This document shows, piece by piece, positions 1 through 64,000 of a stretch of 64,000 nucleotides of DNA (position 1 is its first letter; each line of letters opens with the position of its first letter). The DNA is taken from positions 7,626,802 through 7,690,801 of the forward strand of contig NC_045145.1 in assembly GCF_008831285.2 (NCBI RefSeq). Direction: 5' to 3'. The notes under the pieces are model-generated. The model did no database searches. It saw only the letters and a program-made list of their open reading frames with translations, and had not been told where the DNA came from. Both the position numbers and the translations under genes were made by a program. Origin of the DNA: Nymphaea colorata (lineage: Eukaryota; Streptophyta; Magnoliopsida; Nymphaeales; Nymphaeaceae).

Positions 1-2236
<2,236 letters not shown>

Positions 2237-2342
2237 CCCTTGGCTCCTTACAAGACTCAAACATCAAACTTGATCTACACCCAGAAATTCCCTTGGCTCC
2301 TTACAAGATTCAAACATCAAACTTCATCTACACCCAGAAATT
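2237..2342. repeat. 53-bp tandem duplication
   Basis: Two adjacent copies of a 53-bp unit start at 2237 and 2290 with CCCTTGGCTCC. They differ by only a couple of substitutions, so the duplication is fairly recent. It lies about 400 bp upstream of the GH3 start codon. Confidence 0.9.
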
Positions 2343-2383
2343 TTAAGCAATGATTCAATGTCATGGTAGCCAAAAACAAAATT

Positions 2384-2637
2384 TGTCTCAAAAGTTTTGG
2401 TCATGTCCAGGTGTGTTTTTTTTTTGCTGCAATTCAAAGTTATACCGTCCACCATATACCAAGACAAATCAAAATCTTAAAAGCATTGGAGGTTTTTTAG
2501 TCTTAAAATAACCATTTAGAAAAAAGCGGAAAACAAATTTAACTGAGTTCATAAAAAGACAGAGGACAGGACAAATGGGCCACAGTATGTCGGCTGTTCA
2601 TTGAAGAAGGTGGCGCCGTCTGGACGATTTTTGTCTC
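2384..2637 (+). promoter_or_regulatory. candidate auxin-response elements of GH3
   Basis: TGTCTC occurs at 2384-2389 and 2632-2637, and TGTCGG at 2588-2593, all in the orientation of the gene. TGTCTC and TGTCGG are the known binding hexamers of auxin response factors, and GH3 genes are classic early auxin genes. Hexamers also occur by chance, so only their clustering within 360 bp of a GH3 start codon makes this worth noting. I found no convincing TATA box. Confidence 0.4.
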
Positions 2638-2720
2638 TTGTGGCAGTACCATGTGCTCATCTGCTTACATATTTGGATATCCTTTTCTCTATATCGACAG
2701 CCCTTTCCGCTCAAATTTCA

Positions 2721-2739
2721 GAGGGAGAGAGAGAGAGAA
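2721..2739 (+). repeat. GA-rich tract in the 5' leader of GH3
   Basis: A GAGAGA tract ends immediately before the chosen ATG at 2740. GA/CT tracts in 5' leaders are common in plant genes and support this ATG as the start. Confidence 0.6.
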
Positions 2740-3056
2740 ATGGAGAAAGAAGGGAGTCTGAGGTTGAGGCGAATTGCGATGAAGAAGGAGGAGGTGGAGG
2801 CATTGGAGTTCATAGAAGAGATGACGAGTCATGTAGATGAGGTGCAGCAGATGGTGCTGGACGACATCCTCTCCACCAATGCCAACGCTGAGTACCTACA
2901 GAGGCATGGGATATTCGGTGGAAGTACAGACTTGAAAACCTTCAAGTCCAAGCTGCCAATCATCGAATACCAAGACATCCTGCCCGATGTACGAAGGATA
3001 GCAAACGGTGATCCTTCACCCATTTTTTCCGCCCAACCTGTCACCGAGTTTTTAAC

Positions 3057-3092
<36 letters not shown>

Positions 3093-6000
3093 GGTTATTA
3101 TATCTTACACGGCTCCTTCCTCCTGGAATCAAAAGACTGGTAATTTGGGTTGAACTAAGATACTGTGGTGGGGTTCAGGGGCGGTCCAACCAACTCCAAC
3201 GGGGCTGGGTTTTGTACAAAAGGGCTGAGTTTCGTAGATTGAATATGCGTAGAATCAAACTGAACCTAAAAAAAAGGGTTTTCCTAAGAATAAAATATAT
3301 GGAAACATGACTACGATGTCCGTAATTAACGTCAATTATATATACTCAATCGTAATTTCTTGCTAATTATTTATAATGAGCTATTTTCTTATTTTCTTAA
3401 CCTGGTCTCTCTCTCTCTCTCTCTCTTTTTTTAAATGATGGTTAGTGTAACCTTGGTTCCATTCTTAGAGGACGCTCTCCTACTAAGGGATGTTGATTTG
3501 GGTTGAGGGTTGACCTTGTGGATAATGTGGTTATGTTAGCGCCCTTATCTCTCTCTCTCTCTTACAAGTTTTTGTTTCTTACACAGCTTTCTCCCCATGG
3601 TATCAAAAGAGTGTTTGGGTTGAAGCTAATGTGGTGGGGTCTCTCTCTCTCAACAATAATTTCTTGCTAATTATTTATAATGGGCCATTTTCTTATTTAC
3701 AACAAAGCTCAGCATAAATAACAGCACAGTGATTTTATTCCTTTATAAACTAAAAGTGTGAGTATACTTTGAAAATCGTTTCACTTTTTAGTATTTTCCC
3801 AACCCATTCTTGCCTTTCTTTTAAAAGTACCATCAGAGAAATTAGACGCTTAATTTCTGTAGGCGAAAGGAAATGGAAACCGAATCTTCTGTCCACTCAC
3901 CATTGCTTCTTCCTGCTTCCTCAAACTATGCGCGCGTTAGAGCATTATTGCAAATTCTCAGGGAAGTTGAATGTCGCTTCTTTTGGCAGCTCAGGAACTT
4001 CAGGGGGTGAGCGGAAAATGGTCCCGGTGATTGCAAACCATCATGAAGGGACTTATACATTCTTCGGATGGCTCATTCCCGCCATCTTGAACAAGTAAGA
4101 GATTACATTGGCTTTTTTATTTTTCACCCCGTGAAGTACATATCCTCTATTTGGTGAATGAAATGGGTCATCAACCTCACAGTGTACAAGCATAATTTTA
4201 CTCTCACTGCTTTTTACTAGTTTTAAGTATTCATTGTGAATTTCGTGATCAGCAATATGGTATGAAAAACTGTAGTTCTTTCGGTTAACATTGGAACATC
4301 TTAGTATCCACAGTTTTGAAGTTGTTGTATAAATCAGAATGCGTGGGTTATTCCATTTTAGGTAGACATTTTGAATCAATTTTAAGCTAATGAAGTATCG
4401 AGAAATATCATGGTACTAAGTTAATATATAATGATCTCAGATTAAATGAAATTCATCATTGAATCAAAAAGCACCAACAATGAATCTAAGGATGATCAAT
4501 AATGAAAAAGGAAAGAACGTCAATCACTATATTTTCACCTCAATAAGTTCTGTTATTGCCTACAGTATTCTGCTAAATATGAGAATGATCACAATCCAAG
4601 GAATTGAATGAAAAAAATCTGTTTTGAACTAGAACTGCTGACAAAGAAGCACCATATTCTGCTCATTTCTTGGTTATGACCCTTGGGTTATAAAGAATCT
4701 ACTGCAGATGCAGGGAGAAAATCGACCGAAGAACAAATGAATGTTAATGAGGAGACAATAGAGCTTAATTCACCTTGTCTCCAAAGGCCACAAAGTAATT
4801 TGATGCGACTCTGGAAGAATGAGTAACAGAGAAAAGGAAAAGCAAAAGGTGGATAACATGTCCAATGTTTGCTGCAAAATTCATAAATGGTAACTGGAGT
4901 GACAAAAGATTTGTTATTTTCTTCAACTATGATAAACAAGTGAACATGTGCAGCAACAAAATTAATGTTGTTTTTGGTGAAGTACACTTGAACAAAGAAT
5001 GTATAAACTATAAACTATACTGAAGATTTACAAATATATGGAAAAAGTTGCTATAGCATATAATTTTTTAAATGGGTTTATGTATCAACGTTAATAAAAT
5101 ACTTCATGCCTATGGACGAAAAACAAAAGAAATTCAAGGAACCATACCTGCCTAGTAGAGCTTCTTGAAAGGCTCCTTAACGACAAATAGTGCCCAAAAA
5201 CCAGAACTGCTGGCAAGAATAAATATGGGGCCAGGTACTGTTTTTATCCTCATATTTTTTTCTTCATGTGTTTTTGGGCTTATGCAGGACAAAAGTTCAT
5301 TACATCTTAAACATTAATAGCGTATTGATGATGGCTGTGTTCTTTTGTAACAAACAGGTATATTTCAGGACTAGATAAAGGAAAAGTCCTACACTTCTTC
5401 TCTACTAAAACAGAGACCAAGAGTCCAGCTGGAATTATCATGCGGCCAATACTTACAAGCTACTATAAAAGTTCTCAATTTCTTTGTAAGCACTATGCTA
5501 ACATCAATTACACCAGCTCCATTCCCTCCATCCACTGCACAGATGTCTTCCAAAGCTTGTATGCTCAAATGCTTGCCGGCCTAGCTGACCGGCTTGCCGT
5601 CTTTCAGATAGGTTCAGTTTTTCCACCAAGCTTTCTCCAGGCTATCCGCTTTCTTGAGCTTCACTTTCAGGACCTTGCAGCAGATATTGAGCATGGGACA
5701 GTCAATCCACAAGTCACTGACACAGCAATTAGAGCAGCATTAGTAAACATTCTCACCCCGGACCCAGAAAATGCAGCACACATAAGGAAGGAATGTTCAA
5801 GTGGGGATTGGCAGGGTATCATTAGGAGGATTTGGCCGAATACAAAATTCCTGGATATTTTAGTGTCAGGAGCAATGGTGCAGTATATCCCAAGCTTGAA
5901 CTTCTACAGTGGGGACTTGCCTTTGGCCAGCTATCTCTATGGATCATCAGAGTGCTTAGTTGGGTTGAACTTATATCCTTTTACTAAGCCTGAGGACATC

Positions 6001-8426
6001 GCCTATACCATTATGCCTAACATGGCATACTTCGAGTTTTTGCCTGTCAAGCCTGTAGATGATGTTGGCCAGATAAGGGCAGAGCAAGTGGTGGACCCTG
6101 TGGATTTGGCTCACGTAGAGGATGGAAAAGAGTATGAGATTATTGTGACCACTTATTCTGGTAAAAATTTATGTAGTTTTCCTCAGTCACATGACTCTGT
6201 GTGTTTTTGCATTTTCCCAAAACATGAATCATATGAGAGAGTGTCCTCTAGTTTCAGCAAAATTTGATCTGGCACATCCACATAGAAACATGCACACACA
6301 TATATAATAACTCTAGCATGAACTCCCTAATGTACCTACTAGCTGAGGCTTTTGGCTATTTTAGTTTCCCAATTTAAAATGTGCATGCCCAGGTCATTGT
6401 TCTTGTGCTTGGTGCAGAGATTTCAACTTTGTTTCCTTTATCGAAAATAGGATTTATTGAGTATGAAATATTTATTGCAATTTTAGGCTGTTTGTTATGA
6501 AATTTACAAGAACATGTATGTGCTTCATCTCACGCAATCTAACTATTCTCTCTAAGACATTAATGGTGTAAGAGATAGAGAACCCTCATTGTTTTACAGT
6601 CTTCTTTAAGCAAGTTAATAGTATGGATACAATGCTTTAATTGATCTGTTGTACAAAATACGTTAGGGCAAAGAGCTTGATTTCCTAAAGTTAAGTTTTC
6701 AGTAAATTCTAAAAATACCAAAGCTAGCAGTTCACCATATGTAACATAAGTTATGCTGTAGACGGATTAGATGAAAATCATGTTAAAGCATGTCTGGACT
6801 TGCCTTCAATATAAACTATGAGATTAACCTCTCTCTCTCTCTCTCTCTCTTCACACACACGCACACACACACACATATATATATGACATGTTTTCTTGTG
6901 TAAAGTTACATTTTGAAGTCAAAATACTAAGTACCTGTTCCTATACATGGCAGCTTATGAACTGCCAATAATATTGACCAAACATTTCAAAGTAGTACCA
7001 CTTTTTTTTTTGGAAAATAGTGACAGTCATCCATTTGTGGCTTCTTTATGTAAGAAACAAAAATTTAGTTTATTTAATTTTGTTATTTATGTATGTTTCT
7101 GAAAAACTGAAAGCATAGATGCTCATTTTGCAAAAGTGAAAGCATAGATGCTCAATTGGCTGAGCTAATTCGATCTATGCTTTGTCTTTAGGAAAATAAG
7201 CATTGAGGAATGAACTATAGGCTTAAATTTGAGAAAATGTTTCAACTGTGCTTGCCTAGAAAGGCCCAAGTAAAAAGGTTAGGCCAAGAATACACACTAA
7301 AACTCAATTAATAGTCTGTGTTGTAGTTGGTTTACCAGCTTTGTAACCTTCCCTTTCACCATAACTGATGGCAAAAGCATCTAACAATTTGCTTCTTTTG
7401 GGATGTGCAAATGAAATAAATCAACCATGAAAAGTAACTTTTGGATTTCAGACATTCTCCATTGTTGTTAAATTATATCCAAGATATTATGAATTTATTA
7501 AAAAAATAACCTTTTCAAAATATGTCTATAAGATTTTAAATTCTACATTTTCATTGTTCTTGGCTTCTAAAGCCTTTCATACATGTTCAGGAAATATGAC
7601 TTTATGTCAGTCTATACGTTCTCAAACTTGTAGATGACATCTACAAAGTTTTAGTTTAAGAGGAAAAAGTCAAAACCCTTAAAAACATATGGCGTAGTAA
7701 GGCAATCCAGAAATGGTAGGACTTGTTTATGCACACACATACAGATAGATGGAATCAACCAATTAAGGGATTAATAACTTTTCCTTATTGCTCATGGGAT
7801 GATTTTTTTTTCCTCATGCCTCACTAGGTCTTTACCGCTATAAAATTGGAGACGTACTAAGGGTTGCCAAATTCTACAACAAAGCTCCCCAATTCCAGCT
7901 TGTTGGCCGGAAAAATGTTTGCCTCAGCATTGATGTGGACAAAACAGAAGAGACAGAGTTACAGAAGGCCATAGCTGCAGCTGAACTTTCTCACCTTAGG
8001 CCACATAATGCAAGAGTTCTTGACTACACTTGCTATACTGATGTTAAGACAATTCCAGGGCATTATGTTATTTACTGTGAACTTCCACCAGACAATTATA
8101 GTGAGAACTCTTCATTCTCACTGATAATCGACCAATGCTGCCTCACTATTGAAGAGTCGCTAAATTCTGTTTACAGATCACTGCGTGCCTACTACAAAAG
8201 AATAGGACCATTGGAGATCAAGCTTGTGAAAAGTGGCACATTCCATGAAGTAATGGACCATGCTATAGCTAGAGGTGCTTCTGCTGCACAATACAAGCTT
8301 CCTAAGTGTGTCAAATCTACTTGGATGCTGGAGATATTGGAGGCGAGGGTTGTGTCAGCTCATTCTAGTCCAGGTGTTCCAACTTGGTCGCCATGTCCAC
8401 AGCAGAAGATGGCTTCAAACGGATAA
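2740..8426 (+). CDS. GH3: GH3 acyl-acid amido synthetase, likely IAA-amido synthetase
   Basis: This gene probably encodes an ATP-dependent enzyme that adenylates an acyl acid, most likely indole-3-acetic acid, and joins it to an amino acid, lowering free auxin in the cytosol. I place exons at 2740-3059, 3990-4094, 5358-6160 and 7828-8426. All introns are GT-AG (phases 2, 2 and 1), and the joined length of 1827 nt gives 608 residues, the usual size for the family. The three adenylating-enzyme motifs are present: SSGTSGGERK at residues 107-116, YGSSEC at 336-341 and GLYRYKIGD at 410-418. The C-terminal end VVSAHSSPGVPTWSP resembles auxin-type GH3 proteins rather than the jasmonate enzyme JAR1. 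No stop or frameshift is seen. The start could also be the second Met (2779), but 2740 directly follows the GA-rich leader. Substrate choice is inferred. Confidence 0.93.
3060..3989 (+). repeat. GH3 intron 1 with CT tracts and internal duplication
   Basis: The intron opens with a CT run (3060-3090), and further CT tracts occur at about 3407-3428, 3550-3562 and 3642-3650. The segments near 3360-3410 and 3660-3710 share TTGCTAATTATTTATAATG, and the segments near 3100-3175 and 3570-3640 share a cTTACACrGCTyyyTyCyC-like stretch. The intron therefore grew by local duplication seeded by the CT tracts. Confidence 0.7.
6161..7827 (+). other. GH3 intron 3 with CT/CA microsatellites
   Basis: This is the largest GH3 intron (1667 bp), bounded by GT at 6161 and AG at 7826-7827. 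It holds a (CT)n-(CA)n-(TA)n compound microsatellite at about 6832-6884 and otherwise only AT-rich DNA. Intron 2 (4095-5357) is also AT-rich and without repeats I recognise. Confidence 0.75.
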
Positions 8427-10354
8427 GCTCAAGTTTCTGGAAGGAGATCTACTTGCATTATATTTTGTCTGCGGGTCTGTATTGGTTGTATACAATTTTC
8501 TGGTGGTTCTATCTATCTATGAACATGAACTTCTTCCCTACTTCACCATGCACGCCTATGCACATACAAGAAAACAAAATACTGCCAACCAAAATGGTAG
8601 CCACCGTTCAGTGGCAGAACATGCCCAGCTTCAGACTTACCTCTCTAGCTGCGTCAATGCCCAAGCAAAAAGATACCCAGCTTCAGATTTAAAGCTTGAA
8701 CGAGAAAAGGAATGAAAAACACTCAATCTTTTCTTTTTGTAAAACTAAAAAAACTATGAAAAAGAATTGAAGATACATCTTTTCTAAGTTGATAGGACAT
8801 GAAAGTTCTCTAAGTAAAACACTAAGCAAACCGGATTTTTTGAAGTTATAAGTCGTGGAGGCAGTGCCTTGTTTTTGCTTACTAAACTGTGGTGGATAAT
8901 TGAGATCAATAAGTTAAACAAGATTGGACAATGGTTGTAAGCAATTCACATGCATAATTATGCATATTTAAAGATTTTGACGCCCCTTTCCTTTTCTTTT
9001 AGTACATATTAAGTTCTTAAATCAATTGAAAATTACCTTATCCATGTGGATAGAGCTAACGCATTTGCATCCTTTTACATGTACATGGATTGGGTGTGTG
9101 TGTGTGTGTGTGTGCATAATTCAAACGTTTTACATATGTTTCAGACTAATATATCTTCATGCAAATTTAGACTTGAAAATCAGGTAAAGACAATATGTAC
9201 AGTATTAGTTAGAATTACCGAGTGTTGATCTTCTCTAGCCAGTATAGATGGAATGTATATAACCATGGTTTAATATATTTTAACCCTCAAGTTTATATAT
9301 TTGAATAGTAGAAAAAAATCAATAAGAAAGCAATAGTATTGGAATAAAAAATATCTTATCTTTTATTGAACAAATGACAATAATGGTCTAATAAAAAGAT
9401 GACAATGTGCCAAAACTTGTTTATTAAGATAACAGGCTTTGAAGGATGAAAATATGATGTTAGGCAGAACCCTTTAACTCTTTCTATTTTTTTATTTTGT
9501 CTATTTTAAAACTTCGATTTCATTTCATAAGAACATGTATAAATATCAATATAATTTAATTTCAATGAAAAATAGCATCACTAAATGCTTTTGGGATATT
9601 TTCTGGATTTTAAATTCAATTCTGCCTTTTATCAAAATCCCCTTGAATACCTTACTATTTTACCATGTTTTTACGAATATAATTTTTAATATTATCAAGA
9701 TTAAGAACTTATAGTTAACACTTTCTTATTATTTGCATAACGCCATTGGTTTATTGTTTTTATTTAAAGAAAATATTTATTATAGTTATTTTTCCAAAAT
9801 TTACTTTAATAAAACCTCAACATGCTAAATTTCATTATCTATTTAAGTTTTTTTTTTCAGAACATTGGTTGTACAAACATAAAACAAAACATATGTGCAC
9901 ATAAAAAAGGAACTAAAAGTACAGGCATCTTTCTTATGGCGGCACTAATTTGCTTGAACTATATGCCCGTGCTCTTTAAAAATAAAATTTATGTTCCATC
10001 ACTGCTGCCACGGCTATCACCCATGTTTCTTTGGAAAAGATGAGTCCTACCTATAACCCTCTCGTGAGGATGACAAATAACAAATACGCACATACACACG
10101 TATATGGGTTTAACCAGAATCTCTTTTCATTCTCATTATTTTTACATACTTCTCTCTTTTTCCTTCCATTTTCTCATTTTTTTCTTTTTCAGAACTACTG
10201 GAGTCCATTCTAAGATTAATGGATCCAAGGGTGGACTAAGAGAGACTTAATCTCAGTGTATGAAAGGAGACTTAGAACAGTGACTAAATCATCGACATAG
10301 ACCAATACCATTGAAAAGATTACTGCTACATCGCTTGGAAGTGAGGATGAGACT
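8427..10354. other. 3' flank of GH3, AT-rich, no gene seen
   Basis: The first few hundred bases presumably include the GH3 3' UTR, but no polyadenylation signal stands out. A (TG)n run lies at 9094-9114. Short open frames here (for example 8275-8715 and 9822-10043) have no recognisable domain and overlap the GH3 3' end or AT-rich DNA. Confidence 0.6.
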
Positions 10355-10407
10355 TGTAAAAAGCGAACTGGCGCTTTTCGTGCATAAATCCGGCCCCCCT
10401 TTATAAC

Positions 10408-10419
10408 TGGTATCAGAGC
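10408..10419 (+). promoter_or_regulatory. tRNA-Met primer-binding site of the viral copy
   Basis: TGGTATCAGAGC is complementary to the 3' end of plant initiator tRNA-Met and primes minus-strand synthesis in caulimovirids and many plant retrotransposons. No LTR end (CA) abuts it. It follows directly on the block that also ends the viral intergenic region at 31353, which fits a pararetrovirus rather than an LTR element. Confidence 0.85.
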
Positions 10420-11842
10420 CTAGTACGCTCTTGGTCTTGTAAGTATGTTTTGTCTTTAATGTCAGTTTTTATGTGTGTTTAAAGTTTTTTTTCGTGTTTC
10501 GCTTATAAGCCGAACGAGAAAGTCTCTTCCCCGGAAGCATGTATCTTTACATATGCCTGCATAATCTGTTGTTATGAATCTTTGTGTTTTATGTTGAAAG
10601 TTCTGGCCCTAGCCAGGATCTATGCATAGGAACCATGCTTTATAAGAAAGAACCTGCTGTAACATGTTTTGTTCATGATCTGATTCCCGTGTTTTTGAGT
10701 TCTTTATTCTTTGGACGAGCCACTATGTAAATCCTTTAAAACCAAAAGGCTATTGTGGAAAAGAAGTACCCATGAGGCGAGGAGGCCGTTTAGGAGAAAA
10801 ATAGTAGACAAACGGTGAGGTTTGAATGGGATAACAAGGTGTCGCACATGGTGTTCTATGAAAAGAGAATATAACAAGTTTTCGAAATTGGGGGAATCAT
10901 ACCATAAGCTTACCATGTTTTAGTTTGTTCTTTTTTATAATAGATGTGTTATCTGTTCGTAGAACCCTGTTCCTGTGAAAAGAATTTTTCCAACCTAAAA
11001 CTAAAGACTCGTAAACAGAGTGTGAAGTTGTATGCTTGATACATAGGACTGTGGGATAAAAAGAGATGAGTACATAGTAGGCTCAAGAACCTTTTGATTT
11101 CGAAAAACTGTAGCCTTAAGAACCCTTTCATTTCAGCAAAATGTGTTTTTCAAAAAATCCAAAAATATTTACTAGCAGTTTAATTAGTTTACTGAATTTT
11201 CTTTCGTATTATTATATGCATAACATAGAATATTTGAATCCTAAAATATACCCAAAACATAAGACCCGAAAAACTAGTAAACTTTACAGACCTTTATGAG
11301 TGATAAAGAAGATATTTACATACAAAGTCTGAAAGAAACAAGAACCTACTACCCCGATGCAGAAGGACTAACCAGATACGATCCACCTAGTAGTTCTGAT
11401 AAACTTATAGTTCGCCAACTAAACCTTATAATATTATGCTGATAAAACTAAACCAAAGAATTAGCCAACTCGAACGAACCATAGGCAAAAAACCAGAACC
11501 ACAGGAAGCAAACCTAGAAGAATTAACCAAAAGACTAGACAAACTAAACATAGGAAACGGTGGGATCAAATCTACCCCTACCCCTATTCCTAAAGCTTTT
11601 TCTAGAAGATAATAGTTGTAAGACGTTCTTTTTCTAGTCTCAGACACTAATGAGATAAGGTGATATAGACGAAAATCTATTAACTAGAATAATTCGAACC
11701 CAGGGTCCAGCCCTAGAACATTAGAAGAAATAATCGATGTAAATAGAGATTTAGAAATCTACTATAATCATCAACTCTCTTTGTTAAATCCTAGAACTCT
11801 ATATAGGACAGGGACTTGGAGTGTTAACCACAGTTAGTCATA

Positions 11843-12448
11843 ATAAGCAGAGAAGAAGAAGTTTGTGTAATTACTGAACATCAAAACATTGGCATCGTTA
11901 GTCACGACAGTATTAAATAATTATTACGAAACCATAATAGATTTATCCATCTTAGTTTAATAATTATAGGAATTAAGGGTTTAGCCAGAAGAAATCTAGG
12001 AACAAAAGTATTAATCACTTTACTAGATAAGAGATGGGCAAACGATGCTAGGAAGGCCATTATAGAAAGCATGAAAATTGGTATGTCTAACAACAAAGGC
12101 ATATTTTATTGTGCACCCGATTTCTTGCTAAGCATAAGAGACCTTGAACATATTATCATAGGAATTCAAACTAAAGGATATGAAACGTTTACGGGAAAAG
12201 CTAATTTACTTGTAAATGTTGGATTCTTAGGAAAAGTAACTAATAGTAGTACTACAAAGTACAAAATCGATACTAAGGCTATAATCGAATCTATGACTAG
12301 TAAAGGTATCAGGATGATTAAGCCTATGGCTATTGATCCTGAAGAATTAGAAGACTTAGATTGGAATATTAGTAAAAATCTAGAAATAAATACTAATGTC
12401 AAAGTTCTTGAAGAAAGTTTAATGTTTTGTGAGATTTTTAGACTATAA
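11843..12448 (+). pseudogene. caulimovirid movement protein (30K superfamily), broken
   Basis: One frame runs from about 11843 to a stop at 12446-12448, interrupted by an in-frame TAA at 11918-11920. It shows the 30K movement-protein core: a hydrophobic segment ending in GIKGLARRNLG, then the conserved aspartate in LLDKRW, then IFYCAPDFLLS and KGYETF, in the order known for caulimovirid movement proteins. These proteins form tubules or gate plasmodesmata for cell-to-cell spread. Its upstream part (from about 11700) is too degraded to delimit. It lies just 5' of the coat-protein frame, the usual caulimovirid order. Confidence 0.75.
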
Positions 12449-12509
12449 AGAAAAACAACATAAAGAAGAAAACGAATCTGAAGAATTTTGAAGCCAGATA
12501 GAAGATTAA

Positions 12510-12883
12510 ATGGAAGCCTTAGAAAATAATTGTATTCTACTTCCTAAGAGATTTGACTTATCAAAAGAAGATATCCTTAGACTAGAAATAAAATTAGTCG
12601 CAGAAGGAAAAATTCAAGAAGAAGAAAACCTATATATAGATCCTACGAGAAATATCAAGATAAATAGACTAGAAGATGCTTATATGCAGAAACCAATGAA
12701 CATCTCAAAAAATCTTATGGAAATAGATGCCCCAGAATCTTCCTTAGTTACTACAAGGAGATCACCACAAGCTCAACAACAACCTCAACAACAAGCACAG
12801 CCCCCGTCAACTCCACCTGTACTATTCTATTCACCTAGACAACCCCCTAGAAGACCTTATGTAGAATATAAAGAAAGAGATAC
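12510..12883 (+). pseudogene. viral polyprotein segment between movement and coat proteins
   Basis: This open frame of about 124 codons follows the movement-protein stop in a different frame. Its N-terminal half is mixed-charge. The C-terminal half is a low-complexity Gln/Pro linker (about residues 85-115), typical of spacers between caulimovirid polyprotein domains. It runs into the Tat-1 LTR at 12884, and viral coding resumes at 27784 after the duplicated GATAC. I assign no function of its own. Confidence 0.6.
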
Positions 12884-13110
12884 TGTAATCACCCCAAATT
12901 TTTCTAAAGGAATATGATGTTTTATCAAAGTGCGAAATTCAAATTTAGGCACAAGATTCAAATCCAAAATACAACTCTTAGATCCAAATTAAATCCAAAA
13001 TACTACTTTCAGATCCAAATTAAATCCAAAATACTACTTTCAGATCAAAATTAAATCCAAAATACTACTTTCAAATCCAAAACCCAAGTTCAGATCCAAA
13101 TCGATCATTT

Positions 13111-13545
13111 AAGACTAATTTGCCATTCCTTTTGACCAAAAAAACCTCCTTTTAAAGGATAATTTTAGTCTTTTTTGGTGGACAAGACCAATTTGCCCTA
13201 CCTTTTGACAAAAAAACCTCCTTTTAGAGGGTAATTTTAGTCTTTTTAGGTGGACAAGACCCATTTGCCCATCCTTTTGACAAAAAAACCTCCTTTTAGA
13301 GGGTAATTTTAGTCTTTTTAGGTGGACAAGACCCATTTGCCATTCCTTTTGACCAAAGAACCTCCTTTTAGAGGGTAATGTTAGTCTTTTTGGGTGGACA
13401 AGACTCATTTGCCATTCCTTTTGACCAAAGAACCTCCTTTGACAAGGTAATTTTAGTCTTTTTGAGTAGACAAGATACCCCATCTGTCCTTCCTTTTGAC
13501 CAAAAAATCTCCTTTTGGAGGGTGATTTTAGTCTTTTTAGGTAAA
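13111..13545 (+). repeat. 72-bp tandem array in Tat-1 5' LTR
   Basis: Six units with a period of 72-74 bp start near 13121, 13194, 13266, 13338, 13410 and 13484. Each contains CCTTTTGAC(C)AAA, AACCTCCTTTTAGAGG and a GGTAATTTTAGTC core. The array lies just upstream of the TATA-like box. Minus-strand open frames over it are repeat artefacts. Confidence 0.92.
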
Positions 13546-13580
13546 AAAAATTCAAATTTTGAGTTTTGGCTCCAAAATCC

Positions 13581-13590
13581 TATATAAATA
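13581..13590 (+). promoter_or_regulatory. TATA-like box of Tat-1 5' LTR
   Basis: CCTATATAAATACCCC lies downstream of the 72-bp array in a GC-skewed setting and has the classic plant TATA form. It probably sets the start of the element's genomic RNA. The corresponding segment is deleted from the 3' LTR. Confidence 0.55.
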
Positions 13591-13839
13591 CCCCCCATAT
13601 CCCCCCTTTGGGCAAGAAGAAACTCTAGTGTATTCTCACTTGAAGACTTAGAGTTTCTCTTAAGCTCTCTCTCTCTCCCTCTTCCTCTCTCCATATTCCT
13701 CTCCAACTTGAAGCAAACTACAACCCTCTTGGAGGCATCATCTTGGAGCTTCACTCAAAGGGGATTTCAAGTGAAGGTGTTTATCTTCCTTAGGTCATTT
13801 CTCATTAGAGGTATATAATCATCATCCCTTTCATTTTTT

Positions 13840-14800
13840 TTTTTTTCTCTCTCATCTTAATCTCCCCATGGCGAAAGGAGATAGCACTCAACCTTTTTTT
13901 GGAGACAAGAGGCTATGCTCAAGTGCACCGGAAGAGTGAGAAGATGAGATGATATTTTATTTTATGATTAAATCATGTTCTTTCAAGTATTCTTGTTGTT
14001 GTTATTTTTCATTAATATGTTCTTATTATTATGCTACTTCTTTTTCTTGAACATAGTCTTGTTGATTGTTTTCATTTTCTCTTCTCATCTTCATCTCCCC
14101 ATCTCTCCATGACCAAAAGAGATAGCACTCAGCCTCTTTTTAGAGACAAGAGGCTGTGCTCAAGTGCACCGAGAGCATGAGAAGATGGGATGATATTTTA
14201 TTTTATGATCAAATCATGCTCTTTCAAGTATTCTTGTTGTTGTTGTTCTCTCCCTTCATGAATATATTCTTGTTATTATTGTTATTTCCTTTCTTCAATA
14301 TAGTCTTGTTCTTGTTATTTTCTTTTCTCTCTTTCTCCTCTCCCCATGGCCAAAGGAGATAGCACTCAATCTCTTTTTAGAGACAAGAGGCTATGCTCAA
14401 GTGCATTGGGAGCATGGAAGGATGAGATGATTTTTCATTTTGTGATTGAATCATGCTTTATCTTTTATTAAATATGGTATTGTTTTTCTTTCTATAATTT
14501 CTCCTCATCTTCATCTCCCTATGGCTAAAGGAGGTAGCACTCAATCTCTTTTTAGAGACAAGAGGCTATGCTCAAGTGCACCGGGAGCATAGAAAGATGA
14601 GATGATCTTTCATTTTAATCATGTTCTTTGTTTTCATTAATACATTATTGTTGTTCTTTTGCTTCATCTTATTTTCCTCTATTCCTTATTTCCCCATGGC
14701 CAAAGGAGATAGCTCTCAATCTCTATTTTAGAGTCAAGAGGCTATACTCAAGTGCACCGGGAACATGAGAAGATGAGGTGACATCATTTCATAGTTACAT
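13840..14800 (+). repeat. five-fold ~175-245-bp repeat in Tat-1 5' LTR
   Basis: Five copies start with CTCCCCATGG-like words near 13862, 14094, 14340, 14514 and 14690. Each continues with GGAGATAGCACTCAA, GACAAGAGGCTATGCTCAAG and TGCACCGGGA. Spacing shrinks from about 245 to 175 bp by loss of T-rich spacer. The whole block is absent from the 3' LTR. Confidence 0.88.
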
Positions 14801-16402
14801 CATGTCCTCCCTCCTAATTGAACCTTGCACTTTCCACCATCCTTTTTCTCTCTTTCCTTCCTTGAATGTTGTCTATATATTATCCATGCATAGTTGCTTG
14901 ATTTGCTACTTATATGTGAATGTATGGTGGGAATGAGAGTTTGGTTTGGGAACTCTTTATTTTTATATTAATTTTTGAGGTTGGGACTTGTCCAACCCGG
15001 GATATACCCTCACGAAAATATACATGTTAATATGCATTTGCATGTCATTTTGTGCTAGTTTCCTTCTTAATCATCCCATTAGGAACCCTAACGAGTGTCT
15101 CGTTATGTTGCTTGTTTTCTTCCATACCCAACGGTGGAAGAAATATATCCCTTACAACAAACTAAATAATAACATTCTATGCTTATATAAATCTTATTTT
15201 CCAAAACATTTTCAAAAGGAACCTTCTAACATGGCCTTAGGGACTTAGCTTAGACTCTTGCATGAGTCCAAGCTCCTCTCCGGCCCAAATTAAACTTGAA
15301 GTTGGTAATTTTAAGTTGTTCCTTGATTTCTAATCTTGTGAAGGTATGGATGTATACACATGTTATATACATCTATGCCAACATGATAACCCCCATCTTT
15401 CTCTCTCTATGCTTTTACTTTCCATTTTATAAATTTTCATATGTGCATGAATACGTATGTACATGTGCTCCATTTCCTCTCTTTCAAATATTTATTCCTC
15501 TTTTCATGACAAATATCTTCTCTTATAAAATGTCTCATACCCATATATACGTATGGTATCTTTCTTTTCCTCTAAAATCTCTATTTCTCTTCAAATCAAT
15601 ACATCTTTTTCTCTTAAGCTTTCATATATGTGTATATGTGATGGTATGTACACATGTATGCTTGTCTTTCTCTATCTCTCTCTTTCTTTTCATAAGAGTG
15701 TTTTATCTCTTGTATTCTTTTTAACATTCTCCTCTCACGAACTTTCTATTTGCCAACTTCATTAAGACCACAAACAAAGTAATGACCCAATATTGGAATC
15801 ATGCTTGATGGTCTACAATTACTATCCCTTTTCAACAACTTTTCCTTCTTATATACAATAATTATAACAACGAAATCTTAGATATATGTTGTGGTAGGAA
15901 CAACTTTAGATGAATGTTGTGGTAGGAATGTTTTACTTATGATCACAAGCATCTCTCCAAAAGAACTTAAGCAAGAAGGGATGGAGCTCTAGGTAGGTGG
16001 TAACCGAATTAGAGCAAAATCTCAAACCTACTTAAAGTCTTAAGAGAACACCAAAGTAATTTCAAAATGATTTCACAAGTTTTTCAAATGATATTTACTA
16101 GTTACACTTTTTCCTCAAATCATTTAACATTTTCAAGCAACTCTTCAAGAACCTTTTGAAAAGTTTGAAACTTCAAACTTTCAATATTTTCTACACCGCA
16201 TATAGAATCAAAAAGATGTTTAAGTTAAAACGAAATGCATCAATGATAAACATAGCCCTTGGGTTGATTACCCCCGGTAAAGGCACTGGGAACGGTCGAT
16301 CCTCGTACCGACGGGTGAGTCCCTTTCTTTCCTCTTTCAAAACAAAAACCTCATTTTTCTGGAGCACTCCAAAACCAATGAAAATTTTGGGATGCAAACA
16401 GA

Positions 16403-16422
16403 TGGCAACCGTGATGGGACCC
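16403..16422 (+). promoter_or_regulatory. Tat-1 primer-binding site
   Basis: TGGCAACCGTGATGGGA starts 2 nt after the LTR end. It resembles the complement of a tRNA-Arg 3' end (TGGCGACC...GTGGGA) but is not perfect, so the tRNA identity is tentative. Its position is what marks it as the primer site. Confidence 0.55.
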
Positions 16423-17201
16423 GTCATCGTTTGGCTATGATTATAATTGATGCATTTTCACTAATTTGAACATCTCATATATTGCCAAGGATAAAGTATG
16501 TCGCCTATTTTGGCATCGACCCCATTAGCATTTCATTGAATTGTTTGGTGATTGTGATTGTTTTCTTGCACATAGGACTAATTGAGGAGGATCAATCATG
16601 TTCACACATATCTATGATCACTTACCACACTTCTCAATTTAGGAGTTGTTTGAAAACCATGTTTGCTCTTATATTTTAATCTTCAAACTTAAGCAACATT
16701 GCATTAGAGACAACTCATTTTATATGATTTCTCGTATTTCAAAATTCCTCATACCTATTTGTCCCGGTCATCATGTTGCCAGGCTTGGTCTTTGGTGGTG
16801 GCACAAGACTAAGCCTTACAACTAGACCACACCTTGGGCGGGAAAGCCCCCTCGTTAGTACCATGAGTGGTAATTTATGGTATATGGACGAGTGATCATG
16901 AAGAAGTTGATGAACTCTACCCTTAGTTGCCTAAGGAAGAATCTATGCTCGTACTAAGCCATTTGGCTAAGGTATATAAGCATAACTTGACATCGGATTA
17001 TCGAGATACAAAATTATCTCAATTAGGTTCCTATACCCAATTTTCTAAAAAAAAAAAGAAAATTATTTCATGATAGATGTTGATGTGCGTGAAACCTTGT
17101 GTGATGATTTACAACCTCATTCCACACATCTACCTCATATTGTCTTTGTCAACCTAGTCAATGTTTTCCACTAATTTAATCTTTATCTTTTAGAGTCATC
17201 A
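16423..17201 (+). other. Tat-1 leader, no gene seen
   Basis: This AT-rich stretch between the primer site and the first ORF carries no recognisable coding region. It corresponds to the untranslated leader. Confidence 0.6.
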
Positions 17202-18475
17202 TTGAAGATGTATTCTTTTCAACATGGTGTCACATTCCCTTATGATTACATCCTCTTTGGGGAAGGTCCCGAACGGTCCACCTACATTTCTATTGAGTCT
17301 AAACCTTTGGCTCCCGAATGGTATCAGACTTGGCATCCCACCTTCTCTCGGATGTTTCCTTCTTACTTTGAAGAATGTGGGCTAGATATAGTGGCAGCTA
17401 GAGGAATGCAATTAGTTGATGAAAATTTGGTACATGCAATCGCCGAGCGTTGGAACCCAAAGACCTCCTCTTTTTGGTTTTCATGGAGAGAAATGACAAT
17501 ATTACTAGATGAATTTGCCGAAATACTAGACCTCCCTACCCCAACTTGTGACCCAAATGATCTATTGGAAAAACAATTCCTTATGAACCCAACCAAGGTC
17601 AATGCAAATGACCTCATTGCTCACTTTACTGGACGAAAAACTTGGCTTTTAGTAGAAAACCATGAAAATCAAAGCATCAACATGAAAAATTTGTATGAAG
17701 AAAAGCCAAGAAAATCAAAGCATCAACATGAAAAATTTGTATGAAGAATTTAGAACCTATGTTGAACCTTCTACCCTACCTCGAAAAGCCATAGGGAGAA
17801 TTAAACATTGTATGATGCTATGCACAGTAGGAGTGACCTTTTTTACCGATGGAAGTGACCTTTTAGATGTCCGTATTACCCAACTTTTTCGAGTATGGGG
17901 GCATAGAGGGACCCGACACTTGTCAGTAGCAATGACAGCCTTAGCCTTCCTTTACCGAGGACTCACCCGCTTTACCATTGGAGGTATCGACTTCATAGAA
18001 AGATGCACATATGCTTTACAATTGTGGTTCCTCAAGCATGCGGGACCCCAAGCCAGTCTATTCAGAAACACTGATGGATCATTGACAACCTTGGAGCAAT
18101 ACCATCATTTGATCGAGCAATTGAATGAAGGAGAGATCATTTGGGATTATTGTGATCGTCGGCAGAGCCTACCCCGATACACTCACCATCATCATGGGCG
18201 TACCACACTCTTGGGGTCCTTACTTCATAGTTGATTATTGTGCTGATAGATGTATGAGACAGTTTTCTCAAAGGCAAAAGATGGTCTTTGTGCATGCACC
18301 AATTGGAGCTATTCCTGAATTCGACCTTAGTTCTCCTCAATGGACGGCATTGTTTGCAGTAGCTCGACAAGAATGGAAAACACATATATCATACACTTGG
18401 TTCATAGGCCCAGTGGTGAAGAAGGAATATGCTGAGTGGTGGGATGCCAATCGACCACCATCCATCCTTCCCTAA
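17202..18475 (+). pseudogene. plant mobile domain (PMD) ORF of Tat-1, frameshifted
   Basis: An extra ORF lies ahead of gag. The first segment (17202-17744) has ERWNPKTSSFWFSWREMTILLDEFAEIL, and the last (18125-18475) has RCMRQFSQRQKMVFVHAPIG before a Trp-rich end. Both are hallmarks of the aminotransferase-like plant mobile domain, found in transposons and in a few host proteins of the MAIN/MAIL type. The frame changes twice: at a 46-bp tandem duplication (units at 17664 and 17710) and near 18190. The protein's role in the element is unknown. Related Tat/Ogre elements also carry an ORF upstream of gag. Confidence 0.75.
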
Positions 18476-18620
18476 AAAGTTTTATGTTGTCAACTTTATT
18501 ACTATCTTTGGATGTAACTTTTAAAACTTGTAATGCAATATGAACCTTCATTTTGTCACCATTTCCCTTCAATAACTCTATTTTCTTGTGTCATAAGGTG
18601 AATACTTGAAAGCCAAGAAG

Positions 18621-20011
18621 ATGGTTGAAACTAGATCGCAAGCTAAGCAAGCTCATCAGAACGAGGCTTCATCTTCTGAACTCCAGCCAGAAACACTTGG
18701 CCTACCAGCAATCGAGCCAGAAGCTTACCATATGTTTTGTTTGTTCATGGAGTGATTCATGAAAGAGCAAGAAGAGCAAAAGGCCGTGATGGTTACTCTA
18801 GAACCTGAGAATGAAAAGGCTGCCAAGCAGAAAAGAAAGAAGAAGAAGAACAAGTCCTCTTCTACATATCAGGATGAAGATTATTTGAGTTCGAATTCTG
18901 CAATTAGTAAGGAAGAAAAACCCGAACTATTTCCTCTCAAAAAGAAAAAGACAACAAAGAAAAGCAAAAAGAGATAAGAAATTATGACAGAAAGCAGCTC
19001 ACCTAGTCCTATCACCACTGAAAGTTCGGAAGAGAAGCCCAAAAGGAAGAGAAAGTCTACCAAGAAAGGCAAAAAGACCAAGAAGTACATCCCTAGCAGT
19101 AGCTCAAACAGTGAGAGTTTTGAAGGAAAAGTAAAGGAGATCAAGGGCAAGAAGAAAAAGACCAAGCCAGAATTGGTCGAATCAAGTGATGATGAAAGTA
19201 CGACTAAGCGCAGATTCTATGAAATGGAGAAAAGAATGAACAATCTTGAGCTTAGGGAGAAGGGGAAACATTCATATTCATGTGCGGACTACTACCTTGG
19301 CATTGAAGGGGGCGAAGACGTGAAAGGCCTGCCCAGAGAATTCATCAGGTATGATGGAACCACTTGCCCACACGTTCATTTTTCAACATTTTTCAATGAT
19401 TGCTACAAAATTTGGACAAATAACAGAGCTTTGTTCCGATATTTTCCAAGAAGTCTTGAAGGCATTGCCGCACAATGGTACAAAGAAAATGTCAATCCAA
19501 TCGAGCAGAAGGAGTTTGACAAATTGATTAACATGTTTGTTGAAAGATTTGAACAAAATGCTCCCATGACTCCAACCCTCAGTACCATTTGCAGTCTTCG
19601 TCAGAAACAGGGAGAAAAGGCTCGAGAATTCATTCAAAAATGGAGAATTCAATGCAATAAGATGAAGGAACCCATTTCTAAGACACAAGCCTTGTCACTC
19701 ATTAGGAAAAATCTTACTCAACCCTTGAAAAGTCTCATCCGCAACGCCTCAGTCAAAACTTTTGCTGAATTGATTGAACAAGCAAACTCGATAGAAGAAA
19801 GGATTGAGGAAGGAGATTTTGATGGAATTATTGCTCCTAAGTACAAAGAAGATGGAAAGAAAGGAGGAAATACACAGCTGCCTGCACACTTCATAGCCAA
19901 TGTTGACATTAGAAAGGACCATGGCAATAGCTACAAGCATGACAAGGAAGTCAGTTTCAAGAAGAACACGCAGTCTCTCAAAGGCGACGATGAAAGGAAA
20001 AACAAACACCT
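18621..20011 (+). pseudogene. Tat-1 gag, two in-frame stops, 3' end replaced
   Basis: Gag starts at MVETRSQ (18621), the same start word as Tat-2. It has a Lys/Ser-rich, low-complexity N-terminus and then the retrotransposon gag core, including ALFRYFPRSLEGIAAQWY and LSLIRKNLTQPL. In-frame stops lie at 18753 (TGA) and 18975 (TAA), and the rest of the frame is open. Near 20012 the gag homology ends, and sequence of a host gene follows in other frames. The zinc-knuckle-like CKFH...H...C segment seen in Tat-2 gag is missing. Gag would form the virus-like particle. Confidence 0.85.
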
Positions 20012-20593
20012 TTTGGGCAAAGGACCAATAAGTTTGTTTTGCAGTTTGAATTCAATCCTCCAAAAGTCGAGAATGGTAGAAAAGAAGGGGAAATTGATGA
20101 TTCAGAAGATGATGTCATTAGAAGAGTTAAGCTATAAAAAGGTGTTCATTGCATGTCCGAGAATTGGGGACAAAGCCAGGTTGCAGATTCATGTATGATA
20201 GGATTAAGGATCGGGTAAAAGGCATATGCTTGCACTTGTCTCTTTTCTTTTGTAGGTTTACCAGCAGTAGTTGTCCTCGCCAAGAGAGTATATCTTATTT
20301 TCCCTTCGTAATAGTTTGAATCTCTTGAAGGCCGGATCAGGAGGCTAGCAACAGCTCTTCTAGCTTCTGGAAGTTTTGATGAAATAGTTGATGCAACCTC
20401 TGCCTCACAGGTAATTCCCTCCATATATTTATTAACTGACGTGTCTCTTTATCTGTTGTAAGCTTGTAGCCAATTGAGGTAATTTGACACAATCTGATAT
20501 CAATTAATTTTAGAATAACTTGTTTAGTGTTGGAATGGTCTGCTGCGATGGTGATGGTTGTCTAAATGAGAAATCAATCATATTACAGTGCAG
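20012..20593 (+). pseudogene. captured host fragment: DNA polymerase alpha subunit B-like
   Basis: Three exon-like blocks, separated by GT-AG introns, sit between gag and protease. Block 1 (about 20012-20214) includes KFVLQFEFNPPKVE, an acidic stretch with DDVIRRV and, after a 1-nt shift, KPGCRFMYDRIKDR. Block 2 (20315-20410) reads FESLEGRIRRLATALLASGS and ends DATSASQ. Block 3 (20514-20593) reads VGMVCCDGDGCLNEKSIILQ. In this order the motifs match the middle of the plant DNA polymerase alpha accessory subunit (POLA2), recalled from family knowledge. Introns run 20215-20314 and 20411-20513, with a donor at 20594. In the intact gene the product helps the polymerase alpha-primase complex start DNA synthesis. 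Here it is a transduplicated, non-functional piece. Confidence 0.72.
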
Positions 20594-20673
20594 GTATGTA
20601 ACTGTTTTCTGCTCTTTTTCTCACCTTGGGTTGCAGATCTAGAAAATTTTCATCCTCAATAATCAAGTACTAA

Positions 20674-21855
20674 AGATTTGTCCTCAAAAATATTATTCAA
20701 GACTTCATCAACAAAGATCTCAAGATTTGTGATGATACAACCCATGAGATGTTAAGGAATCCATTCCCTGACCACGAAAAGATAGCAGTGGCCATGATCA
20801 CTACAGGCACTCCACTTCCGTACCATCCACAAGAGTACATTCGACCTTATATTGGGAGCAGTTCACACAAAGTCATGGTGGTAGACCAAGGTAAGGAACC
20901 TCTGGATTTCATTCCTATGATGAATGGTAGGATAGAAAGTTTGTCCAAGAAACTTTCCATGATTCCAAAGACTTTTATCTTACAAGGCGACGAATCATCA
21001 GATGACTCCCCAGATGAAGATCCATGCTATTTGGAAGAGCATATGGATGAGGGAGACTTGGTTCAAGCTTCTAAAAATCAGTCAATTACCTTCTTAGAAA
21101 AAGACCTCTCAAAATGGGGATATTTCCATGAAGATGCTCTTTACATCGTCGTTCAGGTCAATGGGATGATGGTGCCACATGTGTTGATTGAAGGAGGAAG
21201 TGGTCTGAATATTTGTCTTGATCTCACGGCCAAAACATTGGGGTTTCGTAAAGACAAATATCACTCAAATGATATCAAGATCTACGGATATGATGGTCGA
21301 GGCATGAACTGCAAAGGTACTCTCAATATGAACGTGACCATCAAAAATACTAGCCATCACATTGTGTTCCATGTGGTAGGTGTGCCACCATCATATAACT
21401 TACTTTTAGGACGACCCTGGGTCCACCAAATACGAGGAGTCTCATCCACTCTTCATCAATGCCTCAAATGAAATTTTGGCACATCAGTCATCACCGTACG
21501 TGCTGATGATCCAACCGAAAGGCAAGTGCAACCAATGCACCCTAGGCCAATTGATCCAGTGGATGTACCCATCATAAGAACAACAAAGGACAGACCTTTG
21601 GAAGAATGGATGCAGAACATAAAGATAGGCGAATCATCTGAAAGTGCCCATATTGTTTTGAGCAATCATGCAAGTTACCAAGAACATCATTTATGTGTTC
21701 ATTTCACGAAAAATCCTAAAGGTTTTCAGTTGCTTCTGAAAGGCGGCTACCGTCCATTCACTGGCCTTGAAAAAAATGAAGATGGCATCTTGCAGCCGAT
21801 TAGCATCCCTTTTCAGATGAACATGAGAGGACTGGGATATCATGAAAGAATTTGA
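20674..21855 (+). pseudogene. Tat-1 protease with G-patch-like tail, one in-frame stop
   Basis: The frame picks up after the captured fragment with LKNIIQDFINKD, matching the end of Tat-2 gag. It reads through the aspartic-protease region: VLIEGGSGLNIC around the active site and LLGRPWVH near the end. The catalytic Asp of the usual DGGS (present in Tat-2 as DGGAT) is Glu here, so the enzyme is probably dead. A TGA at 21469 stands where Tat-2 has Trp. The tail GGYRPFTGLEKNEDGILQP resembles a G-patch, as in other Tat proteases. It ends at a TGA (21853-21855). Confidence 0.85.
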
Positions 21856-22059
21856 AGAAGATCTTGGGGGCTAATAGTATTCACTTTTGTTTCGAAATCC
21901 TCCCATGAATTTTGTAATTTTAAACATCTTTTTGTCTGATCTCATGAGAGGACCCATTCTATGAACTAAGAACCTTTTTTTTTATATATGCAAATGCAAG
22001 TAATTTTTTTGTTGTCAATTTTAATTTCGTCCAACTCTTTCATTTATCCTCTTTACAAG
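21856..22059 (+). other. spacer between protease and reverse transcriptase
   Basis: About 200 bp with several stops separates the two frames. Tat-2 has a comparable gap. In Ogre elements an intron lies at this place, but I could not fix a donor/acceptor pair here. Confidence 0.4.
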
Positions 22060-24324
22060 ATGTCAGAACTCAATATGTCTCAATTTATTCTTTTTCCACG
22101 GAAGGTCCCCCAGAAAGCATTTATCGAACAAGCAATCAGTGAAATGGAACCTATGGTAATACTCGAGTCAGAATTACGAGAATTCACTCAGATTCAAAAA
22201 CAAGAACATCCATCATCATTGGTTAATGATCCAATTGAAGAAATTAATATTGGAACTAGTGAAGATCCTAAAATTCTTTAAATTGGCACCAGTTTGTCAA
22301 TGGATGAGAAGAAAGGATTGGTGGACTTTTTTATAAGTAACCAAGAAGCTTTTGCTTGGACTTATGAAGATATGCCGGGCTTAGACCCCCAGTTGGTCGA
22401 ACATCGTTTGCCCTTAAATCTTAACTGCAAGCCGATGAAGCAAAAATTGCGCAAGCTTGACCCTCGACTAGAAGGCCCTGTAAAAGAAGGACTAGAGGAC
22501 TTGCTAAAGGCAAAATTCATTCGTGCCATTGATTACCCCGAATGGTTGGCAAACATCGTGGTGGTCCCTAAAAAAAATGGTAAAGTCAGGTTGTGCATTG
22601 ACTTTCGAGATTTGAACAAAGCCACACCGAAGGATGATTATCCTCTTCCAAACATTGATTTATTGGTAGACAGTACTGCAGGCCATGCAATGTTTTCTTT
22701 CATGGATGGATATTCGGGATATAACCAGATCAAATTAGTAGTCAAAGATCAACCTAGGACCGCTTTTACTACACCTTGGGGCACTTTTTGTTACACGGTA
22801 ATGCCATTTGGGTTGAAGAATGCTGGAGCAACCTATCAAAAAGCCATGGCTGCCATCTTCCATAACCAGATGCATAAAATCATGGATGCATATATCGATG
22901 ACATATTAATCAAATCCAAGACAAGAGAAGATCACATTGAAACTCTTGCCCAAGTATTCGATAGGCTTTTACAGTACAAGCTTTGCTTGAATCCTCAAAA
23001 ATGTGTGTTTGGGGTTGAGTCAGGCAAGCTGTTGGGTTTCATGGTCAGTAAGAAGGGAATTGAAATGGATCTTACCAAAGCTAAGACAATAATCGATATG
23101 CCACCACCTACCAATATCAAGGAGTTGCAAAGCTTGCAAGGACGAATCCAATCCATCAGGCGATTCATTTCCAATCTGACCATGAGATGCGAGCCATTCA
23201 ACCAGCTGCTAAGGAAAGGTGTCAAGTTTGAATGGGGTTTTGAATGCCAACAGTCATTCGAAAGGATCAAGAAATACCTTCTAAATCCACCAATTCTAAA
23301 GCCACCAACGTTGGGTAGACCATTGTTGCTTTACATCACAGTGAATGAGTCAGCATGTGGTGGCTTTTTAGCACAATATGAGAAAGGAAGTCGCATCGAA
23401 CATGCAATCTATTACATTAGCAAGACTTTTGTTTAGTATGAAAAGAAATACTCTCCAATAGAGAAAACTTGTCTGGCATTGGTTTGGATGTGTCAGAAGT
23501 TGAGATATTATTTATTAGCTTGTGAGGTCAAGATACTCTCTAAACTAAATCCTCTCAAGTACATCTTGGAACAACCATTCCTTAATGGGCATATCGCCAA
23601 ATGGCAAGTTCTGTTGATGCAATATGATCTTGAATATGTGCCTCAAAAGTCAATCAAAGGACAAGCAATTGCGGATCAGTTAGCAGACTTCCCTCAGTAC
23701 GAAGAAATAAGAATAAATGATGAGTTTCCAGATGAACATGTACTAAGATTGGAAACGGTTCCGACATGGAAGATGTACTTTGACGGGTCCAGAAATGTGA
23801 TGGGAGCAGGCATAGGCATCTTACTCATCACTTCGGAAAACAAAATGATCCCATACTCTTTGAAACTTGATTTTCCATGTACCCATAACATGGCTGAATA
23901 TAAAGCCCTCATACAAGGACTTCGTTCTTTATTGAGTTTTCAAGTGAAAAGAGTGCATGCTTTCAGCGACTCTCAGCTTATTAAAAACCAAGTGAATGGA
24001 GAATGGCAAGTCAAAGATGAAAAGTTGGTGCCATATCAAGAAATTGCTACCTCATTAATCCGTCAATTTGAAGAAGTACAATTGGCTCACGTAAAGAGAG
24101 AAGGTAACCCTATTGCGGATGGCCTCGCAAGCTTAGGATCCACCATCACTTTTCGAACCAATGAAGCAATCCGTTCTTTTGAGATTGGAAGATTAGAACA
24201 CCCTGTGTTTGAAACGATGGCGCATGTTCATCATATCCAAGGGGGGAATACGCCTTGGTACCATGACATTAAAAGGTACATTGAAAGCGGAGAATTCCCG
24301 GCTGAAATGCCTAAAAATGAATAA
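22060..24324 (+). pseudogene. Tat-1 reverse transcriptase and dual RNase H, two internal stops
   Basis: One frame encodes RT, then a Ty3-type RNase H, then a second archaeal-type RNase H. RT motifs: KVRLCIDFRDLNKATPKDDYPLP, FMDGYSGYNQI, MPFGLKNAGATYQ and the catalytic YIDDILIKS. RNase H 1 follows from about 23300 (LLLYITVNESACGGFLAQYE). RNase H 2 has MYFDGS, NMAEYKAL and FSDS (about 23767-24130). Stops inside the frame: TAA 22279 and TAG 23434; a further TAA closes it at 24322-24324. At each of these Tat-2 has Gln, so each is one C-to-T change. No frameshift occurs. These enzymes copy the element's RNA into DNA. Confidence 0.93.
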
Positions 24325-25503
24325 AAAGCAAAACAACATATGTCAGCGAGGTACTTTATCCTAGCAGGGGTATTATACAGATGTGGATTTACCACTGAAT
24401 ACTCTCGGTGCCTTGATGAAGATGAAGAGAAGGAAGTCATCGAAGAATCACATCAAGGAGATTGTGGGGGCCATGTTGGTTACCAAACCCTCACCAAACA
24501 AATAATTCGAGCAGGATATTATTGGCCTACCATGCAAAAAGACTATCACCAATACGTCAAAAGATGCAAAGAATGCCAACTGCATGCTCCAGTGATCCAT
24601 GCCCCAGCCTCTCACTTGCATTCTGTGACATCTCTTTGGCCATTTTCAATGTGGGCCTTTGACGTAGTTGGACCGATATCTCCTGCAGCTTCCAATGGTC
24701 ATAAGTATTTTCTTGCTGCAACAGACTATTTTACCAAGTGAGTAGAAGTCGTCACACTTAGAACAGTAGAAGGATGTCATGTAGTGTCCTTCATTCACAA
24801 AAATCTTCTTTGCAGATTTGGAGTCCCTCATGATATAGTATCTAATAACAGAACTCATTTTAAAAATGAAAAGTTGAGGCAATTGTGCAGCAAGTACCAC
24901 ATCACGCACCATTTTCCAGCTCCTTATTACCCCCAAGGCAATGGACAAGCAGAGGCTACCAACAAGATCCTGATCCGCATCTTAGAACGGATAGTAGAAA
25001 CTGGAAGAGATTGACATGAAAAGATGCATAACGCTCTATGGGCATATCGCACCACTATGAGAACTCCAACAAATGCCACTCCAGCAGAGCTAGTCTATGG
25101 AACAGAAGTGGTTCTACCATTACATGTGTTGAAACCTGCTTTGAAGTTCGCTTCTCTCATAGAGCTCCCTCTTACTCAATATCAGCAGAAAAGGCTAATG
25201 CAGCTCGATTTGCTAGATGAAAAGAGGCTAAAAGCGGATGAACATGCTGAAGCTTATCGCCAAAGGGTAGTCAGACAATTTGCCAAGTCAGTTATCGAGA
25301 GAAAGTTCAAAGTAAATGATTCGGTCCTACGATCTGCGATGTACCTTAGAGGACGACCACGAGGCAAGTGGGCACCAAATTGGGAAGGCCCGTATGTCAT
25401 TAAGGAAGCTTTGCCCCACAATTCATACCGACTACTCGATGCTGATGGGGTGGAACTTGCTGATCCTGTTAATGCCCTTCACCTCAAGAAATTTTATGTC
25501 TAG
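24325..25503 (+). pseudogene. Tat-1 integrase, in-frame stops and altered catalytic site
   Basis: Same frame as RT. The zinc-binding HHCC domain is visible (HQGDCGGHVGYQT ... CKECQ), as is the DDE core: first Asp in FDVVGPI, second region SNNRTHF, and Glu in PQGNGQAEATNK. The second catalytic Asp is Asn, and the following Gly is Arg; both are G-to-A changes relative to SDNGTHF in Tat-2. TGA stops at 24739 and 25012 stand where Tat-2 has Trp. The C-terminus ends NALHLKKFYV. It cannot be active. Confidence 0.92.
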
Positions 25504-25605
25504 TTCTCTTGTATTCACTTTCCAATCAATGTCAAACGTTTGTGTTTCCACTTCGATTATTCAATCTAGATTCTTCCCAGTCGTAAAACATGACAATTAC
25601 ACTGG

Positions 25606-25633
25606 GGCAATTATTATTATTATTATTATTATC
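25606..25633. repeat. (ATT)n microsatellite
   Basis: About nine ATT units lie just before the 45-bp tandem array in the 3' UTR of Tat-1. Confidence 0.9.
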
Positions 25634-25643
25634 GCTCAGGGCT

Positions 25644-26120
25644 TGAGAGCAACCCGTGCAGGTAAAGGGTTAAACCTGGAATATGAGGGCAACCCATGCA
25701 GGTTAAGGGGTTAAACCTGCAATGCAAGCCAAAGCAACCCATACAGGCAAAGGGGTTAAACCTGTGGTACAAGCCAAAGCAACCCACACAGGTTAAGGGG
25801 TTAAACCTGCAATGCAAGCCAAAGCAACCCATGCAGGCAAATGGGTTAAACCTGTGGTACAAGCCAAAGCAACCCACGCAGGTTAAGGGGTTAAACCTGC
25901 AATGCAAGCCAAAGCAACCCATGCAGGCAAAGAGGTTAAACCTGTGGTACAAGCCAAAACAACCCACACAGTTAAAGGGTTCAACTTGTGATGCAAGTCA
26001 AGGCAACCCATTCAGGAGGATTAAACCTGAATTTGAAAATGGCAAACCAGTGCAGGTAAGGGGTTAAACCTACAATTTAAGCTCAAACAACCCATTCAGG
26101 TAAGGGGTAAAGCCTGAAAC
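25644..26120 (+). repeat. 45-bp tandem array in Tat-1 3' UTR
   Basis: About ten units of 45 bp, with GCAACCC words at 25689, 25734, 25779, 25824, 25869 and 25914. Two unit types alternate: one with CAGGTTAAGGGGTTAAACCTGCAATG, the other with CAGGCAAAGGGGTTAAACCTGTGGTA. This gives a 90-bp higher-order period. Flanking units are more diverged. Tat elements are known for variable tandem arrays here, and such arrays can seed satellite DNA. Confidence 0.95.
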
Positions 26121-26200
26121 ATTTCTATGAAAATGTCTTGTTTGAAAAATTTGTGGCGTTTATCTTTGTCACTAAGCACGACCAACACCGGCTTATTAAC

Positions 26201-26213
26201 AAAGAGGGGCATC
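26201..26213 (+). promoter_or_regulatory. Tat-1 polypurine tract
   Basis: AAAGAGGGGCATC directly precedes TG of the 3' LTR and primes plus-strand synthesis. The same 13-mer (reverse complement at 56713-56725) precedes the Tat-2 LTR. Confidence 0.85.
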
Positions 26214-27783
26214 TGTAATCACCCCAATTTTTTCTAAAGGACTATGATGTTTTATCCAAGTGCAAAATTCAAATTCAGACACAAGATTTAAATCCAAAAT
26301 ACAACTCCTAGATCCAAATTAAATCCAAAATACTACTTTCAGATCCAAATTAAATCCAAAGCACTACTTTCAGATCCAAATTAAATCTAAAATACTACTT
26401 TCAAATCCAAAACCCAAGTTCAGATCCAAATCGATCATTTAAGACTAATTTGCCCTTCCTTTTAACCAAAAAACCTCCTTTTAGAGGCTAATTTTAGTCT
26501 TTTTGGGTGGACAAGACCAATTTGCCCTTTCTTTTGATAAAAAAACCTCCTTTTAGAGGGTAATTTTAGTCTTTTAGGTGGACAAGACCCATTTGCCCTT
26601 CCTTTTGACCAAAAAACCTCCTTTTAGAGGGTAATTTTAAGTTGTTCCTTGATTTCTAATCTTGTGAAGGTATGGATGTATACATATGTTATATACATCT
26701 ATGCCAACATGATAACCCCCATCTTTCTCTCTCTATGCTTTTACTTTCCATTTTATAAATTTTCATATGTGCATGAATACGTATGTACATGTGCTCCATT
26801 TCCTCTCTTTCAAATATTTATTCCTCTTTTCATGACAAATATCTTCTCTTATAAAATGTCTCATACCCATATATACGTATGATATCTTTCTTTTCCTCTA
26901 AAATCTCTATTTCTCTTCAAATGAATACATCTTTTTCTCTTAAGCTTTCATATATGTGTATATGTGATGGTATGTAAACATGTATGCTTGTCTTTCTCTA
27001 TCTCTCTCTTTCTTTTCGTAAGAGTGTTTTATCTCTTGTATTCTTTTTTACATTCTCCTCTCACGAACTTTCTATTTACCAACTTCATTAAGACCACAAA
27101 CTAAGTAATGACCCAATATTGGAATAATGCTTGATGGTCTACAATCCCTATCCCTTTTCAACAACTTTTCCTTCTTATATACAATAATTATAACAACGAA
27201 ATCTTAGATGTATGTTGTGGTAGGAATGACTTTAGATGAATGTTGTGGTAGGAATGTTTTACATTCTTTCAATCATATAGGATAAATGCATCCATGCATT
27301 CTCACCCACTTTATTTCACTTATAATCACAAACATCTCTCCAAAAGAACTTAAGCAAGAAGGGATGAAGCTCTAGATAGGTGGTAACCGAATTAAAGCAA
27401 AATCTCAAACCTACTTATAGTCTTAAGAGAACACTAAAGTGATTTCAAAATGATTTCATAAGCTTTTCAAATGATATTTACTAGTTACACTTTTTCCTCA
27501 AATCATTTCACATTTTCAAGCAACTCTTCAAGAATCTTTTGAAAAGTTTGAAACTTCAAACTTTCAATATTTTCTACACCGCATATAGAATAAAAAAGAT
27601 GTTTAAGTTAAAACGAATTGCATCAATGATAAACATAGCCCTTGGGTTGATTACCCCCGGTAAAGGCGCTGGGAACGGTCGATCCTCGTACCGACGGGCG
27701 AGTCCCTTTCTTTCCTCTTTCAAAATAAAAACCTCATTTTTCTGGAGCACTCCAAAACCAATGAAAATTTTGGGATGCAAACA
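26214..27783 (+). repeat. Tat-1 3' LTR (1570 bp, internally deleted)
   Basis: Shares both ends with the 5' LTR. It jumps from the third 72-bp unit to the sequence found at 15304 in the 5' LTR. The join lies at GGTAATTTTA (26630-26639), which occurs at both break positions (13302 and 15304 in the 5' LTR). The TATA-like box and all large repeats are lost. Confidence 0.95.
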
Positions 27784-28984
27784 GATACCTATACATCTAA
27801 GGGTAAAAGAATGCCTTTAGAAACTATGGACAAAAAATATTTAATAAATGAAGGTAGAATTTTGAACATAAGTACTCATGATCCGCAATTATTACCCTCA
27901 GTAATAAACATGTGGTCTCAACGAGTTGCTAGGAAATGAGACAGGATGAATCAATAAATGTGGACAACAGAAGAAATGTACAATTGGGTAGAAAAATTTT
28001 CAGGAGAAACCGCTAGAGCATCTTGGGAAGCATACAAAAGAGAACACCCACAAGACTTGCAAAGAGAAATTCTTCTAGCAAAAAATATTTATAACTTTAC
28101 CAATAAAGTACAATTACTCTTACTAGGATACCAGCCAAATACAGGGTATGATAAACAACAGCAAGACTCGATCAGAAAACTAGAACAACTTCAAATTAAA
28201 GACTGGCGCTATATTAAACCTTTTTTACAAAACTTCTTTTATTATAGTTCCTTAGCAGACTGTTTTTATAATAAAGAGATAGGAGAAAGCCTATTTCTTA
28301 AGTTACCAGATCCCTTGGGTTCTCAGATTCATAAAAAATATAAAGAAAAAGAGATGATGCTCCACCTAGATAACATTAGTATAAGGATTCAATTTATTAT
28401 TGAAGAATTAGTAAAGAAATGTACTAAGATAACCATTTCCAAATAGTTAAAAGGAGAATATAACTTTTGCAAACAAATTTATACACCACAAAGATATGAT
28501 AGAGAACCTAGACACCCAAAAACTTATAAGACAAGAGATAAAGATAAACGACGAAGATACTACCTTCGTAAATCTAATGCTAGAAAACCCTATCTTGACA
28601 AACATAGACATGTTAGAAAATATAATACCCAAAGAGATTATAAAAACAAGTTAACATGCTTTACTTGTGGCAGTCCTGAACATTTAGCTAGAGACTGTTC
28701 AAAACGAAAAAATCTTTACAATAAAGCTTCAATCCTTGTTGACTGTGTAAATGAGGATGTAGTAGCTTTAGATGAATGTATTAGCAACACTGAAAGCATC
28801 CATAGCATTGTATCTATAGAATAATCATTTCATGCTCCTAATTCTTCTGATGAAGAACCTTGTAGTGATAGTTGCATGAGCCATAACATACTCGAATTAA
28901 GTAGAAAATATGGTGAAGAATTTCAAGAAAAATTTTCAACTTTAACCAACCTACAATACATGTTAGATAATATGAATAATGACT
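27784..28984 (+). pseudogene. caulimovirid coat protein region of part A, broken
   Basis: Viral coding resumes after the duplicated GATAC. A single frame runs to about 28984 with in-frame stops at about 27937, 27955, 28444 and 28822. The middle part (27958-28443) is the capsid core, with many aromatic and charged residues. A strongly basic Arg/Lys/Tyr stretch follows, then a CX2CX4HX4C zinc knuckle (28657-28698, CFTCGSPEHLARDC), the arrangement of caulimovirid coat proteins. An acidic tail ends it. No protease or polymerase follows here; the next unit is ORF2. Confidence 0.82.
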
Positions 28985-29048
28985 AATAATGTTTGATAGC
29001 CTTTGAGCATCATATAGGATATGTTTAAGATTTTTCTGTAAGTAAACA

Positions 29049-29119
29049 GTAGACATTAGCCATGGTAGACAATGTAAAATACATTCTTTTATCTAACATA
29101 AAATTTTGTTTTAGGAAAC
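29049..29119 (+). promoter_or_regulatory. conserved block before ORF2 (part A)
   Basis: GTAGACATTAGCCATGGT begins a noncoding block. It is nearly repeated at 33630 in part B (GTAGACATTAGTCACGGT) and ends in a T-rich stretch plus TTTTAG just before the ORF2 start codon. Conservation between otherwise diverged parts suggests a function in ORF2 expression, perhaps as a 3' splice site. This is inferred. Confidence 0.5.
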
Positions 29120-30424
29120 ATGGCCTCTTTTAGCCAAACCCACCTTGTCAAAATAGACCCAGATCTAGGCCTACCCATATTACCCCCAGACTCCAATCTT
29201 GCATTCTTAACCTTCCCTAGTATGAATCTTGACCATATTTTATTAGATAACCTTTGACACAATAGAAAAAACCCAACCTTCTCTAAAATCCTTAGCATCC
29301 TAGCAACCTACCTTAGCATCAAAAATACTCAAAACCAGATCACACAAAGCTAACTCAAGCTCTATCTTGAGCTTACCCCAAACCCTTCTTTTCTGAACAT
29401 AGCCCAACAATTAGAGAATACTAGTACAGAGCTAACTCTCAGTAAAGAGAAATTGGAAGACATGATTGAAAAATTGAAGCAGACAACAGCCGAAGTAGAA
29501 TTACTGAAGGAACAGTGGGAAAAAGAAATGAGAAAACAGTGAGAAGAAAAAAGAGAAAGTTTTCCCCCAGAAATAGATGTAGCAAGAGAACAAGTCTACA
29601 AAATAATCCTTCAGAAGCAAAAGCAGGAACAAGGACGTATTCATGAGATCTTAAGATTTCTTGCCAGAAACCTTGGATTACAAAAGAAAGGATTGAAGTT
29701 CTGTTTCGTCAAATACCAACAAAGAAGACATGCTGATAACTCTTTTTGCGAGTGTCATAAAGGATTTGGGATTATCTTGGTAAGCATTAATCTGAAAAGA
29801 TGGACAGACATAGAAATGTTTGACACGCAGATTTTCTTGAAAAACTTAATGGAACTAGGATATATAAGAAGGATTATCGTAACAGCAGTGGAGCAGACTC
29901 ATATGCTGGGCTTCAATTGGTGTTTGGCTTATATAGTAGAACAGACTTTCAGGAATAACTGGGTTACAAAAGGATTTGTAAACCTATATATCAATACAAT
30001 CTCTCCAACATATGACTATCCATGTGATGCAAAACATGAAATAATCATTAGGACATACTCTTTTGCCAGCCCTCTGCAAGCCCCTCTACCTCTTACAAAC
30101 ATACCAGAAGCCAATCCAGACGAATGACATGATGAGCTTACGAGATGGAGAGAATTCAAGATGTCCCAACAATGGAGAACCTGGAATCACCTCATTTCAG
30201 AAGACAGAAATACAAGGATATACACCTATGACACTGAACATATAAAAATAGTTATACCATTCCAAAACCATATTTGTATTAAGCCAGAATTACGTGAACA
30301 TTTTGCCCAAACCAATGCAGGATGGCAAGTTCATGAATTCGGTGATAATGGTGCTGATGGTGCTGCAAAAACTCTTCAATTTGATCAACATTCAGATAGC
30401 GAAGAAGAGACAGATCCAACATGA
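29120..30424 (+). pseudogene. viral ORF2 of part A, in-frame stops only
   Basis: One reading frame of 435 codons runs from ATG 29120 to TGA 30422-30424. It is broken only by in-frame stops (TGA at 29255 and others near 29350, 29540 and 30125) and has no frameshift. The middle is predicted coiled coil (heptads with Leu/Glu/Lys, about residues 95-175). After it come a short conserved motif, NSFCECHKGFGII (about 29730), and a C-terminal half rich in aromatic residues with an acidic end. A homologous but diverged ORF lies in part B. A second ORF of unknown function downstream of the polyprotein is a feature of florendoviruses. I know no function for it. Confidence 0.7.
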
Positions 30425-31353
30425 CAGTAGACATTCTTTGAGAGAAAAGTAGGGACGAAGCTGCTGAGTCCTTAACCCTGCAGCCTAACGTTTGTCAAGA
30501 CCGGAAAAACTTGGCCCTTGTAAGTTATGGTTAAACTTTTCATGGGTACAGTGCTTCCCATGTAAAACGTAAGCATCATCCGTATGAAAAGAAACGTGAT
30601 AAACTTCTCTTTGGGAAAATCCCCCAAGTTAAACATAGGATTTGCGTTGTAGATCATCTCCTCAAAATCTACCCTGGAAAAACCCTCTAGGATAAATATG
30701 GGTTTTACGTTTGTAAATTTTCGGCATAAAAATTTACCCTGTGACGCACCCCACAGGATAAGTTCTGGGTCACATCCTGAAGCAAATCATTTCGAGGCGC
30801 TTCTAGAAGATCGTTGTAGTTGCCGACCTTCTTTATGTAAATAAAGCAACGTTGCGTGAATAAAGAAGAAGGAATGTTACACGTGTCAAAAAAGTGACCA
30901 CGTGGCCTCCCATTGAAGAAAAGACGAAGCAGTTACTGTAGCAGTTATTGTAGCACTTCGGCGGACACTGTAGCGCTCTGTAGCACTTTTTGGTTTTTTG
31001 GACACGTTCGACTGCCACCTCATCCAGCACACGACAGCTGTCCACCTTCGAGTTCCTTCGAGTGTAACTGCTTTTGTTTGTTTGTGTTTAGCTTGTTCGG
31101 GAAGGAATCCTATTCCTTTTCCATATTGTAATTTCTTTTCAAGTCCGGTGCCTATAAAGGCACCACCCCAGCGTCTGTATCCATCATCTTTCAACACATC
31201 CATCCATCCACCTCCGAGTGCTTGCTTTCGAGTGCTTGAGTCCTCTCCCTTCCTCGCTCTCCTTCCTTTTCTTCTCTACTCCCCTTTTCTCCCATGCTAT
31301 TGTAAAAAGTGAACCGGTGCTTTTCGTGCATAAATCCGGCTCCCTCTTATAAC
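30425..31353 (+). promoter_or_regulatory. viral intergenic region of part A with promoter
   Basis: This noncoding region follows ORF2. Its first 181 nt (30446-30626) are about 96% identical to 37375-37556. Two AATAAA words lie at 30840 and 30859. Four TGTAGC words (30937, 30949, 30969, 30979) lie 170-220 nt upstream of a TATA box in CCTATAAAGG (31153-31158), a typical pararetroviral promoter layout. The region ends with the 53-nt block (31301-31353) that at the left end of part A directly precedes the primer site. Here the primer site is missing, and part B begins. Confidence 0.7.
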
Positions 31354-31373
31354 CTACTATAACCTTTCCCAAT

Positions 31374-33400
31374 ATGAAGGCTGACCATAAGGAACAAAGA
31401 AGAACAACTATTAGAATTCGTTGTATATTCAAGATAGAAAAGTGGAAGTTAGAAATAGATGCCTTAATAGACATAGGGTGTAGTGCCTCGGTGTTAGATA
31501 AAGCATTGGTTCCACTAGAATATCATAGAAGCCTAGACCCTGTCTTACAACTTTGGGCAGAACAAATGGATGGATCCTTACACAAATATGATGAAGAAAT
31601 ATGCAAATATAAAATAGCTTTTAGACTCTCTGAAGAAGAACATACTGCCTACCAACCAGGGCCTAAGACATCATTAGACATATGCAATTACATGATAGTA
31701 CGAAATGCATTATAGGACTAAATTTCATTCTAGAAAATATGGCCGGGTGTGTCATAACCAGGACAGACCTTTCTTTTCTTACCAACCAAGTTTCTTGGGT
31801 CCCAGAATGGAAATTATATGGAAATAAAGACTGTAAATATAAAATTCCAGGAGCCTGCAAAGAAAAAATTGACCTAACCTACACAGAAGAAGAAGATGGC
31901 CTAGAAGAATTAGAAATAGACCCTGATTATAACTTTATAAATATACAAAAAATTTATAATAAATTAGAAACAGGTTGTACAGAAATAGATGACTTGCTCA
32001 GAATATTAGAAAAGGACGAAATCTTAGGAGAAATACCTACTAAACATTGGGATCGTAATAAAATAGAATGTATCCTACAGATAAAAGATCCAGGATTTAC
32101 TATTTTCAACAAAAAGATAAATGCTATGAATGACAATATTAAAGATTTTGAAACACATATAAATGAATTGTTGAAACTAGGAGTCATAAGGAGAAGCATA
32201 AGCTCTCACAGAAGTCCTGCCTTAATTGTTAATAAACATAGTGAACAAGTTCGTGGAAAATCAAGAATGGTCATAGACTATAGGCGACTTAATGATAATA
32301 CCATAGAAGACTCTTATGATATTCCTGATATAACTAAATTAATCAATAGTATACAACACAGTAAAATATTTAGTAAATTTGACTGCAAATCTGGATTCTG
32401 GCAAATAAAAATGCATACGGATAGTATTCAATAGACTGCATTTACTTGTCCCTTAGGAAGCTTTGAATGGTTAGTCATGCCTTTTAGCTTAAAAAATGCT
32501 CCTGCTATATTCCAACGAAAAATGGATATGATATTTGGCCAATATAGAGGATTTGTGTGTATTTATATAGATGATATTCTTGTTCATAGTAAAACACAAC
32601 CAGATCATATAGGCCACTTAAAAATAGTGTTAGGAGAATTTCTACGTAATGGAATTATAATCAGTAGTAAAAAGGCACAATTCTTTAGAAAACACATAGA
32701 ATATTTAGGTATAGAGATTGGTGATGGAAAAGTCAAACTACAACCACATATAGCAACTAAAGCTTTGGAATTTGAGATACATGATATTAAAAGCCTTCAA
32801 CGGTTTTTAGGATTAGTAAACTATGCTCGACCATTTATTAAAGACTTAGGAAAAATGGTTGGCCCATTATATAGTAAACTCGTCCAAACTGGGGTTAAAT
32901 CTTTTCATACAGAAGATATGAAACAAATAGAAAAAGTCAACGAAGCAATAAAGTACTTACCAGAAATGTATCTACCCCTAGATTCAGATTTTTTAATAAT
33001 TGAAACTGATGGATGTATTAACGGGTGGGAAGCAGTGTTAAAAAGAAAACCCAATAAGTATGCTTCCAAAGTAACTGAAGTCGTCTGCAGATATAGCAGC
33101 GGCCAGTACAAAGAAAAGGGACTCTCTAGTAGTATAGATCAGGAAATTCTTGTAGTAATATATGGGCTCAATAGTTTTCGCTTATTTTTGCTCAACAAAA
33201 AAGAAATAATAGTTAGGATCGATTGTGATGCTATTGTAAAGTTTTATGAAAATAAAGATTCTAAAAGAATAAGTCAGAGAAGATGGATATCCTTTAAAGA
33301 TACCCTTATAAACCAAAATTACAAAGTAACATTTGAACACATAAAAGGAGAAAACAATCGTCCAGCCGATATGCTAAGTAGACTTCTAAAAGATGAATAG
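31374..33400 (+). pseudogene. caulimovirid protease, reverse transcriptase and RNase H (part B), broken
   Basis: The start is ATG 31374. The aspartic protease lies first, with ALIDIGCSAS at the active site (the usual third residue Thr is Ile). A frameshift near 31710 precedes the linker and RT. RT shows RMVIDYRRLN, FDCKSGFWQIKM, MPFSLKNAPAIFQ and the catalytic YIDDILVHS. An in-frame TAG stands at 32432-32434. RNase H follows (IIETDGCINGW near 33000) and ends at a TAG (33398-33400). FDCKSGFWQ is typical of Caulimoviridae rather than of Ty3 elements. No movement or coat protein precedes it: the frame starts 20 nt after the end of the part A intergenic block. The breaks make it inactive. Confidence 0.9.
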
Positions 33401-33629
33401 AGACATTGATGTTTATGAATCTGAAATAAGAAGACTAAATAAAATTATAAGTTATCTCGACCAATCCAGAGTAAGGTTACATGACCTTAACCCTGCTTTC
33501 TCCATCGAAATCCGAAAAGTTAGTGATGATCTTTAGATATTGCTTTAAACATGCAACAGTTAGTTGATGATATGAAACATGTAAGAGGTCAAGCATCTTC
33601 ATCTCATTCTTCAAATAACATATCTACAT

Positions 33630-33698
33630 GTAGACATTAGTCACGGTTGACAAAATAGAATGCATTGTTTCACTTAAATTTTTTTATTACAGGACCAG
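33630..33698 (+). promoter_or_regulatory. conserved block before ORF2 (part B)
   Basis: This is the counterpart of 29049-29119: it starts GTAGACATTAGTCACGGT and ends in a T-rich run with TTATTACAG (acceptor-like) before the ATG at 33699. Its presence in both parts, after different upstream genes, is the observation of interest. Confidence 0.5.
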
Positions 33699-34577
33699 AT
33701 GGTCTCTACAAACCAGTTGCCCCTTGACCTAGACCTATGATTACCAATCTTTCCACCTCATTCAAACCTGGTCTTTCGAACTTGTACAGGCCTCATCCTT
33801 GATATAAAAGATCATGTCCTTCTAGACAATATTTGACAAAACAAAAAAAATCCCTCATACCCAAAAATCCTTTCTTTATTAGCCAGCCATCTCAACTTGA
33901 AGAACAGAAAACTTCAGTCCAAAACTCTACCAGAACTCTCCATGGATCATATACCTCTTCAACCTCAAAGCTTGAATGCTTATCTTACTTTAGAAAGAAG
34001 CCTAAAAGCAGCCCAAGCAGAAATAAGTTGGCGGAAAAAGGAAAAAGAAGAGCTAAATGAAAAAATACAAACTCTCGAATCAGAGAATAGACTCCTTAGG
34101 GAACATGTTGAAGAGGAAATTAAAAAATTAGGAGAAAAAAGAGAAACAGTTCCCCTAAACATCCCTTTAGTCAAGGAACAGATCTATCATTTGGTGATGA
34201 AGGCAAAAAGAAAAGAACAAGTTGACATGCAGAATCTATTAAGGACCATGGCACGACATTCAAAGAAGAGAAAGCCTGGTTTGGAATTTACTTTGCTGAA
34301 ACAAAGACACAACTCACATGAAGAAAACTCTTTCTGTGAATGTGAACAAGGATTTTCCATTATACAAGCCACTCTTAACCTTAGAAAGTGGCAGGACCAA
34401 GAGATTCAGGGGATAAAACTTTCCCCCAAAACTCTTTTGGAGTAAGGATTTTTAAAACGAGTACTGGTTACAAAAGAAGAGCAGGTAAAACATCTTGATT
34501 TTCATTGGCGATTAGCATACACATTAAGAAGAATGTTTAAACTTGGAAGCATAAAGCCTTATGGCTATGTTAATTTA

Positions 34578-36863
34578 GGGCCCGTTTGATGGGCCGGAAA
34601 AATACTGTAGCGCAAGAAGGAAATTTCAAATTTCAAAAATTTTCCGATTCATCAAACGCGGAAAAATATTTTTGCCCGTTAAACCTGAAAACGGAAATTT
34701 TTTTCCACCGCGAGAGGTGGAAATATCTTTCGAGAAATATTTTTTTGCCCGTTAGGGCTTGCCTCGTCCTGCTGCTGCTGCGTTTTTCTCCTTCCCTCTC
34801 CCTCTCTCCTCCTCGTCACAGAGACCGTCTCTCCTCCGCTGGACAGCCGTGATCCTCCAGCCATCCGCCAGTGAGGCTCCACCGTCTCTGTCCCATTATT
34901 TCCCCTTTGAAACGGTGAGCCTCCACCGTCTCTGTCCCATTATTTTCCCTTTGAAACGGTGAGCCTCCACCGTCTACATGTCTGCTCTCTTTATTTGCCA
35001 CTAGTTATGCTCTTCTTTTGCCGCTTGTTTTATTATTTGATAAATTTTACTTGTTTGACATAAATGTAGCAGACCGAGGGTTTAACTCTGTGCTATTTGC
35101 AGGAAATTTGTTGTGAAATAAAATTTGTAGCTTAGTAATCTATTGGCAATAGGTTTCTAAAGTTTGGTTTTCCCTTGCATTGGCAATGCGGTGTTTTTTT
35201 TTGGGGAGGATTTTGAAGCCTGTGTGATTTTTATGGTTGAAAGCCTGTTATATTGGTTATAAATAAAGTCCAGCGCCAAGATTTTGGTTCTCGTTCGTGT
35301 TGATATGCAACTTGGTGATTTGTTTTGGGATGATTTATGAAGAAATTTATAATTTTTATGGTATTATGGGTTGTACAGTCCATTTTCTGATTACTGGATT
35401 TGGCTTGGTGGTGGTTATATTGCTGTTATATCATGGCTTGGAGTCTTGTTGTGTAAGAGACTAGAGCTGTATTTTCCTTCCAATTGGGAATATTCTTAGA
35501 TGGGGTATTTTAGATACTGTGGTTCTGAATCTTTGATCAGCATTCGTGTTTGGGTTTGCTCAAGTACATTGATGTTATGTCCATGAACAAACTGAATCAG
35601 TATTTTGGTTGTTAGTTTGTCATCATCTCAGTCACTTAAAAGTCTGATTTTCCTTCATTTGGGAAATCATACCTGTTTTGACCTCTGTCGGAGAGAAAAA
35701 GATTTGTCCAGCGAGCTGAAAGTGAAGATCGAGGACCTGAAAGCCAAAATAGAATCCCTTGGGAACCAGAAGTTTGAGCTGAAGAGCAACCATGTAGAAA
35801 TGCAATCACTGACAACTTCTCTCAAGAAAAGCATCGAGCCCTTGGTGCAGAGGTGGAGGAGAAGTAGCAACAGATAGAAAACCTCAGCAGGAAAAAAGGC
35901 CTCTCGAGGAAAATGTATATGCAACTGATAGCATTGAGAGAAATCTTGAACACAAAGAACATGAGATCCATGAACATAATTGACCTCTTGCTGAACCTTG
36001 ATTTGTTTAGTTACATGCTAAATAGATTCAAGTTTAGATGCTGATATCGAATTTAAGTTGCTTAAATTATCCTTTATGACTACTTTATTGTATCATGTAT
36101 GTTTGAGTTGCTTGATGAAAGAATCAATTAGGATTACAAGCTTGGTTAAAATATGACTAAAAATGACAAATTATGTCATTCCATAGAGATTGACTTGTCA
36201 AGAACTAGATATTTAAGGATTGAGACCGAAATTTAATGAAGGTTGCTTTCATTTCAAGGCAAGCAGTTGTAATGAACAGACAAATTTATCGGAATATTGA
36301 TTTTTTGTGTAATTGTATAAGGAAGAAAGCGATGAAAGAAAAGTAAGAAATCAACAAGAAACCAGAAGGAACCAAGTTTAGCCTAATTTACAAATTAAAT
36401 AGGTTGAATTGTGATGGTTTTGTGTGGTCTGATATTATATGTTTGATTATGCAAATCTTGATTGAATTATGTGAATTAAACTAAGAACCTGCTCATTGAG
36501 TCATTAATTGCTTCAGTTGTAAAAGTGGCACCCTTATTTTGATTAAGGTGACTTCACATTTTCTATGGTAGACATTTTCTTATGCAGGTCATTCATTTGT
36601 CTTCATGTCGTTATTTTCTTATGCATGTTCTTCATTTGTAAATCCGGACAAATGTTTCCATATCATCAAACTAAGAATTAAATTTCTGGAAATATATTTC
36701 TGTACCATCAAACTCAGAAATATAGAATTGGAAACATATTTCTGAGTCATCACACACACACCAAAATTGGAATCGGAAAAATTTTTCTCATTCCATTTTT
36801 TCATTTCCCAGCTTTCCAGCAATATATTTCCAGAAATTTTTTTTCAGGCCATCAAACGGCCCC
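34578..36863. mobile_element. PIF/Harbinger-like TIR element (2286 bp), probably non-autonomous
   Basis: The left end GGGCCCGTTTGATGG and right end CCATCAAACGGCCCC are inverted repeats with one mismatch in 15. TTA stands on both sides (34575-34577 and 36864-36866), the target duplication typical of PIF/Harbinger elements. Subterminal regions repeat ATCAAAC and GGAAATAT-type words in both orientations. No transposase is visible. The interior holds a coiled-coil-coding piece at 35680-35930. The insertion is inside viral ORF2. Confidence 0.8.
35605..35935 (+). pseudogene. coiled-coil fragment inside the TIR element
   Basis: An open frame reads REKDLSSELKVKIEDLKAKI and continues for about 30 more Leu/Lys/Glu-rich residues, a clear heptad pattern. 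It then loses the frame near 35840, where a second frame continues with coiled-coil composition. It looks like part of a host gene picked up by the transposon (Pack-type). I do not recognise the source gene. Confidence 0.45.
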
Positions 36864-37374
36864 TTAGACATTGAAACTATTCCTCCTTCGTATGAATACC
36901 CTTATGACGCGAAACATGAGATCACAATCAACATCTATACTTCACAATTTTCCCTGCAAACACGTATTCCTAAAGAAACTCTTTGAACTTTTCTCATTAC
37001 TAAAGATGTATATTCACAACTAAAGCGTTGGAGAGCTTATACCATTGTTGTAGACCTACATGCCCGGTGGACAAGATCTACTTGTATGGTAGCTGAAGAT
37101 AAAAATACATGCATCTTTCTAGCAGATACTTGGCTTACTGAGAAATTTTACATTCCTTTCCAAAGTATCTTACAGATAAACCCTGGCCTCTGTGAACACT
37201 TCTGCCAAATCTATGACAGTAGTCCTGCAGAATGGACCGGTAATGACCAAAATGTCGAAGCAGTCATTCACAGAGACGACAATGAAGATGAGTTGAATGT
37301 TGGTGATGAAGGAGAATGAGATAATAATGAACAATACGAGGAAGAAATTATAGAAGAAATTGGCAATAACTAGA

Positions 37375-37557
37375 AAAAAGTAGGGACGAAGCTGCTGAGT
37401 CCTTAACCCTGCAGCCTAACGTTTGTCAAGACTGGAAAAACTTGGCCCTTGTAAGTTATGATTAAACTTTTCATGGGTACAGTGCTTCCCATGTAAAACG
37501 TAAGCATCATCCGTTTGAGAAAAAACGTGATAAACTTCTCTTTGGGAAAATCCACCA
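37375..37557 (+). other. viral intergenic region of part B, truncated
   Basis: This stretch is about 96% identical to 30446-30626 (6-7 differences in ~181 nt by eye). It starts AGTAGGGACGAAGCTG, and the similarity stops abruptly at about 37557. This is the right border of the viral locus as far as I can follow it; no promoter or terminal block is present. Confidence 0.8.
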
Positions 37558-38480
37558 ATAAGGTGCTTCAACTGCGGTATATGTAGAAGAAGCTGGTACA
37601 CAGAACTGGCGGAAGGGCCTATCAAATCATCCCTCCCTTGCAGCTTGGATGATCGGCTTTCCTGTACCTATCGCATAGTCGTTTCCCGAGCAGATAGCAT
37701 GCACCACCTTGCGAAAAGAAAAAGATAGAACATGAGACTTCGGGAACTCAAGCCCCTTCATTCGGAGGTAACCACAGACTCAAGGATCACTCGTGCTGGC
37801 TCGAATTCCTAAAGAATTGCTATTTTGTTTTGTCTTTTCAAAAGTACTAGTGACATACAATTTTTGGTATCCAGCCCTAGATCTGGTTGAAGAAGCACTA
37901 GTTTACCCAGTACTTTCCAATGCTACAAGGCTACGAGAGGACCGAGCGAAAATGACCGAACAGTTTTCAGGTCTCTTCCACGAATGGAAAAAGATGGTGA
38001 GTGGATTCCACGTGCTCAACCGGAGACCTGCGTCAGAAAAAGGTCCTTTTGGCGGAGAAAGATGTATCGATGGGAACTTCGATGAAGAGCTTGAAACAAC
38101 AAACATTGCATTGGAACCTCTCCACAGCTCCCGTTCTCCGAAGATCAAAATTGGGGTTCCCAATGCTTGGCTTCCGAAACAAAGGCTTTGAAGACATAGA
38201 TTCAAGACAAGTTTTCATGGAAGGCCCGGGCCGCGTTAGAGGGGTTTTCTGTTTCACAAAGTGGTCAAAGACAGAGGGCAGCATTTTCTTCTCTTCGTGA
38301 GAACTTCTGGATCAAAGTCAAGCACGAGAGGTATCAAACTTTCCTGCATGAGCTACTGCTCAAGTCGAGCTCTAGTTAAGTCAGGCGTCCAGTATGAGCG
38401 TCCCGCAAAGCCCGTTGGATTGGATAGTCTCATTGGTCTGTTGGGTCAGAAGGTCTTGCTTCCTATTTGTTAATTAATTT
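37558..38480 (+). other. unidentified open frames, possible gene fragment
   Basis: Two overlapping plus-strand frames (37793-38191 and 38001-38300) have fairly normal, non-repetitive composition, for example KMTEQFSGLFHEWKKM near 37960. A frame change between them would fit a decayed exon series. I recognise no family, and no splice model is compelling. Confidence 0.3.
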
Positions 38481-41143
38481 CTGGTCTACACGACTTCGGG
38501 CAGATAAAGCAGCTACTAAAGCCATGCCTATCAATCGAGTAGGTGATTTTGGATAGTTTTGAACTACCGCGGACTTGTTTCATAGCTCTCAGCCAGACAA
38601 ATGATCTTTCGTTGTTTAGATTTGGTTAGTTGCTGTTGTATACTGAATTATAATTTTATGTTGCTTTTCAGGATTAGTAGATTATTTGGAAAACTTTAGA
38701 TAGGGATTTGCATTTGAGTTTGTACAATTAAACTTTTTTAGGTATAAAGCTCAATTTGTGATGGCACATGTACTGGGTTCATATCATTTCTTTTTTCATT
38801 TTTTTATTGCAGACAGTTGAATTTGGCATTCTTCATATATTTCTGCTATGTATCCTTGACATACTTTTAAAAATTAAAGTTATTCAACTGCTGTTTGCTG
38901 GACCTCTCTAGTATTGGTGCAAGAGAAGCAAAGTTTGTGTGCTGGTTTCCAACTTAGCCACATGGAATGACGATGCTGTTTCTAGTTCTTTAGAGAGTGT
39001 TAGCTATTGGGTTGAGGGCTTGCCATTTGTCCACTCATTGAGTGGTTACTGAAAATTTTATTTGGCAACTAGCCCCACAAGAACACCTGTGAGGTTCTAT
39101 GAGAGTACATTTGAAGATTTAAATTGCAAAGAGCTACCAGGTTTCTCTTTTTCTCTCATATGCAAATCAGTGGAAGAGCTAGAAAGTTGAGCCACAGGGG
39201 CCACTGTCTTGCCATTTAGTAAAATATAAAATGTTGTTGCATGTAAAATTTTCCTGAAATAGAAGATGTGGTTTCTTCTTTTGAGGAAAAAAAAGCTGTT
39301 TTTATCTATTATGAACAAGGCAGTAATTGTTGTACTATAATATTCAATAGCAATGTTATTTTGCGCTATTCTATATTTCTAAAATCCAATTAATTCTAAA
39401 ACTTCACACCTTTTTCATTACCTTATATTGTTTTCTTTATATTTATAAAGCTCTCCTAAAAAGTTTGAAAACCTCATTCAGTTTATTTACCAGAATTTTT
39501 TAAAATGTGGTTTTAAGTTACAATGTTTATCCTTATGTCTTTCAGAACATGCACGAACAAGGTGTTCTTGCTTTCAACATTCTGAAAATGGGAATCCAAC
39601 ACTTTCTATATGCAATGAAGAACCATGGGAGGACTAGACCGGTTAAATTTAATGGGGCCCTCTAGAAAGAAGCCAACCGCCATGGCCGTGCCTTACAAAG
39701 ACAACATCATGAGAAAAAATCATAGCTTTGAAAGGGAGAAGGACGGCTTAAAGCACGTGACAGCACCAAAGGAGCAGGGCAAAGCCAAAAGAAGGAAAAC
39801 GTCTAGATTTCAGTCTTCTTCTTCGCCGACGAATATTTGTACTTGCTTGTCACCCACATCTCCTCTTCCCACCCCGATTTCAGGAAGCTGCACTTAAAGT
39901 CTTTTCTTTCAATACAGTAGAAACAAGTTTGATTGTTTTTTCCCTCTTCTTCTTTAAATTGGAAAAACATGTTGCTTGTCCTAAACAAAAGAAAGAGTTG
40001 CTGCTCAATGTGAATATTCTTTTGATTAAACTCAATTTTCCCCAATGGAAGATGCTTTCTTTGGTTTTTGTGGCAACTTCAGAGGCATCAAACAGTTGGA
40101 TGCATGATGCCCTTTTTTTTCTTCCTTTTGTTATTTTTTCTTCCACTTTAGGTTAAATAACTCTCTGTGAATGTCTTGTGAGGAACACGGCCTTCATGTT
40201 GACTCATCATCCTTCAACTTGAAGGTCTTGAAGTACAATGGCTCATCACTAATAGAATTCATGCGGCGATCGTAAAATGAAAAAGTGGGGAAGTAGGGCT
40301 CAGAGGAGTTTGACTTTTTTTTTTCTCTTCTCAATGCGGTAATCTCATACACTCTTGGTCTTGGATCGGCCACAATAAATTAAGTAAAAAAAATACATTC
40401 TTTTATTATCTTGTTGCAACATTTCCTCCTCGTTACCAATACAAGATTATTGCAGTGAGCATTTGATAAGAATAATACTTTGTGAATTGTTGGGTTACGT
40501 TTTCAAAATACATGACGTAAAAGTTAACATAACATAATGTCAACAATTAGACGTTAGACATGATTACACATTGTGTTTTGAAACAATAATATAAAGGTTT
40601 TGAAATACATTTTACAAGCACACAATGTTCCTCTTATCAAACACACTGCCATTCATTTTATTCTCTTAGCTATCTGTTGCCTAATGGGTCAATATCTGTG
40701 AAAACAACAACAGTAACAACCTGATTTGATATCCCAACTAAACTAAACCTGATTATTTCAGTCTCAACCAGTCTAGGTCCTATGTGTGTGTGTGTGCAAC
40801 ACAATGGTTCAAGCCGGTTGAAGATCGTGGCATAATGTCAAGTAAGTCTTTCATATATATGGGGAAGAAAAGGAAGACAAGGCATGCTTTGTTGGAATAA
40901 TATATCTGCCCACTGTCTTAATCCTCCTGAAAAATAAAACGAGCAAAAAATAAAGAAATAAAGTAAAGAAAAAAAAAAGATCCCTAGGACTAAAGCATTG
41001 ATAAGTCAAATTTTCTAACTTGGCCACAGCAAGATTCTATTCCATACAGCTCACACAAATTCGTTTTGGCCTTTTCCCACATGATCATGGCTACAAATAA
41101 GGCCTCCAGAGGAGGAAGAACACCATTAATCTCGACGTCGCCC
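38481..41143. other. AT-rich stretch with no clear gene
   Basis: No domain is recognisable. A possible exon remnant lies at 39547-39660 (HEQGVLAFNILKMGIQHFLY, plus strand). A (TG)n run lies near 40783. Short open frames on both strands look random. Confidence 0.45.
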
Positions 41144-42079
41144 ATGGAAGAAACCAGGCCGCTCCTCTTCTTCCTGGTCTCTGCTTCTGTCCTTCTCCAT
41201 GGGGCTTCAAGTAAAGCGCCAAAGGTAGGTATACTTGATCTGATAGTCCATGATTAGTAGTTAAAATTTATTGACCTCTTCTTAGTTGTTACTATCTGTT
41301 AATAATGAGAATTATATTGATAAAGTTCTTGTGATAAAAGACCATCGAATTAGATTTCATAGAATTGTTGGGCGTAATTGACCATTTCCAAAACCAAATG
41401 AATTTTGAGTCCAGTTTTTCCATGAATTTAAGAGTTTACCGAGAATTAGATTGCTTTTTTCCTACATTCTATTTTTCTTTTCCAAAGAAATCGTAGGCAT
41501 TTTGGTATCCAACCCTTAGCTTATTGGGTGTATCTCCTAGCTATGCACATGTTGTATACATGGGAAGTACGTTGAGTAGCAGCAACGAAGTTGAAGGAGA
41601 AAATTATGAGGAAGCAAACCACTTGAAGTTATTGTCATCCGTTATTCCATGGCAAGAAAGTCGCTTGTAATTGTTTCATTAACTTGAGAAAGGAATCACT
41701 TAATCTATGATTTTATTGTACAGTGAGGGCAGTGCGCGGGTGTCATTAATTCATGTGTATACGCACTGCCTAAGAGGATTTGCTACCATGCTCACAACGA
41801 AAGAGGCGGACACATTGTCCAGTAAATTATTTTCCTTGGTCCTCAGGGGATTTCCAGAATCTGTAACTGAAGATAACCTGACACACTATTTAATGTTTGG
41901 CAGAATATCCCATAATCCTATCGGTTTTCCCTCATCCAGTTCTTAGACCTCATACAACATGTTCATGAGACTTCTTGCAAGTTGTGTTCGGTGAGCTGGG
42001 GGCAAAGCTTGCGACGTCACCGGTCAATGGGGACATAATAATCAGAATGATCAATACAGGTGAATCCTGATCCAGAGAA
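41144..42079 (+). pseudogene. subtilisin-like serine protease (subtilase), truncated pseudogene
   Basis: The first exon (41144-41224) encodes METRP-type start and signal peptide (LLFFLVSASVLLHGASS) and ends at a GT donor. Further on come SYAHVVYMGS and NHLKLLSSVIPWQ (41540-41655), then SLIHVYTHCLRGFATMLTTKEADTLS (41740-41820). These are, in order, the start and core of the plant subtilase I9 propeptide. At 42023-42060 a block reads NGDIIIRMINTG, matching the DxTG segment with the catalytic Asp. That residue is Asn here, and a stop follows at once. Introns are short and partly decayed, and nothing of the later catalytic domain (His, Ser) is seen. Intact subtilases are secreted proteases of the apoplast. 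Confidence 0.75.
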
Positions 42080-42411
42080 AATTATTTGTTTCTCTTAACC
42101 AGAATGATTTTGAACGTGTCGCTGCTTGTTTCCCATACTCCATTTCAAGTCTCCAGTCCCTTTAGAAAATTATTCATTCGGAGAAGGCCCAATCTGTTAA
42201 ATATGTCAAGCTATATGTTTGAGTGATGGAGAAGAAGGCGTGACTCGGACCTTTTGTCTTAGACATACTCTTGCCATTCCAACACAGGGGAAGGCATTTG
42301 GACAACCTTCAAAGAACATATGACATTAAAGTGCACAAGCTTTTGTCGCACTTGTGGTGGTGTTACATAGCTTTCACCAGCATTCGACTGCACAATAAAT
42401 ACTTCAAGGGG
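42080..42411. other. no gene seen
   Basis: Between the subtilase remnant and the SINE-like piece I recognise nothing. It may contain further decayed subtilase sequence. Confidence 0.4.
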
Positions 42412-42515
42412 CATAGTTTAACCAGGTAGCATGGTGGTTTACACTCAAAAAATCTAGGTTTGAGTCTCATGTTCTAGGTGTTACGCCTCTAGGCCACAAA
42501 TGGTGGCAAGTGCAA
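42412..42515 (+). repeat. tRNA-derived SINE-like fragment
   Basis: GGTAGCATGGTGG resembles a tRNA A box, and GGTTTGAGTCTC, about 30 bp later (42470), resembles a B box. The piece is cut off by the chromovirus LTR at 42516, so no tail or target duplication can be checked. A decayed tRNA gene is less likely because no cloverleaf can be drawn. Confidence 0.4.
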
Positions 42516-45500
42516 TGATGCAGACCTTCCTATAGGGAGGCCAAGAACCAGGGCCAGGATGGCCAAGCGAGGCCAAGAGAGCCGAGCGCCTTCGGCCAGG
42601 TTTGCGGCCAGCATAATGGAAAGCGTAGATGTGCTAAAGGAGGCTAACGCAGAACTTGAAGTTGATGCAGCGGGCAGTGTGGGCGGAGCATCATCAGCGG
42701 AGTGCAGGCAGCGGGCTGAAGACTTCAAGGCTGAGCAGGCACGGGAACTAGATCTAGATCCAATTATAGCGAGTTCGAACCCTGAGTCTAGTCCTGAACC
42801 GGTCCACGCGTGGCAAGCCTAAGGCCGAACTTAGGTAGGTTATATGGCTGAACCCGCAAGAGAGAAGCCAAACTCACTGAACATCCGAGACATCTTGTCT
42901 CGATTTCCCTTTCATGCATTTGCTTATAGTCGAGTCCTTTATTTCAGCAAGTGTCTCGGTTCATGTGTTAGAACCGGTTTTATTTCAAGTACTTAAACTC
43001 TTTTGTAAGTCTTTTTTCATTATGCAATCAAGAATTAGAAGTTGAGTTTTTTTGTGAATTGGCTCTTGCCTCTCTCTTCCTCTCATTGTCTTACCACCGG
43101 TGATGGGAATCCCATGGCTCCCACCCATGGCTCTGGTTGAAGCAAAACAGGTTTGGAGACGACCTTTGAGGCCACCAGAAATCCTCTTAGAGCGTCTTCA
43201 TCCTACGCACAAATTCCCCAACCAAATCGCCATCTACTCACGGTGCAACTTCTTCATCCCCGGAAGGCTTGACGGAAATCGACTCGTGGCTCTAGTCGAC
43301 TAGTAAGCAAGCAACGACTCCGGCTGCTAGAGATTAAGGGCAGAGCTTAAGACAGGTTATGATCGGCCCTAGTATGCTTCTTAATCTCTGTCAAAAACAG
43401 AGTAAGAAACGACGGAAAGGTAGATCACAGCCTAGTCTATAGGACTGATTGTCAAGGTGAGAATCGGAAGGTTCATCCTGAGAATTCTGTCCTCGGATTT
43501 CTGTGAATTTGGCGGTGAATCAACCTGAGAATTCTGTCCTCGGCAGCAGCAAGTCACTTCGCATCAAATCGAGAATTGTTGTCTAGAAAAGGAGATGGAT
43601 TTTCCCCAAGAGCCGACCCTTAATCAACCACATCGCTCGCTCGGCTTGGTGGAAACAAAGCAGTGCCTGGGCGGAAGTTGCAGGCGAAATCTGAAGCAAC
43701 GAAGGGTGAATTTCACTCTCTAATTCACCCCAGCATAATCACCCAGATCTTAGCAACATCCCCACCAAGTTGCAGGCGAATCCAACCAGCCATCACGAAG
43801 AACTCGCTCCCAGTCAGAAATCTGTGTGCTTCCACCGGAGTAACCAATCGCTGTTACTTTTCCGAACAGTTTTAGGTCCAGCATGATCATTTCAGTGGAT
43901 TCCCGATTTGCCCATGGTCAGTTTGATTCATTATCAGAGTTCGAATTAATTGGCAATGGTATTCCCGTCAAGAGAGCACTAAATTGAGTTAAGGAGAGGG
44001 TGCAGGCTGCAACCGTTAGCAGCCTCCCCTTGAGCTCCCTGTCTTAAAAGACGAGAGTTACAAATCCCTCCTCCGAGTGTCTCTTCAGCCGTTCACCTCC
44101 ACTTGCAGCATCATCAGCCATCATTGAGGATTTAAGGTACGTATTCAATTTCCTTAGCTAGGGAGACCCTTCTCAAACCTCTTACCCTCTTCACCACTCA
44201 TAACCGACCCTTTCCGCTTCACGCAAGCCTTAATCAACCTCCACCTAATGCTAACTCCTCCTCCTCATCATTACTAGCCTTCACCCATCATTAGTGAACC
44301 ACTCCCCATGCATGTCTCTTGACTTAAACCCCTTAGCCTAACTGATCCTAATCATTAGTGCCATCTTCTCTCGTGTAACTCTCCACCCTATCTCACACAA
44401 CCATTCACTTATCTCTAAGTCATAACTGATCCTCTTAGCAATTAACCTCCATCTCACGTCTAGACCAAGCCCACTCCACTACCGAACCACTTCCAACTAG
44501 ACCTAACCCGCTTCACCTAAACCGAGCCAACCAAAACCTATACCAAGTTCACCTCCATGTTCTGAGCTCGGCTTGTCCCCTTGGAGTCTAACTAGTTGGG
44601 TTCCCTCTCCAAGGACTGGTCGTGTGCATCTCAGTTCACCACCTCCACTTCATCGGACAACCTCTTCATGCAGCCGCCATTACTGTACCCTTCCACCGAA
44701 GATAGTCATAAGCACCAAGGCGACCTCGGCCAGGCTGACCGAGCCCCTGCCTCCATCCGGGCACTCATCCATCATGTTGCTGTCTCTCTTGTCGTCCGAG
44801 GCCTGCAGCAACCACACTCCATCAATCAGGTGTAGCCGGCAGCCCTAGTGCCGTCCCCTTCCATTGCCGGGACACTCCATCTCTCTCGGCCAGCTTCCAC
44901 CTGTCCACAAGCTATCCTAGGCCAGGTGGGCCGAGCCTTCGTTCCACCTCCTTGCTGAGATATTCGAGAGTGGCTTTGCCACTGGTGTTCTCTTGGAGTG
45001 GCTTTGCCACTGGTTTACTCTCAGGTCTATTGCTGTTTAAGTCGATCTCTCAATGGCTAGGTAACTTCTCAACATCCTATAGATCGGGGTTACAGGTGTA
45101 ATTATTTTCTAAACCAGGCTCTAGCCAATTGCTACTGTCGGTAGTCCCTCCAAGGCACCTTGTCACGGACACAGCTGCGGGTAGCTAGACGACCAAAGGA
45201 AAAGGGTATGGTTTGGCCATTATAGGGATTGTATGAATGGTTTGTGAATGAATGTTGAGTGAGTTGTGAGAGTTAAATTTGTATCGCTCACGTTTGTATG
45301 AGCCTTGATCCCCTTACTGTTGAAGTAGGATTTAAACCGTGGGTCTGGAAAAACACACTTGTATCTTTTACCTTGGGTACTATTAAGCCGTGGTTGCTGT
45401 CCGGTGGGGATATAATTTGTAAATATAATTTGCTTAAGTTTGGACTTTAGGCTCCCGCAAGTTGATTATGGACTTGGGATCTATTCTCGAGCATAGAAAT

Positions 45501-45526
45501 CACTAGCCGGGTCAAGGTTCCCACCA
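42516..45526 (+). repeat. chromovirus 5' LTR (3011 bp)
   Basis: Begins TGATGCAGACC and ends CCCACCA just before the primer site. Open frames within it (for example 42559-42822 and 43663-43875) recur in altered form in the 3' LTR and are not genes. The base before the LTR leaves TGCAA as the candidate left target duplication. Confidence 0.9.
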
Positions 45527-45528
45527 GT

Positions 45529-45540
45529 TGGTATCAGAGC
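45529..45540 (+). promoter_or_regulatory. chromovirus primer-binding site
   Basis: TGGTATCAGAGC starts 2 nt after the LTR end and matches the complement of initiator tRNA-Met, as is usual for chromoviruses. Confidence 0.92.
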
Positions 45541-46364
45541 TCACTTGCGGCAGCCAGTGGTAGATTTCAGTTGGGTTTTCAGATTGTTGCAGAGGACTTT
45601 TTAGTTTGGCAACAGATTATGTCAGATTTTTGTTGAGTTTAGGAAGTATACACTCAGATTTCATAGTAGGTTGTGTTAGAATAGCAGCCATCTCAAGAAA
45701 AGTGAGAACAGTTCAGACCAATCAAACAAGTAAATCAGGCAAGTTTCTGGTGATCTGTGAGCGAGCTCCCTACCCACATGTTTGTAAATATTTTGGACAC
45801 ATTCTGTCCAAATTTTGTGAGAAATGGAGTTCATTTGGCATAGCAAAGGTAAAATTACATATTCAGCAGCCAGTGTATTACAGTTTCTGAAAGACCAGAA
45901 ACTATGCCGGATTCCAGTGGCCGGTGCTGTCACCTCCATCATCGGAGTTGGTTGAGTTTAGGCTTGTTGGAAGTGTCTCTTCTCAGGTATCTCCAGCTAA
46001 AATTTCTAATTTTTTGGTGCTACGGTTGAAAAGTTATGATTTTTTGAGTGGACCCCTATTGCTAGAAGTTTCCTGCACGGTTGAAGAACGGGCGACAAGC
46101 TTGATAACTGAGGTCCAGGCGTGACTTTCTTTGCAGTACTTGGTGCCATTGGATTTCCTAGCATGTCTAGTATTTTTCAGCCAAGTTTCATGATTTTTAG
46201 AGATCTGGACGTGAAGTTATTGAATTTACAAGCCGTGCTGGTTTTCTGAAGAATTTCCGGTGACCAGCACAATGACAAGTGGTTTCCTCTTCAGTCGTTA
46301 GCAGCAGCAGCAGTTCGTTGATTGTTTGATCTGTCGTGCTACAGGACTAAGAGCAGAATTTTCA
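45541..46364 (+). other. chromovirus leader
   Basis: This is the untranslated region between primer site and gag. No gene is recognised in it. Confidence 0.6.
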
Positions 46365-47840
46365 ATGGGGAAGAAAGCCAAACCCACTGTCCATGATTCT
46401 CCCGAGCAAGAAGTTGAGACTTCCAGCCGAGAAGAACAAGTTGAATCCAACTTACTCGATATGGAAACCTTACACCAAGGCCGAGTGAATTCCCTTTAGT
46501 CCAACATGAACCAAATACGTCATGAACTACATGAGTACAAGAAGTCCCTTAGTAAACTTGATGAATGGGACCTGATGAAGCAGATGATGAACTCCTCGAT
46601 TGCAGGCCAAAACAATTTGATGAAAAGAATGCAACAATTTGACCAAACCACACAAGGCCTCCCTCCGAATCAAGACAAAGGCAAGGCGCCAATGAACAAC
46701 TAGTTTGTCCCACCTTTTTCAGCAGTTTTAACCAATTTGAGCATTTCAAACATAATGTCACCAGCCAACCCGAAGGCCAAGGAAGCAAGGGACACCAACA
46801 AGGGCCTGAGTTCCATTTTAGGTTCGGCTCCAGCAGCCAGCAACAAGTGCCCTAAAACCAGCAATTTAGTAAGAACCAGGGCAAGGATGAAAGTCAGGAA
46901 GATGAGGATATTGTGTTTGTTGATGGAGAACCCTTTAGAGGCAGACGCAACCAAACTCAGCCATGAAGAAGAAACCCAGCCCTTTATATTAATTTTCCAC
47001 GTTTTACAGGGGTAGATGCCAAGGATTGGCTCTTCAAGGTAGAAGAATGTTTTGATTGTCATAGTGTGCCTGAAAACGAATGGGTTACAACCGCAATCCT
47101 CAATTTTGACGGAGAAGCTACGTAATGGTATTGATGGTTCAAATGCCATCAACCCAATATCACTTGGGAGAATTTAGTGAGGGTTTACAAACACAATTCG
47201 GAGATTCAGCATATACAGACTTTGACATAGAGCTCAAAGATTTGGTACAAATGTCCTCAGTTCAAGAGCACCAAAGCAAATCTGAAAGTCTTTCATCTAT
47301 GGTTGATTGGACCACCAAGTCACCAATGGGTGCCTACACTGGCGGCCTCAAAGAGGAGGTCAAGATAGATGTACAACGAAGGAAATACACCGATTTGGTA
47401 GAATGTTTAACCGAAGTTCAAGCAGTAGAAGAGAGAAATAGACGCTAGAATGCTCTAAGGAAACCTTACAAAGGCAACGAGCCAAACAAATACAAAGGGT
47501 TACCCCCAAGAAAGCTTATGCCCTACAAAAGAGAAGATCAAAAACCCCTCTACAGAGACCGAGTGCCTACCACTTACATAACTAGGCAAGAGAAGGGAAC
47601 AAATGATAAAAAACAATCAATGCTTCAACTGTAAGGAACCATGGAGTCGTACTCACAAGTGCAAAAATCTTCAAGTTTTTGAAGTCATTGATGAAAGTGA
47701 TGAAGAAGAAGAAGAGCCTAGCCAAGACACAGATCCACCTAGTCCGAATGAGGCCAAGACTGATACAAGTGCATCTGAGACTATTGAGGGGACATGTCAT
47801 GCCTTGACAGACCCAAAAAGACTGAATGCCATGAAAGTTG
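46365..47840 (+). pseudogene. chromovirus gag, several stops and frameshifts
   Basis: The start is MGKKAKPT at 46365. In-frame stops occur at about 46497 and 46701, and the capsid core is spread over two or three frames between 46950 and 47450. The zinc knuckle [14 protein letters not shown] (47627-47668) is the CX2C...HxC form typical of chromovirus gag, followed by an acidic spacer. The frame then continues into protease. Confidence 0.8.
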
Positions 47841-48265
47841 TTGGTAAGATTGGAAAGCATAAAGTAGTAGTACACCTAGACTCAGGTGCTACACGCAATT
47901 TTGTTGGGGAAGAGCAGCTCAAGCAGTTGGGTGCCCACTAGAAGAACAACTGCCAATCTCAGTCATGGTAGGAGATGGGTCCAAACTCGTATGCACACAA
48001 AAGTGTAAAGGTGTCCAGCTATGCATGCGAAAGGTACCATTCGTTGTTGATATTTTAGTACTCCCCATCGGTGGTGTCGATGTGGTATTGGGGGTACAAT
48101 GGCTAGAGACTCTAGGGGACATCTCTTGGAATTTCAAAGACATGAGTATGTCTTTTGCTAAGCAGGGAGGTGACCAAAACGTCACCCTAAAGGCAGTAAA
48201 CACCAACGTTTGAACCAAAGGCAGCACTTGAGGCACTAGTCGCCCAACAACCAGCGTTTTGTGTT
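47841..48265 (+). pseudogene. chromovirus aspartic protease
   Basis: [11 protein letters not shown] (the catalytic Asp codon is 47879-47881) is the active site. A stop at 47939-47941 is followed by another frame with the rest of the fold ([22 protein letters not shown], about 48035-48105). The protease would cut gag-pol. Confidence 0.8.
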
Positions 48266-48271
48266 GTTACT

Positions 48272-49660
48272 ATGGCCACGGACATACCAGCCAAAGATGA
48301 GCAAGAAGAAAATATACCAGCCAAGGTTCAACACGTGCTTGAACAGTTTTCAGATCTCTTTGAGGAACCGAAGGGTCTTCCTCAACGTCGAGCTTATGAC
48401 CATAGAATCATCATGAATCAGGGTGCCAAACTTGTCAATGTTCGGCCATATCGTTATGGTCATCACCAAAAAGCAGAAATTGAAAGATTGGTTAAGGAGA
48501 TGATAGAGGTTGTATCATACGCCCTAGCTGCAGTCCTTTCTCCTTGCCAGTCCTATTAGTTAAAAAGAAAGATAACACATGGCACTTCTGCGTGGACTAT
48601 AGAGTGCTGAAGGACTGGCACCCAATACCGGTAATCGACGAACTTCTAGATGAGTTAACCGGTGCCTCTGTGTTTTCCAAAATGGACCTACGGGCAGTCT
48701 ACCACCAGATTAGAATGCACGATGAAGACATTCCAAAAACAGCTTTTAAAACTCATGATGGACACTATGAGTTCTTGGTGATGCCTTTTGGCTTAACGAA
48801 TGCACCACATTCCAGAGGTGTATGAATGATGTTTTCAGGCGGTATCTTAGAAACCTAATCTTGGTATTCTTTGATGACATTCTCGTATATAGCCAGTCAG
48901 TAGAGCAACATGCTGCCCATTTGGCCACGACCTTACAAATCCTGAGGGAACACCATCTTTATGCTAATAGATCGAAATGCAGTTTCGGCCAACCCTCCGT
49001 AGGATACCTTGGGCACATAGTGTCAGCAGTAGCGGTGAAAGCGGACCCCGAAAAGTTAGAGGCCATGAACAACAGGCCTTTGCCAAAAGATTTAAGGAGT
49101 CTTTGTGGATTTCTTGGGTTAACCGGCTATTATAGAAGATTTATTCAAGGCTACGGGCTCATAGCCGCCCCATTAACCCAAATGACTAAGAATGGAGCAT
49201 TCGCTTGGTTAGACAAACCAAGAGAGACATTTGAGAAATTGAAGTCGGCACTCATGACATCACCTGTTCTCACCTTGCCCGATTTTAGCAAACCTTTCAC
49301 TATTGAAACAAATGCTTGTGACAGTGGCATAGGAGCTGTCCTCAGCCAGGAAAATCACCCTATAGCATATATTTCGAAGCCTCTCACCAGTCGAGCCAAA
49401 CCCTTATCGACATTTGAAAAAGAGCTTCTCGTGATTGTATTGGCAGTAGAGAAATGGCGGCCATATCTGATAGGCCGAAAGTTTATTGTGAAGACAAATC
49501 AGAACAGCCTCAAATATATGCTCAAAGAACGAGTTTCAACACCAACCCAGCAATGGTGGTTGGCTAAACTCCTCGGTTACAATTTTGAAATTGAGGACAA
49601 GAGATGGACAAATAACACAACGGCTGATTCACTGTCTAGATTAGGCGAGCAGTTTTTGAC
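48272..49660 (+). pseudogene. chromovirus reverse transcriptase and RNase H, frameshifted
   Basis: RT spans three frames, with shifts near 48540 and 48815. Motifs: [36 protein letters not shown] and the catalytic FFDDILVYS (48872-48898). RNase H follows with FTIETNACDSGIGAVLSQ (the usual DAS is NAC here) and ADSLSR near 49630. From 48822 on the frame is open for 364 codons up to a TGA at 49914. Confidence 0.9.
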
Positions 49661-50930
49661 GCTCTCCATCATAGGGACTGATTTATGGGAAAGAATAGCC
49701 AATGAACAGCAAGAGGACGATGGGTTAAGGCTCATCAAAACCTCTGTCACCCAGAATCCAAGGTCTATTCCCCACTATACCATCAGAGCCTGCTTACTTA
49801 TGAGAAATAACCGCATAGTGGTTCCACCTAAATTGGCCTCAAAGCAAGAATTACTACAACACTTTCATTCCACTCCATCAACAGGCCATGAAGGAGTAGT
49901 CAAAACACTCCACTGAGTGAAAGCTCAGTTTTGGTGGACTGGAATGAAGGCAGATGTGAGGAATTATGTTAAACAGTGTCAGATTTGCCAACGTGAAAAG
50001 TATGAGGGAATTAAGCCTCTGGGCCATCTAAATCCCTTACCAGTGCCGAAAAAGCCATGGACCGATGTCACCATGGATTTTATAGATGCCCTTCCACAAT
50101 CAGAAAACAAGGAAGCCATACTCGTGGTGGTCGACAGGATAACAAAATATAGCCACTTCATTCCCTTGCCAAAGAAATATCATGGACAAATGGTGGCTAC
50201 TATGTACCAAGATCACATAGGTAAACTACATGGCATGCCTCAGACAATAGTCTACGATAGAGATTCAATCTTCATGAGTGAATTTTGGAGAGAATATATG
50301 AAGCAGATGGGGACAACAATTCAATTCAGTACTGCCCACCATCCTCAGACCGATGGGAAAAGTGAAGTGGTCAACCGTTCGTTAGAAACATATCTCCGTT
50401 CCTTTGCAGGAGAAAGGCCCAACTCTTTGGTAAAGTATCTATCATGGGCCAATGGTTCTACAATATGAGTTGGCACTTGTCTACTCAGACTACTCCGTAA
50501 GAAGCTCTCTATGGAATTCCCCCTCCAATTCCAAAATATGAAGAAGGCACGACGTAAGAAGAAAAGGTTGACTATGAGCTACGCACAAGGGAAGAGGTGC
50601 TAGCGTCACTCAAGCAGAATATCATCAAAGCCCAAAATTGAATGAAACATATGACAAGGGTAGGAAGGATCGTGAATTTAAGGTAGGAGACAACGTATGG
50701 CTCAAAAGATTATCAATGAGGCACAAGTCCCTCCTAGGGCAGCCTTACTTACTCTAAGCTCTTACCAAGGTCTTTGGGTCATTCCTAGTGCTACAAAAGA
50801 TTGGGAAAGCAGCTTACAGAATAGGCCTCCCACAAACGGCCGTAGTCCATCCAGTCTTTCATGTTACTCGCTTGAAACCGCACTTTGGAGAAGTGGCAAG
50901 GTAAATTGAACAAATTCCGAGCCAACAACA
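49661..50930 (+). pseudogene. chromovirus integrase, partly decayed
   Basis: Zinc-binding residues are seen in HFHSTPSTGHEG and CQICQREK. The core has MDFIDALP (first Asp), YDRDSIFMSEFW (second Asp) and HHPQTDGKSEVVNR (Glu). A TGA at 49914 and loss of the frame after 50468 inactivate it. Downstream remnants (REEVLASLKQNI, LKPHFGEVAR) lie in different frames. Confidence 0.85.
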
Positions 50931-51078
50931 ACCAACACCATACCGAATTCTTAAACATGGACATGTTCATCGGAATGGTAGACTGTGTCATGAAGTCATG
51001 GTTGAATGGGAAGGGCCAGAAAATGGCACTTCGTGGGAAGAATTTGAGCAAATAGTTAATCATTTTCCCATTTCATGA
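50931..51078 (+). pseudogene. chromodomain at the integrase C-terminus
   Basis: The frame ending at TGA 51076 reads HEVMVEWEGPENGTSWEEFE and then QIVNHFP. This is the chromodomain pattern V-x-V-x-W-x-G ... TWE, used by chromoviruses to direct insertion to particular chromatin. The aromatic cage is incomplete, and upstream frames are broken. Confidence 0.75.
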
Positions 51079-51099
51079 GTTAGGGGGCAAGCTCGAGGT

Positions 51100-51113
51100 A
51101 AGGAGGGAGGATC
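51100..51113 (+). promoter_or_regulatory. chromovirus polypurine tract
   Basis: AAGGAGGGAGGATC directly precedes TG of the 3' LTR. Confidence 0.85.
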
Positions 51114-53248
51114 TGATGCAGACCTTCCTATAGGAAGCCCAAGAACTAGGGCCAGCACGGCCAAGCGAGGCCAAGAGAGCCGAGCACCTTTGGCCAGGTT
51201 TGCGGACAGCATAATGGAAAGCATAGATGGGCTAAAGGAGGCTAACACAGAACTTGAAGTTCATGCAGTGGGCGGTGTGGACGGAGCATCATCAGCGGAG
51301 TGCGGGCAGCGGGCTGAATACTTCAAGGCTGAGCAGGCACGGGAACTAGACCTAGATCCGGTTATAGCGAGTTCGAACCCCGAGTCTAGTCCTGACCCGG
51401 TGCATGCGTGGGAAGCCTAAGGCTGAACTTAGGCATGGTATGTGGCTAAACCCACGAGAGAGAAGCCAAACTCACTGAACTTCCGAGACATCTTGTCTCG
51501 ATTTCCTTTCATGCATTTGCTTATAGTCGAGTCTTTTATTTCAGCAAGTGTCTTGGTTCATGTGTTAGAACCGGTTTTATTTCAAGTACTTAAACTCTTT
51601 TGTAAATCTTTTTTTAGTATGCATCAAGAATTAGAAGTTGAGTTTTTCGTGTGAATTGGCTCTTGCCTCTCTCTTCCTCTCATCATCTTACCGCCGGTGA
51701 CTGGAATCCCAAGGCTCCAACCCATGGCTCTGGTTGAAGCAAAACAAGTTTGGAGACGACCTTTGAGGCCACCAGAAATCCTCTTAGAGCATCTTCATCT
51801 TACGCACAAATTCCCAGACCGAATCGCCATCTTCTCACGGTGCAACTTCTTCATCCCCGGAAGAAGTTAGAGGCTGGAGAACAATCTCGGGAAGGCTTGA
51901 TGGCAATAACTCGTGGCTCTAGTCGACTAGTAAGCAAGCAACAACTCAGGCTGCTAGAGATTAAGGGACGAACCGAATTCATCTCCTGGTTCCTTCCACC
52001 TCGAGCAGAGCTTAAGACAGGTTAAGATCGACCCTAGTAAGCTTCTTAATCTCTGTCAAAGTCAAAGAAACAAATGCCAGAAAGGTAGATCGCAGCCTAG
52101 TCTATCGGACTGATTGTCAAGGTGAGAATTCGAAGGTTCATCGGAATCCATTGGTAGAAGGTCAGTGGGATTTCTGTGAATTCGACGGTGAATGAACCTG
52201 AGAATTCTGTCCTCGGCAGCAGCAAGTCACTCCGCATCAATTCGAGAATTGCTGTCTAGAAAGGAGATGGATTTCCCCAATAGCCGACCCTTAATCAACC
52301 AGATCCCTCACTCGGCTTGGCGGAAACCAAGCAGTGCCTAGGCGGAAGTTGCAGGCAAAATCTGAAGCAACCAAGGGTGAATTTCACTCTCTCGTTCACC
52401 CCAGCATAATCGCCCAGATGTTAGCAACATCCCCACCAAGTTTCAGGTGAATCTGACCAGCCACCGTGAAGAACTCGCTCCCAGTCGGAATATGTTGGCT
52501 ATCGCTGCAGTAAACCAATCGCTATTACTTTTCCGATCAGTTTTCGTTCCAGTACGATCATTTCAGTGGATTCCCGATTTGCCCATGGTCAGTTTGATTC
52601 ATTACTAGAGTTCAAATTAATTGGCAAGGGTATTCCCATCAAGAGGGGCACTAAATCGAGTTAAGGAGAGGACATAGCTGCAACCGTTACACGTCGCAGC
52701 CTCCTCTTGAGCCCCCCATCCTAAAGGATGAGAATTACAAATCCCCCACCGAGTATCTCTTCAGCTGTTCACTCCACTCGCACCATCATCAGCCATCAAT
52801 GAGGAGTTAAGGTAGGTATTCCAATTTCCTTAGCTAGGGAGACCCTTCTCAAACAACTTCACCTCTCATAACCGACCCTTTCCACTTCACGCAAGTCTTA
52901 ATCAACCTCCACCTCATGCTAACTCCTCCTCCTCGTCATTACTAGCCTTCACCCATCATTAGTGAACCACTCCCCTCGCATGTCTCTTGACTTAAACCCC
53001 TTAGCCTAACTGATCCTAATCATTAGTGTCATCTTCTCCCGTGTAACTCTCCACCCTCTCTCGCACAACCCTGCACCTATCTCTAAGTCATAACGACCCT
53101 CTTAGCAATTAACCTCCATCTCACGTCTAGACCAAGCCCACTCCACTACCGAACCACTTCCAACTAGACCTTACCCGCTTCACCTAAACCGAGCCTACCT
53201 AATCCTATACCAAGCTCACCTCCTTGTTCGGAGCTCGGCTTGTCCCTT
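51114..53248 (+). repeat. chromovirus 3' LTR, incomplete
   Basis: Matches 42516 to about 44580 of the 5' LTR with many substitutions and several indels. For example, about 30 bp extra lies at 51865-51895, and about 40 bp near 51970-52010 is missing from the 5' copy. It ends at the gap. Confidence 0.92.
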
Positions 53249-53348
53249 NNNNNNNNNNNNNNNNNNNNNNNNNNNNNNNNNNNNNNNNNNNNNNNNNNNN
53301 NNNNNNNNNNNNNNNNNNNNNNNNNNNNNNNNNNNNNNNNNNNNNNNN
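53249..53348. other. assembly gap (100 N)
   Basis: A run of exactly 100 N is the usual placeholder for a gap of unknown length. It interrupts a 3' LTR on the left. The DNA on the right belongs to a different element, so real sequence is missing and the junction is not trustworthy. Confidence 0.98.
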
Positions 53349-56300
53349 AATTCATTCTTTTGAAAGAACATAGGTTCCAAATTGTTAGAAAACATGTTGT
53401 TTTTCAAATGCACTTTGGCCAAAAGATTATGAATGCATTGCTTGTGTTTTCTTTTGAAGTTAAGTGAAGTTTACAAATTCTCATTGCAATATGACTTGGT
53501 CACTTTTTGCAACTTAAATTTGAATCACTTAATTTCTTGAGAATGTGCATGTGGTGCCATTGATTTTGAGTGAAAGTGAATGCATGAAACGAGAATGGAA
53601 ACTATATGGAACATTCATTCTTCTCTCTCTCATAATCCATCAAGATTCATTCATATGAAACATACATTCTTCACTCCCTCATAATCTCTCAAAGTCCGTA
53701 TTGCACGTCATACAATCTATACATGAAGATTGATTAAAATGTAGGACTTTCTCTATATGTGCTCATTATATGATTAAGCACATGAATTAGAGATGTAGTC
53801 CATAAGCTTGAGGCTTGACATAAAATTATCAAAATGATGAAAATATATAAATGATGTCAAGTTCAATCTTTGAAACGGATGGGAGACATGGATGACGTCC
53901 ACTTTTGTCTCAAAATAGCTAAAAATCAGACCTTGTGTTGATTTAAATAGCTGAAAATTGTGGACATTGATTCCAATAAGGACTTGTTTCTTAGATAGAA
54001 ACAATGAGTTTTTCAAATCTATTCAAATTCCAGATTTCGTAGTAATGAAATCATCAACTCCTTTGGATGATTCTAGGATGGTTGGTATTTCAAATATGTA
54101 AATTTTGATATTCTTAAACCAATTCCTATGAAACATGGTCTGATTTCAACAACATACATACATCTTACGTATGGGTTTGCTGAAATTAAGTAAAAATGAA
54201 ATGAAAATAATTTATAATCTTGCACTAGAAAAATCAATAAAAATGGCCCATTTCCTTAAAGACCGGTTTGGAAACATGTTCCAACCTGATTTTAAGGGAG
54301 GAATGTAATTTTTGACAAGAAATCAGATACATATATGTACATATATAACAATGTATACATATACGTACCTTACTTTTCAAAATGAAATTTTATCAAGGGA
54401 CCGCATGACTCATGAATCATGATGATTCATGGCTGGGTTCTTTTATGTAGGAAGATTGAGAACTTGTTTCAAATCTTCCCTACTACCCTTGATTAATTAA
54501 ATTGAAAGACATGAATCAAAATGACTGTGAATAAGAAAGAAAATAAAACAATACTCAAGCTTATTCGTCCATCATTTCGCCATGCAAGGGTGGATCACAT
54601 TCATAAAAACGTATCCATCCTTATAGGCATTTTCATCATACGTGATGTAGCAAAATCACTCTCTCACCGTGGGATTCTCTCATGGTAGGGAGTTCAAAAT
54701 GGTATTAAGTTGGTTCCTTTGAAAGGGACGTGGCCTTGGGGCCCATTTCAAAATTTGATACTTGGGTTCATATTTTAAGAAAACCGACATATGCATGCAT
54801 TATGCATTAACATGTACATTGAAGCGTAGGTTTCCCTTAGCTGGACATCATTCCCAGCCGTAAGCAAATGAAAATAAACCCTCCCACGAATTGCTGGAAT
54901 TAAAATAAATCAACAATAAGCTAAAGTAGAAGAGAAGTGAGTTAAGATCACCTACCTTGCGGTCGGTCTTGATGTTTGTCCTTCGTCTTCACTTGTTTTC
55001 TAACCCAAGCAATCCTAAGCAAGAATCCAACCGTGGATTCAAGCTTAGCAAAGCTAGAATAAGAAATAGCTTGCTTGCTGGAATTTGGAGTGGTAAAGAG
55101 GGCTTCTCACCACGAAAATCCTAAGTAAGGTTCACTTAAGCACCCTAACTTAGCAAAATCAATGGGAGAATAGAAGAAAGTGAAGAAGAGAATGGGAGAA
55201 AAAGGGGAAGGGGGCTTGGACGAACCTCTTCTCTCTTCCTTGGCTTCTCCCTCCTAGCTCCTTGGCTGCAGCAATTTGATAGAATGCTCCAAAATTTCGT
55301 CCTCCCCCTTGGTGGCCAAGGGAGGTTTATATAGAGGAGGAGGTGGGTTCAACCACCTTCTTAACTCACCTTGGGAACTTGCTTAAGACCTTGGGGACTT
55401 GTAAAATGAGTTAAATAGACTTTAAAGGCTCTAATTGACCATTTCTCAGCCCATTTCCACGAGCTAGGTGGGCTGGGCTAGGTTTGGTCAACTTGGGTTC
55501 AGACCTAGGTGACCATTTTGACCAAAATTTTGGACGAAAATGCCCTTGCACAGGGTTTTGCCCTTATTTTGTACTATTTATTTATTTTTTGTTTGAAATC
55601 GAGCTTATAAGGTTAAAACCTAGTTACTAAGCTCCAAATGCCATTGAATTATGATAATTAAATTTAAATTTTAATAAAATTTAAAAATTTTATCAAATTT
55701 GGTTCGAAAAGGGTATTTTCGTCCAAAACTTGATTGAAAATGGATTTCAACTGAATCAAACTTTCACTTGAGAAATTCAATTTAAATTTGGTATTTGATT
55801 CATGCATTTGACAAATTCAAATGTTTATTTGCCTTTCATAAACCATTTTAGGCTTTTTAATCTTAAGTTGACCGCAGAAGGGCAAAATTGTCCAAAATTG
55901 ATCAATTTCGACCAATTGACCAAAGTCAAAGCTCATTTGCAAGTAGTTTGACTTTATTTGAGGTAATTTGATAAATTTGGGTCAAGAAAGCTCTTAATTG
56001 AGCTAAATTGTACTTTGACTGAGTTTAGTCAAAGTGGGTTTGGTTCGGTCAAAGTCTATTTTCGTCCATTAATTGGATCATGAGACAGACTTACGTTTTG
56101 ACTGTGTTGAGCCCATGGTGACCGAACCTAGCTGGAATTGGCACCACATTTGAGTGCACCCGGGTCAAACCTACTTGGATTAAGTAGGTTAGGTGAGTTT
56201 GACCAGTCTAGTAATTGCTTCCTTGAAAATGATTTTTTTCTTTAAGGAGGACCTGGTTAAAGAAGAGAGAGAGACATAAATGTCTCTCTTTTCCTAGGTT

Positions 56301-56712
56301 TCTCCTTTATTTCTTCTTGAAAATGACTTTTCTTCAATTAATTTGAGAGAAAATATTTATTTATTATTTTTTTGACATGGAGGGGGCATGGCCCCTGGGG
56401 GGCTCTTGACCACACGGGCTAGGTGGGGCCCACACGTGGGTCCCACGTAGCATTTTAGACTGAATTAGATCCAATTCTTGGATCTAAGTCAAAATTTGCA
56501 TTTTGCAATTGGATTTGGATTTCAAATGACATTTGCAATTGAATTTGGACTCGTAATCCTGCATTGGGATTCGTGTATCGGGTTAAATCACGATTTGAAT
56601 CTAATTGTTCTTTAGATTCGAAATTGGCTTTGAAATTGCAAATTTTCACAATTCTTTTGTGAAATTTTCACATTGCTTCAATTTTGATGTGGAAAAATTT
56701 GGGGTGTTAACA
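53349..56712 (-). repeat. Tat-2 3' LTR (at least part)
   Basis: On the minus strand it begins TGTTAACACCCCAAATTTTT at 56712. A TATA-like CTATATAAA lies at 55327-55335 (minus). I see no CA end before the assembly gap, so the LTR may be cut off or may run into unrelated DNA near 53349. Short open frames here have no recognisable content. Confidence 0.7.
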
Positions 56713-57725
56713 GATGCCCCTCTTTGTTGTTAAGCAAATTGAATAATTTGCTTATAGCAAAGATTCACGCACCAAATTTTTGCAAATCGTTTGGAAAATC
56801 CATTTTTCAAATGATGTTGAACCATCCTCGCTCGAGGGGAAATGCTAGGCATAGACCTGAAATAAGAAGATTTTTCTCCATCTCATTGGAGACTTTGTAG
56901 AGGAATTAATGTTGGTTGAAAAATTTTGTAATTGTGAAAGTTTTTGCATTTGATGCTTTGAGAAATTTGCCCTCGATGCCTTCTAAACCATTGGCAAGTG
57001 CTTTTTCTCTTCTTTTACTTAGTTTTTCACATACTCGCTTTTGCTTTTGAATTTTGATTTTCTTTTTGAGCCACCCTTCACTCTTGGGAGAAATTCCTCA
57101 CCACCCCAAAAGCTACTACGGAGTTCCACCGCTTTGGCGGTTTTGTGTAGTTTGCTTTGTGTAATATCAAGTCTATCGGGCTTTCTTCTGAACCCTTGTA
57201 ACAAGCTTTGGGCCGGTAACTCCTAGACCAGTTGGCCTCAGGGTACCAAATGTAAAACACTCCCCGGGCTTACTTGCTCGAATTCAGAAGGCTTTAGGAG
57301 ACTTAATATAAGCAAAATGTTCATGGATTGCTTTTTAGCTTCACGGCGTAAGCATAGGTCATATGCCCACCCGCGCCTGCTGAGCTTTGAACCAGAGGAA
57401 CAACTACACTCACCCCGAGCTCATTGCTCAACTCATTTCGCTTGATAGCTTTTTCTAGCATCTTGCCAAGGTCTTTTAGGTGACAAGACTTTTTCTTATG
57501 GCATCTCATGCTAGACCTTTACAAATGCCGATTGTCGGGACCAACATTAATTACTATACATTAGTCCCTCAATGTCTGTGAAATTTCTTGCCTATTTCAA
57601 GACGATGCCCTTGCAATTGCCTCAAGACATGGGTTGAGTTTGAAAATTTTGATGCATTTTTGAAACTTTTCCCTAAGGGATACCATGCCCCTTAGTTGGT
57701 TTGAAAATTGTTACAAACGTGCTTA
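56713..57725 (-). other. Tat-2 polypurine tract and 3' UTR
   Basis: GATGCCCCTCTTT at 56713-56725 is the polypurine tract AAAGAGGGGCATC on the minus strand. The remaining ~1 kb up to the integrase stop is noncoding. Unlike Tat-1 it contains no obvious 45-bp tandem array. Confidence 0.75.
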
Positions 57726-59146
57726 TCAAAGCACAACTATTTTGAATTTTTTTTTTTTTTGAATTGCAAATTCAAGTATAGAATTTTTGAGATGCAAAGC
57801 ATTAATTGGATCGGGGATTTCAACCCCATCGGCATCAATCAGTCGATAAGAATTGTGAGGTAGAACCTCTTTGACAACATATGGTCCTTCCCAGTTCGGC
57901 GCCCATTTTCCTTTGGGTCTACTCCTGAGTGGAACTATGGATCTTAAAACAAGATCATTTACCTGAAATTTTCTTTCAATGACTGATTTGGCATAATGTC
58001 GGGCGACTCTCTTACGATAGACTTCGGCATGCTCTGCCGCTTGTAGTCTTTTCTCGTCTAAGAGGTCTAATTGAGCAAGTCTCTTTTTTTGATATTTGCT
58101 AATTGGGAGTTCAATGAGAGCAGCAAATTTCATTGCTGGTTTTTGGACATGTAATGGAAGGACAATTTCCGTTCCATATACTAATTCTGCTGGTGTAGCA
58201 TTGGTGGGTGTCCGAATTGTGGTTCGATACGCCCAAAGTGCATTGTGCATTTTCTCGTGCCAATCTCGGCCTGTTTCAACTGTCCTTTCTAAGACACGAA
58301 TCAAAATCTTGTTGGTTGCTTCTGCCTGACCATTACCTTGAGGGTAATATGGGGCAGAAAAGTGATGTTGTATTTTGTGTTTGTGACAAAGATTGCGCAT
58401 TTTCTCATTTTTGAAATGAGTACCGTTATCAGAAACGATATCATGCGGGATGCCAAATCTACACAAAAGATTTTTATGAATGAAGGACACTACGTGTTGT
58501 CCTTCGACTGTTTTTAAAGTGATCGCTTCCACCCATTTGGTGAAGTAATCTGTAGCTGCAAGAAAATACCTGTGTCCATTTGAGGCAGGTGGATTGATTG
58601 GACCGACTACGTCGAAGGCCCACATGGAGAATGGCCATGGTGAGCTGACCGAATGAAGGTACGCTGCTGGAGCATGAATTGATGGTGCATGCAACTGACA
58701 TTTGATGCATTTCTTGACAAATTGGTGACAGTCTCTTTGCATTGTGGGCCAATAGTACCCTGCTCTGACTATCTGCTTGACGAGGGTCTGATACCCTACA
58801 TGTCCCCCACAAATTCCTTCATGGGCTTCTTGAATGACTTCTAGTGCCTCATTTGCATCGAGACATCTAGCATATTCTGTGCTGAATCCTCTTCTGTATA
58901 GGATGTCGGCTAGAATGAAATATCTTGAAGACATGTGTCTCAAAACTCTTTGCTCTTTTCGAGACATTTCTGGTGGAAGTGTTCCAGTTTGGAGAAAATC
59001 CTTGATGTTCTGATACCATGGTGTTTCTCTACTTTCTGCTTGCAACACCTGTTCTGGTATGACAAAAGATGGTTGTTCGAGTCTTCCAACTTCAAAAGAT
59101 CTGATAGATTCTCCAGGTTTGAAGGCAATGGTAGAGCCTAAACTGG
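57726..59146 (-). pseudogene. Tat-2 integrase, catalytic core intact
   Basis: The frame is open from about 59146 down to 57726 (Met at 59048). It has the HHCC zinc-binding domain (HEGICGGHVGYQT ... CIKCQ) and the DDE core: Asp in FDVVGPI, Asp in SDNGTHF, and Glu in PQGNGQAEATNK. The chromodomain-less C-terminus ends NALHLKN, then Lys-rich residues encoded by a homopolymer. It is out of frame with RNase H by a single missing base near 59150. It would insert the cDNA into the genome. Confidence 0.9.
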
Positions 59147-61060
59147 CTAAACGTCTGCTATTGGGTTAAATTCTCTTTTGACATGTAAGAGTTGACATTC
59201 CTCGAACTGTCTTAAGAGGGAAGCTGCTAACTCTTGATATGGGATCAATTTTTGATCTTTGACTTGCCAATCTCCATTGACCTGACTGACAGCTAAGAGA
59301 GAATCTCCAAAAATGCGAACTCTCTGCACTTTAAATTTGAGCAACATTTTGAGTCCTTGGATTAGGGCCTCGTACTCTGCCATATTATGCGTGCAGGAAA
59401 AATTCAATTTGAGAGAGTAAGGAATCATTTCCCTTTCTGGTGTAATGAAAAGTATCCCAATGCCTGCCCCAGCTGTGCTCTTAGATCCATCAAAGTACAT
59501 CTCCCAAATCGGCTCTGGTTCAGTTGTCAGGATTTGCTCATCTGGAAAATCATCATTTGTTCTAATTTCTTCATATAGAGGAAAATCTGCCAATTGGTCT
59601 GCAATGGCTTGCCCCTTGATTGATTTTTGTGACACATATTCCAAATCATATTGCATCAGCAAAACCTGCCACTTTGCTATCCTTCCATTCAGAAATGGCT
59701 GTTCGAGGATATATTTGAGTGGATTAAGTTTGGATAAAATTTTAACTTCACAAGCCAATAGATAATGCCTTAATTTTTGACACATCCACACCAAGGCTAA
59801 GCAAGTTTTTTCCATGTGCGAGTAGTTCTTTTCATACTGCACAAATGTCTTACTGATGTAATAAATGGCATGTTCTATTCGGCATCCTTCTTCATATTGA
59901 GCCAGAAATCCACCACAGGCTGAATCGTTAACTGTGATGTAAAGGAGTAGAGGTTCCCCTAAAATTGGAGGTTTTAAAATTGGTGGGCAAAGAAGATACT
60001 TCTTGATCTTTTCGAATGAGGCTTGACATTCATGCCCCCATTCAAATTTGACTCCTTTCCGCAGTAAATGGTTGAAGGGTTCGCATCTCATGGCGAGATT
60101 AGATATAAACCTTCTGATTGACTGAATTCTGCCTTGCAAGCTGCGTAGCTCCTTAAGATTTGTTGGGGGTGACATTTCGATGATCGCCTTTGCTTTGGAA
60201 GGATCCATCTCGATTCCCTTTTGGCTGACCATAAATCCCAAAAGCTTACCGGATTCCACACCAAATACACATTTTTGTGGATTCAATCTAAGTTTGTATT
60301 GTAAGAGTCTATCAAAAACTTGAGAGAGAATGTTGATGTGATTCTCCCTTGTTTTTGACTTAATTAGTAGATCATCTACATATGCATCCATGATTTGATG
60401 CATTTGGTCATGAAAAATAGCTGCCATAGCCCTTTGATATGTTGCCCCAGCGTTCTTCAAACCAAATGGCATTACTGTATAGCAGAAGGTACCCCATGGG
60501 GTTGTAAATGATGTTTTGGCTTGATCTTGAGCTGCCAACTTAATTTGGTTATAACCAGAATATCCATCCATAAAGGAGAACATAGCGTGACCTGCGGTAC
60601 TGTCTACCAACAAGTCAATGTTTGGAAGTGGGTAGTCATCCTTTGGTGTAGCCTTATTCAAATCTCTGAAATCGATGCAGAGCCGAATTTTGCCATTTTT
60701 CTTTGGGACTACCACAATGTTTGCTAACCATTCAGGATAGTCGATTGTTCGGATGAACCCTGCCTTTAGTAGGTCTTCCAGGCCTTCCTTAACTTGCCCC
60801 TCAAGACGAGGGTCTAGTTTCCTCAACTTTTGTTTGATTGGCTTGCATTCTGGTTTCAATGGTAGTCGATGCTCGACTAATTTTGTATCAAGTCCTGGCA
60901 TGTCCTCATAAGTCCACGCAAAGGCTTCTTGATGCTTTTTGAGGAAGTCTATCAACTCTTTTCTTTCTTCTGCTGAGAGACTTGTTCCAATTTGCAAAAT
61001 CTTTGGACTCTCTTCCGTGCCAATGTTAATTTCCTCAATCGGATCATTAATAGAGGTGAC
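59147..61060 (-). pseudogene. Tat-2 reverse transcriptase and dual RNase H
   Basis: An uninterrupted frame of over 616 codons covers the RT (KIRLCIDFRDLNKATPKDDY, FMDGYSGYNQI, catalytic YVDDLLIKS) and the first RNase H (LLLYITVNDSACGGFLAQYE). The second archaeal-type RNase H follows (MYFDGSKSTAGAGIGI, NMAEYEAL, FGDSLLAV). All polymerase residues I can check are present. It ends early at 59147 through a 1-base loss within IADG/LASLG. At the positions of the Tat-1 stops it has Gln or Trp. Confidence 0.93.
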
Positions 61061-61344
61061 GTTGATCTTGCTTTCTCATTTGGATGAACTCTGGACATTC
61101 GGCCTCAGTGAGTTCTGGATTTATCTCCTTAAAAGCTTTTGATGTTTGATCCTCAAATGCCATCCTAAAGATTGTAAAGAAGTTAGATGAAATTTGAGAC
61201 ATTGTATATGGAAGTAATTTGCATTTGTCATTGTATTTTTGAAGGTATTACAAAATGAAGACACTTGGTCTATTTGAGTACAATGACGACAAAATGACAA
61301 AATGATGACGGATTTGTTGATTCAAATTGATGGTGAACATCCGC

Positions 61345-62464
61345 CTATGGTATTGCTCTTGACGAAAGGTACTGGCTTGAATTCTTCCTCAACATCCACT
61401 TTTTCATAGCTTGGCACCCCAAGGCTTGAGTGCCTCGTTGTCCTGTCAAGGTAACTGGTTCCAAGATTCCATTTTCATGTTTGCCAAGGCCAGTAAATGG
61501 CTGGTAGCCATGGCGTATGAGTAAATCCAATCCTTTCTCATTCTGGCAGAATTTCTTGAACAACGGATGACTTTTGTAACTTGTTTCAAGTTTGGTACCC
61601 CTTTTCACCCATACCTGTTTCTTTGGTTTCTGAATGGCCAACCTGCTAAGACTTTGAGATATTTCTTCCTCTTTGCAGACTCGAATACTGGGTACCTCAA
61701 TTGTATATGTTGGTACCGGAATCATTGGGTGTACAAGCCGACTTTCCCTATCCTCTGCATAGATGGTTATAGAATTCCCGTTGTGAGTCCATTTGACACA
61801 CTGATGTAGAGTGGAGGGAACTGCATTGGTAGCATGGATCCATGGCCTGCCAAGCAACAAGTTGAAGAGGGTTCTATATCCACCACATGAAATAAAACCC
61901 GATGATACGTCTCAGAAATATTCAAATCCAGACATATGCATCCTAGGCATGGTTGTCCTGTCCCGTCATATCCATGGATGAAAATTTTGGATGGAGTATA
62001 GTCAGCCTGTCTTATGCCCAACTCACGAGCTGTTTGTTGTGGACAGATGTTCAGGTTGCTCCACCATCAATTAAAACGTGGGAGACTCTGGTGCCCCTTG
62101 TCTCTATCACTATGTGCAAGGCGTCATTGTGCGATGCACCTCCAGTTGGTAGATCTTTATCAGAGAATATGATCGGACTATTTTCACATAATTCAAAAGC
62201 CCATTCATTCCCCCTGTTAGGGCTAAACCCTCCCTTCTTGACTTCAGGTAAGGGGTCCAATTCATTGAAAATGGATTCCAATGGTTCAGGGTCGCACACT
62301 TGTGACTTCTGATCAATCTCTGTCAGATGGTCTTGTTTAACCAGTCCGGTTTGTGCATTGATGGATCCTTTATCATGTTTGAAAAGCAATCCAAAGAAAT
62401 CCAGGGACGCTGTATCCCTTTTGTTTGTCACCATAATTTGACGACCTGTTGAAAATCTGACCAT
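61345..62464 (-). pseudogene. Tat-2 protease and G-patch-like region, frameshifted
   Basis: VSHVLIDGGAT holds the catalytic Asp (about 62060). The frame shifts at about 62050, continuing LNICPQQTARELG, and shifts again near 61865, continuing LLGRPWIHATNAVPSTLHQC. The G-patch-like tail GYQPFTGLGKHENGILEP follows. It ends at 61345. About 280 bp of noncoding spacer separates it from RT, as in Tat-1. Confidence 0.85.
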
Positions 62465-62469
62465 CGAAA

Positions 62470-63886
62470 CTATTCCTTTGCCATGTTTAGGAAAAGGATT
62501 CTTGAAATGTCCGGCTGTTCACTGACCTCTTTGATTATTTCTTTGTCAACTGCATCTTGCACAATATTTTTAAGTACAAGGCAGTCTTCTGTATCATGTC
62601 CTGGAGCGCGATGAAATTTACAGAATTGCTCTTTGTTTTTCCCCATCATTGGTGGGGGGTTGGAGACTTTTGGGAGAAACAGAGTACCTCTTTCGATTAG
62701 CATATGCATGACCTCTTCATAACTTTGTTGTAATGGGGTAAATTTTCTATCGTACCCCCATCCAGGATGTTTGTTTTTGGTGCCACTACTACTGCCACTA
62801 GCTCTGTCCATTACCCTTTATTCTTGGGATATTCGGACTTTTCTTTCTTGAAGGCTGCAGCGTTGGCCACGATGTTGGCTGGAGCATTCTGACTTCTGCT
62901 ATTCTTTTTTGTATCTTCCCTTACTTTTACCGGGATGACAGCATCAAAAGCTCCATTCTCAATTCCTGCTTCAATGCATTCTGCCCTCTCAGTGAGATCG
63001 ATGAAAGACTTGATTGGAGCATTGGAAATGAGGCTCCTTAATGGTTGTGTCAAATTGTTTACGATCAATCCCAGTGCATGGGATTGAGAGATTGGGTCTC
63101 TCATCTTGTTGCAAGAAGACCTCCACCTCTGAATAAAATCTCTCACCTTTTCACCTGGCCTCTGTTTTAGATAGCATAATGTGGTGATCGTTGGTGCAGT
63201 TTCAACGTTTTGAATGAACCTTTCGATGAAAAGGTTGATTAACATGTCAAAATTTTTAATTCCACTGGGTTGATGTGTTCCCGATACCATTGTGCTGCAA
63301 TTCCTTCTAGGCTTCTAGGGAAACATCGAAAGAGGGCCCTATGATTGTGGCGGAATTTGTAACATTCAGCAAAGAACATGGCCAAATGTGCCTTTGGGTC
63401 TCCATGGCCATCAAATTTGATAAATTTCTTGGGCAAGTTTTTTATGTGTTTGTCATTTTCGAAGCTTTCGTAGAAATCTTCGCAAGTGAAATTCCTCTTG
63501 TTCTTGCCTTTAAGTTGTACTGCATTTAACTTCTTTTCAACTTCCTGGATTTTTGTTTTCCAGGATTCTCCCTTCTTCTTTTTCTTGGGAGTTTTCGGTT
63601 CTTCCTCACTACTAGATTCTGTTGTAGCGTCTTCAGAAGAGTCTGAACTGCTTGATGAGTACTTTCTTGTTTTCTTCCCTTTCTTTTTGGCTTTTTCTGC
63701 CTGCGCTTGTTCTTCATTGAACATGATCATGTATTTCCGGAATCTTCTGTATTCCTCAAATTCTGGGTCATTTATTTCCAGCTTGGGAGGTGTTTCTGAG
63801 GAGGATTCTTCTCCCCTGTCTCCTATAAAAGGTTGATCAAGCTCCATTTCACTCCTTCTCCTGCTTTGGCTTCTGGTTTCAACCAT
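62470..63886 (-). pseudogene. Tat-2 gag, two frameshifts
   Basis: Gag starts at MVETRSQ (63886) and has a Ser/Glu/Lys-rich region, then the capsid core ALFRCFPRSLEGIAAQWY. A shift near 63250 is followed by MLINLFIERF ... LTQPLRSLI. A second shift at 62811 leads to the C-terminal part with CKFHRAPGHDTEDC, a zinc-knuckle-like CX2HX4HX4C motif. The stop is at 62470. The upstream Met at 63955 is in frame but is not supported by Tat-1. Confidence 0.87.
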
Positions 63887-64000
63887 AAAGCGGATGTTCA
63901 CCTTGCAAGAAGAAAAATTGAAAATGTTAGGATGTGAATTGATGAGAGGTGACAAATTTTGATTACATATTAAAAGAAAGATGAGAATGACAAAACTTGA

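Follow-up and report, generated by a model that had tools for sequence, protein, structure and literature searches.

A tandem pararetroviral locus in Nymphaea colorata, probably a compound integration of the two components of a bipartite virus

Introduction

A viral element occupies positions 10354–37558 of the analyzed stretch of Nymphaea colorata DNA (the window, 64,000 nucleotides of contig NC_045145.1; all features named below lie on the forward strand). It consists of two complementary pararetroviral parts in tandem, Part A and then Part B. The question is whether such a locus preserves a virus with a divided genome or the remnants of viruses that carried all their genes on one molecule. 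A bipartite organization had been proposed for some endogenous florendoviruses, as the sequence-only reading of this DNA stated, and Geering 2014 (PMC4241990) reports it for VvinBV, VvinDV, OsatBV, and SbicV, together with compound A+B loci. That paper and a 2023 review (PMC10377300) know of no living member of the Caulimoviridae, or of the wider order, with a divided genome, and they describe the fossil examples as putative; the same review cites a bipartite case in beet (PMC8389469).

The observation itself was confirmed, and its bipartite interpretation was supported. With a probability of about 0.85, the locus is a compound integration of both genome components of an extinct, florendovirus-like pararetrovirus of the Caulimoviridae that was probably obligately bipartite.

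Organization of the locus

Part A starts with a 54-nt copy of the end of the intergenic region (IR) (10354–10407, 88.9% identical to 31300–31353). Directly 3' of this copy lies a tRNA-Met primer-binding site (10408–10420, an exact motif match), where the leader common to both components begins (10408–11262, with a donor-like GTAAGT at 10439). The first ATG with at least 30 codons after the leader is at 11296. ORF1 then comprises a movement protein (MP) piece (11921–12445; PF01107, 1.1e-10), a piece between MP and coat protein (CP) that is open as far as a retrotransposon (12510–12883), and a region of CP and CCHC zinc knuckle identified by Pfam (27791–28821). The CP match covers 27958–28443 (PF22909, 1e-21) and the knuckle match 28447–28821 (PF00098, 4.9e-7). 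An acceptor-like site and ORF2A follow at 29050–30424 (exon start 29115, ATG 29120; pieces 29543–30124 and 30128–30421). The IR of A extends over 30441–31353, with a TATA box at 31153, and its last base is the one before the primer site position.

Part B opens with a 5'-truncated protease (PR) piece (31353–31712; PF21024, 5e-6), which scored 27.7 bits, just below the cut-off of 28.2; the copy at another locus, L014, was above it (3.4e-7). Reverse transcriptase (RT) and RNase H (RH) were located at 31667–33397 (PF00078, PF17917). The acceptor-like site and ORF2B span 33630–37319 (exon start 33693, ATG 33699; pieces 33837–34442, 36726–36983, and 36987–37316) and are split by an insert at 34578–36863. 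The first 187 nt of B's IR (37372–37558) are 96.3% identical to 30441–30627. The Pfam matches, the complete IR, and this overlap agree with the earlier assignment of MP, CP, an ORF2, and a full IR to Part A, and of protease, RT, RNase H, a different ORF2, and the start of the same IR to Part B.

No primer site directly follows the IR end at 31353, because Part B begins there. The B copy of the window has no primer site, leader, or N-terminus; therefore, the IR between the two parts is the 3' end of A and does not belong to B. Since primer site and leader are missing from this B copy, two complete components are not demonstrated by this locus alone. What stands side by side here are the decayed remains of both halves. 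We dropped the window B as a complete component; fuller B copies at other loci of the source genome carry the leader and about 300 aa ahead of the protease.

Copies of A and B in the source genome

In the source genome (407.8 Mb, 783 contigs), many A-type and B-type loci were found, each with the shared region. The IR gave at least 54 matches, with the best 40 of 142 candidates scored; for RT, the best 124 of 2769 candidates were scored, and the counts are lower bounds. All copies seen were integrated and most were broken. Component A has a length of 6094 bp in copy L013, counted between successive primer sites, and component B is estimated at about 6.2–6.6 kb from L031 and L013/L014. Compound A+B insertions were present in the window and at L010, L013/L014, L017, L020, and L031. 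When the leader was used as the query, B copies matched its first 854–860 nt and A copies matched all 953.

Layouts were read in 25 IR-chosen regions and the window. The CP zinc knuckle led to ORF2A in 12 of the 13 chains having both (11 from other loci plus the window), the exception being the rearranged L019. CP or CCHC was followed by protease in none of the 17 CP- or CCHC-bearing chains from these regions and the window. Six B units (L014, L017, L026, L031, L035, and L036) could be read from the leader through to PR, and none of the six has MP or CP in between. Genome-wide, an MP lay 0–5 kb upstream in 0/43 RT units of this family versus 9/48 other units (Fisher p 0.003), counted from 102 of 127 RT rows, with 25 weak or fragment rows omitted, and from all 137 MP rows. 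This count is not exhaustive, because the MP list misses some MPs, such as that of L034. The claim that neither part holds the other's genes is borne out by these numbers, and MP, CP, PR, RT, and RH in one line were not seen in this family among the 17 chains and 43 RT units. Eight MP loci from the MP search belong to other lineages; no window piece matched them.

One alternative is that A and B are independent deletion derivatives of one-line viruses, produced at or after integration. One-line caulimovirids of other lineages do occur in this genome (L034, whose RT piece is 42% identical, and the nine RT units with MP upstream); these are too distant to be the direct parent. The window B copy is truncated, and deletion derivatives do arise, because the 4.46-kb tandem array L021–L023 lacks PR and most of RT. 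However, the two layouts are found repeatedly, at many loci and with distant lineages included, and none of the 43 RT units of the family has MP upstream. In addition, ORF2A and ORF2B form two old clades that deletion from one virus could not produce, in line with the earlier argument that simple deletion is insufficient. We regard this origin as highly improbable.

A second alternative, an option named in Geering 2014 (PMC4241990), is that both A and B depended, satellite-like, on a third virus with a one-line genome, of which no copy remains here. Helper and dependent elements often have similar common regions, as A and B do. Nevertheless, A and B jointly hold MP, CP, PR, RT, and RH, and no one-line unit with this IR was present among the 25 IR-chosen regions read, which makes such a helper very unlikely.

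Within 329 kb, the Cys pattern C-x2-C-x11-C-x2-C-x4-C-x2-C was found five times, once between the knuckle and RT of the one-line L034 and otherwise in four B copies (L012, L014, L017, and L026). Four B pieces before or around the protease had no Pfam match above cut-off besides the protease itself, and one of them also had no PDB match.

Divergence of ORF2 and exchange of the common region

ORF2A and ORF2B share 38% amino acid identity over 103 residues, 53% over 36, and 36% over 66. In 60-column windows, nucleotide identity between A and B was 0.51–0.79 across the ORF2 region and then 0.88, 0.97, and 0.95, the jump starting about 20 nt past the ORF2A stop and about 50 nt past the first ORF2B stop. 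Together with the 96.3% over 187 nt, these values match the description of diverged ORF2 versions followed by almost identical noncoding DNA. An early local alignment had placed homology of the ORF1 tails from 28871/33476; it was dropped after a ten-row alignment, in which A/B homology was supported no farther 5' than about 70 nt ahead of the acceptor-like site.

In the ORF2 protein tree, the 12 A and 22 B rows formed one clade each at 100/100 (0/500 shuffles). These 34 rows had at least 90 aa and a set identity, and 14 of them cover less than half of the columns; rows from the array are almost or entirely identical to one another, and the labels were assigned by identity to the two window pieces. 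The separate DNA trees of ORF2A and ORF2B (9 and 12 rows) each showed two groups at 100/100. Neither the ORF2A nor the ORF2B pieces matched any Pfam family, ORF2A had no match in the protein database, and its predicted fold, with a mean pLDDT of 38.6, was too poor to use. The donor GTAAGT was present in 18 of 18 leader matches, and the final AG of the acceptor-like site was missing in two copies (L017 A and L031 B). These signals suggest that ORF2 was made from a spliced RNA, from the leader donor to the acceptor.

The larger IR tree interleaved its 12 A rows with its 15 B rows, with 8 label changes versus about 9 in shuffles, and a separate A clade was rejected (AU p 1.15e-7). The leader tree (10 A and 6 B rows) also mixed A and B and was split by lineage at 100/99. 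The lineage split of the IR was weak alone (78/76 in a 21-row tree), and four B rows and L025 fell in neither lineage group in the 27-row tree. The CP and RT trees contained 11 and 7 rows, and all trees represent subsets of the copies. The common regions of A and B pair by lineage, though ORF2A and ORF2B form two clades. Such a pattern marks a pair of components that exchange has held together. The component split is older than the viral lineages, yet lineage partners share the common region, which is strong evidence of a long history in which the two parts moved and recombined with each other.

Five lineage-I B copies (L009, L011, L012, L016, and L026) carry an 88-nt match at the ORF2 start that is 90–91% identical to A versus 78–80% to B. 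The lineages also recombined, because the tandem array L021 has a lineage-I leader but a lineage-II ORF2B and IR, and L025 has a lineage-II CP with a lineage-I ORF2A.

The shared IR might instead result from gene conversion between integrated chromosomal copies, and not between viral genomes. A and B copies are often clustered (C8:10.83–10.87 Mb, C2:25.67–25.69 Mb, and C10:3.44–3.46 Mb), so that local conversion is favored there; the IRs of L015A and L016B show a difference of only 1.8%, and L031 A/B, the lineage-III pair, likewise occupies a single locus. However, the lineage grouping spans chromosomes and takes in the leaders, and lineage-I B copies at separate C8 and C10 loci have the A-type patch at the start of ORF2 in common. 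Chromosomal conversion is a very unlikely source of the shared IR.

Relationship to known pararetroviruses

The features of Caulimoviridae found were a 30K MP, a coat protein with CCHC knuckle, an A3 protease, RT, and RNase H, along with the tRNA-Met primer site at 10408. No viral integrase was found; the only integrase match among the scanned pieces lay inside the nested gypsy element. The RT was placed outside a 21-row clade containing the badnavirus row, in a tree without labelled florendovirus rows. In the protein database, RT had 251 relatives, none labelled florendovirus among the 120 matches listed, and CP had 6 short relatives. IMG/VR scans with the RT piece, the CP piece, and the RT alignment confirmed no relative. 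The proposed genus Florendovirus is characterized by a second ORF that has no counterpart in other caulimovirids; ORF2A and ORF2B are candidates for such an ORF. The one-molecule MP-CP-PR-RT-RH ORF1 of that genus is here split over two components, an exception that the published bipartite members also show.

In Geering 2014 (PMC4241990), where the component letters A and B are swapped relative to ours, VvinBV, VvinDV, OsatBV, and SbicV have two complementary components, IRs more than 90% alike, compound A+B insertions, and a tRNA-Met primer site. These characters are shared here, with several copies of each component and a closely similar IR. Also shared are ORF2 homologues on both components, more diverged in grasses, and sizes of 5.5–6.9 kb. 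The bipartite florendoviruses differ in that their CP component also has a protease, whereas the protease here lies only with RT (CP or CCHC to PR in 0/17 chains). Some of their RT components have retained MP and/or protease, whereas MP here lies only with CP. The ORF2 homologue of their CP component is a C-terminal extension of the polyprotein; both ORF2s here start at their own ATG after an acceptor-like site.

Chen 2017 (PMC5491270) describes homogenized IRs between the partners ePVCVL and ePVCVL2, complementary non-autonomous grass pararetroviruses. As in our case, the genomes are complementary, the two partners are mixed in IR trees, and the IR recombined between them. In contrast, MP is common to those partners (95.3% nt) and each of them encodes a protease, while no ORF1 domain is shared here and the common region takes in about 855 nt of the leader. 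Taken in series, the two ORF1s here give the domain order MP-CP-PR-RT-RH of petunia vein clearing virus and of the one-line florendoviruses (PMC4241990), which have one genome molecule versus two here. The bipartite idea and IR homogenization were thus already known (PMC4241990, PMC5491270); relative to these cases, the clean split between MP-CP and PR-RT-RH is new.

Proposed model

The model draws on the recurrent layouts, the absence of ORF1 overlap, the ORF2 clades, the shared and exchanged common region, and the lineage matching of A and B. Component A would have coded MP-CP and ORF2A, and component B a CP-PR linker, protease, RT, RNase H, and ORF2B. The IR, the primer site, and some 855 nt of leader were common to the two. 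PR-RT-RH of B would have worked in trans on A RNA, and A may have provided capsid and movement protein to both. The ORF2 RNA was presumably spliced from the leader donor to the acceptor just 5' of its AUG. Exchange between components in one cell could have kept the common region alike. At this locus, an A molecule in linear form, with its end at the base before the primer site, where the minus strand starts, would have been end-joined to a broken B and to the chromosome.

We lean slightly toward a more specific version, in which an obligately bipartite virus had a non-redundant split of structural genes versus all enzymes including the protease. The split would have been kept through at least three lineages by repeated homogenization of a common region of about 1.77 kb that ends some 35 nt short of the start of each ORF1; meanwhile, the two ORF2 paralogues, expressed from spliced RNA, would have diverged. 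If the split was complete, capsid maturation was possible only in trans. Two features, the clean split and the Cys motif by which the cut falls between the coat and protease of a one-line relative, hint at a route to such a genome and make the question testable in related plants.

Later insertions

Two further elements, absent from the description in the sequence-only reading, interrupt the viral sequence and would have inserted after the compound integration. A DNA-transposon-like insert with inverted ends and the target duplication TTA, read by eye, lies within ORF2B (34578–36863). The other is a nested, non-viral Ty3/gypsy LTR retrotransposon of 14.9 kb (12884–27785), flanked by a 5-bp target duplication, GATAC. 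Besides its LTRs, it has its own gag, RT, RNase H, integrase zinc-binding domain, and plant mobile domain (PMD).

Structure of the locus

Positions 10354–37558 of the window hold two caulimovirid units arranged head to tail. The first 54 nt of unit A, from 10354, copy the end of the intergenic region (IR). Next come the tRNA-Met primer site at 10408, a leader, the movement protein (MP), the coat protein (CP) with a zinc knuckle (CCHC), ORF2A, and a full IR that ends at 31353. Unit B begins within ORF1 at 31354, just 5' of the protease (PR) domain, and continues with PR, RT, RNase H, ORF2B, and 187 nt of the same IR. Nested in A is a Ty3/gypsy element that carries a plant mobile domain (12884–27785, target duplication GATAC), and a DNA-transposon-like insert with a TTA duplication lies within ORF2B (34578–36863). 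The gypsy LTRs have diverged by K2P 0.029 (1099 sites) and 0.058 (254 sites), and virus entry was therefore older than this divergence, which we take, at assumed plant rates, to represent roughly one to a few million years.

The plant mobile domain of the gypsy element (PF10536, 34.3 bits against a cut-off of 34.9) is located 5' of gag; a G-patch piece is present, and the LTRs are unequal in length and include 72-bp tandem units. Elsewhere in the window, a direct repeat pair (42516–44579 and 51114–53246, 87% identity) may be the LTRs of a second element, a 100-base N gap occurs at 53249, and 57778–61050 on the minus strand is a 72.6% relative of the pol stretch in that gypsy element (22223–25497).

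Complementary layouts in the source genome

The sequence-only reading had proposed a possible bipartite-virus fossil, and the source-genome search (407.8 Mb) bore out its expectation, with A-type and B-type layouts each found at many loci. The window itself maps to C8:7626802–7690801. The IR had at least 54 matches. We read 20 IR-chosen regions of 10 kb, five around distant IR matches, and two further loci picked for IR and RT matches.

Whole or partial A-type units were observed at L010, L011, L013, L015, L017, L020, L024, L025, L031, L032, L033, and in the window. The knuckle was followed by ORF2A in these 12 of 13 chains (11 loci and the window); in the thirteenth, L019, it leads into an IR copy, beyond which lies ORF2B, at a rearranged place. 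Of the 17 chains with CP or CCHC in the regions read, several cut by rearrangement or region end, none continued from CP or CCHC into PR. From one primer site to the next, unit A of L013 is 6094 bp long.

B-type units were readable from the leader to RT and ORF2B at L014, L026, L031, L035 (leader represented by its end only), and L036, and partial units occurred at L009–L012, L016, L017, and L030. Neither MP nor CP was present between leader and protease in any of the six B stretches (L014, L017, L026, L031, L035, and L036). In B copies L014 and L031 the leader starts with the exact primer motif; B copy L026 has no exact match. RT places of at least 60% identity were merged genome-wide into 43 units. 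Among the matches listed, none of these had MP 0–5 kb upstream on the same strand, whereas 9 of 48 units of other RT lineages did (Fisher p 0.003), on an incomplete MP list that omits the MP of L034.

A tandem array at L021–L023 (C2:32041167–32062963) has units of ~4.46 kb that consist of a leader, an RT/RNase H piece cut down to its last 93 aa, ORF2B, and IR, with PR and most of RT missing. Its leader is of lineage I and its ORF2B of lineage II (see below), and it resembles a defective B derivative that has been amplified.

Diverged ORF2 and a common region

The contrast between diverged ORF2 and near-identical IR, also noted from sequence alone, was real. Nucleotide-window identity between A and B was 0.51–0.79 in ORF2 and climbed to 0.88–0.97 on entering the IR. 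Window ORF2A shared 36–53% protein identity with the window ORF2B pieces (38% for the longest) and 42% with fuller B copies elsewhere. Furthermore, the first 854–860 nt of the A leader were matched by B copies. This stretch stops ~35 nt 5' of A's first ATG with at least 30 codons (11296) and, by coordinates, ~36 nt 5' of B's likely ATG in L026. The common region, leader part and IR together, spans ~1.77 kb.

In the ORF2 protein tree, A (12 rows) and B (22 rows) each formed one clade (100/100). In the IR tree, the A/B label took 8 changes, about as many as after shuffling (mean 9.1–9.2), and a single A clade was rejected (AU p 1.15e-7); the leader tree also mixed A and B (5 changes, shuffled mean 5.0). 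The IR tree gave two groups, lineage I (L009–L012, L015, L016, L024–L026) and lineage II (window, L013, L014, L017–L023). ORF2A DNA and ORF2B DNA each fell into two groups (100/100) whose members match the IR-tree groups. The IR split was weak alone (78/76), and adding rows left L025 and four B rows (L018, L021, and L023) unplaced. The leader tree separated the lineages at 100/99 with the L021 array as the sole exception, the RT tree (7 rows) agreed at 100/100, and the CP tree agreed except for L025. In a more distant pair, A and B of L031, the IRs of one locus grouped at 98/93. Thus, the ORF2 split predates the lineages, and the common region tracks lineage more than component.

Exchange between components is also indicated at the start of ORF2, which is A-type in lineage-I B copies. 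In one 60-column window of B copy L026, identity was 0.91 to A and 0.75 to lineage-II B, and the sequence flanking it on either side is B-type. An 88-nt match to A (90–91%) occurs in B copies L009, L011, L012, L016, and L026, and this A-type patch lies at three sites on C8 and C10.

Geering 2014 (PMC4241990) had already described florendoviruses with bipartite genomes as well as compound loci, and Chen 2017 (PMC5491270) had described IR homogenisation between complementary partners. Judged against the accessible portions of both papers, the novelty lies in the host locus, a clean split in which only the RT component has a protease, a long common region, and A and B lineages that match.

Possible origin of the split

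The N-terminus of B's ORF1 comprises ~300 aa including C-x2-C-x11-C-x2-C-x4-C-x2-C. Within the 329 kb searched, this pattern turned up five times: in four B copies (L012, L014, L017, and L026) and, between knuckle and RT, in L034. L034 carries MP-CP-CCHC-RT in order over three overlapping frames. Because the pattern is common to B and L034, B looks like a one-line ORF1 (MP-CP-PR-RT-RH on one molecule) having lost MP-CP, judging from position and spacing; on the same basis, A looks like a one-line ORF1 ending after the knuckle.

Other caulimovirid RT lineages in the source genome, 41–45% identical, have long open frames (e.g., C5:107335, C12:2364385, and C4:18821910, with 1178 aa without stops). 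L034 belongs to these lineages and has the conventional one-line domain order.

Splice-like sites and integration

All 18 of 18 leader matches have a GTAAGT donor 31 nt past the primer site's first base. Nearly all A and B copies have an acceptor-like site immediately 5' of the ORF2 ATG; its final AG is missing in L017 A and L031 B. Leaky scanning was suggested for ORF2 by Geering 2014 (PMC4241990), and ORF II RNA that is spliced or separately transcribed by Pooggin and Ryabova 2018 (PMC5902531); no earlier report of these donor and acceptor sites was found in the accessible portions of the literature searched. By a rough score, the window donor ranked 114/63883 (tied with other sites) and the acceptors 203/4096 (A) and 25/4096 (B); the A acceptor is therefore not outstanding by itself.

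At the A/B junction of the window and in L012, the IR runs up to and including the base immediately 5' of the primer site. In L027 it ends within three bases of that point, and the next three bases also fit the primer site; other IR copies end elsewhere. Minus-strand DNA starts at the base before the primer site. Ends at this position suggest that a linear viral molecule terminating at the minus-strand start may have joined other DNA.

In L009 (~6330–6370, minus strand), a run of ~30 A directly follows the IR end, and after it come another partial IR and a fragment of CP. This run might be a polyadenylated RNA end captured at integration.
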